From Pisaster brevispinus (taxonomy: Eukaryota; Echinodermata; Asteroidea; Forcipulatida; Asteriidae), in assembly GCA_023634235.1 (NCBI GenBank), contig JAMKCF010000073.1:400668-464667 (forward strand): a stretch of DNA of 64,000 nucleotides, in the 5' to 3' direction. The position numbers and the translations under genes were made by a program. Below are positions 1 through 64,000 of this stretch, piece after piece (positions within the stretch are counted from its first letter, which is position 1; the number at the start of each line of letters is the position of its first letter). Below the pieces are notes generated by a model. That model saw only the letters and a program-made list of their open reading frames with translations. It ran no database searches and was not told the origin of the DNA.

Positions 1-3000
1 CCTGTCTCAGACGAAACGATGCGCAAAAAAATGGGACCCGTTTCCAGCATAGGAGAACAGCACATTTCCAGCCGCAAAAATTGTGCATGTTTTCGTTGCG
101 GACTACGCTCCACACTCTCAACTGCCCTCCCAAAATCGGGCGAAGTTGGGAAAATTTGGACACAAACAGAAGAAAAGAAAGACAAACAATGTATTGTGCC
201 AAAACAAACATACAAATACCCCAACAAACAAACAAACAAACTAAACAACAAAATTTAGTATAGAGAAATTGCACGTTCTATCTGCACACCCTCAACCTTA
301 ACTGCCCTCCCCGGGCGAAGTTTTGAAAATTCGGGCAGAAACAGAAGAAAACACAATTGTACCAAAACAAACATACAAACACCCCCCCAAAAAAAAAAAA
401 AATAATACAATAAAATAAATAAAAAATAAAAATAAAAAAATAAATAAAAAAAAACAATAAAATAAACAACGACAAACAGTATAGAGAAATCGTAACATCT
501 ATTTGTTTCCAGTGTCAACAAATTGGTCTAATAAATTACTTTTCTCTTTTTCAAAGTGTCCCCCATGCACCCATGAAACTTGTCACAAATCTATCTCTAG
601 CTAAAACCAACAATCATATTATTCACAACTTAGCAGAGATAGTCTCTAAAGCCACAAACATTCCCTCTTAATCAAAATACCACACTCATTAGGTAGTTTG
701 GATACAAACTGAGACGATGTGTCTCTACGGGGAAAGGTTCACTTCCCTTTCAGGGAGTTAGCACGTGTAGTGCAGCTGTAGTAAGAGTTAAATATTGTGT
801 TTATTAATACATTAATGTGTGAAGTTTACTCTTGTTAGGCTTGCAACCGCTTGACACAATTCATGAATGTCCTTGTGGAGATTCAAATTTTAAGGTCGAG
901 CAATTTTCAATTTAATGAACTTATTCTAGTGTTATGCTAATTACCTATATTTTAATTAATTAGAGGCTATAACATGTGGCTACATAAAACACAATTTGTA
1001 AAGCATAAACAAATTGAGGAGTAGAACTGGATGGAAAGGATGGGGTAAATTGAAAGATTGAGAGAGACGTATGCACTAATTTAGTGTTTACCAGACACAG
1101 CTGCGGTACACGTGCTTTTCTCGAAGGGTATACTGAGTGTATCTGAGAATTTCTCCTTTTTGTTGATCCAAACATCATTCTTCCGCAAAAAGACCGCACT
1201 GCTAAAATTCCAGACAGTGTTTTGTACGGATTTTAATGTTTTAGAAAGATAACATTATTATTATTCATAGAACCCAGTGATGAGTTGGCTCTACCCAAAC
1301 AGGGGAGACAAAAACAACAAAACTGTTTGGCATTGATTTACCTCGACCCTGTTATCTTTACGATACATTTTCAAGTAACGTTTACTTTTGGATTCTCAAT
1401 TAATGGTAGGGCGCCACCATCTTCTATCAACACTATTGCCCACAAGCAAGTGAATAACTGACTACTTATGACAGACAGCTTCAGCGATGTGAAGGCATTC
1501 ATTGTAGTTAAACAGTTACACGTAATCTCCAATTTAATTTTAATTCATTCATATCAAAATAACAACCGCTTCTAGTTTTATAAAACAAAAACATTTAAAA
1601 AGAAACATGTAAAACAAATTGGGTAGTAATATTTTCTATGTTGATCCTTAAATGTACAGACAATGTAATGAAATGGGACCATCTGGAAGGATTGGGTAAA
1701 TTAAGACGCCACCCGCCCCCAAATAGGGGAGAGTCCAGATGAGTTCACCTCTAAAAATTAGTATTGATAAAATCGTTCTTCAACCTAGTGGTTTAAGTCT
1801 TGCTTTGGAACTGCACTCAGACCTTACACGCCGTGCACACATTGTGTATATACAAGTTATGGGATTTTGTGTAAACAAATTATCAATAAAATACACATTA
1901 ACCTTGACTTAAAACTATCTGTTCCGACTATAAGGTTGTGCCCTTGTTTATAATCAACGACATTTATCATTCAGGCCCAAATAAAATAAAATTTGCTGAA
2001 TATTACTCTTTATGGCTTTACTGTATTAATTGTACATACCCGTTTTATGTATGATGTCCAATGATGTCATGTTTCAAATTTCGATCTGAAAGAGTATCAA
2101 ATAAAATGGCATTTTATACCATTTAATTTAGTAATGTTTCCCCCACTTACTGGAGGAATCTATCTTTTGAAAGATGAGTGCATCACAAAACTGAAATTGA
2201 CCTCGGGGCCCCTCTTTAATTGAGACAGTTGGATCAACTTTTTAGGCCTTGAGGGCAGATCCATTAGTTAAAGAAATCAGAAACGCACAATTCTGTTGTG
2301 ATTGTCCCACCGTCAGAAGAATCTATTTCCTCCTTCAGACTCGCATATTCCGTTTATACAAAAACAATAATATATTATTAGTTCCCCTTGTTTAATAAAA
2401 GATCCAGAGATCTTTCCTCCAGTTCTTAGTTTTGTTGTTAGTTCGGCACAACAAAAACAACTTTTTCAAATTAAAGATGGTGTCATAGATGGGTAAATTA
2501 CTCAAAACATTTACCACCATAGAAAGCCTTACTTTGGTAAGAAGCTCTGCAGCTGTTGATTGTAATAACTATTTTTTAAAGAAAGTTTTCACTTCGAACT
2601 AATATGCATTTTTCGCCCCGAGTTGTTTGAGAATCTGAGAACGTATTGAGCATGAATAGTTTCATAGATTTGTTTCGGGGTTGAATGAAATTTCAAATTC
2701 CCATGGTGTCCGTTTGCGAATGGTGCGGCCAGTTGCGAATGGGACCCGCTGTCACCTTGGTAAACGTGGATGGATTTGACGTTCTTGTGAAAGTGCAGTG
2801 AAAAGTTTTTGCTGTTTTGTTCACAAGTAGACACTGTGTTCAGCTGAAACTTTTATATATGACTTGTGTTGTATCTTTGTTAATAATTTTGCCAATACAT
2901 CAGCATTACGTTGACTTAAACCAATCTATGACACAACCCTGAAAAGTAAACATTAACAACTATCATTTCCCCTTTTTAGTAAAGGGTATAGGCAAATCTT

Positions 3001-4350
3001 CTGCCATTTCTCAGTTTTGTTAGTTTAGCAAAAATCGACAACTTCCGTATTGACAATTTAATATTCCGTTTTCTCAAATTAGGTCATTGATTCTGTCCTC
3101 CAGGAAATGGGCAATACTACAGTCTGTAGTAGGTTTTTGCATTTTTCCCCATAATTCCGCCAAGGAAATTAACAAAAAATTCAACTTTTGGGCAGTCCAC
3201 CATCAAACCATGCGGAAACATATGGCAGGTGTTATTTGCACAGGGTAGAGTTCATTCACCTTGAATTTTAATACAAATCCTGTGGTCTGGAGGGCTGCCA
3301 TCTGTTTGTACACATAAATCTTGGCAAAGTCTCAAGAGATAGGGTACTTGATACAACCATCAACCATTCTGTAATGTAGCTATCAGAGGAAGCCTGTGTG
3401 AGACTGGTTGACCTTTATCAAGGTAACAGACACCATGCTAACCCAAACATCCACATGTGTGTGTCTGGGGGGGGGGTAGTAGATTTCCCAAAAACCTTCT
3501 ATAAACTATAGTTAGTGCCACGCAATACAGTATGCATTCGGAAGTATGCATTAGGCCTGTATTTAGCAAAATAATTTACCAAAATAACATTGGAAATGAT
3601 TTGTTTACAATTATTATGACTGAAAACATCTACAAACCCTCTGAAAGGTCTTGGGATTTGTAATAATGGGTTTATAGCTTTCTTCCCGGGTGTGGTAAGA
3701 TTTCGCCAAACCTACTACAAACTGTAGTAGTGCACTTGTCATACAGTCACATGTTACGTAACTTTCGACCTCCAGGGGGATAAGAATATAGTTGATTTTT
3801 TTTGGTCTGTCCTCTAAATGAAATAAAATATGTTGTTGTTTTTTATCCAGGTTTTTATCCAAATCATACATGAACATTGAAAAACATAAATTAAATTATC
3901 GGTTTCTAGAGCAGATGAACCGATGGCGAGATGAATGCCCAGTAACAATACTCGAACACGAATTCTCAACACATATTGTAAATTATCTGTTTTGTTGCAC
4001 TGTTCTATTTATCAAAACTATAAATCACAATCAATTTAATTTATTGAAATTTGTCCCAGTACCCGATAAAGAACAATGTTTAGTAGTGTGCTGACAGAAA
4101 CTGTAAGACCTTGCCCACTTGTTAGATTTGAGGAGATATTTTTTTAAATAAAATTAAAATTGGTAACTGAGAATTGGTTGTGTTTGTGTGTTGTAGTTTA
4201 GACAAAAGAGTTCTCTATTTGTGGGTTTTAATTGATATTGAGGTAGATCCCCGCGGCCCCACCAGTTGGATGCGAACGTAGATCTTAATATTTTACAAAG
4301 TTAAAGAACTTGCCTTTTTTCTTCGTTTACTTTCCTTGATAATTGTAAAA
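1..4350. repeat. Block B, copy 1 (left end outside window)
   Basis: Non-coding sequence that recurs many times in this window in the same internal order. Landmarks are CCAACAATCATATTATT near 604, GAGACGATGTGTCTCTACGG near 711, GTAACGTTTACTT near 1376, a CACATTGTGTATATA stretch near 1840, AAAGATGAGTGCATCACAAA near 2170, CACTGTGTTCAGCTGAA near 2832 and GCAGATGAACCGATGGCGAG near 3911. No open frame of note or known protein motif is seen. Possibilities are a large non-autonomous transposon or a plain segmental duplication; I cannot define its termini. Confidence 0.8.
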
Positions 4351-4370
4351 ATAAAAAAAAAATCCTAAAC

Positions 4371-4713
4371 AAACAAACACCCCAACAAACAAACAAACAA
4401 ACACCCAACAAACAAACAAACAAACAAACACCTAACACCCCAACAAACACCCCAACAAACAAACACCCCAACAAACAAACAAACAAACAAACACCCCAAC
4501 AAACAAACACCCAACAAACAAACAAACAAACAAACAAACAAACAAACACCCCAACAACCCAACAAACGAACAAACAAACAAACAAACGAACAAACAAACA
4601 AACAAACAAACAAACAAACAAACAAACAAACACCCCAACAAACAAACAAACAAACAAACAAACAAACAAACAAACAAACAAACAAACAAACAAACAAACA
4701 AACAAACAAACAA

Positions 4714-4792
<79 letters not shown>

Positions 4793-5193
4793 AACAAACA
4801 AACAAACAAACAAACAAACAAACAAACAAACAAACAAACAAACAAACAAACAAACAAACAAACAAACAAACAAACAAACAAACAAACAAACAACAAACAA
4901 ACAAACAAACAAACAAACAAACAAACAAACAAACAAACAAGCAAACAAACAAACAAACAAACAAACAAACAAACAAACAAACAAACAAACAAACAAACAA
5001 ACAAACAAACAAACAAACAAACAAACAAACAAACAAACAAACAAACAAACAAACAAACAAACAAACAAACAAACAAACAAACAAACGAACAAACACCCCA
5101 ACAAACACCCCAACAAACAAACAAACAAACAAACAAACAAACAACAAACAAACAAACAAACAAACAAACAAACAAACAAACAAACTAACAAAC
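4371..5193. repeat. (CAAA)n microsatellite with inner (CAGA)n
   Basis: About 0.8 kb of CAAA tetranucleotides with a pure CAGA tract at about 4719-4787 and scattered CACCCCAA variants near both ends. The period of four leaves several frames open, so the long Cys/Leu/Phe/Val-rich minus-strand frames here are artefacts. It sits at the junction of block B copies 1 and 2. Confidence 0.97.
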
Positions 5194-5542
5194 AAACTAA
5201 ACAACGAAAAGCAAAGTATAGAGAAATCGTAACAGATATGTTTTACTAGTGTAAACAATTGGTCTACTAAATCTCTGTGTCCCCATTCAAATCGTCACTC
5301 ACAAATCTGTCTAAGGCTAAAACCAACAATTATATTATTTACAACAGCAGAGATAGTCTCTAAAGCCACAAACATTCCCTCTTAAACAAAATACCACACT
5401 CATTAGGTAGTTTGGATACAAACTGAGACGATGTGTCTCTACTGGGAAAGGTTCACTTCCCTCCCAGTGAGTCAGCAGGTGTAGTGAAGCTGCAGTAAGA
5501 TTGAATTTTCGTTTAATTAATACAATAATGTGTGAAGTTGAC

Positions 5543-5702
<160 letters not shown>

Positions 5703-6713
5703 TGGTTTATTCATTGCAACTGTTGACACCATTCAATATCCTTGTGGAGTTTCTAAATTTTCAGGTCGAATTATTTCCATTTAATGTATTTTTTAGCCTC
5801 ATGCTAGTTACTTGTACCTAAGGAATTACAGGATATATCCCACAGCTACATAAGACACACTTTTTTAAACACATACAAATTTAGGAGTATTACTTTTTAA
5901 GTTGATCCTTTGAACTGATGTGAACATGCAATGAGATAGAACTATCTGGAAGGTTGTGTGTAAATTAACAGCTGTAGTACACGTACTTTTCTCGAGGGGT
6001 ATACTGAGTATAACTGAGAGAATCTTCTTCTGGTTGAGTAAATCCAAATATCATTCTTTCGCTACAGACCGCACTGCTAGCTTTCAAGTCAGCGTTCTGT
6101 ATGCATTTTAATGTTTTAGAAAGAGTACACTATATTAATAGATCCACAGTGATGATTTGGCTCTACCCAAACAGGGGAGAAAAGGAAAATTGTAACAGTT
6201 GGGCATTGATTTACCTTTATCCTTTATCTTTAAGATACATGTTCGAGTAACGTTTACTCCTGGATTCTCATGTATTGGTAATGAGCCACCACCTTCTTTC
6301 GTCACTGTTGCCCCACCCACAAACAAATACAATATACCTGATTTCAGCGATGTGAAGGCATTCATTTTGATTCAAACAATTACAAATAATCTCGAATTTA
6401 ATATTTTTAAAGTCCTTTATAAAATTCATCAACCGTCTCTTTTAATACATGACGCCACCCCACCTCCAAATAGGGGAAACCAGATGAGTTGAACTCAAAA
6501 AATTATGATTGCTATAATTATTCTAAAACTTAGTGGTTAAGGTCTTGCTTATTAAGAGCTGCACTCAGACCTTACAAGCCGTGCACACAATGTGTTTATA
6601 TTTACTCCCCCAACAAAAAGCTGATTTTACCTTAAGCCAGAAATCGGCTCAGCCTGATAGGAACGTGAATCAACTCCCTGACAAAAGTTATTTCATTTCC
6701 CGCTACTTTCTCT

Positions 6714-6793
<80 letters not shown>

Positions 6794-6794
6794 T

Positions 6795-6825
<31 letters not shown>

Positions 6826-6932
6826 CATGCAGGCATGCAGGCAGGCAGGCAGGCAGGCATGCAGGCATGCAGGCAGGCATGCAGGCAGGCAGGCAGGTAT
6901 GCAGGCAGGCAGGCAGGCTGGCAGGCAGGCAA
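6714..6932. repeat. (CAGG)n microsatellite with CATG variants
   Basis: About 55 CAGG units. The last third carries CATG and TAGG variants. It lies in block B copy 2, where the related sequence near 51720 has no expansion. Confidence 0.97.
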
Positions 6933-8269
6933 GCGAGCAAGGTCAAATTCAGTTTGTGATCCAATTGAAAATAGTTCCAATTCTCTAACCTCAGTATGAA
7001 ATGCCTCTGTGTTTGATACCCTCAAGTGCAATTTTCGTGTACAGTTCAAAAACGTTCGCTGACGTCACATTTCAAAAATTTGGTCTGTACATTTTGTACA
7101 GATGTTTTATTTAGTTCATGGTCTGAATTTTGATGACGTTCAATCAAACGTCTTTGAATTTGACCTTTTCACTGGCGCGAAAAGTCCACTTTGAAATGTA
7201 CAGACCCGTTTGTTTTGAATGTCACATGATGTGATGTTTCAAATTTCGCTCTTAAAGAGTATCGAATAAAATGGCATTTTATACCATTCAACTTATAGTT
7301 TCCCCGCTTACAGGATGATTCTATGTATTGAAAGATGAGTGCATCACAAAACTGAATTTGACCTCGTGACCCCTCTTTAGTTTAGACAGTTGGAACAACT
7401 TTGTAGGTCTTGAGGGTAGATCCAATAATTATAGGAACCAGACACACAACATTCTTTTGCTTGTCCACCTTTAGAAGAATCTCATATGCTGTTAAAAATA
7501 AATAACAGTAACAAGTATCAGTTCCACTTATTTAATAAAAGACCAGAGATCTTTCCTTCAATGCTCAGTTGTTTTGTTAATTCGGCTAAAATAAACAAAT
7601 TTCACTCCGTTTTGAAATTTAAACATTTCGTTTCCTCAAATTAAAGGTTGTGACATAGATTGGTAAATACTCAAAAATTTAACCCCATAAAAGCATTACT
7701 TTGGTAAGAAGCTCTGCAGATTTTGATTGTATGAACTATTTTGAGAAATGATTTACTTCGAATTAATATGGATTTTTCGCCCCGAGTTATTTGAATCTGA
7801 GAACGATTCATGCATGAATAGTTTCTCAGAGTTTTTCAGGGTTGATTATTTGTTCTTCAAATTTATGTGGTGTCCCTTCTCAAATAGTGCGGCGAAAGAT
7901 GCGGATGGTACCCGCTGTCACCTCGCTAACGGTTGATGGATTCAACATTCTTGTAAAAATGCCATTAAATGTGTTTGTTTTTTTGTAGACACTGTGTTCA
8001 GCTGAAACTTCCAGACATGACTGTTATTTGTATCTTTGTTGAAAATGTTGCCAAAACATCAGCATTACATTGACTGAAACTATGACAAAGCCCTGAAAAA
8101 TAAACAATAACAACTATCATTTCACCTTGTTTAATAAATAGTACTGACTATTTTTCCGCCATTTCTCAGTTTTGTTAGTTTACCTTAAATAGACAACTTC
8201 CTTATTGACAATTAAATATTCCGTTTCCTCAAATTAGGTCATTGATTATGGTATGGACAAGGACATAGA

Positions 8270-8790
8270 CAGCCTCGCTACCATGGGCAGCGCGCCGTAT
8301 CGATACCTCTCGTCGCTAAACCCCTGGGAGGGAAACACTGAAAATCAATGCTGATTGGCTAAACAAAATGTACTGCTTTGCGTGCACGCTTGTTAAAAAC
8401 ATTCGAACGCTTGCTGGGCGCTTGTCGGGCGCTTGTCGGATCTCCCCGGACGCTTAGTACGCGCGTGTAAAAATGCACGTATTTCGACGCAATACGTTTC
8501 AAATGAATCATGTTTTTACATGGTCGTCATAAATTGCATACAGTTAGACGAATCACAAGATCGAAAAATAATGAGAGGGGCCAGTTGCTCCATGACTTGA
8601 TGCGTCCTTTGACAGCGCGCTCTGCGTAGTCTCTAACACAGAATGGATCAACCACAGGACTAATTAAAATATCCAAAATATTTTGATATTTTAAAGTCAC
8701 ACTTCCAGGGGTTACAATCGAGCAAGGCATTCTGGGAAAGAAAAAAAAAACATGGCGCGGCGAGATTGTACACCACTGGGAACGAGGTTG
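8270..8790. mobile_element. Mutator-like non-autonomous DNA element, 521 bp
   Basis: The insertion is flanked by a perfect 9-bp direct repeat GGACATAGA (8261-8269 and 8791-8799), present once as AAGGACATAGATGATT at the empty site in block B near 32675. Its ends form imperfect inverted repeats: CAGCCTCGCTACCATGGG at the left, and the complement of the right end reads CAACCTCGTTCCCAGTGG. The interior is CpG-rich compared with the surroundings and has no transposase. A 9-bp duplication suits the Mutator superfamily; an 8-bp hAT reading is a weaker alternative. Confidence 0.75.
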
Positions 8791-9040
8791 GGACATAGAT
8801 GATTTATTTTGGTCTGCCCTTCAAGTGAAATCATTTATGTTGTGTTTTTTATCCTGATTTTAATCCAAATCATTCATAAAAAAAACAAAAATTAAAATTA
8901 CCGGATTATGGAGCAGATGAACCGATTGCAAGATGAATGCCCAGTAACAATACTCGACCACGAACCCTCAAGACCTATTGGTAACTATCTGTTTTTGTTT
9001 GTACTGTGCTATTTATCAAAACTAAATCAAGAGCAATTTA

Positions 9041-10405
9041 AAGGGGCACACCGGCTTCGTTGGGCTATTTGGGCTACAATATAGGCTAAAATATGACTTC
9101 AAAGGTCTTCCAGGAATGGAGAAGAACGGTTCCTAAAAGAAACCATCAAATTTTACCGTTTTCGAGCATTTAAAAAAAAACCGAAGGTCACGTGCTTTAT
9201 CCGAACCCCAAAAGTGGTTCGGATAAATCACGTGATCTTCGGAGTTAGTTTTACTTCCAGCCGTATAAAAGTAAATTACTGAACCAAATTTAAATATGTT
9301 TTTTTTTTTAATATTCATGAGTATTTGACAAAAAAGACTATGTATTCAGATTATTGATACATTTTGTAAATAATGATGAAAAATCGAATGTAAGATTCGT
9401 ATTCAGAGAGTCCGTGCAACCGAAGAGTGTTTAACGGCGCACCAGCGTGGGAGCTAGCGGAACGTAAACCTTGGGGCATATCCCGTACAGCCGGTGCCGT
9501 GTCTCGTGGGGCCAGAGAGACAAACCCCGGGGCATGAACTCCCCAGCTTGCCGGTCTAGCCGTGAGCTTGGGAGCTTGTCGGAGGGGTAGGGAGCCAGAC
9601 CAACAATTACGTTTTTTTTACGTTTTAGTCTGATACCCCTAGCTATTATCATTAACTATTGCAACGTGTTGCCTGCGCTACACACGCGGGACGACGACGG
9701 GGAATATTTATCCCATACAGCTCGTCTACTTCTATGATAGCTGCACAATGTCCACCCCTCCCCCAAATTGCTGCTTTTGCTGGCTTTCCCTTTGGATTTA
9801 TCGTGTTTTTTTTTTTTACTTTTCGCTGGACCACCTTCTGGGTGTTTTTCCTTGCTATGTTTTTTTGTACCGATCCTTGGATGTCGAAGAAACGTTCTCC
9901 ATTGCAAGTGCACAGAATATAGTTCGTCGTCGTATACAGAATACAGGTTGGGGTGGTTTTCGCGGTCGTAACCAATAACTGTTTCAATGGCAAGTTCAAC
10001 CATCCGAAACAGTTATTGGTTACGACCGCAATCGGACTTCGACTAGGACTGACCATGAGCAAGGAACCTTGCTCTATCTATGGGCTGACGTCCTTTCATG
10101 TCTGTTTTTTATTTACACGGCGGTCGTGAATTTGTATAGAATTTGTGCTTGATTGATATGAAGTCTGGATCCTCTTGCCTCGCCATTGTTATAATCGATA
10201 CATAAACAGAGCACCAGTCTACTTACAGCATTGCGCAACATTGTCACGTAAACTTGACAGTTGCAACGGCTGGAATTGCGAATAAGCTGACCTTTGACCG
10301 CGTTTTTCCACATTTTTCGTTTATTACGTGATATTTTGATGATTTTTTTTACAACAACCATTTCACATCACTATATCAGGTCAACACTAAGCCGGTGTGT
10401 CCCTT
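9041..10405. mobile_element. TIR DNA element, about 1.37 kb, with inner hairpins
   Basis: The termini AAGGGGCACACCGGCTT and AAGCCGGTGTGTCCCTT are inverted repeats with one mismatch. They are flanked by CAATTTA at 9034-9040 and 10406-10412. The empty site is intact in block B near 4033 and 32930. Inside is a perfect 24-bp inverted repeat (9962-9985 with 10006-10029, 20-base loop) and a near-perfect one at about 9188-9236. The minus-strand frame 9652-10062 has no transposase motif I recognise. Superfamily not assigned. Confidence 0.75.
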
Positions 10406-10762
10406 CAATTTATTGCAAATTTGTCCCAGTACCCGATAGAGAACAATGTTTAGTATTATGCTGACAGAAACGGTAAGACCTTGCCCGCTTGTGAAGATTT
10501 GAGGAGTAAATACTTTTGAAATAAAGTTGAGATTGGTAATTGAGAATTTGTAATGTTTGTGTGTTATTGTTTAAACAAAAATAATAAAATCATCCTATTG
10601 AGTTTCTTTATTTGTCTCCGCGTCCCCTCCAGTTGGATACGAGCGTAGATCTAAAAAAAAAGATGCTGGTCTTTATCTCGGTTCACTTTTTTTATTCCTG
10701 GCTACGCGGCAGCTAATGGTTGTTATGCCTTCTGACTGAAAAAAAAATATGTTGATTAGAAA

Positions 10763-10832
10763 GGGAGACCGCTTACAGCTGGCAGAGCGCCGGTAGGTAA
10801 TCTGGAGGTCGTTGGTTCAAGTTCCGTTCCTG
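10763..10832 (+). other. tRNA-like relic
   Basis: CAGCTGGCAGAGCGCCGG resembles a tRNA A-box and D-arm, and GGTCGTTGGTTCAAGTTCC resembles a B-box and T-arm. No paired acceptor stem is evident, so this is more likely a SINE head or decayed tRNA than a working gene. A sister copy lies at 61425-61490, also between block B and a receptor. Confidence 0.5.
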
Positions 10833-10924
10833 AAAACATTCTTTTTAAAACCCAAATTATTAAAAAATTACCCAGTCTGCTTCTTTCGTAGTTTATTACT
10901 TGATAAAAAAATATATATAGAGAG

Positions 10925-11150
10925 TGTCGTTTCTCGTAAGTGTGTTGCAAATAGACTGGCTCTCAGAGAATAGATTGAAGCGTATGTTGAAAATGAGGCT
11001 GCCAAATAGACTTGGCTCACAGAGCATAGACTGATACGTGTTTTTGAAGACGAGGCTGTCAAATATAATGACTTACAGAGCGTAGACTGATACGTGTGTT
11101 GAAAATGAGGCTGTCAAATAGACTGGCTCACAGAGCATAAACAAATGCAA
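10925..11150. repeat. 56-bp minisatellite upstream of G1
   Basis: Four diverged units containing TAGACTGATACGTGTGTTGA and AATGAGGCTGTCAAATAGA; neighbouring units start at 11027 and 11083. Related arrays precede G6 (51966-52175) and G7 (61590-61775). Confidence 0.85.
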
Positions 11151-11455
11151 ACAATTACGAAAAAATTCGGTTAAATTCGGGCTATTTAACTATAAAATCT
11201 TACATACATTAAAACTGTTTTCTGTTTATTTACAATGATGTTTTAAAAAATAAATGACTTTTTTTCTGCCAAGCTAGAGTCTATGATTGTTTTAGCCGTT
11301 TTAATTATTTTTGTTAATTAATTTTGTTAATAACTTATGTTTAATTAGTGAAAATATTAAATTAGCGCCATCACAGCTTTCATAACAATGCCCCACGCCT
11401 AACATCTGGCTTTTACATAATGGGGGGGGGGGGCTAGCTAGAAACTACACTCAAT

Positions 11456-11599
11456 CATGGAGGCTACCTCCATGACCCAATAAACTCCGCCAGTAACCCT
11501 CTGACCGTCTGCAATAAACTACCCAGCCATGGAGGCTTCCTCCATGACCCAATAAACTCCACCAGTAACCCTCTGACCGTCTGCAATAAACTACCCAGC
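11456..11599. repeat. 72-bp direct tandem duplication
   Basis: Two near-identical 72-bp units start at CATGGAGGCT (11456 and 11528) and share ACCCTCTGACCGTCTGCAAT. No coding role seen. Confidence 0.9.
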
Positions 11600-11707
11600 C
11601 ATGACAACACAAATTATCTGTAAACTCTATCTCTCTTCAAGCCAGCAAAACATGAATGACAGGTCACTACCCAAGTGAGCTAACACAGCTTGACTTGGGG
11701 AGGAGGG

Positions 11708-12273
11708 TATGGCAAGCCATATGCCCAATAATTCGATAAACACTGTTTATCGCCGAGAAAAACACTGTTTATCGCCGATAAATACTGTTTATCGCCGATA
11801 AACAATGTTTTTCGACAGTGTTTATCAACTGATAAACACTGTTTATCGAATTATTGGGCATTTGGCGTCGGCGTAAAACTGTGTTTATCGAACGATAACA
11901 CAGTTTTTCGATAAACCGTGTTTATCAGTTGATAAACAGTGTTTATCGAAAAACTCTGATTATCACCTCGAAAAAATCCTTTTTTAGCTTGATAAACATA
12001 GTTTCTCGATAAACAGTGTTTATAAACAATGTTTATCTCGATAAACTCTGTTTATCAGTGTTTATCGAGATAAACTTTGTTTATCAAGTGATAAACATAG
12101 TTTTTCTCGAAAAACATTGTTTATCAGTCGAAAAACATTGTTTATCGGCGATAAACAGTGTTTATCGGCGATAAACAGTGTTTATCGGCGATAAACAGTG
12201 TTTATCGGCGATAAACAGTGTTTATCGGCGATAAACAGTGTTTATTGCATTATTGGGCATATGACTTGCCATA
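11708..12273. mobile_element. Fold-back element with GATAAACA/TGTTTATC palindrome array
   Basis: The outer inverted repeats are TATGGCAAGCCATATGCCCA at the left, and a right end whose complement is TATGGCAAGTCATATGCCCA. GGAGGG flanks both ends directly as a probable target duplication. The interior is a string of odd palindromes GATAAACA-N-TGTTTATC, becoming perfect 20-bp direct repeats at about 12131-12250. By hand I count about 18 TGTTTATC and a similar number of GATAAACA. It sits about 540 bp before the G1 start. It could act as a forkhead/GATA site cluster or be an inert fold-back repeat. Confidence 0.8.
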
Positions 12274-12577
12274 GGAGGGACTGGTTGCAAACCAGACACA
12301 TAGCCACAGCTGTCGGCAAGACGTCAGACACTTGCTACACACAAAGAACAGACGGCTCAACTTATGAAAGGGTTAGATCTTGGGAGGTCTGTATTTGACA
12401 TGGGATATTTATTTGTCTTGGACCTGACACCCCCCCCCTTTTAGATATATGGAATGGTTTTGCCTGGGATGCCAGGGAGTTTGAGTCCCACAAGTCATTA
12501 CACTTTGGAGATTATGCTAATTTTATCATTGTGTGGAGCACATCTGTCCACCCACCTTCCCCTCATTTAAGGGTATA

Positions 12578-12621
12578 GAGGAAGTCATGCCCGTATTGGT
12601 TTAATTAATGCAAGAGGAAGT
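12578..12621 (+). promoter_or_regulatory. Two PU.1/ETS-type boxes upstream of G1
   Basis: GAGGAAGT occurs at 12578-12585 and 12614-12621, about 240 and 200 bases before the G1 ATG. The second, in context AAGAGGAAGTTAAAATTACC, is matched upstream of every complete receptor copy. GAGGAAGT is the classic core of vertebrate PU.1 sites; use here is inferred from conservation. Confidence 0.6.
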
Positions 12622-12791
12622 TAAAATTACCAGACATACATGTTATTTGCAGTGTCCCGTTTATGAGATAACATCATTATCCACAGCTCCAACACTTTGG
12701 AATTTTGGGTAGCGGAATTTTTTGTCAAGGAAGAGCAGAGAAAATTATATGCTAGCTTCTATCAAAGCTTTACATGTAGATTTTACTGTAC

Positions 12792-12806
12792 ACTGTTTTC
12801 ATTCAG
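12792..12806 (+). promoter_or_regulatory. Possible 3' splice acceptor before G1 ATG
   Basis: A pyrimidine-rich run ends in ATTCAG nine bases before the ATG. TTYATTCAG is kept in front of all six complete copies. It may join an untranslated leader exon to the single coding exon; no donor has been identified, so it could simply be conserved 5' UTR. Confidence 0.4.
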
Positions 12807-12815
12807 CGTGAAACG

Positions 12816-13949
12816 ATGTATCCAGTTGTTCTGGTTGTGCTTGTAATGTTTCGTGGATGCCGAGCGTGTGTCCTCACTGGTCATCCGGAGGATACCGTAG
12901 CCGAGGTAGGAGAGACTGCCACGCTGAGGTGCAGCACTAACTTAAATATCTGTCCAGATGGGTTGTGTGTGATTCATTGGGAGCGTGAGACAAACAACAC
13001 ATTTGACGCAATTTCTGTCTGTACAACAGTGTATCATCAGTATTTGGACAGATATTCGGTGTCTTCTGGTCCTGACTGGTCTTTGACGATTACAGGAGTC
13101 CAGACAAGTGATGCGAGGCGATATCAATGCAGAATTTACTCATATGGAATAAACACCGGGGCTTATTCTTCCCCTGCGACCCTCATCATACCATCACTAA
13201 TCGACATCAGTGTCCAGCCGCCTCGTCGTCCAATAACAACGGGAGATAATGCAACATTTCACTGTAACGTTCAGTCACAGCGCAGAGCTCTACCAACCCT
13301 CAATTTGTATTGGTTTGTGAATGAAACCGAAGTAGGACAATTTCAAAACCAATCATTTTTTCACTTAGATAACGACGGATACACCCTAACATTTCTCAAG
13401 ATAAATGTTAACCACACTAATGTGTATTGTGAGGCTTTCAGTGGAACTAAATACTTGAAAAGAAGTGATAACTATCTGATACTCATTCATCCCCAGAAGA
13501 AACCGAAAGCATCCGCTACTCAAGTACCTGAGACTGAGGGGTCTCTCACCGTCAACCCTGCTGATTTTCCCCATGACATCTTAAAGACTTCTCTATCCAC
13601 AGGTATCGCTAAAGACATCACCAGACCATGGATGAAGTCAGTAGACGACACCCAACCCCCGTCCACACCTCCCGTCCTGGGGAGAGAGGAACCTACCAAG
13701 GACGTCATAATAGCTATCTCAGTGTGTGGAGTCCTCTCGATGCTCTTCAATATAGTCTTGATTTACCTCTGGGTTGGGAGAGGACAATGCAAAGCTAGAC
13801 GCAATACAAGCCGTGAATCTGACGCATATCGAAATGCTGAAGAAGACAGGGCGTATGAGGAGATGGAAACCCAACTACACGGCCAGGCTGCTTCTATAAT
13901 CATTAAGGAGACTACACCATCCAGCTACCAAGAACTGTCATTTAAGTAG
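12816..13949 (+). CDS. G1: short-tail two-Ig transmembrane receptor, intact
   Basis: A 377-residue type I membrane protein in one exon. Residues 1-17 are a signal peptide. Ig1 (about 18-126) is V-like, with canonical Cys39 and Cys105, Trp55 and a SDARRYQC end, plus extra Cys18, 46, 51 and 69. Ig2 (about 130-225) has Cys150, Trp166 and Cys205, a C2/I-type spacing. N-glycosylation sequons include N60, N145, N169, N178 and N199. A Pro/Thr-rich stalk precedes the membrane helix (about 297-320), which has no charged residue. The 57-residue tail has Tyr347 in YEEM (PI3K p85-type YxxM) and Tyr371 in SSYQEL, which fits the ITIM consensus. The start is the first ATG after conserved 5' sequence with an in-frame stop upstream. 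Probably a surface immune receptor on hemocyte-like cells; the ligand is unknown. No J-like FGxG motif, so it is not an antigen-receptor chain. Confidence 0.88.
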   Translation: MYPVVLVVLVMFRGCRACVLTGHPEDTVAEVGETATLRCSTNLNICPDGLCVIHWERETNNTFDAISVCTTVYHQYLDRYSVSSGPDWSLTITGVQTSDARRYQCRIYSYGINTGAYSSPATLIIPSLIDISVQPPRRPITTGDNATFHCNVQSQRRALPTLNLYWFVNETEVGQFQNQSFFHLDNDGYTLTFLKINVNHTNVYCEAFSGTKYLKRSDNYLILIHPQKKPKASATQVPETEGSLTVNPADFPHDILKTSLSTGIAKDITRPWMKSVDDTQPPSTPPVLGREEPTKDVIIAISVCGVLSMLFNIVLIYLWVGRGQCKARRNTSRESDAYRNAEEDRAYEEMETQLHGQAASIIIKETTPSSYQELSFK

Positions 13950-14685
13950 AGTATCTCTCCATGATGTATCATGCGGGAACTTCGATAAGGCGATGATAGA
14001 CGTAATTCAAGACGTTGATCTCACGCTGCTTGAATTGCTGTAGATAGCAGCATGTATGAGGCTATTGAAGCACAACTATAGGAGTAGACAGCACTTGTAT
14101 ATTAACACTAAAATAAAATGACACGTGAATGCATGATCGGTAACTTTTTTTAGCCAGAGATTACTTTCACTTAAACAACAATTTTGCATGCAGTTTTGGT
14201 TGATTTTATATTTCGAATACTTACTGCATGATGGGTAGACTGCTTTGTTTAAACCGCTGTCACCACATGCTGACATACTTTTAATATGTTTAATTGTCTT
14301 AACCATTTTATACTCACTAGTCTGTCCATATGCCGTAAGCCGGGCTATAATGCACATTCTATATATTATGGTGTCAATAAACAGGGGTCAGTGTTTTAGT
14401 TAAAAGTTGGCGGGACAAGAACTGCTAGTATCCTTTGTGTAAGAAATCGGTACGTCAATATGAAATTAACATAGTACACATTTTAAAATTCAAAAACTTG
14501 CCACAAGGAAACATTACTAAAATTGGTTTTAGCAAAAAAAAAAAAAAGAAGAAGTCCGAACGGACAACAACCCATTGAAAAAATTACTGTTGAAAACCTT
14601 AAGCCGCATCAGGGATATATATATTAATAACCATAATTTAAAATCAAAGAACATACGGCTGAAATCTTTTTCCATAGAGGTGACT
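13950..14685 (+). other. 3' flank of G1, shared with G2-G4
   Basis: Sequence after the stop (ATCTCTCCATGATGTATCAT) is repeated after G2, G3 and G4, so it was duplicated with the gene. AATAAA at 14112-14117 and 14376-14381 could be polyadenylation signals. Both are altered in the G2 and G4 flanks. The ATG-poor remainder holds no second gene. Confidence 0.6.
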
Positions 14686-14686
14686 A

Positions 14687-14944
14687 CACTCTGAAAACTC
14701 CCGGGTTATAATTGACCCGGATTTCGGATTCCTGGATTATGGGTCCCGTGGGGCTTGACCAACTTCTGGGTCAGTAGGATCCGGAATCTGTGTCAAAATG
14801 GCCCGGAAACGGGTCAAACAGACGCAAGATCAGTGATAGATTCCTTCGTTTCTACACCAGCTTCGTGGTCAATCTGACCCACAAATGGGTTTGGCCCCCT
14901 GGGCCCGGACTTCGGGTCTGTTCTGACACCGAATTTTCAGAGTG
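14687..14944. mobile_element. MITE, 258 bp, TIR CACTCTGAAAAC
   Basis: The ends read CACTCTGAAAACTCCCGGGT and, at the right, TTTTCAGAGTG, flanked by TA on both sides (14685-14686 and 14945-14946). The interior is rich in GACCCGG/CCGGGTC palindromic pieces. Relatives: left half at about 23263-23405, a short diverged copy at about 36537-36606, a right end at about 46198-46254. A TA target suggests Tc1/mariner mobilisation. Confidence 0.75.
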
Positions 14945-14946
14945 TA

Positions 14947-15860
14947 GTGCATTTCTTATTATACTCTAATGGTTGTTGGTTTAAATTGATCACTTTGACT
15001 TTCAACGTCTTAAACTTGTCGATGTACATTGCATGTAGACTTTATAAAGGTTTGCATAGTTCTGCACTAAATTAAAAGTCGAGTTTAGTTGAGGTGTATT
15101 TTCGGACAAAGTGGTAGCTGTAGAACAGTAAGAAGATATCAACATAAAAACTGTCAACGTTAGTGTTTCGGCTATTTTTGGAAACAAATGAGGAAAGTGG
15201 GACTTATGAAAACAATTGCAACTTGAAGGATTCAGTCCGGTTATAACGTTAATTCTGAACTGCCTTAGGGCAAGGGTGCTACAAAACTCATCACAAAATA
15301 CAGGAAGACACGATCAAAAATACTTTCTGCTCGTCAAAACCAAAGACAAATGTTTGTATAACCAAATAAAGGCATACATTTTGCTAGCTTTTATGCAAAA
15401 GAGGAAGTTTTGTTTAGAAAAACAATATTTTTTTGTTTTCATTGGGTCAGTATAAGATTATTAATAGCGTCCTAGACGAGAAACGAAGAAGATACGATTT
15501 TATTATTATTTTGTTAGGCAGGCTGTCGATTTTGGTTTAACTTGACATGAAAACATGTCTCAAGATCACCGTCTCTAACGATTGATGCCACATTATCAAC
15601 ACGTCACAAAAAAAACTTTAAAATCTCATTTTTAACGTAAACTTTTATTTTGAAAAAAAAATCCAGTAGCATTTAATCTATGGTGAATTTAACCATCCTA
15701 TGCTATCGTTACTAATTCTGGTTGACATTTGGGTTGACCCAAGGTCCATCTAAACAATTCATTTTCTTTCCAGATATCAATATACTCGGTAGGCTACTTG
15801 GGCTCGTAGTAATAGTATTTTTTAGAAAAACAAAACAAATATATAACAAAACAAAATCTG
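14947..15860. repeat. Flank block F, copy after G1
   Basis: Non-coding block with landmarks TAATGGTTGTTGGTTTAAATT, CATGTCGATGTACA-type sequence, CTGAACTGCCTTAGGGCAAG near 15256 and AGATCACCGTCTCTAACGAT near 15562. Repeated after G4 (36608-37480), after G5 (46257-46690) and, more diverged, after G3 (30725-30870 and 31560-31760). No coding content. Confidence 0.75.
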
Positions 15861-15864
15861 ATCG

Positions 15865-16320
15865 CCTCTCAGACCTTCTTCAACAACTCCACTGGCTTCC
15901 TTTTTATGAACGTATTATTTTCAAGTTGTTAACCATCACATATAACTGTTGGAATGAAACTGTTCCCCCTTACCTTACTGAACTTATCACTCCTTACCAG
16001 CCAAATCGCACACTCCGTTCAAGCTCAGATACAAGGATTCTCACAAAACCTTAAACCAGATACTGTTCATCTGCCAAAGGTTTGTACGCACCTACTCCAA
16101 ACCTTTGGAAGAACCAAACACGTCATGCCATTTACTAACTGAATTCAAAACATCGCTTAAACCTCAAGTTGTTCAGACTCATTTTGCTTACTAGGCCTGT
16201 TATTTCTTTCCCATTCCTTTGTATGGTCAATTGTTGAGTGTTGTACTAATTGTTGTAAACCGTTGTGGTACATTTTCCCTAAGAACGCTTAATAAATGCT
16301 TATACTATTATTATCTTATT
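15865..16320 (+). mobile_element. Non-LTR retrotransposon 3' fragment (CR1/L2-like)
   Basis: A translated stretch contains LLQQLHWLPFYERIIFK and PNRTLRSSSDTRILTKP, the usual C-terminal end of CR1/L2-type reverse-transcriptase polyproteins. The frame breaks after ILTKP; later parts, including a WNN-like segment and FKTSLK, need another frame. It ends in AATAAATGCTTATACTATTA, an (ATT)-type tail. A longer-reading sister copy is at 37500-37990. Confidence 0.75.
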
Positions 16321-16321
16321 A

Positions 16322-16492
16322 ATTTTTGTGTTTATAAACTACACCGATGTGTGTTAGCACTGTATACTCAGTACTTTCCCGAGTTCTGTGAACAAAAATC
16401 AAAGGCATTTTACTTGGGTGGGATTCGAACCCACGACCTTTGCAATTCTAGAGCAGTGTCTTACCAACTAGACCACCAACGGGTACCGCAAT
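16322..16492 (-). mobile_element. tRNA-derived SINE in the LINE tail
   Basis: On the minus strand GGTCTAGTTGGTAAGACACT resembles an A-box arm and GTGGGTTCGAATCCCACC is a perfect B-box/T-arm, followed by a non-tRNA body. The insertion splits the (ATT)n tail of the adjacent non-LTR fragment. The G4 sister at about 37950-38000 has the uninterrupted tail joining ACTCGATGACCCATGT. Confidence 0.75.
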
Positions 16493-16493
16493 A

Positions 16494-16536
<43 letters not shown>
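16493..16536. repeat. (ATT)n tract
   Basis: About 14 TTA units, an expansion of the non-LTR tail beside the SINE. Confidence 0.95.
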
Positions 16537-16537
<1 letters not shown>

Positions 16538-16649
16538 CTCGATGACCCATGTAATCGACGTACCCATTTGTGTCAATTCAGAAACAAACTTCTCGATGAC
16601 AAGATCAAGTTTGTTATTATATACGCATGGGGCCCTTGATGGACCTCTC

Positions 16650-17995
16650 TAAGACGAAATGAAACGCAAAACTATGGGACTCGTTTCCAGTATAGGAAAA
16701 CAGCATAAGTCCAGCCGCAACTATTGTCCATATTTTCTTCGCCGACTACGCTCCGCTGGTTTAGGATTATTAGCTCATTATTGTCGTCAATACCAGCTCC
16801 TGTCTGCACCTACTATATGCACACCCTCAACTGCTCTTACTCTAAAAACAGGGGCAAAGTGGGGGAAACTCGGGAACAGCCAGAGGAGAACAAGCAAAAT
16901 ATATATTTATAATACTGATTGAGAAAGCGTAACCGATTTTTGTGTAACATTTTGGCAAATCAATTCCGTTGTCTCTCTTTAAAATGTTCCCCATACACCC
17001 ATAAATCTTTCACATATCGGTGAAAGGCTAAAACCAACAATCATTATTTGTAACTTTAGTAGCAGAGAAAATCTATAAAGCCACACCCATTGATAATTTG
17101 GGACGAACATTTTACGACAATCCTTTTGGTCACTTATTAACCTTAATCAAGTTATCTTTAAAAATAAAGTGTCATATTACGCCTTGTTTCTTATTTTCCA
17201 TTTATTAGTATTACCACTACCCCCGATGACACTGTTTCCTCGCCCACAAAAATACCTGAGAATTTATTCAAGATCGTTTCAGCGATGTCAATGCAATCAT
17301 TGTGAGACAAACACTCTTCCATTCAATATTATTAAACTCTAGCTTTACAAATTCTCAACTGCCCTTTATAAAGCATGATGCCACCCCACCCCACCCATAA
17401 ATAGGGGATTGTCAAAAATGATTAATGATACATTCTTAAACCTAGCGGCAAAATTCGTAAGTTCTCATTGGTTGGTAAGGAGCCACTACCTTCTCATCTA
17501 CCAAGCACGTGATGAAATCAAAAGGTAGTAATTGGGCATTAATTTACCTTGATCCAGTTAGCTTCTCAAATAAATTCTAAAGTAACGCTTGTTTCTGTGT
17601 TATCAATTGTTGGTAAGGAGCCATCGCCTTCTATCATCACTGTTGCCCCACCCCCAAAAAGCGGCAAATCCGGGTATTTACTGTTATTTCAGATAGTTTC
17701 AGCGATGTTTAGGCATTAATTTTCAGGCAAACAATCGCACCCATCTTTAACTTAACTTCATTTATAACTCCTTACCCCTCTCAATCGCCCTTTTTAAAAA
17801 TGTGATGTCACCCACACCACCCCTACGCAACTAGGGAAGTGTCAATATAGGTTTAACTCTAAAAGTTATCATTGATTCATTTTTAACCTAGTGGCAAATG
17901 TAATGTTTTTCTACAAACAACTCAAGACTTGCTTAGCAGCTGTACTAGGACATAATGAGTTGTGCACATTGTGTATATAAAAGCAATGGGATTGA
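16650..17995. repeat. Block B, copy 3 (left half, rearranged)
   Basis: Starts with CGTTTCCAGTATAGGAAAACAGCA (compare 50 and 55930) and includes GCTAAAACCAACAATCATTA. The GTAACG...TTATTGGTAAGGAGCCA segment occurs twice (near 17460 and 17580), showing an internal duplication. It ends at a TTGTGTATATAAAAG stretch. No gene seen. Confidence 0.7.
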
Positions 17996-17999
17996 GTAC

Positions 18000-18720
18000 T
18001 TCTCCACACAATTACGATGGCGGGTTTCACTTCCAAGTTTATTACCGTTAGTTACCTTTTGGTGCTGACATATTTTTCTCCTTTCTTTTCTAGTTTCATT
18101 CCATTAAGGTTGTTTGTGTTTTTCATAAATTCTTGTGGATCCTGTCGGTTTTCTACACGGCAGTTTTCCATTTCATTTTGATAGTTAGGATTCGTGGGTG
18201 TTGCAGTTGCTGAAATGTCAGTGGTAATGATTAAACTGAAAACAAACGTGGTCTCCAAAGGAAGAAAGAAATAGTCCACATTGTGTCTGAACCTTAAGTT
18301 TTGTATCTCCGTCGATGCACGGACTGAGTCTGTAAACCTCCTGAATGGTAACATCTGAGATGTTCTGGGTCTAGCAAAAGGAGAATTTAGGCATGCAAGC
18401 CATTTCGTTGTTCCTCAATTCTCATCCGCGAGAAAACCAAAAAACTACTAAATTTCATTTCAAGATATTTATTTTAGTACATTAATCAAGCTGACCCCTA
18501 ACTAACCCTTATTCCCTGTCCTCGACAACCACTGTGTGTACTGATGTGATTATTATACATGAAATTATTGAATTTTGCAAAACTACTAAGTGAATGGTAT
18601 TCCTTGTACACAGAAAACAACAAACCAACTACCATACAGACAAATTGAAAGCTTAGCAGCAAAACAAAAAAAAACAAACAAACAAACAACCTGCCTAAAG
18701 ATTATAAGAGCCGCTTAATC
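18000..18720. repeat. Block C, copy 1, with minus-strand frame 18052-18354
   Basis: Shared with 57860-58580 and in part with 38290-38480. Landmarks are TTCATTCCATTAAGGTTG, TTTTCATAAATTCTT and AAGCTGACCCCTAACTAACC. A 100-codon minus-strand frame spans 18052-18354. The second copy at 57890-58370 carries an in-frame stop and an added 140-bp piece, so this frame is probably a decayed fragment. No family recognised. Confidence 0.55.
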
Positions 18721-20555
18721 CGGGTTTTTGCCAATTTGTCCCAACATTTTAGAACTACACTTGTTTGCTTTTGTTGTAATATTTAATATGCATAACACAG
18801 ATATTTTGAGCATTGTCTGTGTTATCTCCCTAATGTTTACCAACGTTCATAACGTTTTACCAACACATCTTGTACTGCTAACTTTTTTCTAGAAATAAAA
18901 GGACATTTGTAGTGACTTTCAAAGAAAAAACCTTTAATTTATTTTTGATTTTTAATTAATTTGTGGATATGCAAAAAACCTCAACTTTTCTAGCACAAAC
19001 CCATATTTTGATTTCAAGGGGCTCCTTTTTGCTTGAAAACCCAATCTAGTTACTTTTTCTAACAGATGTGTCATCTGTTAAAGCTTTCACTTAGCAATTA
19101 TGACAATTATTTATATTCTGTGCTGTTAATTATATTTGCTACTGGAAATTAAAACCAGGTCACAACTTCGCTGAAGACCACTTAAAAAACACACATTTGG
19201 CAAGTTTTACATTATTTGAGCCGTAACGTAATACGTTTTTGCCCCAAACACTATACTGTAGCAGTGGAAATATATTTTGCCACGTTGTAAAGATCATGCC
19301 TAGACCCCCTTAAATACGGTCTTATTCGTCAGTGAAAAAGCCATGATTCTTTATTCCAAGATGGGTACTAATGTTTTTTTTTTCCTTTGCCCCCTCTGTT
19401 CACACTGTGGGCAATTAGTTAATTAGGCATATGATACCGGAACAAAAAAATCGCATCCCAATTTCACGGCTCCGCTTACCACGGAATTATATATTTATTG
19501 GCAAAATCCCCCATTATAACCCGGTAGTTCGCCATAAAGAATGTCCCCCAAATGTGACTTTCGAGCTTTTACATTCAACGAAGCGGAGATTACCGCCGAA
19601 GTCTGCTCTATAGCGCATGTAATTTTGCCTTGCCGTTGGCACACCTGCGGTCAACAAAAGAGCAAAATAATGTTGTTGTTTTTTCGCTAACTCTTGACAT
19701 TCACGTTGGGAATCTTCATTTGCACTCCTACTGAACTAGTGGATAATATTTTTCTGCACCAGTTGTGTAAGAGATTCTGCACATTTCAAAACTACCCACC
19801 TTCTGTAAGAATAGTTTTTGAAAAAACACATTGACTCCAAACTATAAAAAAAATGTTTATAATTTATATAACAAATTAAGAAACGACTGATGTGTATCCG
19901 TAGATTCTAAAAATATGTAACCCACACATTGGGTTTTCGAGGACTTCAAAAGTTCACAAAAATACAGGAACTGTCTAAAAAACTACTTGTTGCAGGCTGC
20001 TAGGAAATATAATAATAATACTATTTTACTAAATTATTCAAATTGCGACATATCGTCATGACGCCGAATAGCAGCCCTGCCTATTTAATGCAAACCACAG
20101 AGTGAGCCACAAAATATTCAAAAAAAAAAAAGCCCTTAAAAAAATATAATTGTTACTACGTTCATATAACTCACCTGTTTTGTGTTTTATGAGGATTAAT
20201 GATTTTTTACACCTTAAAAAATAATATTAATGCCTAAATCTATCTTTGTTTTACAAATATTTCAAGGCTTTCCTTTTGTTTGGGTACATGCAGTGTAAGA
20301 TCGTGGACAATTATGGGTACATAGTGTTTAGGGCTGTAGTTTGTTTTTTCTTGGGGGGATGAAGTAGAAAGCAAAAGTTTTGAATTTCGAAATGTTTATG
20401 TTTTGAATTTTACGGATTTTGTACCCCTTTTTGTAATATTGGGCCGGAAAAAGCGGCACTAAATGTATTGTTTTACTTCCAAACCACAAAGTGACAAGAC
20501 TTGTTGCTCAATACTCTCACCTCAGTCTGTGCTTTGTACTACACATGTAGCCCTA
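18720..20555. other. No gene or repeat family recognised
   Basis: AT-rich sequence with only short frames (60 codons at 19431-19613). I see no domain, RNA gene or repeat shared with the rest of the window. Confidence 0.5.
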
Positions 20556-20559
20556 AGAC

Positions 20560-20990
20560 ATCACCACAATACTCTTCCCTGAAACTGTCTGCTGGCCTAC
20601 GACTCATTCAACCGCCCAAAAACCTCTCGAGAAACTTCACCCACTGAGTTTTTTACGTCAGCTAAGTTCTGAAAACAGCTGTTGGTAGCGCGCAGTCTAC
20701 CGAAAACAGCGGTCAAAATAGCATTATTAGTCATTGCGAGAGTAGTGAAAACAGCTGTACGAAAGAAAAATTGAGCAGTAAGCAGGAAATCGGCTGTTTT
20801 CACAGGCTCAATGAAATTGACAACAAAAATAAATTCAGATCAGCGCGAAAACGGGTCTGCAACCAGTGGTAGCATACGTATACTTTAAATAACTATCATT
20901 GAGTTGTTTACAAAAGAAAAGTACCCCTTCAACAAATCAAGTGAACACTTTGAGTTACTTTTTACAGTAAACAGTGCCATATAATGTTAT
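20560..20990. repeat. Segmental duplication, copy 1 (mate 31785-32260)
   Basis: CTGTCTGCTGGCCTACGACT, GCTCTGAAAACAGCTGTTGG-like sequence and CAGTAAGCAGGAAATCGGCT recur at 31815-32030. Lies upstream of G2, while its mate lies downstream of G3. No coding content. Confidence 0.8.
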
Positions 20991-21221
20991 TTTGCTACAA
21001 AATTGTAATCCTTCATTCTAATCCCAATCAAAATAAAATCATGAACGAGTCTAAGGGTGACGTCATTAAATCCACTGTTAAAATCCACAAATTAAGTGTG
21101 AATTGAATTGGCCAAGGGGAGGCTAAAAATCCACAATTTGCAGATGGAAAGGGAGATAAAGGAGGGGGGAGGATTTATTATTTTTTTTTTTCGAAAATCG
21201 AACCATGTAACTTTATTCGTA

Positions 21222-21229
21222 GAGGAAGT
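21222..21229 (+). promoter_or_regulatory. PU.1/ETS-type box upstream of G2
   Basis: GAGGAAGT, 197 bp before the G2 ATG, followed by the conserved stretch CTCTTTGTCAAGGAAGAGCA (about 21328) and CACTGTTTTTATTCAG before the start. Confidence 0.55.
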
Positions 21230-21425
21230 TAGAAATAAAAATAAACTTACACATTTTATATGCAGCTTCCTGTTATGAGACAACGCTATTTGCAACTCGG
21301 ACACTTTCGATTTAATATTTAGCGGACCTCTTTGTCAAGGAAGAGCACATAAACTTTTATGCTAGCTTCAATAGGGACTTTACATGTAGACTTCACTATA
21401 CACTGTTTTTATTCAGCGTGGAAAG

Positions 21426-22542
21426 ATGTTCCCAGTTGTTCTGGTTGTACTTGTATTGTTTCATGGATGCAGGGCGTGTGTCATCACGGGTCATCCGGAG
21501 GATACCGTAGCCGAGGTAGGAGAGACTGCCACGCTGAGGTGCAGCACTGACTTTACTATCTGTCAAGATAATGGTTGTGTGATTCATTGGGAGCGTGGGA
21601 CAAACGACATATTGGAATATGTATCTTTATGTGCTGGACAGATATTCAGTGTCTTCTGGTCCTGACTGGTCTTTGACGATTACAGGAGTCCTGCCAAGTG
21701 ATGTCATGCGATATCGATGTCGTATTTACGCATGGGAAACCGACATGTCACTAAGTTCTTCCCCCGCAACCCTCATTATACCCTCACTAATCGACATCAG
21801 TGTTCAGCCGCCTCTTCGTACAAGAACAACAGGAGATAATGCTAAATTTCACTGTAACGTTCAGTCACGAAGTGTAGCTCTACCGACCCTCAATGTGAAA
21901 TGGTTTGTAAATGGAACCGACGTCAGAAAATTTCAAGATCAATCATTTTATCATTTGAATAACGACAGACAAACCTTAACATTTCTCAATATAAGATTTA
22001 ACCACACTAACGTGTATTGTAAGGCATTTAGTGGAACTAAATATGTGAAAAGAAGTAAACAATACCTGATACTCATTCATCTTCAGAGGAAACCGATAAC
22101 AACCGCTACTCAAGTACGTGTGAATGACGAGTCTCCAACCGTTAACCCTGCTGAGTTTCTCCATGACACCGTTAAGACTCCTCAATCCACAGGTATCGCT
22201 AAAGACATCACCAGACCGTGGGTAAAGTCAGTAGACGATACCCAACCCCCGTCCACATCTCCCGTCCTGGGGAGAGAGGGACATACCCATGACGTCATAA
22301 TAGCCGTCTCAGTTAGTGGCGTTTTCTTCTCAATGCTCTTCACTATAGTCTTGATGTGCTTCACGGTCTGGAGAGGACAATGCAAAGCTAGACGCAATAC
22401 AAGCCGTGAATCAGACGCAGATCAGAAAGCTGGAGATGACAGAGCGTATGAGGAAATGGAAACCCGGCTACACGGCCAGGCTGCTTCTAAAGTCAGTAAG
22501 GAGACTACACCATCCAGCTACCAAGAACTGATACTTAAGTAG
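21426..22542 (+). pseudogene. G2: short-tail two-Ig receptor with 20-bp deletion
   Basis: A short-tail copy. Frame one from ATG 21426 gives the signal peptide and first part of Ig1 (ending LEYVSLCAG). Alignment with sisters shows about 20 bases missing at about 21635/21636, in the CDR2-like stretch just after the extra cysteine, so frame one stops at 21663-21665. A second frame then stays open to 22542. It carries DRYSVSSGPDW, the rest of Ig1, Ig2, the stalk, a membrane helix and a tail with YEEM and SSYQEL. Everything else is intact and the promoter box remains, so inactivation looks recent. Unless rescued by an undetected splice, the product would be a truncated secreted half-domain. The deletion could also be an allele. 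Confidence 0.85.
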
Positions 22543-23410
22543 TGTATCTCTCCAAGATGTGTCATGCGGGACTTTGTTAGGGCGATGATAGACGTAATTC
22601 GAGACGTTAACTTCACACTGCTTGAATTGATTTAGACAGCAGCATGTATGAAGCTCTTGAAGCCCAACTACAGGAGTAGACAGCACTTGTATTTTAACAC
22701 TAGACTAAAACGATATGTGAATGCATGATTGCTAGTTTTTACTTTAGCCAGATATAAACTTCTACTTAAACAGCAATATCGTATGCAGTTGTTCTTGATT
22801 TTAGGTTTAGAATACTTACTGCATGATGGGTAGACTGGTTTATTTAAACTCAGCAGTGAGAAACGCTGTCACCACATGCTGACATACTTTTACTATTTTA
22901 ATTGTCTTAACCATTCTATGCTCACTAGTCTGTCCCTATGCCATATATCCAAAGCTGTACTATAATGCACGCCCTTTGTATTATGGTGTCAACCAACAGG
23001 GGTCAGTGATTTGGTTAGAAGGGGGCAGGACAAAACTCAACCAGTTTCCTTTGTGTAAGAATTTGGTTTGCCAATATGAAACCAAATTATAAAATTCAAG
23101 AAATTGCCAAACAGATAAATTACAAAAATTGGTTCTATCAATAAATAATTATAAACGGACAACGACCCGTTGAAGAAATAACTGCTGAGAATCTTAAGCC
23201 GTATTAACAACCCTATTTAAAAAAAAGAACATTCAGCTGCAAACTTTCTCCACAGAGGTGACTACACTCTGAAAACTCCGGGTTAGAATTGACCCAGATT
23301 CCGGATTCCTGGATTCCGGGTCCTGTGGTGCTTGACCAATTTATGGGTCAGTAGGATCCGGAATCTGTGTCAAAACGGCCCGGAAACGGGTCAAACAGAC
23401 GCAAAATCAG
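22543..23410. other. 3' flank of G2 with partial MITE
   Basis: Matches the G1 3' flank (CATGCTGACATACTTTTA, TGGTGTCAACCAACAGGGGT). The left half of the CACTCTGAAAAC MITE at about 23263-23405 ends where block B-type sequence begins (CATGTTTTCGTTGCAGACTA). No gene. Confidence 0.65.
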
Positions 23411-23439
23411 AGAAATATTCCATTACTTTTACACCAGTT

Positions 23440-24515
23440 TCCAGGTTAATCTCCATGTTTTCGTTGCAGACTACACTCCACAGGGCACAGCAAGAAGAAA
23501 GCAAAACCGTTTTTTTATTAGTGTAAAATTTTACCGCTCTGCCCCTCTACAAAGTGTCCCCATACATCTGTTTATAAATCGGTGAAAAGATAAAACCAAC
23601 ATTCATACTAATTCTAAAGCCACATTCATTTCCTAAAGTCACGGTCATTTCCCTGTTATCAAAATACAAATTTTAACGTTGTTTGGATACAACTGAGACG
23701 ATGTATCCCTACGGGGATGGGTTCACTTCCCTCCCAGGGACTCAGCATGGGTACCGCAGCCGCTGCAGTTAGAAGGACCTCGTTTAAAAAAAAAATAAGT
23801 GAACTTGACTGTTATAAGGCTTGCAACTGTTCGACAGCATTCTTAAATGTCCTTGTGGAGTTTTCCAATATTCGATCAGGTCTTTAAACTTTAAAATTGT
23901 TTAATGTTTTTGCGTGTTGCTAATTACTTGTATTTTAATGAATTACGTAAGGTATACTATGCAGCTGCATAACAGACGCTAAAAAAGATCATAAACAAAT
24001 ATAGGAGTAATATGTTTTAAGTTGATTATTTCAAAGGATGTAAAAGTCAATGGGATAGGACTGTTAGGAAGGATGGGGTTAGGACATTGATGGACACTCT
24101 TGCACACATTCAGTATTTTTCTGAGACAGCTACCCTACACATGCTTCCCTGAGGCTGAGTAAGAGAGAGAATCTCCTCTTTGTGTAGTTAATCCAAACAT
24201 ACATTTTCCGCTGTTGAACCACACTACTAATTTTCAGGGCAGTGTTATCTACGCAGTTTATTGGTTTAGAAATATTACATTTATTAATAGAGCCCCAATG
24301 GTGATTTGGCAGTACCCAAACAGGGGATGAACATTACGATTAAACATTCGGGCATTGAATTACCTTGATTCTGTTATCTGTACAAAAAAAATGTTCAAGT
24401 AAGGTTTACTTCTGGATTCTTATTTAACGGTAATGAGCCATCACCTTTTATCAACACTGTTGCCCCCGCCCACAAACAAGTAAATTAGTTGAAGGCTATA
24501 ATATTTTTTAAAATG
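23440..24515. repeat. Block B, copy 4 (left part only)
   Basis: Landmarks GAGACGATGTATCCCTACGG near 23695, TGATTTGGCAGTACCCAAAC near 24302 and AGTAAGGTTTACTTCTGGAT near 24398. Truncated before the right half; closest to copy 10 (56090-57050). Confidence 0.7.
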
Positions 24516-24516
24516 T

Positions 24517-24910
24517 TTTCCACTCATGTACTAAGCACATATCCCATGTCAAATACAGACCTTCCAACATCAAACCCTCTGCTAAGCGGATTCGTCTGTA
24601 ATTCATTAAACAATTAACAAAGGGCTCAAATAATCCTTAACAATAGACGGGCATGTAAAGAAGTAAATTTTCATGGCATGGATATTAATACTGGTTCCGT
24701 CGAGTGTCGGGATAGAGTGTGAGGCTGCCACGCCCATATTGGTCCAAAAGGACGATGTATAAAAACAATTTTTCATGTTTCATGTATTTTGTGCATTGTC
24801 CGTAGAATATGAGAAAGTTTACGAAAAGAGCCGGTAAAAATTGGGCCATGCAACTTTAACTAGAGGAACTCAATCCCATCTTGGCTCAATTATTCACAGA
24901 AGAGGAAGTT
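24517..24910 (+). promoter_or_regulatory. Orphan receptor promoter segment with PU.1-type box
   Basis: Closely matches the 380 bp upstream of G6 (52332-52711): CACTCATGTACTAAGCACAT, GGGCCATGCAACTTTAACTA and a terminal AGAGGAAGTT with GAGGAAGT at 24902-24909. The match ends right after the box, and no receptor coding sequence follows. Either a promoter remnant of a lost copy or an upstream piece copied alone. Confidence 0.7.
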
Positions 24911-25064
24911 TGTGAGAACCAATGTCGGTCTACAAATAATTCCAGAGTCGGAAGCCTTCTTGAATTTCACTTACATTTATTTACAACAACAAAAACACAA
25001 ATCCACAGGCCAACGGCCTTGTTAGAAACAATCAACTTACAAAAAAAATGAAATGAAGCAGTTC

Positions 25065-25425
25065 TCCACTTTAACTGTTTTTTACTGGGTCTGACACCCC
25101 CTCTTCAAACTAGTACTAAACCATACACTTGTCTTTACTTTAACTAGTTTGTACTGGTTCTGACAACCCCTCTTCAAACAAGTACTAAACCATACCCTTG
25201 TCTTTACTTTAACTAGTTTTTACTGGGTCTGACACCCCCTCTTCAAACAAGTACTAAACCATACACTTGTCTTTACTTTAACTAGTTTTTAATGGGTCTG
25301 ACACCCCCTCTTCAAACAAGTACTAAACCATACACTTGTCTTTTTAAACTAGTTTTTACTGGGTCTGACACCCCCTCTTCAAACAAGTACTAAACCATAC
25401 ACTTGTCTTTTTTTAAGACCCACCA
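25065..25425. repeat. 69-bp minisatellite, five units
   Basis: The CTGACACCCCCTCTTCAAAC element starts at 25091, 25160, 25229, 25298 and 25365 (period 69, last 67). Each unit also carries ACTAAACCATACACTTGTCT. Not found elsewhere in the window. Confidence 0.9.
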
Positions 25426-25429
25426 CCAC

Positions 25430-26400
25430 AAAAATACTTGAAGCTCCGTTTTTCTTGGACAGTCAGCTCTCACAACTCCCATGGTGTTCATCGATAGTTC
25501 ATGCTTCACAATCATAGTGTGCGGTCTGTACCGTTGTTTGTCCCAGAGCCTCGTCTCTGTCTCATTAAATAGTGGTGCTCTGTTCAGGCACGTCTAGCTG
25601 GTTACAGCCCTGGAGTTGTCTCACTCCAATACACAACAAAAACCCGGCCCCGACGGGCATCTGAAATGAATTATAAGAGATTCCAAACCAAACTAGTTTT
25701 GTGCTTAAACTTGCACACTGACATTACAAAAGGATTACTCCTTAAGACAATGCATCTGAATATAAACTTGTCAGAACTTTAAAGTGGGTTTTAAATCAAG
25801 AATGCGTAGACATTTCATCAACTTGCTTTCTGAACAAAATTACTTAAAGACTTCCCATTACATCTTTAAACATCTTATTAAATGAAAAGGCTCATTTCAT
25901 CTTGTGTGGCTCTCGTGAAGCTTAGATAATACAAATAGGTTAACTTACGGGTTTGCCGTTCAGTGGCTCACTTGCCTCAAATCACCGGTCCAAAGTCACA
26001 TATAGGGTGGCCTCAATGCACCCAAGATTCCTGTCTCTTCCCCTGCTTAGTTTAGTTAGTCAAAATCCCCAAGGGGATATCTTCAGAGCCAATTGCTCCC
26101 ACTATAGACCGTTCACATCTGACTTGCAGAGAGAGAAGACCGCAGTGGTGATCGTCGATCATACGGGCAGCGAGTGAGTTGGATAAGACACCTTCCCTAT
26201 AGCCTTCCACACTCATTCACACTTCACTACACACTCAGACAAAAGGCCACACCCCATACCAGACATTCTTACTTTTTTAGGTTAATGAATTCGTATGACC
26301 CCAAAATAATGAATATTCAAACTCATATTTACATAATTATTCACACGACCCAAAACTGGGGAGGATAGACATGGCTATGTACATAATATACAACTTGAAT
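25430..26400. other. Unrecognised sequence between orphan promoter and block B
   Basis: Less AT-rich than the surroundings, with open frames of 74 and 64 codons (25953-26177, 26174-26368) showing no domain. With 24910-25065 it may be one insertion, since block B and promoter-type DNA flank it, but no matching ends or direct repeats were found. Confidence 0.4.
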
Positions 26401-26419
26401 CTGACATTGACCAGTGTAC

Positions 26420-28080
26420 AATTTTGGGCAGTTCAACCTCTCTGTCCCTATTCAAAGTGTCCCCCACACACCCATGAAGCTTATCACAAATCAGCGTAAG
26501 GCTAAAACTAATATTTCTGTTCGTGTATTAGCAGCTAAAGTCTATTATTTATTTTATGTTTGTTTTCTTTTGCTAATTACACGATTTTAATAAATTACAT
26601 GACAAATACCATAGTTATTTATATAAAAAACATTTAATTAGAAACATGTAAGACAAATTAGGTAGTAATATTAAATTGATGTACAAATGTAAAGAAATGG
26701 GACTATCTGGAAGGATTTGGATAAATTAAGAAACTTTGAGAAACGTATGCACTAGTTTAGTGTTTTGCTGGGAAAGCTGCAGTTCACGTGCTTTTCTCAA
26801 GGGCTATACTGAGTAACTGGGTGATGCTCTTTGATGAGTAAATCCAAACATCATTCTTCCGCTAAAAGAACACACGGGGTTTATTAAGATTTAACAGATG
26901 GGCAATGATTTACCAATCATTTTGCAATACATTTTTAAGTAACGTTTACTTCTGGATTCTCATTTATTGGTAAGTAGTAAATACCTGACTATTTAGTCCA
27001 GATAGTTTCAGCGATTTGAAGGCAATCATCGTGAGTCTAAAAATCTCACTTATTCTCCAATTTAATTTGTATACCTTCATAAAAATTTTACATCCGCTAC
27101 TTTTAATAGATGACGCCACCAACCCCCAAAAAGGGGAGAGTCCAGATGCATATGAGCTGTACCCAGATCTAACAAGCCCTGCACTAATTGTGTATATAAA
27201 ACAAATTATCAATAAAATACATAATAATCTTGACTTAAAATGATCTGGTTCGACTATAAAGTTGCGCAGTTATTTAAAATCAACGACATTTATCATTCAG
27301 CCCAAATTCGAATTAAATCAGCTGAATTTTACTCTTTCTGGCTTTACTGTATTAATTTGTACAGACCCGTTTGTGTTTGATGTCCAATGATGTCATGTTT
27401 CAAATTTCGCTCTGAAAGAGTATCAAATAAAATGGCATTTTACCATTTAATTTAGTAGTGTTTTCCCCCACTTACAGGAGTATTATATGTATTGAAAGAT
27501 GAGTGCATCACAAAACTGACTTTGACATTGGAGCCCCTTCCTTTTTAATTTAGACAGTTTTTACAACTTTGTAGGCTTTGAGGGCAGATCGAATATTTAT
27601 AGGAACCAGAAACACAAAATGTGTCTGAGCTTGTCCCACCATCAGAAGAATCCATTTCCTCCTTCAGAATCTCATAACCTGTTTATACAACAACAATAAT
27701 AAGTATCAGTTCCACTCGTTTAATAAAAGACCCAGAGATCTTTCCTCCAATTCTCAGTTTTTTTTTTTTATAGTTCGGCTAAAATAGACAATCTTCACTC
27801 CGTATTGGAATTCCGTTTCCTTAAATTAAAGGTAGTGTCATAGGTGGGTAAATTACTAAAAAAATAAACCACCTTAAAAAACATTACTTTGGTGAGAACT
27901 TCTGCAGCTTAAACCAATCTATGACAGATGCCTGAAAAGTAAACAATAACAACTATCATTTCCTCTTATTTAATAAAGGGTACATACATTTCTTCCGCCA
28001 TTTTTTTATTTTGTTAGTTTAGCTTAAATAGACAACTTTCACTTCCGTTTTGAAAATTAAATATTCCGTTTCCTAAAAAA
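26420..28080. repeat. Block B, copy 5 (with internal deletions)
   Basis: Landmarks GGACTATCTGGAAGGATTTGG near 26700, GTAACGTTTACTTCTGGATT near 26940, AAAGATGAGTGCATCACAAA near 27495 and GAAAAGTAAACAATAACAAC near 27934. It then passes directly into the G3 promoter without the right-hand part (GCAGATGAACCGATGG). Confidence 0.75.
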
Positions 28081-28117
28081 AAACACACCGAAAATCGGAC
28101 CATGTAGTTTAATCATT

Positions 28118-28125
28118 GAGGAAGT
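28118..28125 (+). promoter_or_regulatory. PU.1/ETS-type box upstream of G3
   Basis: GAGGAAGT in TTGAGGAAGTTATTAATAAT, the same wider context as upstream of G5 (41283), 186 bp before the G3 ATG. Confidence 0.55.
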
Positions 28126-28303
28126 TATTAATAATCGTACAAATATTGTGTGCAAAGTCCCGTTACAAGACAACATTATTTACAACTCGAACACTTTCGA
28201 TCTCATGATGAGCGGAACTCTTTGTCAAGGAAAGACACGGAAACTTTTCTCAGGACGTTTTATGTAGATTTCACAATACATTATTTTCATTCAGCGTGGA
28301 ACA

Positions 28304-29434
28304 ATGAATCTTGCAGTTGTATGCCTTCTTTTAATGTCTTATGGATGCAGAGCGTGTGTCATCTTGGATCATCCAGAAGACACCGTAGCTGAGGTAGGAG
28401 AGACTGCCATAATGACGTGTACCACTGACTTTACCATATGTCAAGATAGGTGTGTAATTCATTGGCAGCGTGAGACAAACGGCAAATTCGAAGGAATTTC
28501 TACATGTGCTTCTGCGTATTATTGGTATCCGAACAGATTTTCAGTGTCTTCTGGTCCTGACTGGTCTTTGACGATTACAGGAGTCCAGCCAAGTGATGTG
28601 AGGCGATATCGATGCGTCATTTACTCAGGTGGAACAAACCCCTTGGCTTATTCTTCCCCTGCGACCCTCATCATACCATCACTCATCGACAGCGACATCA
28701 TCGACATCAGTGTCCAGCCGCCTCGTCGTCCAATAACAACGGGAGATAATGCTACATTTCAGTGTATCGTTCAGTCACGGCGTGGAGCTCTACCGACACT
28801 CAATGTTAAGTGGTTTATGAATGGAACCAAAGTCAGAAGATTTTAAGATCAATCATTTTACCATTTGGATAACGACGGACACACCTTAACATTTCCCAAG
28901 ATAAGTGTTAACCAAACAAACGTGCATTGCGAGGCATTCAGTGGAACTAATTATGTTGAAGGAAGTGACAACTATCTGATACTCATTCATCCTCAGAAGA
29001 AACCGAAAACATTCGCTATTCAATTACCTGAGACTGAAGAGTCTCTCACCATCAACCCTGCTGAGTTTCACCGTGACAATGATGAGCTATCCGCTACTCA
29101 AGTGCAAGAGACCCAAGAAACAGAGACATCCCAACCCCCATGCAGTTGTACGTACCCCAACCGGGGAGAAGAGGAACCTACCAATGACGTGATAGTAGCT
29201 ATCTCAGTTTGTTTTGTCTTGTCGGTGCTCTTCAATATTGTATTGATTTACCTATTGGTTGGGAGAGAACAATGCAAAGCTAGACGCAATACAAGCCATG
29301 AATCTGACGCATATCAAAATGCTGGAGATGAAAGAACGTATGAAGAAATGGAGACCCAACTACACGGCCAGGCTGCCTCTACGGTCACTAAAGAGACTAC
29401 ACCATCCAGCTACCAAGAACTGATATTTAAGTAG
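28304..29434 (+). pseudogene. G3: short-tail two-Ig receptor with one nonsense codon
   Basis: Full-length short-tail copy (377 codons including the stop) in one frame, except TAA at codon 181 (28844-28846) where sisters have CAA, a single C-to-T change. Its signal peptide (MNLAVVCLLLMSYGCRA) resembles that of G5 more than G1. Ig1 keeps the six cysteines, but the loop after the second is one residue shorter (ICQDRC). The inter-domain linker holds a four-residue duplication (DSDIIDIS). The stalk is diverged and adds cysteines (PPCSC). The tail has TYEEM and SSYQELIF. If translated to the stop, the product would be a secreted protein with Ig1 and half of Ig2. Nonsense allele, young pseudogene or readthrough are all possible. 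Confidence 0.85.
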
Positions 29435-29437
29435 ATC

Positions 29438-31250
29438 TCTCCATGGTGTATCAAGCGCGGAAACTTCGATAAGACAAAGTTAGACGTAATTCAAGACTTT
29501 AATCTGACACTGCTTTAATTGCTGTAAATAGCAACGTGTATGAGTGCATTGAAGCCAAACTATTTGACGGCATTGTATTTTTGAGACAATTAACATACTA
29601 AAACGACACGTGAATGCATAATCAGTAAATTACTTTAGCCGGATATAAACGTTTATTAAACATCATTTTTTTCATGCAGTTTTTCGTCATCTCAGAAATA
29701 GAATACCTACTGCATGATGGGTTGAAAGATCTGTCCAAACTCTGCAGTGTACCAGTGCATCGACTCAAATGCTCATGACTGAACTATTGTTTGTAAGACT
29801 TGTTATAAATAAATATTAGTCAGGTAAGTGTTCCCGCCTTCGAGTTGAGATAAATAAGCACGGACTATTTTGAGAAACGGTTCGCTTCGAAGTAATACGG
29901 TTTGAATACTATTTTTTATACATGTGAATTCAATCACTGTAGCTCGCAAGCCTGAGGAAACGTGTAAAAATGGGTGTTTGCTTTGTGAAACATAAACACA
30001 CAAAATGTAATTGTTTGTTTACTACATTGGACAATCAAATATTGATATATTAGTTACAGACCAGTAAATAGGCCTACTGTTTGTCAAGTTCACCATGTGA
30101 TTATGCAGGGAAGTTAAAACAACTTTGTCATTGAGCGAGGACTGAGATTATTGATGGCTGGAAAACAATGCTTCGCTTTTGTTTGTCCAACTATCAGAGA
30201 AGTGTATATTTCCTCAGTTAGGGGAAGTCTCCCAACTTTGTCAATATCCATATTTGGGGGCGGGCTGCCAGTCAATGGCGACACAACTTGTCCTGACATA
30301 TTTGTCTTTGTGAAGCCCAAATAGTTCTAAACAAAGAACAACTAGCTTAACACTTTTCAATTAGATGTGCATACACTGAAAACCCCCTTGTAAGAATATA
30401 CCCAGTTTCAGGCTCCCATTGGTACCGGCCCATTTTTTGGTCAGTATGTCAGATTTTATAAAACAAGTGTTACGTTCATTGGGAGATGAAAATAAAGACA
30501 ACATTTGAAGCCATTTCGTCGTGTATATGTGCCGATACAAGATATCGAGACAAATACTGGTTAATAAGTGATGGCGCATTTCAGTGAGACCTAATGGCTG
30601 TTGACTTGAAAACCACAAGTTTGCAAAATACATTTTTGAGGTACATCGGGGGTGACCAAAGGAGCCATTCTGACGATTGCGTCATTAGTAGTGTGGGTGG
30701 TGGACTGAGTTTTTCGAGTTTAGTGCATTTGTAATTACAATAACTCACCCGGTGGTTGGCTTTTATTCATCTTGTGATTTTCAGCGTGTTGAAAACATGT
30801 CGATGTAAAATGCACACAACTTGCGCAGGCTTGCATAGTGTTTGTTTAAAATTATAAATTCACGTTTGTCTGACATTAATAATGTTTAACGAATCAACGG
30901 TTTATTACTCTATGATTTGAAAAAAACTAATCTTTTTTTTCTATCTAAGAGAAAACAACAAACAATCAAATGTCTTCTGTTTAATCAAAGTAATGTTACT
31001 TATAGTTTTGTGAGTTGTACTATAATAACCTTTTTCAGATAAATTATTTTCTGAGAACAAAACCGAAAACAAAGTCGTCTCATAAAATTAGGACGAATTT
31101 TTGATTGCGTAAAATGGATTTAATGATTTTGAAAAAAATATATATATAATAAAACACCCCAATATACTAACAACGCATAGCCATTTTTACCCATTAGCAT
31201 AATGACAGTATTATTGGTCGTCTGCATTGATGTACTGAGACGGCCACACG
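29438..31250. other. 3' flank of G3, mostly without recognisable content
   Basis: The first 330 bp match the G1 flank (CTACTGCATGATGGGT near 29707). AATAAA near 29808 is a possible polyadenylation signal. At 30370-30430 there is a faint relic of the MITE left end and at 30725-30870 a piece of flank block F (CATGTCGATGTAAAATGC). The rest shows no gene or repeat I recognise. Confidence 0.5.
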
Positions 31251-31298
31251 TGGTGGTGGTGGTGGTGGTGGTGGGTGGTGGGTGGTGGGTGGTGGGGG
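31251..31298. repeat. (TGG)n / GGTGGG tract
   Basis: GT-rich trinucleotide run TGGTGG passing into GGGTGGT repeats. Confidence 0.9.
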
Positions 31299-31784
31299 AT
31301 TTTTTGTTATTTGTTGGGGGAAGGTAGCTGAATGTGATTGGTTTGAAGGATTATGTCGAGACCGCAAAGTTCCACCAAAGTATTCATGACATAGTGCAAT
31401 ACAGTGGGATTGATATTGGGGTCTGTATGGGGTGGGTTGGGATAGAGGTTGTTGGCTGCGTAGATTAGATCTAGAACTGAAAGAACTTCACATATATTTT
31501 TCTGTTTAAAAACTAAAAACTACAAACTATTTGACACATTGAAACTTTAAGTTTAATGACAAATGTTTCTATAACCAAATAAAGGCATACATTTTGCGAC
31601 TTTTATGCAAAAGAGGAAGGAAAACATTTTGTTCATTGGGTCAAGATAAATATCGTCCTCTTTGATAACTGGCGATATTGACTATCATTGCAAAACACGT
31701 CTTAAGATCACCGTCTCTATACGATTGAAGATAATTTATCAACACGTCACCAGAAAGAACCTTAACATCTCATTCTTAACATGT

Positions 31785-32260
31785 ACCCCTATGACATCAC
31801 TACTTTGCCCTTGAACTGTCTGCTGGCCTACGACTCATTTAACTGTCCAAAATCTCTCGAGAAACTTCACCTACTGATTTGTTTACGTCAGCTAAGCTCT
31901 GAAAACAGCTGTTGGTAGTGTGCAGTCTACCGATAACAGCGGTCAAAAATAGCATTATTAGTCAATGCGAATGCTGTGTTAACAGCTCTACGAAAGAGAA
32001 ATTGACCAGTAAGCAGGAAATCGGCTGTCTTCACAGGCTTAATGAAATTGACGACAAGAAATTCAGATCAGTGAGAAAACGGGTCTACAACCATTGGTAG
32101 CATATAGTTACTTTAAATAACTATCATTAATAGTTTGCAAAATAAAAGTACCCCTTCAACAAATCAAGCGAACACTTTGAGTTAGTTTTTACAGTAAACA
32201 GTGCCATCAAATGTTCATTTGTTACAAACATGTAATCCTTTATTCTAATCCCAATCAAAA
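31785..32260. repeat. Segmental duplication, copy 2 (mate 20560-20990)
   Basis: Same order as its mate: GACATCACTACTTTGCCC, CTGGCCTACGACTCATTTAA, AGTAAGCAGGAAATCGGCTG, GTACCCCTTCAACAAATCAA. Short indels only. No coding content. Confidence 0.8.
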
Positions 32261-32429
32261 CTAGACATTATGTGTTTGTGAACAAACACGAAAGCTGTTC
32301 CGTTTTGTTGTGCTTTGATTAAACCCAAGTTTAATCTTCAATGCACAAGGGGTCTAAAACTGAAAAAAAAATCGGTTGTGTAGTTCTTGAGATATGGTCC
32401 CACTTCCGGTTGATCTTTTAGATCTGATT

Positions 32430-33360
32430 TAAATTGTATCTTTGTTGATACTTTTGCCATTACATCAGCATCACGTTGACACCGTTCTATGACACAGCCC
32501 TGAAAAGTAAACAATAACAACGATCATTTCCCCTTGTTTAATAAAGGAAAAAGACTAATTGTCCGCCATTTCTCAGTTTTTTTAGTTTAGCTTAAACACA
32601 AAACTTTCACTTCCGCTTTGAAAATTCAATATTCCGTTTCCTCAAATTAGGTCATTGATCCTGGTAAGGATAAAGGACATAGATGATTTCTTTTGGTCTG
32701 CCCTTCAAGTGAAACAATTTATGCTGTTTTTTTATCCTGATTTTACTTCAAATCATTCATGGAAATAAAAAAGAAAAGAAATTGAAATCACTGGATTATG
32801 GAGCAGATGAACCGATGGCGAGATGAATGCCCAGTTATAATACTCGAACACGAATCCTCAACACGTATTGGTTATTTTCTGGTTTTGTTGTACTGCGCCA
32901 ATTATCAAAACTATAAATCTCAATCAATTTAATTTATTGAAATTTGTCCCAGTACCCGAAAAAGAACAATGCTTAGTATTATGCTGACAGAAACGATACT
33001 TGTGAAGAGTTGAGGAGATGATACTTTTGAAATAAAGTTGAGATTGGTAATTAAAAACTGTTTGTGTTTGTGTGTTGTTAATTATACACAAGTTCTTTAA
33101 ACAAATCATAAATCCCAATGAGTTCTATATATTTGTGGGTTTTAATTGATGTTGAGGTAGGTCTCCGAGTTTCCTCCAGTTGGATACGAGCGTATATCTT
33201 AATAATTTACAAGTGTACAGATTTTGCCTTTTTCTCCGTTTACTTTCCTTGATATTTGGAATTACAATGTAATTTTTTTAAAATTACATGCAGAAAAAAT
33301 AAATAAAATAAATACAGAAGCACCCAAACAAACACCCAAACAGACAAAGTTCAAACTTTA
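32430..33360. repeat. Block B, copy 6 (right part)
   Basis: Landmarks ACATCAGCATCACGTTGACA near 32463, GGACATAGATGATTTCTTTTG near 32678 (empty site for the Mutator-like element), GCAGATGAACCGATGGCGAG near 32802 and CCTCCAGTTGGATACGAGCG near 33173. Confidence 0.8.
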
Positions 33361-35380
33361 CCAGAAAGTGAAGTGTGAATGGGGCATCTTTTATTGTTTA
33401 CATTTTTTTCCATTTTTAATGTGTTTACTTATTTGTGTATGTATTATTATTTATTGGTGTTGGGGTTGGGGTGGGAAGGGGGTAGGCCTCATATTGTTAT
33501 ACATACAATTATTGAATGAAATTGCGAAACTACTAAGTGGATGGTATTTCTTATAGTGCAGCTGCTAAGGTAATAATTGTGCACTTTGTGCTAAAAGCAT
33601 GACATTTGCTATGATGGTTGGTATTGGGCTAATTATCAATTTTATACGTGGACCTAGTCTTAAAATCAAGTTGGTATTTGTTGTGCGGTCTAGTTGCGGG
33701 GACGGTACACACACCCTCGATCCCAACATGTGTGTGAGTCAGTCGCAATTACCGTATTGAATAATTTGTACCCAGCTTAGTACCATGCAATTGGACTTGC
33801 TACCAAAAATGGACGGAGCAGTTTGATTGGTTAAGAATCGTGAAGACATGAATATTCATCATACATCTTGCAGCGTATGGCAAGTTACATGAAGCAGAAG
33901 GAACTACCAAACGCACACTTCATTCTTTGATAGGGGGTTTATTATCGATTAACATTTTATGATAATGCATTGGTCAAATTTTTTTTACAAGAAAGTTAAG
34001 AAATTGTTACAATGATTAAAATGTTATGCTTTTTACATTGATGTTGGCAAATAAACTGTCATTAAAAAAAAAAGCAAACAGAAAAGATACATTCCCATGT
34101 TTATAACAATTTCTTTCATTTTTTTCAGACGAGCTACCATTGGCCCTCTCTATGGCAACTTTTGCATATGCAATGAAAAATTACCATAATTACATGAATA
34201 TTCGGCTGGGAACAAGCTACTCAAGTCGTTAGAGCTGACGGACCTTGCCACGCGCTACCTACGACCGTTGCATGAATGTACAATGGCACTGTGACTGTTG
34301 CATGAACGGCAGGATGTGTGTTTGTTATAGGCAGCGCTGGCAGACAAATATACACTGACTTACGACTTGTCATCAAGTCTAACTCGGACCCACCTTGGGT
34401 CTTCCCTATTTGGGGGCGGAACCACAATTGCATTAAAAGGGGGTCTTGCGCAAAATTTTGCTCAGGAGTAAAAACAATATATTTCTGGACTATAGTTATA
34501 AACTTAAAAATCATTATTAAAAGTGAGGACACAAATAAGCGTAAACAATTGCCCTTTTTTGGGCGGAGTTTCAATATTGTTTTTTTAAGTAGGCGTATTA
34601 AAACAAAGTCTTATCTCAGTGAAGTATCATTATTTTGTGTTTGTTGTTTTAAACTAATTAATGTTTTTTAAATGTAAATACTATTAAAGAAACATTTATT
34701 TAATAAGAATGTAATTACTTTCTTAATTTACCCCCTCTGTTGTGGGTGGGGCCAGATTATTAAATGGAGGTGTGTCAAAATTAATCATACATGTGGGTAT
34801 GTAATTAACAATACAGCCAAGCATACACTAGCAGCCACCAATCTCATCAACACACAAAGGAAATGTCCTTGGCCAGCAAAGTTTGGTATTCGTGTCTTAG
34901 TTTCGACGTCAGATATACATCATCGGCTACGTCATGGCTATGTCCAGCCCATGCTCTCAAATATCACGCCATATTACTCACACAGGGTGCTCTGATAGCA
35001 CAAGCCATGAAGGCCAGACAATTCTGTAGCTTTAAAAATAACATATTTTTTTGCATTTTTGAGAAAAGGTTTGCATTAACACCATGGCAATGATCTCGCT
35101 ATGAGTTATGAGGTTCTGAAAAGAACCATTGGTTTATAGCTGGACGGTTTGATCAGTAAGCTCCAACCGTCTTTTGGAGAATGCTGGATTCTGATGACAT
35201 GCTGCTTAAGTACTATGGATGAAGATTAGCTAGATGATGAGCGTAGGCTGGAAACAGGAACAGGATCATGCTGGGATAAGGTTGGGGAATGCTCACTGAC
35301 CTGTATGTGTTAGAATAGGTACATGTAACAAGAAGAGTGAGCATAGGTTGGGTGGGGTATTGAGGGTATATGAGAGGCCA
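33360..35380. other. No gene recognised before G4
   Basis: Opposite-strand frames of 117 codons overlap at 34221-34574 (-) and 34318-34671 (+), without recognisable domains or homologous copies in the window. Nothing resembling the receptor Ig exons is present, which shows the G4 fragment is truly 5'-truncated. Confidence 0.5.
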
Positions 35381-35382
35381 TT

Positions 35383-35795
35383 GAGAGTCTCTCACCGTCA
35401 ACAATGCTGAGTTTCCCCTAGACATCGATAAGACTACTTTACCCACAGGTATCGCTAAAGACGTCACCAGACCATGGGTGAAGTCAGTAGACGATAGCCA
35501 ACCCTCGTCTACGCCTCCCGTCCTGGGGAGAGAGGAACATACCCATGACGTCATAATAGCCATCTCCGTTAGTGGTGTTTTCTTCTCGATGATTTTCAAT
35601 ATAGTCTTGATGTACATTCCGATCTGGAGAAGACAATCCAAAGCTAGACGCAATACAAGCCGTGAATCTGACGCAGACCGAAATGCTGGAGATGACAGAA
35701 CGTACGAGGAAATGGAAACCCAACTACACGGCCAGGCTGCTTCTACAGTCAGTAAGGAGACGACACCATCCAGCTACCAAGAACTGATTCTTTAG
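35383..35795 (+). pseudogene. G4: 3' fragment of a short-tail receptor
   Basis: Similarity to G1-G3 begins abruptly at about 35383 (GAGTCTCTCACCGTCAAC), an in-frame TGA lies just before it, and no signal peptide or Ig domain precedes it. The retained part stays open: the stalk (SVDDSQPSSTPPVLG), a membrane helix (about 35548-35622) and a tail with TYEEM and a terminal SSYQELIL, stopping at the usual place. The 3' flank is also conserved, so a duplication broke inside the gene. It could still donate tail sequence by gene conversion, but on its own it lacks a signal peptide and promoter box. Confidence 0.85.
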
Positions 35796-37500
35796 TAGTG
35801 TATCTCTCCATGATGTATCATGCGGGAACTTCGACAGGGCGATGATAGACGTAATTCAAGACGTTAATTTCACGCTGTCTGAATTGCTGTAGATAGCAAC
35901 ATGTATGAGGCTATTGAACCCGAACTATAGGAGTAGTTAACACGTGTATATTAACACTAGACTAAAACGACACGTGAATGCATGATCGGTAAACTACTTT
36001 AGCCAGATATTAACTTTTTTCTTAAACAGCAATTTTGTATGCAGTTGTTTTTGATTTTAGATTTCGAAAATACAAACTGAATGATGGGTGGACAGGTTTA
36101 ATAAAACCCTGTAGTGAAGAACGCTGTAACTACATGCTGACATACTTTTAATATTTCAATTGTCTTAACCAGTCTATAATCAATAGTCTGTCCATAGGCC
36201 ATATATAGTCTGTCTATATATTCTAAGCTGGACTATAATGCACGCTCTATATATTATGGTGTCAATCAACAGGGGTCAATGAGTTAGTTAGAAGGGGCAG
36301 GACAAAACTCAACTAGCATCCTTTGTGTAAAAAATCGGTTTGTTAATATGGAAATAAACTATAATATTCAATAAATAACTAGGATGAGTTAAACAAAATT
36401 GGTTCTAGCAATAGAGAATTCCGAAAGGACAATGACCCATTGAACAAAAAATGCTGAAAATCTTAAGCCGTATCTATGACAGAAAAAATAACAACCCTAA
36501 TTTAAACCAAAGAACATTCATCCACATTGGTGACTGCACTCTGAAAATCTATAAAGTTTACACCAATTTCCGGGTCTTTTCTGACGTGGAGTTTTCAGAT
36601 TGAAGTGCACTTCTTATCACATTCCAATGGTTGCTGGTTTTAATTGATCACTTTGATTGTCAACGTGTTTAAAACATGTCGATGTACAATGCAAATAGTC
36701 TTTACAAAGGTTAGCATAGTTTCTGCAATTAATCAAAAGTCGAGTTTACTTGAAGAGGTGTATTTTATGACAAAACTGGTAATTATAGGACAATAAGAGG
36801 ATATTAATATAGAACTGTCGATGTTAGTGTTTTGACTCATTCAGGAAAAATATGAGAACTTTTGAAGAAAATTGTAACTTGAAGGATTCAGTCCAGTTAT
36901 AACAGTCAGTCTGAACTGCCTTAGGGCAAGGGTGTTTACAAAACCCATAACAAAATACAGGAAGAAACGAAGAAAACATATTTGCTGCTTGTCACAACCA
37001 AATACAATTGTTTTATAACCAAATTAATAAGGGCACACATTTTGCTTACTTTTATGCAAAAGAGAAAGACAAACAGGATTTATTTTCTTTGGGTCAATGT
37101 CAGATTATAAATAGCGCCCTAGACGAGAAACGAAGATAATACGATTTGTGTTTTTTTTAGGCTGTTGATATTGATTCTCATCTTGACTTGCGAAACACGT
37201 CTCAAGATAACCGTCTCTAACGATTGATGATAAATTATTAACACGTCACAAGACAGAACTTTTAAATCTCTTTTTTTAATGTACACTTTTCATTTGAGAT
37301 TAATTCCATAGCATTTAATCCTTGGTGATTTTAAGCAACCTATGCTATCATTACTAATTCTGGTTGACATTCGGGTTAACCGTAGGTACAACTAAACAAT
37401 TCATTTTGTATGATATCATCATACTCGGTAGGCCTTACTTGGGCGCGTAGTAATAGTACTTTATAGCAAAACAATTAATACATTAAAAAAATATATAAAA
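35796..37500. repeat. 3' flank and flank block F after G4
   Basis: Parallels 13950-15860 after G1 almost throughout: CACGTGAATGCATGATCGGT, a reduced MITE copy (36537-36606), CTGAACTGCCTTAGGGCAAG (36911) and CATACTCGGTAGGCCTTACT. No gene. Confidence 0.75.
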
Positions 37501-37990
37501 ACAAAATCCGACCGCGTCTCATCCCTCCTTCAACAGCTCTACTTGTTTCCTATTCACGAACGTATCATCTGCAAGTTGTTAACTATCACATATAAATGTT
37601 GGAATGAAACCGTTTTTCCTTATCTCACTCCTTACCAGCTTAATCGCACACTCCGTTCCAGCTCAGCTACAAAGATTCTCACAAAACCTCAAACCAGATA
37701 CTCTTCATCTGCCAAAGGTTCTTATGCAGCTGCTCCAAACTTTTGGAACAATTTTCATTACCAAACACGCCATGCCATTTCACTTACTGAATTCAAAACA
37801 TCGCTTAAAACTTACCCTTTTCAGACTTATTTTACTTACTAGGTTTGTTTTCTTTCTCATTTCTTTGTATTGTTAGATATTGATTGTAGTAATTTGTAAT
37901 GTTCTAAAGAGTTGTGGTACTTTTTTATGTGCAAGAACGTTGTTTTAATGCTTATATTATTATTATATTAATATAACATTATTAATATTA
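37500..37990 (+). mobile_element. Non-LTR retrotransposon 3' fragment (CR1/L2-like), second copy
   Basis: Same insertion as 15865-16320, carried by the duplication. Frame 37543-37842 reads LRSSSATKILTKPQTRYSSS, a FWNN element and FKTSLKTYPFQTYF, matching the C-terminal end of CR1/L2-type polyproteins. It ends in an ATT-rich tail without the SINE found in the first copy. Confidence 0.78.
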
Positions 37991-38019
37991 TTTTACTCGA
38001 TGACCCATGTATTCGTACA

Positions 38020-41000
38020 AATTTTTGTCAAATCCGAAACAAACTTCAAGGTGATTTGAATGATCTCAAAGGCTTGATCAAGATTGTTACTACGCAGCGG
38101 GCATTTTATAGACCCGTCTCAGACGAGATGGTGCGCAAAACAATGGGACCCATTTCCATCAGAGGAGAACAGCACAATTCCAGCCGCAAATATTATGCAT
38201 TTTTTCGTTGTAGACTATGCTCCACTGGTGTATGATTATTAGCTCAATATTATTGTCTGCACCAGTCAGCACAACTGTTGTCTACACCTTCTATTAAGGA
38301 GAACTTAGGCCATTAAGCCATTTCCTTCTTCCTCAAATCAAATCTCATTGTGAGAAACACCAAAAAACTATTTTATTTAATCTCAAGAGGTTTATTATTG
38401 TACCTCAATCCAGCTGACCCCTAACTCACTTTTATTCACTGTCTCCAACAACAGCAGTGAATACTGATGTGATTTATAGGAAAGAGGTACCAGACTGTAA
38501 TTCCTCCAGCCTCTTTTTCGTTAAGTTTATTTAGCAAGAACAACAAAAAATAAGATGACCACACCGCGATTGAAGTCTGTATTGCAAGTTGTTTGTCGCC
38601 AGTTTATTTAATATGTGAATGTTAATCCATAGTTCGTCTTGTGTTTGAAGAGGGGTTCAAAGGTCAAATTCAAGTGTCAAACCTCAGGTTAAAATGCCTC
38701 TGTGTTTGATACCCCCAAGTGCAATTTTTCGTCAAAAATTCAAAAACGTTCGCTGACGTCACATTTTAAATATATGTTCTGTACGTTTTTATACAAATTT
38801 TTTTGTAAGTTCATACCTGGATTTGGATGGTGTTCAATCAAGCTTTGAATTTGACCTTTTCACCGGCGCAAAAAAGTCCACGTTGAAATGTACATACCCG
38901 TTTGTTTTTGATGTCCAATTATGTCATGTTTCAAAATTTGCTCTGAAAGAGTATCAAATAAAATGACATTTTATGTCATTTTATTTAGTAATGTTTCCCC
39001 ACTTACGGGATAATTATATGTATTGATAGATGAGTGCATCACAAAACTGAATTTTACCTCGGGCCCCTCTTTAGTTGAGACAGTTTGAACAACTTTGTAG
39101 GTCTTGAGGGCAGATCCAATAATTATAGGAACCAGAAACACAAAATTCCTTTGCGCTTGTCCCACCATCAGAAGAATCCATTTCCTCCTTCAGACTCACA
39201 TAATAGTATAATGTTTTACAAATAACACTAACAAGTATTAGTTCCACTTGTTTAATAGAAGACCCAGAGATCTTTCCTTCAATTCTCTTTTTTTTTTCGT
39301 TAGTTCGGCTAAAATAGACAACTTTCACTCTGTATTGAAATTTTAACATTCCGTTTCCTCAATTTAAAGGTAATATTAAAGATGGGTAAATTACGCAAAA
39401 CATTAATCACCATAAAAAGTCTTACGCGAATGGTGCGGCCAAAGTTGAGGTTGGTACCCGTTGTCACCTCGCTAAACGTGGATAGATTTGACGTTCTTGT
39501 GAAAATGCCCTGAAAGGTTTTTGCTGTTTTGTTAACAAGTAGACACTGTGTTCAGCTGAAACTTTCAGAGATGACTGTTATTGTATCTATGTTGATATTA
39601 ATTTGTTGCCAATACATCAGCTTTACGTTGACTTACATCAGTCTATGACACGGCCCTGAAAAGTAAACAATAGCAACTATAATTTCCCCTTGTTTAATAA
39701 AGGGTACATACATTTCTTCCGGCATTTCCGCCAGTTTCGTTAGTTCTGCTTAAATAGACAACTTCCGTATTCACAATTAAATAATCCGTTTCCTCAAATT
39801 ATAGGTCATTGATCCTTTTAAGGATAAGGAATTAGATGATTTGTTTTGGTCTGTCCTTCAAGTTAAATAATTTATGTTGTTTGTTTTTTATCCTGATTTT
39901 AATCCAAATCATTCATGAACATTGTAAAACAGAAATTGAAATTATTGGTTTCTAGAACAGATGAACCGATCGTGAGATGGATGCCCAGTAACAATACTCG
40001 AACACAAATCTTCAACACATATTTGTAATTATCTATTTCTTGTACTGTGCTATTTATCAAAACCAAATCACAATAAATTTAAATTGTTGAAATTTGTCCC
40101 AGTACCCGATAGAGAACAATGTTTTGTATTATGCTGACAGAAATGGTAAATCCTTGCCAACTTGTAAATATTTGAGGAAAATATACTTTAAAAATTAAGT
40201 TGAAATTGGTCAATAAGAAATTGTTGTGTTTGTGCGTTATTGTTTTACGAATTTTCTTTAAATATAATTTCACCCTGTTGAGTTTTATATTTGTCGCTGC
40301 GCCGCGTCCCCTCCAGTTGCATGCGAGCATAAATCTTAAATTATTTATAAATATACAAAAGATTTTGTCTCCGTTTACTTTCCTTGATATTTAGGTTTAC
40401 AATATATATTCGGTTTTGGGTATTAACACCATGTGTATATCTTTTAGCTGTGTAAATTTGTTCTTAGAGAACTAGGTCTTGCTTTTTAATTATACTGCCG
40501 CGGAGTAGATTTGGAATCGGGAGACTACTTCGGGAGACTACTTAGTTCAGAAAATAACTGTCCAGCTTATAAGCTACTACCTGGGCGGAGGGTAGGAATC
40601 GGCCGGGACTACTACTTTAGCTTAATAGTGGATCGGATCCACGGCAGTAGCATTAAAAAAGCAAGACCTAGTTCTCAAAGAACAAAACTACACAGCTAGT
40701 AGATAAACACATGGTGTTACCGCAAACCGAATATATATTATTACCTCAACATGCAAAGCCTCAAAAAGTATATAGGTTTACAATGTTATTTTTAAAATTT
40801 CATTCAGAAAAAAAATAAAGAAAATAAAAAATCCCTTAAAAACAAATAAAGAAACACCCCAACAAACAAGGTTTCAAACAAGGAGGTGAAGTGTGAATGG
40901 CTGGCATCTTGTATTTCTTTACAAATGGCCCATGTATGTATTCATTTATTTATTTGTTCACTTATTTATTTAATGTAATGTGGGGTTGGGGTGGGGTGGG

Positions 41001-41220
41001 GAAGGGGTAGGTCTCATATTGTTATACATAATAGTATTGCATACAAATGCGAAACTACTAAGTGACTGGTATTCCTTGTACAAAAAAATTAACAAACCAA
41101 CCTCCAAACAGAACGACTGAAAGCTTAGCAGCAAAACACAAACATTTAATCTGCCCCAAGATTACTAGAGACGCTTTGTCCGAGTTTGGGGAAGGATAGG
41201 GTGGGGGAGGGTTGGGAGAC
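38020..41220. repeat. Block B, copy 7 (with block C piece)
   Basis: Begins CCGTCTCAGACGAGATGGTG (compare position 1), jumps at about 38290 to a block C piece (AATCCAGCTGACCCCTAACT), then continues through CTGTGTTTGATACCCCCAAG, GATGAGTGCATCACAAAACT (39030), CACTGTGTTCAGCTGAA (39545) and CCCAGTAACAATACTCGAAC (39985) to TTTACTTTCCTTGATATTTAG. Interrupted at 40404 by an inverted-repeat element. Confidence 0.78.
40404..40773. mobile_element. Long-TIR MITE, about 370 bp
   Basis: Inverted arms of about 85-90 bp (about 40404-40490 and 40645-40735) share AACACCATGTGT, AGCTGTGTA and GAACTAGGTCTTGCTTTTT in opposite orientation. AGGTTTACAAT flanks both ends (40393-40403 and 40774-40784) and is single in the related site near 33255. 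No coding content; superfamily not assigned. Confidence 0.75.
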
Positions 41221-41282
41221 GGAGGGAGGAGGGGGAAGGGGAGAAAAACATGCAAAAATCTGACTATGTAACTTTAATCATT

Positions 41283-41290
41283 GAGGAAGT
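41283..41290 (+). promoter_or_regulatory. PU.1/ETS-type box upstream of G5
   Basis: GAGGAAGT in TTGAGGAAGTTATTAATAAT, 199 bp before the G5 ATG, followed by CCCGTTATGAGACAACATCA and CACTGTTTTCATTCAG as in the sister genes. Confidence 0.55.
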
Positions 41291-41488
41291 TATTAATAAT
41301 AATCATTATACAAATATTAAATGTAACGTCCCGTTATGAGACAACATCATTTACAACTCGAACACTTTTGATTTCACGGTAGAGTACCTCTTTGTCAAGG
41401 AAGAGCAGAGAAACTTGTTTTCTGCTAGCTTCTGTCCGGCCTTTATATGTAGATTTCACTATACACTGTTTTCATTCAGCATCGGAAG

Positions 41489-43075
41489 ATGTATCTTGTA
41501 GTGGTTTGCCTTCTTGTATTGGCCTCAGTAAGCAGAGCGTGTGTCTTTACGGGTCCACCTGAGGATACCGTAGCCGAGGTAGGAGAGACTGCCACGCTGA
41601 GGTGTAGCACTGACTTTACCATCTGTCGAGAAGAGTGGTGTGTGATTCATTGGCAGCGTGAGACAAGCAACAAATTTGAAGCAATTTCTGTATGTGCTTC
41701 TTTGTATCAACGGTATCCAGACAGATATTCAGTGTCTTCTGGTCCTGCCTGGTCTTTGACGATTACAGGAGTCCAGCCAAGTGATGCGAGGCGATATCGA
41801 TGCAGCATTTACTCAGAAGGAACAAACCCCTGGGCGTATTCTCCCACTGCGACCCTCATCATACCATCACTAATCGACATCAGTGTCCAGCCGCCTCGTC
41901 GTCCAATAACAACCGGAGATAATGCTACATTTCAGTGTAACGTTCAGTCACAGTGTGGAGCTCTACCGACCCTCAATGTAAAATGGTTTGTGAATGGAAC
42001 CGACGTCAGAAGGTTTCATTATCAATCATTTTATCATCTGGATAACGACGGGCACACCTTTACATTTCTCAAGATAAGTGTTAACCACACTAACGGGTAT
42101 TGTAAGGCACTCAGTGGAACTAAATCTGTGAAAAGAAGTAATAACTATCTGATACTCATTCATCATCGGTGGACTGAAGAGTCTCATCTCAACCCTGGCA
42201 GCTCAAATTCCCTAAACACGGTGTCTTCTCACTCAACAACACCAACAGAGAGAAACATACCAAGTGTGATCGTAGATGGAGCACATCTGTCCCCATCCAT
42301 CCAACCTTCTCCCAAGAATCCTGATTCTAATTTCAAAAACTCATCCTCGGATGATAATAACTCACTCATCTTAGTAGGAGGAGTTATCACTGCAGTCTTC
42401 TTGATGCTATTAATTTCATTTCTTATTTACTGTCTCGTCTTCAAAAGACAATGCAAATCGACACACAACACACGTTCTGCATATACACCTAAAGGTGATG
42501 GACGAGAAAGTGATGCAGACGGGATATCAGAAACCCAACTGCACGGAGTCACTCCGAGTTGTGATCAAGCAAATGAGCACACAAGCTCGGCAGGGGACAG
42601 GTCAGTTGAGTCCCCGAGTGAAACAGTTGCTGTAGTAGTGACATCGGACTGTCACCAGCAGGCACAGACAAAACGTGATCAAGACGATGTGGACAAACCT
42701 CTGTCCACTCTTATTGATGGTTCAGTCAAGGAAGGAGAGACATGTTATGACAAACACATTTATCCTGAGTCGATGTATGCTGCGGTTAACAAAAGTCGCG
42801 CCAAAAGTAAGACATTTGGGAAAGATGGATCAAAGCTGAATCGCGGAACAAACAACGCTCAGACCTTGAGTAGTTATTTCAAATATGACAGTCCGTCTGA
42901 GCGTCAGAAATCAACCGCCGCTGTGAAAGATTTGCCGGTACCAGGACGCGTTGTTGACCGTCAATCGTCCGGTCAGAAACCCCCTCGCGTCATTCCGTAC
43001 CATCTCTCCAGACGGCGAGCAAGTACCACGACCAATCACCAGGCCGGGCCAGAGCAGACGGCAGACCATATATAA
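41489..43075 (+). CDS. G5: long-tail two-Ig receptor truncated by a SINE
   Basis: 528 residues in one exon: signal peptide (cleavage near SRA/CVF), six-cysteine V-type Ig1 with loop ICREEWC, Ig2, a Ser/Thr/Pro-rich stalk, a membrane helix at about 292-317 and a cytoplasmic tail of about 210 residues. The ectodomain is close to the short-tail genes, but stalk, membrane helix and tail are of the second type (LVGGVITAVFLM). Tyr430 in SMYAAV fits the ITIM consensus. A tRNA-derived SINE at 43070 adds two codons and a stop, removing the two distal motifs (LIYADL, TVYADI) found in G7; their DNA survives beyond the SINE with later stops. It is probably still expressible with altered signalling. Start chosen by alignment with sisters. 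Confidence 0.85.
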   Translation: MYLVVVCLLVLASVSRACVFTGPPEDTVAEVGETATLRCSTDFTICREEWCVIHWQRETSNKFEAISVCASLYQRYPDRYSVSSGPAWSLTITGVQPSDARRYRCSIYSEGTNPWAYSPTATLIIPSLIDISVQPPRRPITTGDNATFQCNVQSQCGALPTLNVKWFVNGTDVRRFHYQSFYHLDNDGHTFTFLKISVNHTNGYCKALSGTKSVKRSNNYLILIHHRWTEESHLNPGSSNSLNTVSSHSTTPTERNIPSVIVDGAHLSPSIQPSPKNPDSNFKNSSSDDNNSLILVGGVITAVFLMLLISFLIYCLVFKRQCKSTHNTRSAYTPKGDGRESDADGISETQLHGVTPSCDQANEHTSSAGDRSVESPSETVAVVVTSDCHQQAQTKRDQDDVDKPLSTLIDGSVKEGETCYDKHIYPESMYAAVNKSRAKSKTFGKDGSKLNRGTNNAQTLSSYFKYDSPSERQKSTAAVKDLPVPGRVVDRQSSGQKPPRVIPYHLSRRRASTTTNHQAGPEQTADHI

Positions 43076-43439
43076 TAATAATATAATAATAATCGATTCT
43101 TATATAGCGCTTTTTATCACAGCCCGAGGGGCGTATCAAAGCGCTTCTGACATTATTACCCCTGGTCACTGGGCCATTATTTCATTCCATAAACCATCTC
43201 AGCTCCCTGGGGAGTATACAGCCGGTGCTGCGAGTTTACCGCGCTCCAAGCTAATCATTCACATGAACCATCTCTGCCCTCACAGGTACCCATTTTACCC
43301 CTGGGTGGAGAGAAGCAATTATGGTTAAGTGTCTTGCTCAAGGACACAAGTGTCACGACCGGGATTCGAACCCACATACCGATAACTTAACCACCAGAAC
43401 TTGAGTCCGATGCTCTTATCCACTCGGCCACGACACCCC
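43070..43439 (-). mobile_element. tRNA-Leu-derived SINE, 370 bp, inside G5
   Basis: Read on the minus strand it opens with a class II tRNA-like head (43351-43437): GGCCGAGTGGATAAGAGCAT, GGACTCAAGTTCTGG (anticodon-like CAA, as in tRNA-Leu), a long variable arm, and GTGGGTTCGAATCCCGG. The body has TCCTTGAGCAAGACACTTAA and the 3' end AGCGCTATATAAGAATCGAT runs into an ATT-type tail. ACCAT is duplicated at 43065-43069 and 43440-43444. Joining the flanks matches the sister sequence at 63665. Confidence 0.9.
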
Positions 43440-43444
43440 ACCAT

Positions 43445-43640
43445 GGTGAGGACGGTCTCGTCAAGGATGACCCAATACAGAGGAATGTGGAAGGTCTGAT
43501 CTACGCTGACTTGGATCTATCGTGAGGATCGGCAAGAATCATCCACCTGGAGGAGGAGACGGTTTATGCTGACATTTGAAACGAGAAGGCTGTGGGTAAG
43601 ATGAGGGAGGGAACTACAGGCCAAGCCTATAAGAAATATA
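43445..43640 (+). pseudogene. Stranded G5 C-terminal remnant
   Basis: Matches the end of G7, including codons for LIYADLDLS and TVYADI, but separated from its gene by the SINE. It has since gained TGA at 43523-43525 (CGA in sisters) and TGA at 43577-43579 (GGA in sisters). AATAAA at 43652-43657 just downstream could end the transcript. Confidence 0.88.
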
Positions 43641-43649
43641 ATAACCAGT

Positions 43650-43989
43650 GAAATAAAATAAGTAAAATATATGGGAAGTAAAAGGGTATATTATGCTCCT
43701 TTTTAGTCTGTCTCGTCGATATTGTCTCAAACCAGCAACGACTGAAATTGTAAATTTTATGACATTTTGAAAAATACATTTAGTGAATAGTTTTTTGGCA
43801 ATGACCAAATTACAGCCATCCGATCTAAAATCCCACGTGGTGTGATTTTGACCAATCATCAATGGTTGAACCTACAATAATTTCATATTTATTTAAACCA
43901 TATTTAACGAGGGTGACCCATCCAGCACAGTTGATCATTTGGGGCTCTCACATAAAATAAAAGAAAACAACAAAATGGGATAAAAAAAC
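43650..43989. other. Long-tail 3' flank, no gene seen
   Basis: Resembles the G6 3' flank (GTCTGTCTCGTCGATATTGTCTCAAACCA, in part). An 82-codon minus-strand frame at 43614-43862 has no domain. Confidence 0.5.
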
Positions 43990-44805
43990 AGAAAAAACCT
44001 AACAATGTACAAAAGGCCTATCATGAAATAGTGTGAAAGCAGTTCAAGCCTTACCTTCCTTCAGCAAACGCCGAAATGAAGAATAAGAGTTTGAACGAGT
44101 AGTTAAAGGAATACCATTTAAAAAAGAGGGAGATCTATAACTGAAGCTGTTTTTTTAAAGTTCACATTTAGGTTTGGGAACAATATAATTACCCTGTGTA
44201 ATTGCCATGGTAGTTGGACGATCACAAGACCTAATCCGGTCAAGTCTCTGGCATAGATAGTCCGGAGCAACACCAATGGAAGCCTTAAAAGCCTGGCAGG
44301 CAAGTTGGAAGTGGATGCGCTGAGAAACTGTCATAGTGTTAACATTACTAAAAGTTAAGTTTGTTGAGGAGAGAGGGGAAAGCTTTAGAACAATGCGAAG
44401 GGCACGATTTTGGAGTTTTTTAATTTTGTTGACAAGAGTTGGTCTGGCACCCCACACCATGCAGCAGTAGTCTTTACGGGGAAGAACCAAAGCATTGTAT
44501 AACAAAAGGCTGTTTGCTGGTTAATAAATGTTCTCGTTCTGGCGAGCAAGGCAACTGAGGAATTTAGTTTATTGCAAAATTTGTTCACATGTTCATTGAA
44601 GTTTAGCTTGTTGTCTAGGAGTATACCTAGATGTTTATGAGAATTTACTTGAATGTTGTATTATTTGGCCTGAAATCAAAACTGTAAGGGGATTGCTCTT
44701 TTTGAGCTTTTGAGTAGTACCAACGAGCATGACTTCTGTTTTTTTAGGATTCAGGGAACTCATTGAATCCAAAACTGTTACCTTGACTTTCTTTAAAATT
44801 TCAGT
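43990..44805 (-). mobile_element. Non-LTR retrotransposon reverse-transcriptase 3' fragment
   Basis: Minus-strand translation in a few frames gives SLNPKKTEVMLVGTTQKLKK, then LNFNEHVNKFCNKLNSSVAL, then LVLPRKDYCCMVWG and KIKKLQNRALRI. That order is typical of the thumb and post-thumb end of jockey/CR1-group reverse transcriptases. Frameshifts and the missing upstream catalytic part make it a dead 5'-truncated copy. It is a different element from those at 15865 and 37500. Confidence 0.8.
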
Positions 44806-46090
44806 CACCTATTGTTTACTTTAATTTGTTTAATCTATACTTGAATGTGCATGTGTACATTCCGATGCTGTATGTTTCTTTTGATGACAATGACTAAGAG
44901 GCCGTCCAAATTTTCAACATTTTCAAGCTGAGAGTTCAACTTCCCAAGATTATTTCTCTCTTTGAGTTCAAACTTTCTAATTCAATCTTGTTTTGTCTCT
45001 AAGTTCTTCACTTGCGTGTACAAAATCGATAGTATCAACCCGTTAACCTCCTTCCCAGGTAGTACTTTCTAAGAAGATCCTGAAAATTACCGACAGCCTC
45101 TAATAATGTTGTTTTATAATTGGTGTACATTGACTTTTAAGATGGGCGTGGTGTGGCAATTATAAGGAATTAAATTTGAAAATAACGAGGAACTTACACA
45201 GTCAAATGTCTACTCCGGAAACTCATTAAGGAAATTATATTGTATTACTTCTCTTTTTTACTCAGACAAAAAATGTACTTAAGATAAGCACTATAGCTAG
45301 TTTTTATGTAACTGGTTTTAATTGTAAAACAAACACTTGTCTGAGGGGTTGTTCATATTTATGAATTACTGGTAGGCCTATTCGTGCTCAGAGATCTGGT
45401 TTACTAATTATTTAATATCAAGGGAACTCATTGAATCAAAACTATTACCTTGAATTTTGTTAAAATTTCAGTCACCTATTGTACTTCAAAATCTACTTAC
45501 TGATATTGTATTTTTATTTTTATTTTTTAAAAATCTGTAAATGAATGTGCGTGTGTACATTCCGATATTGTATGTGTCTTTTGATGACGATGACTAAGGG
45601 GCTGTCCAAAGTTTTCAACATTTTCAAGCTGAGAGTACAACTTCTAAAGATTACTTCCCTCTTTGAGTTCAAACTTTCTAATCCAATCTTGTTTAGTCTC
45701 TAAATTATTTCACTCGCGTGCACAAAATCAATAGTATCAACCCCTCAACCTCCCCAGGCAATACACTAGAAGATGATCCTTAAAATTACTGACAGCCTCT
45801 TATAATGTTGTTTATAACTATTGTACATTGACTTTTTAGAGGGGCATGCTATGGTCAATTATAAGGAAATACATTGTAAACTAACAAGGAACTAGCACAG
45901 TCAAAATATCTACTCAGGAAATCTATTAAAATGATTATATAGGATTATTTAATTAATTTACTCAGAAAAAATGTACTTAAAGATAAGCACTATAGCTAGT
46001 TTTTATGTAACTGGTTTTATTGATAAAACAAACACTTGTCTGAGGGGTTGTTCATATTTATGAATTACTGGTATGCCTTTTCGTATTCAG
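44753..46090. repeat. 668-bp direct tandem duplication
   Basis: AGGGAACTCATTGAATC starts both units (44753 and 45420), and both run through GTGTACATTCCGAT, TTTCAACATTTTCAAGCTGA and CACTTGTCTGAGGGGTTGTT. A third, more diverged copy follows G6 at about 55010-55640. The first few bases belong to the non-LTR fragment, so the duplication happened after it inserted. Confidence 0.85.
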
Positions 46091-46690
46091 ACATCAGCAG
46101 CCGATTTCACGAAACGCTAGGATTAATCCTATCTCGAGTTAGGACGAGTAACTAGTCCTAACTTAGGATTAATCTTAAGGTTTACATGTGACAGTGCAAG
46201 GCCCCCTGGGCCCGGAATCTGGGTCTGTTCTGACCCGGAGTTTTCAGAGTGTAGTGCACTTCTTATTACAGTCTAATGGTTGTTGGTTTTTTTTTATCAC
46301 TTTGATTTTCAATGTGTTAAAACATGTCGATGTACATGTACAATGCATATGGACTTTACACAGGTTTGCATAGTTTCTGTAAAAACTTAATAGTCGAGTT
46401 TGCTTGAAAAGGTGTGTTACAAAAAAAGTAGTTGTAGGACAATAAGAGGATACTAACATAAAACTATCAATGTAATTGTTTTGACTCTTTTAGGAAACAT
46501 ATGATGAAATTGAGAACTTTTGAAGAAAGTTGCAACATGAAGGATTCAGTCCAGTTATAACAGTCATTCTGAACTGCCTTAGGGCAAGGGTGTTTACAAA
46601 ACTCTTAACAAAATACAGGAAGAAACGATGAGATAATATTTCCTGATTGTCACAACCAAAGACAAATGTTTTTGTAACCAAATGAATACA
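46091..46690. repeat. MITE fragments and flank block F after G5
   Basis: 46100-46180 has a palindrome-rich piece (GGATTAATCCTA, GAGTTAGGAC, AGTCCTAAC). 46198-46254 is the right end of the CACTCTGAAAAC MITE. Then flank block F runs to CTGAACTGCCTTAGGGCAAG (46571) and ends by joining block B copy 8. Confidence 0.7.
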
Positions 46691-48160
46691 TTCAAGTGTT
46701 AATAAAATGACATTTTATACCATTCAAATTAGTAATGTTTCCCCCACTTACAGGAGGGTTCTATGTATTGAAAGATGAGTGCAGCACAAAACTGAATTTG
46801 ACTTCGGGCCCCTCTTTAGTTGAGACAGTTGGAACAACTTTGTAGGTCTTGAGGGCAGATCCAATATTTATAGGATCCAGAAACACACAATTCTTTTGTG
46901 CTTGTCCCACCATCAGAAGAATCTATTTCCTCCTTCAAAGTCGTATATCCTGTTTATACAAAAGCAACTACAATTATCAGTTCCCCTTGTTTAATAAACG
47001 ATCCAGAGATCTTTCCTCCAGTTCTTAGTTTTGTTGTTAGTTCGGCCAAAAATATACAACTTTCTCAAATTAAAGATGGTGTCAAAGATGGGTAAATTAC
47101 TCAAAACATTTACCACCATAAAAAGTCTTACTTTGGTAAGAAGCTCTGCAGCTGTTGATTGTATTATCTACTTTGAAAAAGGATTCACTTCGAACTTATA
47201 TGCATTTTTCGCCCGAGTTGTTTGAGAATCTGAGAACGTATCGAGCATGAACAGTTTCACAATTTTTTTTCAAAGAATGAAATTTCAAATTCCCATGGTG
47301 TCCGTTTGCGAATGGTGCGGCCAGTTGCGAATGGGACCCACTGTCACCTTGGTAAACGCGGATGGATTTGACGTTCTTGTGAAAGTGCAGTGAAAGGTTT
47401 TTGAAGTGTTTTGTTCACAAGTAGCCTGTGTTCAGCTGAAACTTTTAGATATGACTTGTATTGTATTTTTGTTGATAATTTTGCCAATACATCAGCCTTA
47501 CGTTGACTTAAACCAGTCTATACACTACCCTGAAGAGTAAACAATAACAACTATCATTTCCCCTTGTTTAATAAAGGGTACATACATTTCTTCCGCCATT
47601 TCTCAGTTTTGTTAGTTTAGCTAAAGTCGACAACTTCCGTATTGACAATTTAATATTCCGTTTCCTCAAATTAGGTCATTGATTCTGGTAAGGATAATAA
47701 TATAGTTGATTTACTTTGGTCTGCCCTCTAAGTGAAATAAATTATGTTGTTGTTTTTTATCCTGATTTTTATCCAAATCATACATGAAAATTGAAAAACA
47801 TAAATTAAAATTATTGGTTTCTAGAGCAGATGAACCGATCGTGAGATGAATGCCCAGTAACAATACTTGAACACGAATCATCAACACATATTGTAAATTA
47901 TCTGTTTTGTTGCACTGTTCTAGTCATCAAAACTATAAATCACAATCAATTTAATTTATTTAAATTTGTCCAAGTACCCGATAAAGAACAATGTTTAGTA
48001 TTGTGCTGACAGAAACTGTTAGACCTTGCCCACTTGTGAAGATTTGAGGAGATTTTTTTTAAATAAAGTTGAGATTGGTAAATGAGAAATTGTTGTGTTT
48101 GTGTGTTGTTGTTTAGACAAAAGAGTTCTTTATTTGTGGGTTTTAAATTTAATTCATAAA
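46690..48160. repeat. Block B, copy 8 (right half)
   Basis: Landmarks AAAGATGAGTGCAGCACAAA near 46770, GAATGGTGCGGCCAGTTGCG near 47311, CAGTAACAATACTTGAACAC near 47854. Very close to copy 1 (2100-4200), including the downstream tetranucleotide array, so copies 1 and 8 are probably recent duplicates. Confidence 0.8.
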
Positions 48161-48167
48161 AAACAAC

Positions 48168-49797
<1,630 letters not shown>

Positions 49798-49799
49798 CA

Positions 49800-51330
49800 A
49801 ACTAAACAACGAAAAATAGTATAGAGAAATCATAACAGATTTGTTTTACTGGTGTAAACAATTGGTCTAATTCATCTATATTCTCCCTCGCGTCCCTGTA
49901 CAATCTGTCTAAGGCTAAAACCAACAATCATATTATTTGCAACTTAGCAGAGATAGTCTCTAAAGCAACAAACATTCCCTGTTAATAAAAATACCACACT
50001 TATTAAGTTGTTTGGATACAAACTGAGACGATGTGTCTCTACGGGGAAAGGTTCACTTCCCTCCCAGGGAGTCAGCACGTGTAGTGCAGCTGCAGTAAGA
50101 TTGAATTTTTGTTTAATTAATACACTATGTGTGAAGTTGACTTAGATTAGGCTTGCAACTGTTTGACACCATTAAATGTCCTTGTGGAGTTTTACAATTT
50201 TCAGGTCGAATAATGTCCATTTTTATTTTTTTTATTTTTATTTGTTTTAGCGGTACATGCTTATTACATGTACTTTAATTGATTACAGGATACATCACAC
50301 AGCTACATAGACACATTAAAAAAAACCACATATACAAATTTGGGAGTATTATTAAAATGCAATGGGATAGGACTATCTGGAAGGCTGGGTGTAAAGTAAC
50401 AGCTGCAGTACACATACTTTTCTCGAGGGGCATACTGAGTATGATACATTATTCTCTTTGTTAAGTAAATCCAAACACCATTTTCCCGCTGAAAGACCGC
50501 ACTGCTACCTTTCAAGTCTGTGTTCTGTACGCATTTTAATGTTTTAAAAAAATTAAATTAGTATTCATAGAACCCCAGTAATGATTTGGCTTTACCCAAA
50601 CTGGGGAAAAGGTAAAAAACATAACAGTTGGGCATTAATTAACCTTGATCCTGTTATCTTTAAATACAATTTCAAGTAACGTTTACTCCTGGATTTTCTG
50701 GATTTTTTGGTAAAGAGCCACCACTTTCTTTCATCACTGTTGCCCCGCCCACAAACAAATAAATACCTGTCGATTTATTTCAGCAGTTTCAGCGATGTAT
50801 AAATACCTGTCGATTTATTTCAGCAGTTTCAGCGATGTGGAGGCATTCATTTTGAGTCAAACAATCAAACGTAATCTCCAATTTAATATTAATTAATTCC
50901 TTAAACAAAATTTACCAACCGCCACCCCAGGGGAGAGTCCAGATGAGTTCAACTCTAAAAATGAATATTGCTATAATCTTCCTATTACGGTCTGCTGAGC
51001 TTACAAAATGTTCACGTCTTGCTCTTCTCGTTTCTGGTTCTGAATTGCCAATTAGGTAGATTTTTTATTCAAAAGATGGGGGTTAACAGGCAGTGGAGTA
51101 TTACGTAATAAGCTAATTTAAATAACAACAAGCACAGGGTGTGTGTGTACCTTCTGACCGTAACACTTCCTTTATCCTGTTAGCAGCAGCTGCAGTAGGA
51201 TCAAACAAGCCGTGCACACAGTGTATATAAAAGTTATGAGATTCTGTGTAAGAAAGTGTTCACAAAAGACTTAACAATATTGACAATTATCTGTTCGACT
51301 ATAAGGTTTCGCAGCTAATTACAATCAATG
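49800..51330. repeat. Block B, copy 9 (left half)
   Basis: Follows the array with AGTATAGAGAAATC as in copy 2, then GAGACGATGTGTCTCTACGG near 50025 and ATTGCCCCGCCC-like sequence near 50740. It includes a local 50-bp tandem duplication of ACCTGTCGATTTATTTCAGC (50766 and 50803) and ends near GTGTATATAAAAG (51220). Confidence 0.75.
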
Positions 51331-51845
51331 AAATTTACCAATCAGCTTTAATTGGAAATAAATTGGCAAAATATTAATCTTTATGGATAAACTGCAACTG
51401 CCCTTTAATTTGAGGCTATAATTGGTACAGAAGAATAAATAAATCTCGTATAACAACTTATTGAGTGATTGTCCTTCCTTTTTGAAAGACAAAGTAAAGG
51501 AGTAGTAATTACCAACCTAAAAAAGAGCTGATTTATAATTGAAATTTTAAAACTCATTGATTATAAAGCTCATAACCAGAAGCAATCATCCTGTCTAAAA
51601 TGCTGTTACAAACAGAGACATTTGCAAAGACCAGTCCCAAAACCTTACATAAGCCGTAAATCGGCTCAGTCTGATAGGAAAGTGAACCAACTCCCTGACA
51701 AAATATAATTAGTTTCCCGCTATTTTCGCTCAAATGTGACCAGTGGATAAACTTAAAACATACTGAGAAAGAAATAGCTTTTTCCAAAATCAATGATGTA
51801 TCATAGTTTTAGTTAGAGAACCAAATCCCAAGACCTCCTTCAACA
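51330..51845. other. No gene seen
   Basis: Short frames only. 51655-51740 matches 6635-6712 of block B copy 2 (AATCGGCTCAG, GGAA-GTGAA-CAACTCCCTGAC). Confidence 0.5.
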
Positions 51846-51902
51846 ACAACAGCAGTATAAATAAGCAGCAAACAGCAGCAGCAGCAGCAGCAAACAACAG
51901 GA

Positions 51903-51933
<31 letters not shown>

Positions 51934-51965
51934 AACAGCAGCAGCAGCAGCAGAAGCAGCAGCAA
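51846..51965. repeat. (CAG)n trinucleotide array with CAA interruptions
   Basis: Runs of CAG broken by AAACAG and AACAGG. No coding context on either strand. Confidence 0.95.
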
Positions 51966-52175
51966 AAATGAGGCTTTCAAATTGAATGCCTCACAGAGCA
52001 TTGACTGATGCGTGTGTTGAAAATGAGGCTGCCAAATAGATTGGCTCACTGAGCCTAGACTGACCCGTATGTTGAAAATGAGATTGTCAAATAGACTGGC
52101 TTACAGAGCATAGATTGATACGTGTGTTGACAATAAGGCAGTCAATTAGACTGGTTCACAGAGACGTTGCAAATG
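51966..52175. repeat. 56-bp minisatellite upstream of G6
   Basis: Same family as 10925-11150 (AATGAGGCTGCCAAATAGA, CATAGATTGATACGTGTG). It directly abuts the CAG array. Confidence 0.85.
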
Positions 52176-52331
52176 TACTCCTTAGCTTGTCCTCGTGGCA
52201 GTACCAACTAACCAATCCTCTAATGACTGATTGAGCCATTTCTCCACCAAAGTGTAATTTTCTGGGGAGTCACCTGCCAAGTCCGGATATTTTTATTGAT
52301 TGTATTTGTTTCGAGTGGCCGAACATTATTT

Positions 52332-52711
52332 TCACTCATGTACTAAGCACATATGCCATATAAATTACAGACCTACCAAGATCAAACCCTCTGATAAGTG
52401 GACTCGTCTGTAATTATTGAAACAATTAAAAAAGAAGGGCTCATAAAATTAAACTTATGTAAACAATTGTTTGCACATAAAAAAAAAGAAATAAGTATTT
52501 ATACTCGGATCTAAACATTGGTTCCGTCAAGCATCGGGATAAAGTGGAAGGCTGCCGCGCCCTTATGGGTTAAAAAGGATGATGTTTAACTTGATTTGCA
52601 TTGTCCGTGGAATATGCAAAAGTTTAAGAAAAGATTTGGTAAAAATCGGGCCATGCAACTTTAACTAGAGGAACTCATTCCCACCTTGGCTCAATAATTA
52701 AAAGAGGAAGT
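52332..52711 (+). promoter_or_regulatory. G6 upstream segment with PU.1/ETS-type box
   Basis: Duplicated at 24517-24910 without a gene. GAGGAAGT at 52704-52711 in AAAAGAGGAAGTTAAAAT, 245 bp before the G6 ATG. The purine-rich lead AAAAGAGGAAGT is the best PU.1-like match in the window. Confidence 0.6.
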
Positions 52712-52948
52712 TAAAATAACCAGACACAAATATTATATGCAGTGTCTGGTTAAGTGTCAACAATCTTTACAAAAAAAAACCAACTACAACACTTTGTTTC
52801 AACACTGGAGTTCATAGTGAGCGGACCTCTCTGTCAAGGAAGAGCACGGTAACGGGTATGCCAGCTTCTATCCGGCCTTTACTGTAATATGTCACTATAT
52901 GTACATGTATATATGTCATTGAACACTGTTTTCATTCAGCGTAAAAAG

Positions 52949-54733
52949 ATGTATCCAGTTGTTCTGGTTGTGCTTGTATTGTCTTATGGATGTAGAGCGT
53001 GTGTAATCAACGGACATCCAGAAGACACTGCTGCCGAGGTAGGAGAGACCGCCACGTTGACGTGTAGCACTGACGTCACTACGTGTGATTATGCCAAATG
53101 TTACCTTCATTGGCAGAGTGAGACAACAGACACATTTAAAACAATTACTACATGTGCTTCTGTGTATCATCAGTATCCAGACAGATATTCAGTATCTTCT
53201 GGTCCTGACTGGTCTTTAACGATTACAGATGTCCAGTCAAGTGATGCGAGGCGATATCGATGCAGCATTTACTCATTTTGAACAAACACCTGGGCTTATT
53301 CTTCCCCTGCGACCCTCATCATACCTTCACTAATCGACGTCAGTGTCCAACTGCCTCATCGTCCAATAATAACTGGAGAAAATGCTACATTCCATTGTAA
53401 CGTTCAGCCAGAACGTAGAGCTCTACCAACCCTCAATGTGAATTGGTTTGTGAATGGAACCGACGTTAAAACATTTCAAGATCAATCATTTTATCATTTG
53501 GATAACGACGGACACACCTTGACATTTCTTAAGATAAGTGTTAACTACACTAACGTGTATTGTAAGGCATTCAGTGGAACTAAATACGTGAAAAAAAGTG
53601 ACAACTATCTGATACTTATTCATCCTCAGAAGAAATTGGTAACATCCGCTTCTCCAATACCTCAGACTGAAGAGTCTCATCCCAACCGTGACAGCACGGT
53701 GTCTTCTTACTCAACAACACCAAGAGAGGGATACATACCGAGTTTGGCCGTTGAGGGAGCACACCAGTCCACATCCATCTATTCTTCTACCAAGAACCCA
53801 GACCTTAAGATCCAATACTCATCCTCGGATGATAATAAAACATTCATCTTAGTAGGAGGAGTTATCACTGCTGTCTTTTTAATGCTAGTCATCTCATTCC
53901 TTATTTACTGTCTCGTCTTCAAAAAACAATCCAAAGCGACAGACAACACACGTTCTGCATCTACACCTAAAAGTGGTGAAGGAGAAAGTGAAGCAGACGA
54001 GATTTCAGAAACCCAACTGCACGGAGTCACTCCGAGGTGTAATCAAGAATTTGACCGCACTAGCTCTGCAGGGGAGAGGTCAGTTGAGTTCCTGAGAGAA
54101 ACAATCGGTGTAGTAGTGACATTGGACTTACACCAACAGGCAGAGACGAAACATGATCAAGACCCCGTGGAAAAACCTCTGTCCACTAAAACTGATGGAT
54201 CAGTCAAAGATGGGAAGAAACGTAATGACAAACAGAATCATTTTGAGTCCATGTACGCTGTGGTGGATGAAAGTCGCGCCAAATGCAAGATATTTGGCGC
54301 CATTTCCACTGAAGAGGCGTCTAGGAAAGTCTCCGGAGTTGGGAACGATGGATCGAGGCTGAATTGCGGAACAGACATCGCTCAGACCCTGAGTAGTTGT
54401 TCCAATAATGACAGTCCGTCTGAGCGTAATAAATCAACCGTCGCTGTGAAGGATTTGCCGGTACCAGGGCGCGTTGTTGACCGTCAACCGTCCGGTCAGA
54501 AACCCCCTAGCGTCACCCCGTACCATCTCTCCAAACGCCGAGCGAACACCACGACCCAAGCCAAGGCCGCACTAGAGCAGACGGCAGACCGTGGTAAGGA
54601 CGGTCTCGTCAAGGATGACCCAAGACAGTGGAATGTGGAAGGTCTGATCTACGCTGACTTGGATCTATCGCGAGGATCGGCAATAATCATCCACCCGGAG
54701 GAGGAGACGGTTTATCCTGACATTGGAAACTAG
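52949..54733 (+). pseudogene. G6: long-tail ITIM receptor with one nonsense codon
   Basis: Long-tail copy of 594 sense positions plus stop, open except TGA at codon 111 (53279-53281), where sisters have GGA, in the CDR3-like loop right after Ig1's last cysteine. Ig1 (six cysteines, loop TCDYAKC), Ig2, stalk, membrane helix (LVGGVITAVFLMLVISF) and tail follow. Tyr436 in SMYAVV and Tyr568 in LIYADL fit ITIM; Tyr589 in TVYPDI fits the ITSM pattern TxYxx(V/I). The reading frame ends DIGN-stop, 24 residues earlier than G7. An in-frame upstream start at 52889 was not used because it lies in 5' leader sequence that sisters do not translate. A single otherwise silent stop suggests a recent null allele, a secreted single-domain product, or readthrough. 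Confidence 0.86.
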
Positions 54734-55880
54734 AAGACTGTGGGAAAGATGAGGGAGGTAACTACATGCCACGCCCTTAAAACAATTTATAACCAGTGAC
54801 AAAACAAAATGAGAAAGAGATTGGGGAGAAAACAAGGTATTTTTTATTTTATTTTTAGTCTGTATCGTCGATATTGTCTCAAACCAACAACGATTGAAAT
54901 TCAAAATTTTCTGACATTTTGGAGAATTAGTGAATAGTTATTTTGGCAATGACGAAATACAATTTTAATTTTACCAACCATCAATGGTTGAACCTAAAAA
55001 TATAACAAGTCATGGTAACTTATTGAACCAAAATTATTGTTAGATATCGATTGTTTAACACTTAATCCGGTATTGTAAGTTTCATTTGATGACGATGACA
55101 AGGGGCTGTCCAAAATTCTCAACAATTTCAAGATAAAACTGAGAGTTCAAACATTCTAATCAAATCATGCTATGTATCTAAGTTCTTCACTTGCGTGTAC
55201 AGCCTCAATAGTATCAACCCCTCAACCTCTTTCCCAGGTAGTATACTCTAAGAAGATCCTGTAATTTTCTGACAGCCTCTCGTAATGTTGTTTATAATTG
55301 TTGTAAATTTACTTTTAAGACATGTTTATAACTTCTGGCAACAAATCAGTAATAATGTCATAGACTTTTTAAACGGGCGTTTTCTGGTCAATTATGAGGA
55401 AGTAAGTATGAATTTAACAAGGAACTAACTCAGTCAAATATCTACTCAGAAAACTCATTAAATTTTATTATTTAATTAATTTACTCATAAAACATGTTAA
55501 CTTAAGATAGCACTTTAGCTGAGCTTTTAGGTAATTGGTTTTAATGATAAAACAAATTATCTGATGGTTTGTTCATATTTTTGAATTACTCGTAGGCCTA
55601 TTCGTATTCAGAGATCTTGTTTACTAATTACCGTTACTCGGATATCAAATTACTGGGTAGGCCCTACCTGGATACTTGTAGTCGTCCTAGTATTCAATGA
55701 CCCAAGTACCCGTACTCAAGTACTGGGCCTAGTGCCAGTTCTTGATACTCAACTGAAAAGTACACTGCTTATGCAAGCTTCTGGACTAGCATACATATTG
55801 TCATTGGCATTTTTGTTGGTTCCGAAACCAACTTCAATGCGATTTGAATGAGCTTGAAGGCAAGATCAAGTCTGTAACTA
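54734..55880. other. 3' flank of G6, no gene seen
   Basis: Matches the G5 remnant flank at first (GTATCGTCGATATTGTCTCAAACCA, in part), then the third copy of the 668-bp unit (55010-55640), then GGATACTTGTAGTCGTCCTAG, which also follows G7 at 63930. Confidence 0.6.
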
Positions 55881-55884
55881 CGCA

Positions 55885-57480
55885 GCGGGTCTTTTATGGA
55901 CCTTTCTAAGACTCAATGATGCGCAAAACAATGGGACCCATTTCCAGCTTAGGTGAATAGCACATAACCTCCAGCCGCAAATACTGTCCATGTTTTCGTT
56001 GCAGTGTACACTCCACAGGGCACAGCAAGGAAACAAAAAAGAACACAGAAATGTAAGAACCGGTTTGTTTACCAGTGTAATATTTTACCCCTCTGCCCCT
56101 CGTCAGAGTGTCTCCATACATCTTTTCATAAATCAGTGAAAGGCTAAAACCAGCAATCATACTATTCCCAAGACCACATTCATTTTCTAAAGCCACAGTC
56201 ATTCCCTTTTAATCAAAATACCAAAAGTAAAGTTGTTTGGATACAAAATGAGACGATGTATCCCAACGGGGATGGGTTCATTTACCCTCTAGGGAGTCAG
56301 CACGGGTACCACGGCCGATGCAGAAAGAGTAATTTTGTTTCTTTAAAAAAAAATCGTGAACTTGACTTTTATAAAGATTGCAACTGTTAGACAGTATTGT
56401 TAAATGTCCTTGTGAAGTTTTCCATTATCGATCAGGTCTTTAAACTTTTAAATTGTTTAATGTTTTTGCGTGTGGCTAATTACTTGTATTTTAATTAATT
56501 ACGTAGATTTACTATGCAGCTGCATAAGAAACGCTAAAAAAGAGATCGTAAACAAATTTAGGAGTAATCTTTTTTAAGTTGATTCTTTCAAAATGTAAAA
56601 GTTAAATGGGATAGGACTGTTAGGAAGGATGGGGTAAATTAGGAAATTGTGAGAGAATCTTGCACCAATTCAGTGTTTTTCTGAGACAGCATCACTACAC
56701 ATGCTTCCCTGAGGCTAAGTAAGTGAGAGCATTTCCTCTTTGTGTATAGTAAATCCAAACATCAATTTTCCGCTATTAAACCGCACTACTAGCTCTCAAG
56801 GCAGTGTAATCTACGCGGTTTATTGATTTAGAAAGATTACATTTGTATTAATGGAGCCCCAGTGGTGATTTGGCTGTACCCAAACAGGGGATGGAAATTT
56901 AAAGTTTAACAGTTGGGCGTTGATTAACCTAGATACTGTTATCTTTACAATAATTTGAAAGAAACGTTTACTTCTGAACTCTCCTGTATTTTGGCAAGGA
57001 GCCACCACCTTCTATCAACTCCATTGCCCCGCCCACAAACTAGTAAATACCTGACTAGTTATTCCAGATAGTTTCACCGATGTGAAGGCATTCATTGTGA
57101 GTCAAACAATCACAAGTAATCTCCAATTTAACATTATTGAATTTGTTTATAAAACTTATCAACCGATTCTATTAGATGATGCCGACCCTCCACAAGGAGG
57201 GGAGAGGCCAAGATGAGTTTATCTAAAAAAAATAAGAAAGATATTTGCTATAATCATTCTTAAATCTAGTGGTTTAAGTCTTGCACTCAGACCTAACAAG
57301 CCGTGCACACATTGTGTATATAAAACTTATGGGACTTTGTGTAAGAAAGTAATAATAAAAGAGAAAACGATCTTGAATTGAAAAAACATGTTCCGACTAT
57401 AAGAATTCACAGTAATTTATAATTAACGACATTTACCATTCACCTCAAATTCGATTTAAATTAGCTGATGTGTTTCTTGT
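55885..57480. repeat. Block B, copy 10 (left half)
   Basis: Landmarks GACGATGTATCCCAACGGGG near 56252, GTGGTGATTTGGCTGTACCC near 56863, CCGTGCACACATTGTGTATA near 57301. Closest to copy 4. Confidence 0.75.
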
Positions 57481-57860
57481 AATCCATACCAGCAAGATTA
57501 AGCATTTAGGGAGAATAGACCTACAATCCTGAAAAAAAGACTTTTATAATAACCTGAACCTGCCCGTCACTTCAACCCCCTGCCCCCACCTAACCCCACC
57601 TAAATAATGTTGTTTTATCATGCTTGAGCAAAGACCGCAATGAGATCAAATTAACAGGGGACCGGGGTGGGGCAAGATTTTTGGGGTACAGCAAGTTTTT
57701 GGTCGGGATTTGTACGCTATTTTTTGGCATGGTGGTTCAATTTCAAATATATGCGTCCATATAAAGGCTATTTTGGGGGGATGAAACGTTTTTGCAGTGA
57801 CTTGTCGATTCCAGTCAAAACGCTAACCAATGCCCAGACACCGAGATGTTTATATTGAGT
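57480..57860. other. No gene recognised
   Basis: A 63-codon frame at 57667-57858 shows no domain. C-rich run CCCCCTGCCCCCACCTAACC near 57578. Confidence 0.45.
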
Positions 57861-58730
57861 ACTTTTCCACACAATTAAGATAGCGGCTTTCACTATCAAG
57901 TTTATTGTCGTTAGTTCCCTTTTGCTGCTGGCATATCATCTTTTCTTTTTTAGTTTCATTCCATTAAGGTTTGTTTGTGTTTTTCATAAATTCTTCTGGA
58001 TCCTGTCAGTTTTCTACGAAGCAGTTTTCCATTTCATTTTGATAGTTAGGATTTGTGGGTGTTGCAGTCGCTGGAGATGTCGGTGGTTATGATCTAACTT
58101 TTGTTAATTAAATGTTTTCAAAATGTTGTCTTAGAAAACATGGTGAAAACACGGTATAAAGCCTGAACACATCCCAAAATAGAAAACATGCATGTGATTT
58201 ATCATGTGTTTTTTCTTGGTTTCGGGATTTTCTCAAAACCTATTTGAGCCCGTTACATTTTCTTGAAAGAAAGAAAGTTGTCTCCAAAGGGAGAAATAAC
58301 TAGTTTACATTGTGTCTAAACCTTAAAATTTGTATCTCTGGTGATGTACGGAATCTGTAAACCTTCTGAATTGTAACATCTGTGATGTTCTGGGTCTAGC
58401 AAAAGGGGCTTACGCCCATAACCATTTCCTTGTTTTTAAAATCTCATTGTGAGAAAAACAAACAAACTAATATGTTTAATCTCAAGAGGTTTATTTTGTA
58501 CCTCAATCAAGCTGACCCTAAACTTAGCCATATTCCCTCTCTCCAACAACAGCCGTGAATACTGATGTGATTTATAGGAAAGAGGTACCAGACTATAATT
58601 CTTCCAGCCTAGTTTTCGTTACGTCAATTTAGTGATAATAAGATGACACATCCTGATTGAAGTCTGTACTGCAAGTTTTTGTCGCCAGCTTAGTTGATAT
58701 GTGAATGTTAATCCATGGTTCGTCTTGTGT
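57860..58730. repeat. Block C, copy 2
   Basis: Matches 18000-18490 (TTCATTCCATTAAGGTTTG, TTTTCATAAATTCTTCTGGA) with an extra piece at about 58095-58265, and continues to AGGAAAGAGGTACCAGACT as in copy 7 (38477). The minus-strand frame of copy 1 is broken here. Confidence 0.65.
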
Positions 58731-59189
58731 TTAAAGAGGGGCTCCAAGGTCAAATTCAATTTGCGATCCACTCATTTTCCAATACATAGAGTCCTTATGA
58801 AAATTGAGAATAATTACAATTCTCTAACCTTAGTATAAAATGCCTCTGTGTTTGATACCCTCAAGTGCAATTTTTCGTCCAAAATTCAAAAACGTTCGCT
58901 GACATCACTTTTCAAATATATGGTCTGTACGTTTTTGAACAGATTTGTTTTATTTAGTTCATAGCTGAATTTGGATGATGTTCAATCAAACGGCATTGAA
59001 TTTGACCTTTTCACCGGCGCGAAAAATCCTCTTTGAAATGTACAGACCCGTTTGTTGTTGATGTCCAATGATGTCATGTTTCACATTTCATACCATTCAA
59101 GTTAGTAATTTTTTCCTCACTTGCAGGAGGATTCTATGTTTTGAAAGATAAGTGTAGCACAAAACTGAATTTGACCTCGGGGCCCCTCT

Positions 59190-60390
59190 TTATTACCACA
59201 TACGATAAGTATAAACACTTATTTTGTACTGAGTGGCTGGAGCAGCCTTTTATTCTAATTGAATACACAGATAATTGCATGATCTTAGAACCATGAACAT
59301 TTTGTCACAAATGCAACCATTTAACCGAACTTAATTTTCAAAATTGAAAGCAAATCTTTCCGGTAGTAATCCAATCCGCAATCCAATCCGCAAAATCATA
59401 ATATATTTGCAAGAAGAGTACTGATCTCCGGCAGTATAATTTGATCCACGTGGACAATATCAACATTGATTTCCGGTAGTAATCCAACCCGCAAAATCTT
59501 ATACAATAATTCTTAAAATTGATTTCCGGTAGTAATCCAATCCGCGAAATCTTATACAATAATACTCAAAATTGATTTCCGGTAGCAATCCAATCCGCGA
59601 AATCCTCATTTAATAAAGGACAAGGGAACAGTTAAATAACATCTCAAAAGGCCTACGCCGGGTTGCATGTTAATCAAATCAATCATAATACCATAGTGCT
59701 AGCAGGTCAATGGCAGAATAAATTGCAAAGCAAAATTTGGCAACAGGTATAAATAAACCAAATAAGACCAAATGATTCAAAAAGTAACAATTGAATGATT
59801 ACACCCGAGGACTATGAAGGTGTACACAATGAAAATCCGGATGTGCTTGCAAAGACCCGATCGGGATAGTAGCCGAATAGGCAAACTCGAAACCCAGTGG
59901 GCAACTTGAGAACGTACGTTGGCCCGTCATGCTTACTATCTCATGCCAACAAGATGATTAGAATCATTACAAGCAATTTTATTAAAAACAAAACAATCCC
60001 GAAGCATACCCTGGCTAGAGTTACCGTTATACCTCAACTTAGGGAGGTAACACCAATGCGATGATATATTATGCCACAAATTAGCTGTAAATGTGATATG
60101 TAGGGGAAGGTGGCGGGAATTTAACGAAACTGATTTTCCTAAGCACAAGAGGACTGCTCAAACAGAAGTGAAGTGTATTTTGCCATGTGGAACGCCGGGT
60201 CCAACCAAGGGGGACGCCGCCCAGAAAAACAAGCCGTAAATCAACTGACACGGCAACGACCAATGGGCAGTTAAATTGTACCAGCATCCGACCATGAAAC
60301 AAACTATGCCCCATGCCCCCGGGCAACCCGCCAGACTGTCTAGTGGCAATAAATTATTTGCAGCTCAAAGTATTGGCCTCAAATCGATTA
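59190..60390. mobile_element. Unclassified insertion, about 1.2 kb
   Basis: Splits block B between CCCCTCTTTA and GTTGAAATAGTTGGAACAAC. It contains the 54-bp minisatellite and a GC-richer 3' half (60150-60340). No reverse transcriptase, transposase or clear terminal repeats; a solo LTR is one possibility. Confidence 0.5.
59355..59605. repeat. ~54-bp minisatellite
   Basis: TTCCGGTAGTAATCCAATCC-type units begin near 59358, 59471, 59524 and 59577, with AAATCTTATACAATAAT between. Confidence 0.85.
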
Positions 60391-61424
60391 GTTGAAATAG
60401 TTGGAACAACTTTGAAGGACTTAAGGGCAGATCCAGATCGCTAAGGTGGATGGATTTGACGTTTTTGTGAAAATACAGTGAGAGGTTTTTGCTGTTCTGT
60501 CAACAAGTTAAAACCAAAAAACACTGTGTTCAGCTGAAATTTTCAGATATGACTTGTATTGTATCTTTCTTGATAATTTTGCCAATACATCAGCATTACG
60601 TTGACTTAAACCAAGCTATGACAGATCCCTGAAAAGTAAAAACAAAAACAACTTTCATTTCCCCTGGTTAATAGTAGGAACAGACTATTCTTCTGCCATT
60701 TCTCATTTTGTTTAGCTAAATCAGACAACTTTATTTCCGCGACCAAATTAAATACATGTATTCCGTTTCCTCAAACTAGGTCATTGATTAAGGTAAGGAT
60801 AAGGACATATATGTTTTCTTTTGGTCTGCCCTTCAAGTGAAATAATATATGTTGTTGTTTTCTATCCTGATTTTAATCCAAATCAAATTACACAACATAA
60901 ATTGAAATAACCGGATAATGAAGCAGATGAACCGATCGCGAGATGCATGCCCAGTAACAGTACTCGATAACGACTCCTCAACACATATTGGTAATTATCT
61001 GTTTTTTTTTGTACTGCGCTAATTATCAACACTATAAATCACAATTAATTTAATTGATTGGAATTTGTCCCAGTACCCAATGGAGACATTTTTTAGTATT
61101 ATGCTGACAGAAACGGTAAGACCATGCCCGCTTGTGAATATTTGAGGAGAATATACTTTTGAAATAAAGTTGAGATTGGTAATTGAGAACTAGTTGTGTC
61201 TTATTGTTAATACCAATTTTCTTTAAATATAATTTAATGCTCTTGAGTTTCTATATTTGTCGCCGCATCCCCTCCAGTTGGATACGAGCGTAGATCTAAA
61301 TAATTTATAAGTGTACAGATTTTGTCTTTTTCTCTGTTCACTTGTATTGATTCCTGGCTAAATGACAGCTGTTGGTTATTATGGCCTCTGACTGAACACA
61401 TATTTTGACTAAAAGGGAGACTGC

Positions 61425-61490
61425 TTACAGCTGGTAGAGCGCCGGTAGGTTAATCTATAGGTCGTTGGTTCAAGTTTGCTCCAGTCAAAA
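61425..61490 (+). other. tRNA-like relic upstream of G7
   Basis: Sister of 10763-10832: CAGCTGGTAGAGCGCCGG and GGTCGTTGGTTCAAGTTTG. No closed acceptor stem seen. Confidence 0.5.
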
Positions 61491-61589
61491 GTCATGTTCA
61501 AGCTCAAATTATTTGAAATTTACTCAATTAGCGTCCCTTGTGATTTATTACTTGATAAAACAAAAATACAGTGTCGTTTCTGGTATTAA

Positions 61590-61775
61590 GTGTGTTGCAA
61601 ATAGACTAGCCCGAAGGGCATAGACTGACGCGTATGTTGAATTTGATGCTGATAAAGAAACTGGCTCACAGAGCATAGACTGATACGTGTGTTGAAAACC
61701 AGGCTGTCAAAAAGAATGGCTTACAGAGCGTAGACTGATACGTGTTTTGAAAATGAGGCTGTCAAAAAGAATGGC
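61590..61775. repeat. 56-bp minisatellite upstream of G7
   Basis: Three to four units of the family also at 10925 and 51966 (TAGACTGATACGTGTGTTGA). It ends eight bases before the promoter box. Confidence 0.85.
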
Positions 61776-61783
61776 TTTAAATA

Positions 61784-61791
61784 GAGGAAGT
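61784..61791 (+). promoter_or_regulatory. PU.1/ETS-type box upstream of G7
   Basis: GAGGAAGT in ATAGAGGAAGTCATGCCCGT, the same context as the first G1 box (12578). The second position has GAGGAAAC (about 61811), a one-to-two-base departure from the core. 223 bp before the ATG. Confidence 0.55.
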
Positions 61792-62013
61792 CATGCCCGT
61801 CTTGGTTCAAGAGGAAACTAACATAACCAGACACACATGTTATTTGCAGTGTCCCGTTAATGAGACAACATCATTATTTACAGCTCCAACACTTTGGACA
61901 TTTTGGGTAGCGGACCTCTTTGTCAAGGAAGAGCAGAGAAACTTGTATGCTAGCTTCTATCAGGACTTTACATGTATATTTCACTATACACTGTTTTCAT
62001 TCAGCGTGGAAAG

Positions 62014-63879
62014 ATGTATCCAGTTGTTTTAGTTGTGCTTGTAATGTGTCATAGATGCAGAGCATGTGTCATCACGGGTCACCCGGAGGATACTGTAGCC
62101 GAGGTAGGAGAGACTGCCACGCTGAGGTGTAACACTGACTTAACTATCTGTCCAGATTGGTTGTGTTTGATTCATTGGGAGCGTGAGACAAACAACAGAT
62201 TTGAAGCAATTTCTACATGTGCTGGTGTGTATCCTCATTTTCCAGACAGATACTCAGTGTCTTCTGGTCCTGACTGGTCTTTGACGATTACAGGAGTTCA
62301 GCCAAGTGATGCGAGGCGATATCGATGCAAACTTTACATATATGGAACACAATCTTGGGCTCATTCTTCCCCTGCGACCCTCATCATACCATCACTCATC
62401 GACATCAGCGTCCAGCCGCCTCTTGGTCCAATAACAACGGGAGATAATGCTACATTTCATTGCAACGTTCAGTCACGACGTGGAGCTCCACCAACCCTCA
62501 TCGTGCACTGGTTTGTGGATGAAACCGACGGCAGAAGATATCAAGATCAATCATTTTATTATTTGGATAACGACGAACACACCTTAACATTTCTCAAGAT
62601 AAGTGTAAACTACACTAACGTGTATTGTAAGGCATTCAGTGGAACTAAATCTGTGAAAAGAAGTGATAACTATCTGATACTCATTCATCCACAGAAGAAA
62701 CCGATAATATTCGCTACTCAAGTACCTGAGACTGAAGAGCCCCATCCCAACCCTGGCAGCACAAAATCCCTGAACGCGGTGTCTTCTCACTCAACAACAC
62801 CAACAAAGAGAAACATACCAGGTATGACCGTAGAGGGAGCACATCCGTCCCCATCCATCCAACCTTCTCCCAACAATCCTGATCTTAAACTCCAAGACTC
62901 ATCCTCGGTTGATAACCTCACATTCATCTTAGTAGGAGGAGTTATCACTGCTGTTTTCTTGATGCTAATCATCTTATTTCTGATTTACTGTCTCGTCTTC
63001 AAAAGACAATCCAAGGCGACTCACAACACACGTTCTGCATCTACACCTCAAGATGATGGAGGAGAAAGTGATGCAGACGGGATATCAGAAACTCAACTGA
63101 GTGGAGACATTCTGGGATCTGATCAAGAAAATGACCACACTGGCTTTTCAGAGGTGAGGTCAGTTGAGTTCCCGAGAGAAACATTTGCTATAGTAGCGGC
63201 ATCGGACTTACACCAACAGACAGAGACAAAACATGAACCAGACGATGTGGACAAACCTCTGTCCACTGAAACGGATAGATCAGTCAAGGATGGGGAGAAA
63301 CGTATTGATAAACATTACTATCCTGTGTCTATGTATGCTGTGGTAGATAACAGTCGCACCAAACGTAAGACAATTGGCGCCATTTCCACTGAGGAAGCGT
63401 CTTGTAACGTCTCCGAAGGTGGGAAGGATGGATCGAAGCTGAATCGTGGAACAGACAACGCTCAGACCTTGAGCAGTTGTTCCAAACATCAAATTCCGCC
63501 AGAACGTCAGAAATCAACCGTAGCTGTGAAGGATTTGGCTGTACCAGGACGCAATGTTGACCGTCAACCGTCCGGTCAGAAACCCCCTCGCGTCATTCCA
63601 TACCATCTCTCCAAACGTCGAGCGAACACCACGACCCAAGCGCAGGCCACACTAGAGCAGACGGCAGACCTTGGTGAGGACGGTCTCGTCAATGATGACC
63701 CAAGACAGAGGAATGTGGAGGGTCTGATCTACGCTGACTTGGATCTATCGCGAGGATCGGCAAGAATCATCCACCCTGAGGAGGAGACGGTTTATGCTGA
63801 CATTGGAAACAAGAAGACTGTGGGAAAGATGAGGGATGGAAGTACAGGCCACGCCCTTAAGACAAATGCTAACCAATGA
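62014..63879 (+). CDS. G7: intact long-tail ITIM/ITSM two-Ig receptor
   Basis: 621 residues, one exon. Signal peptide about 1-17; six-cysteine V-type Ig1 with loop ICPDWLC; Ig2 with sequons; Ser/Thr/Pro stalk; membrane helix about 304-329; cytoplasmic tail of about 292 residues, mostly polar and probably disordered. Tail motifs are Tyr441 in SMYAVV (ITIM), Tyr573 in LIYADL (ITIM, close to SIRP-type YADL motifs) and Tyr594 in TVYADI (ITSM-like). In vertebrates such motifs recruit SHP-1/SHP-2 or SAP-family SH2 proteins, so an inhibitory or switch receptor is inferred. The start at 62014 is chosen over the in-frame ATG at 61972, which lies in leader sequence that sisters do not translate. The C terminus runs 24 residues past the G6 stop (AAG here, TAG there). 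Ligand unknown. Confidence 0.9.
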   Translation: MYPVVLVVLVMCHRCRACVITGHPEDTVAEVGETATLRCNTDLTICPDWLCLIHWERETNNRFEAISTCAGVYPHFPDRYSVSSGPDWSLTITGVQPSDARRYRCKLYIYGTQSWAHSSPATLIIPSLIDISVQPPLGPITTGDNATFHCNVQSRRGAPPTLIVHWFVDETDGRRYQDQSFYYLDNDEHTLTFLKISVNYTNVYCKAFSGTKSVKRSDNYLILIHPQKKPIIFATQVPETEEPHPNPGSTKSLNAVSSHSTTPTKRNIPGMTVEGAHPSPSIQPSPNNPDLKLQDSSSVDNLTFILVGGVITAVFLMLIILFLIYCLVFKRQSKATHNTRSASTPQDDGGESDADGISETQLSGDILGSDQENDHTGFSEVRSVEFPRETFAIVAASDLHQQTETKHEPDDVDKPLSTETDRSVKDGEKRIDKHYYPVSMYAVVDNSRTKRKTIGAISTEEASCNVSEGGKDGSKLNRGTDNAQTLSSCSKHQIPPERQKSTVAVKDLAVPGRNVDRQPSGQKPPRVIPYHLSKRRANTTTQAQATLEQTADLGEDGLVNDDPRQRNVEGLIYADLDLSRGSARIIHPEEETVYADIGNKKTVGKMRDGSTGHALKTNANQ

Positions 63880-64000
63880 AACAAAATATGAGAAAGAGAT
63901 AGGGAGAAAAAAAGGTATCTCGTGTTCCTGGATACTTGTACTCGTCCTAGTACTCAATGACCCAAGTACCCGTACTCAAGTACTAGGCTTATTGTGCAAG
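63880..64000. other. 3' flank of G7, cut by window end
   Basis: After about 45 bp of long-tail flank it jumps to GGATACTTGTACTCGTCCTAG, equivalent to 55670 after G6. About 0.9 kb of the G6-type flank is therefore missing here. Confidence 0.6.

Follow-up and report, generated by a model that had tools for sequence, protein, structure and literature searches.

Vertebrates offer the best-known paired receptors, in which shared heads are carried on opposing tails. The NITR, SIRP and Siglec families consist of clustered immunoglobulin (Ig) receptors with ITIM/ITSM tails, and each has its defining feature. The V domain of NITRs closes with a J-like FGxG, that of SIRPs precedes two C1-set domains, and Siglecs have a V cysteine arrangement of different pairing together with a sialic-acid arginine. 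The CD300A/CD300C pair, as portrayed in PMC12447643, has one Ig domain, a V-type head and opposing tail types. The activating partner works through a charged residue in the membrane, gene conversion keeps the heads of the two tail types alike, and pseudogenes of one partner recur. Among invertebrates, Botryllus FcoR forms a multigene set of Ig receptors at one locus, with V, sushi and two C2 domains, alternative splicing, and ITIM plus other tyrosine motifs (PMC12065747). The same source mentions the Hydractinia Alr genes of cnidarian allorecognition, with ITIM/ITAM-type motifs, which are likened here by description only. The oyster receptor CgIgIT2 has five Ig domains and an ITAM and is not presented as a paired cluster in the available text of PMC11999971. 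In amphioxus, the leucine-rich-repeat receptor BbLcLRR has ITIM or ITIM-like tyrosines that inhibit signalling in a human T-cell line; the protein associates with SHIP1 and less with SHP1/2, and by this account (PMC8211107) the pathway can therefore work outside vertebrates.

The window analysed here, a stretch of 64,000 nucleotides from the asteroid Pisaster brevispinus (contig JAMKCF010000073.1), holds seven same-strand receptor loci between positions 12816 and 63879, recovered by tblastn with copies G1, G5 and G7 as queries. Four are short-tailed (G1–G4) and three long-tailed (G5–G7). They are spaced 6.1–11.5 kb apart, the start of G4 being that of its remnant. Open reading frames (ORFs) and alignment indicate one exon per coding region. 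G1 (12816..13949, plus strand; ORF, Pfam, span) is an intact short-tail receptor of 377 amino acids, with a signal peptide, a V domain (12864–13196), a C2/I domain (13197–13493), a membrane span (13704–13766) and the tail motifs YEEM (13854–13865) and SSYQEL (13920–13937). G7 (62014..63879, plus strand; ORF, Pfam, motifs, span) is an intact long-tail receptor of 621 amino acids. Its V domain occupies 62062–62394, its C2/I domain 62395–62691 and its membrane span 62923–62985, followed by ITIM1 (63328–63345), ITIM2 (63724–63741) and ITSM (63787–63804).

These are the two of seven copies open end to end; the other five, also on the plus strand, bear lesions. In the short-tail copy G2 (21426..22542) a deletion in the CDR2-like part of V shifts the frame, as seen in two-frame ORFs, a split tblastn match and the alignment. 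G3 (28304..29434; ORFs, tblastn, translation), likewise short-tailed, has a single in-frame TAA at 28844–28846 in C2. G4 (35388..35795; ORF, tblastn, translation) consists of stalk, membrane span and short tail. A relic V-domain fragment at 30462..30584 (plus strand), detected by the family HMM in a six-frame search (E 3.7e-8) and by tblastn (E 3e-4 to 6e-4), may be what is left of an eighth copy, or else the head that G4 has lost. G6 (52949..54733; ORF, tblastn, motifs) is a long-tail copy with a single in-frame TGA at 53279–53281 in V; it keeps two ITIMs and an ITSM-like motif, and its stop falls 22 residues short of the end of G7. G5 (41489..43075; ORF, tblastn, motifs) is open over 528 amino acids, with a full ectodomain and a shortened tail of the long type ending after SMYAAV. 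This tail is interrupted by a 375-nt insertion with a tRNA-like head and a 5-nt target-site repeat, ACCAT at 43065–43069 and 43440–43444. The insert (43070..43439, minus strand) appears to be a tRNA-derived, SINE-like element on the evidence of its sequence, an ARAGORN tRNA-Leu and the target-site repeat. It takes the second ITIM and the ITSM out of frame and leaves SMYAAV, the first motif, alone. The decayed distal tail follows at 43445..43648 (plus strand; tblastn, translation), with 79% identity to G7 residues 554–621, two stops, and LIYADL and TVYADI still readable.

The sequence-only reading had claimed seven copies on one strand with a shared V plus C2/I ectodomain plan. The seven loci are borne out, but just two are intact, and the plan holds for six copies, G4 having no Ig domain. 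That reading had not included the broken state of most copies, the Ig-less G4, the loss of the distal motifs from G5 or the absence of introns from the coding regions. Four additional family members were found on other NCBI contigs, P0001 being a long-tail member. Recent assembly duplicates or alleles are ruled out, because the ectodomains are 80–87% identical, with dS of 0.21–0.42. Birth-and-death is the best explanation that the sequences offer for the evolution of the cluster.

Ten other ORFs, of the 62 listed at at least 90 amino acids, were scanned and none reached a curated Pfam cut-off. Within the window ARAGORN (bacterial code) finds one tRNA, the tRNA-Leu at 43350–43436 on the minus strand, and Rfam at gathering score finds one match, at 16414–16479; the tools disagree, each without the site of the other. 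Self-BLAST places a copy of an upstream duplication unit at 2028..4348 (no strand assigned; matching pieces 2028–3095 and 3778–4348), and tblastn recognizes no receptor gene behind it. The observed/expected CpG ratio is 0.68, and jawed vertebrates typically have lower values; this tells against a vertebrate host and, along with the single-exon genes, indirectly favours an invertebrate one. A viral or prokaryotic origin was rejected: the viral contigs searched held no relatives of G7 or P0001, and the genome contigs searched held none of G7 or alignment A3.

The ectodomain is that of the immunoglobulin superfamily, with V-set and I/C2-set domains, B–F cysteines and C-strand tryptophan. Scanned against Pfam, the copies G1, G5 and G7 score 33–38 bits for the V-set (cut-off 26) and 34–42 bits for the I-set (cut-off 23.7), I-set/Ig_3 exceeding the curated cut-offs. 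In the second domain of G1 and G5 the C1-set, at 12.7 and 18.4 bits, remains under its cut-off of 21, and the best I-set stretch exceeds its own. Residues C39, W55, C105, C150, W166 and C205 are invariant in the six-row alignment; C18, C46, C51 and C69 are further conserved cysteines. An earlier model of the G7 ectodomain had a mean pLDDT of 47, and in a second run one of five models folds V well (means of 60 versus 37–42). In the predicted model V superposes on antibody light chains, and all listed matches in Foldseek and VIA-align, the best 50 each, are antibody chains, with Foldseek TM values of only 0.41–0.47, computed over the whole, half-unfolded model. The predicted fold of V is thus antibody-light-chain-like, and the match to antibody chains excludes no other V-set family. 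Structure prediction had been proposed as a check on both Ig domains; it returned an antibody-like V and no confident model of C2 among the predictions.

Comparison with the known families separates layout from detail. The parallel to NITR, SIRP and Siglec drawn from sequence alone is sound as an analogy of layout, but the defining features of NITR and SIRP are missing. The J-like FGxG of NITR is absent, each of the nine aligned ectodomains having TLIIPS or SLIIPS in that segment. There is a single second Ig domain, with C1-set below cut-off in G1 and G5, unlike SIRP, and the canonical B–F cysteine pair in V speaks against the Siglec arrangement. The likeness to CD300A/CD300C extends to the V-type head, its exchange between tail types and the recurrent pseudogenes; unlike CD300 as described in PMC12447643, the present receptors have a V and a C2 domain, single-exon coding regions and no charged span residue in G1–G7. 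They resemble FcoR as a multigene set at one locus with a V-type domain and ITIMs, but have one V and one C2/I domain in G1, G5 and G7, no sushi match in Pfam and no coding introns. CgIgIT2, too, is an Ig receptor of an invertebrate, one whose tyrosine motif is of the activating type, and the V–C2 ectodomain and paired tails set the present family apart from it; BbLcLRR differs in that its ectodomain is not of Ig type.

Fast amino-acid change in the aligned copies is confined to the CDR-like loops. Across six copies pN/pS is 1.10 in these loops (bootstrap interval 0.82–1.54, 1 included; loop boundaries chosen after the alignment had been seen) versus 0.30 in the framework, and the three unbroken ectodomains give 1.43 versus 0.24. 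The loop value of the short-tail trio is 0.87, below 1. Framework values range from 0.13 to 0.46 across the six sets of copies tested. Diversification restricted in this way points to a specific ligand class.

Heads and tails have different histories. Ectodomain dS is 0.21–0.42 across tail classes versus 0.22–0.37 within them; tail dS across classes is 0.93–3.84 or undefined, the tails forming two deeply separate classes. Sorting by tail class is rejected for the 5' flank (p-AU 1.5e-5) and for leader plus V (p-AU 6e-4), and heads and tails were therefore recombined. Class monophyly is also rejected for the ectodomain. It is not rejected for C2 alone (p-AU 0.285), nor is a long-tail ectodomain clade including P0001 in the protein tree (p-AU 0.19), and the ectodomain tree gives the G1+G7 grouping weak support (68/79). 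The 5' flank of G1 (12575..12815, plus strand; self-BLAST, alignment, pattern scans), which contains GAGGAAGT twice and a conserved block of 17 nt, is alignable across tail classes with its counterpart in G7 (61781..62013, plus strand; self-BLAST, alignment). GAGGAAGT lies 5' of all six heads, 186–245 nt upstream of the ATG; it is like a PU.1/Ets blood-cell site, which is a hint only. A conserved TTTTCATTCAG, also 5' of the ATG, is a candidate splice point. Since 5' flank and V were exchanged between 3' modules, similar heads stand on either tail, and near-alike ectodomains on two tail classes, as in paired receptors, are what is found.

YEEM and SSYQEL occur in all of the short tails G1–G4, and the long tails of G6 and G7 carry SMYAVV, LIYADL and TVYPDI/TVYADI. 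With motifs defined as [ILVS]xYxx[ILV] (ITIM) and TxYxx[VI] (ITSM), the G7 tail has three versus 0.27 when shuffled (reached in 0.20% of 5000 shuffles) and the G6 tail three versus 0.20 (0.06%). The single motif of G5 is not significant (23% of shuffles), and the single ITIM-like motif of the short tails is borderline per copy (3.5–5.0%). Because the copies are related, these are not independent trials. The claimed division into short YxxM plus SxYxxL tails and long ITIM, ITIM, ITSM-like tails accordingly survives for G1–G4 and, beyond chance, for G6 and G7, but not for the cut tail of G5. Membrane span plus tail has pN/pS of 0.40 in the short class (constrained) and 0.73 in the long class (weak constraint). 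The cytoplasmic parts of both classes can be aligned (QxKAxxNT...ETQLxG), and 46 of 2000 shuffles do equally well; including the span, none of 1000 does, but span composition favours this result. A distant common origin of the two classes is likely, not proven.

On balance, the sequences make it probable that these are single-pass cell-surface immunoreceptors, most likely on invertebrate blood cells, that work as a paired-receptor system. The receptors are built as a V domain on a C2/I domain, with a stalk and then the membrane span. The long tail of ITIM, ITIM and ITSM comes from one 3' module, and the other module supplies the short tail with YxxM and the ITIM-like SxYxxL. CDR-like loops would bind a ligand that is either non-self or a polymorphic form of self, whereupon Src-family kinases would phosphorylate the tail. 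The long tail, through an ITIM/ITSM pair 21 residues apart, may then recruit SH2 phosphatases and dampen the cell; the short tail may recruit PI3-kinase through YEEM for a costimulatory or competing signal. Head exchange would keep the ligand range matched in both tail classes while the loops diversify.

The sign of the short tail is one point at issue among alternatives that are not mutually exclusive. The most hydrophobic 21-residue window, taken as the span, has no charged residue in G1–G7, and the classical ITAM-adaptor route of activating receptors is therefore absent; the span of P0001 has one Glu. YEEM and YQEL are 24 residues apart, which is not ITAM spacing. Since the second short-tail motif is itself ITIM-like, opposite tail signs are not established. 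The paired-receptor analogy stands on the V–C2 layout, loop-confined change and exchange of 5' flank and V, and 'activating' is an inferred label for the short tail. It is possible, if somewhat unlikely, that both tail classes are inhibitory or tuning, SSYQEL, which matches the ITIM consensus in all of G1–G4, serving as an ITIM and YEEM modulating it, so that inhibitory strength varies and no opposite signs are paired. Against this, YEEM is retained in four of four short tails that are under constraint, and YxxM is the PI3-kinase site of costimulatory receptors such as CD28, ICOS and DAP10.

A role in adhesion, fertilisation or allorecognition, rather than in blood-cell immunity, is improbable; the PU.1/Ets-like GAGGAAGT upstream of all six heads is no more than a hint against it. 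The idea draws on the precedent of FcoR, clustered Ig receptors with ITIM or hemITAM that have a part in Botryllus allorecognition (PMC12065747). With two of seven copies open end to end, the cluster may be decaying. Lesions in G2–G6 and the four members on other contigs would fit a largely decayed pseudogene cluster with working members elsewhere in the genome, but G1 and G7 are intact, framework constraint extends to all six sets of copies tested, and a lone stop or indel in each gene might be of recent origin, a polymorphism or a mistake of the assembly; this reading, too, is an unlikely one. The tyrosine motifs could be endocytic, YADL, YAVV and YQEL matching the YxxPhi sorting consensus, but that these are endocytic or phagocytic binding receptors whose tail class sets trafficking is quite doubtful, as in G7 and G6 the -2 position agrees with ITIM/ITSM at each of the three such sites, and the ITIM2–ITSM spacing of 21 is one that tandem SHP sites of vertebrates also show.

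The layout of the paired-receptor system favoured here, one head on two signalling tails, resembles that of the receptor pairs by which vertebrate white blood cells are activated or inhibited. Tentatively, and with considerable doubt, a promoter-plus-V cassette may have been recombined repeatedly onto two ancient tails, giving a germline-diversified, antigen-receptor-like repertoire of single-exon V–C2 receptors with inhibitory and costimulatory output. If so, a head without introns would form one continuous conversion tract, new loop specificities would become available with both kinds of output, and the window would be part of a larger polymorphic repertoire. Among the listed titles and abstract openings of open-access PMC matches there is no single-exon paired Ig receptor cluster from an echinoderm or other invertebrate, which is weak evidence, subscription literature being outside that scope. 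An invertebrate family of the same logic, single-exon and with no named relative found, would suggest convergent matching of head repertoires across signalling classes, and the cluster would offer a compact system for watching head–tail recombination.

Seven loci on one strand of the window are matched by tblastn with G1, G5 and G7 queries, in agreement with the tandem cluster proposed from sequence alone. The receptor copies (G1–G7) are spaced 8.6, 6.9, 7.1, 6.1, 11.5 and 9.1 kb from start to start, G4 being counted from the start of its remnant. In G1 and G7 the signal peptide, V, C2/I, stalk, membrane span (TM) and tail follow one another in a single unbroken frame, and G2–G6 keep this frame except at their lesions; the coding region is thus one exon. 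The V plus C2/I ectodomain claimed for all copies is present in six, and G4 (35388-35795) has no Ig domain. TTTTYATTCAGCR is conserved directly 5' of the ATG in all six head-bearing copies (12796, 21406, 28284, 41469, 52929 and 61994), its only matches in the window against 0.01 expected. Its resemblance to a splice acceptor (3' splice site) makes a 5' non-coding exon upstream of the coding regions possible. Farther upstream lies GAGGAAGT, for which 1.46 occurrences are expected over both strands of the window; 10 are found, every one on the plus strand. Seven of these sites (12578, 12614, 21222, 28118, 41283, 52704 and 61784) stand 186–245 nt 5' of the ATG in the six head-bearing copies, two of them preceding G1. 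G7 has two related sites: the one farther upstream is the match, and the one that aligns with the GAGGAAGT of other copies reads GAGGAAAC. Because the copies share descent, this recurrence represents conservation, not independent enrichment. GAGGAAGT resembles a PU.1/Ets site, a hint and no more.

The sequence-only reading of one head plan with two tail classes is borne out. Nucleotide identity over TM and tail (81–83 alignable codons) is 83–89% within a class and 44–49% across classes; synonymous distances are 0.21–0.46 within and 0.93–3.84 or undefined across, and the classes split at 100/100 in the TM+tail tree. Ectodomain dS is similar across (0.21–0.42) and within classes (0.22–0.37). Cross-class identity of 0.80–0.87 around ATQVPETE in the stalk drops to 0.33–0.43 past this point. 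Short-tail monophyly is rejected by the 5' flank (p-AU 1.5e-5), leader plus V (5.9e-4) and whole ectodomain (1.1e-3). The ectodomain tree groups short-tail G3 with long-tail G5 at 99/98; short-tail G1 joins long-tail G7 at 96/96 in the 5' flank tree, a grouping that weakens to 68/79 in the ectodomain. Class monophyly is not rejected by C2 alone (p-AU 0.285), nor is long-tail grouping in the protein tree with P0001, a long-tail member on another contig, added (p-AU 0.19). The simplest reading is that recombination or conversion would move promoter, leader and V between the short and long 3' modules.

The G7 tail carries SMYAVV at Y441, LIYADL at Y573 and TVYADI at Y594, with 21 residues separating Y573 from Y594. 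Where chance predicts 0.27 motifs of this kind, G7 has three, a count reached in 0.20% of 5000 shuffles; G6 also has three (0.06%), the copies being related and the tests therefore not independent trials. The proposed ITIM, ITIM and ITSM-like series thus stands for G6 and G7; G5, cut by an insertion, retains a single motif, which is not significant (23% of shuffles). The predicted YxxM and SxYxxL recur as YEEM and SSYQEL in all four short tails, each expected about 0.03–0.05 times. The most hydrophobic 21-residue window of each of G1–G7 lacks charged residues, which rules out the short form as a classical adaptor-coupled activating receptor.

Landmarks C39, W55, the DRYSV segment, C105 and ATLIIP divide V into framework and CDR-like segments. 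Nei–Gojobori pN/pS (15 pairs, six copies) is 1.10 in CDR-like segments (50 codons; bootstrap 0.82–1.54) and 0.30 in framework (63 codons; 0.17–0.50), a partly post hoc contrast, since the segments were set with the alignment and sliding identity table already known. These are counts over related copies, some with lesions, and not a branch-site test. None of 5000 codon permutations is as extreme in pN difference or ratio. G1, G5 and G7 alone give 1.43 against 0.24, and four other subsets 0.87–1.79 against 0.13–0.46; in each of these five sets 0/5000 permutations match the pN difference. The 0.87 belongs to the short-tail trio, which shows that not every set exceeds 1. For C2 the value is 0.47, and for TM plus tail 0.40 (short) and 0.73 (long).

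The cluster is real, unusual and mostly broken. Only G1 (377 aa) and G7 (621 aa) retain a complete open frame. G5 keeps a 528-aa frame, its tail severed by a 375-nt insertion (element at 43070-43439; target repeat ACCAT) with a minus-strand tRNA-like head found by ARAGORN only and absent from Rfam matches at gathering score. The former distal tail (43445-43648) has two stops, with LIYADL and TVYADI still legible. G2 carries a frameshifting deletion in V, G3 a single TAA in C2 and G6 a single TGA in V. Six-frame searching with a family HMM reveals an extra V fragment at 30462-30584 (E 3.7e-8). Pieces of the upstream duplication unit occur at 2028-3095 and 3778-4348, with no receptor gene behind them. 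A second tRNA-derived, SINE-like sequence (16414-16479, minus strand) is seen by Rfam only. Mobile-element-like ORF remnants, judged by eye, lie at 44155-44660 (minus), 15716-16054 (plus) and 37432-37842 (plus); Pfam gives no match above cut-off for them. Long simple tandem arrays occupy intergenic stretches at about 48090-49850, 4300-5250 and 6690-6960. The Sp185/333 immune gene cluster of the sea urchin is likewise described as having repeats and segmental duplications (PMC5103432).

Among 5.8 billion predicted proteins, four relatives were found in all (P0001–P0004), 50–75% identical to G1 and on NCBI contigs of no more than 2861 bases. The G1 query and the alignment query A1 recover all four (among 2007 candidates and the 7996 sharing most words, respectively), and G7 one among 6063. 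The collection is apparently poor in animal proteins, so absence elsewhere says little. P0001 has an uninterrupted frame over its available extent. In its stalk (about residues 229–310) a tandem repeat of short-tail-type stalk precedes a long-tail-type stalk, an arrangement that may be the trace of an intermediate between the short and long 3' modules.

No named family was found for these receptors. The parallel drawn with NITR, SIRP and Siglec layouts does not extend to identity with NITR or SIRP, both of which are excluded by domain plan and tested features. The same grounds exclude Botryllus FcoR as described in PMC12065747. In way of working, the cluster appears closest to vertebrate paired receptors. 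For CD300A/CD300C, PMC12447643 describes head homogenization and repeated loss of one partner; the paper also presents SHP recruitment and the consensus for ITIMs. An amphioxus LRR protein provides an invertebrate case of ITIM-type inhibition, reported from its expression in a human T-cell line (PMC8211107). Judged from sequence, the Pisaster cluster is best explained as a set of invertebrate paired-type immunoreceptors.
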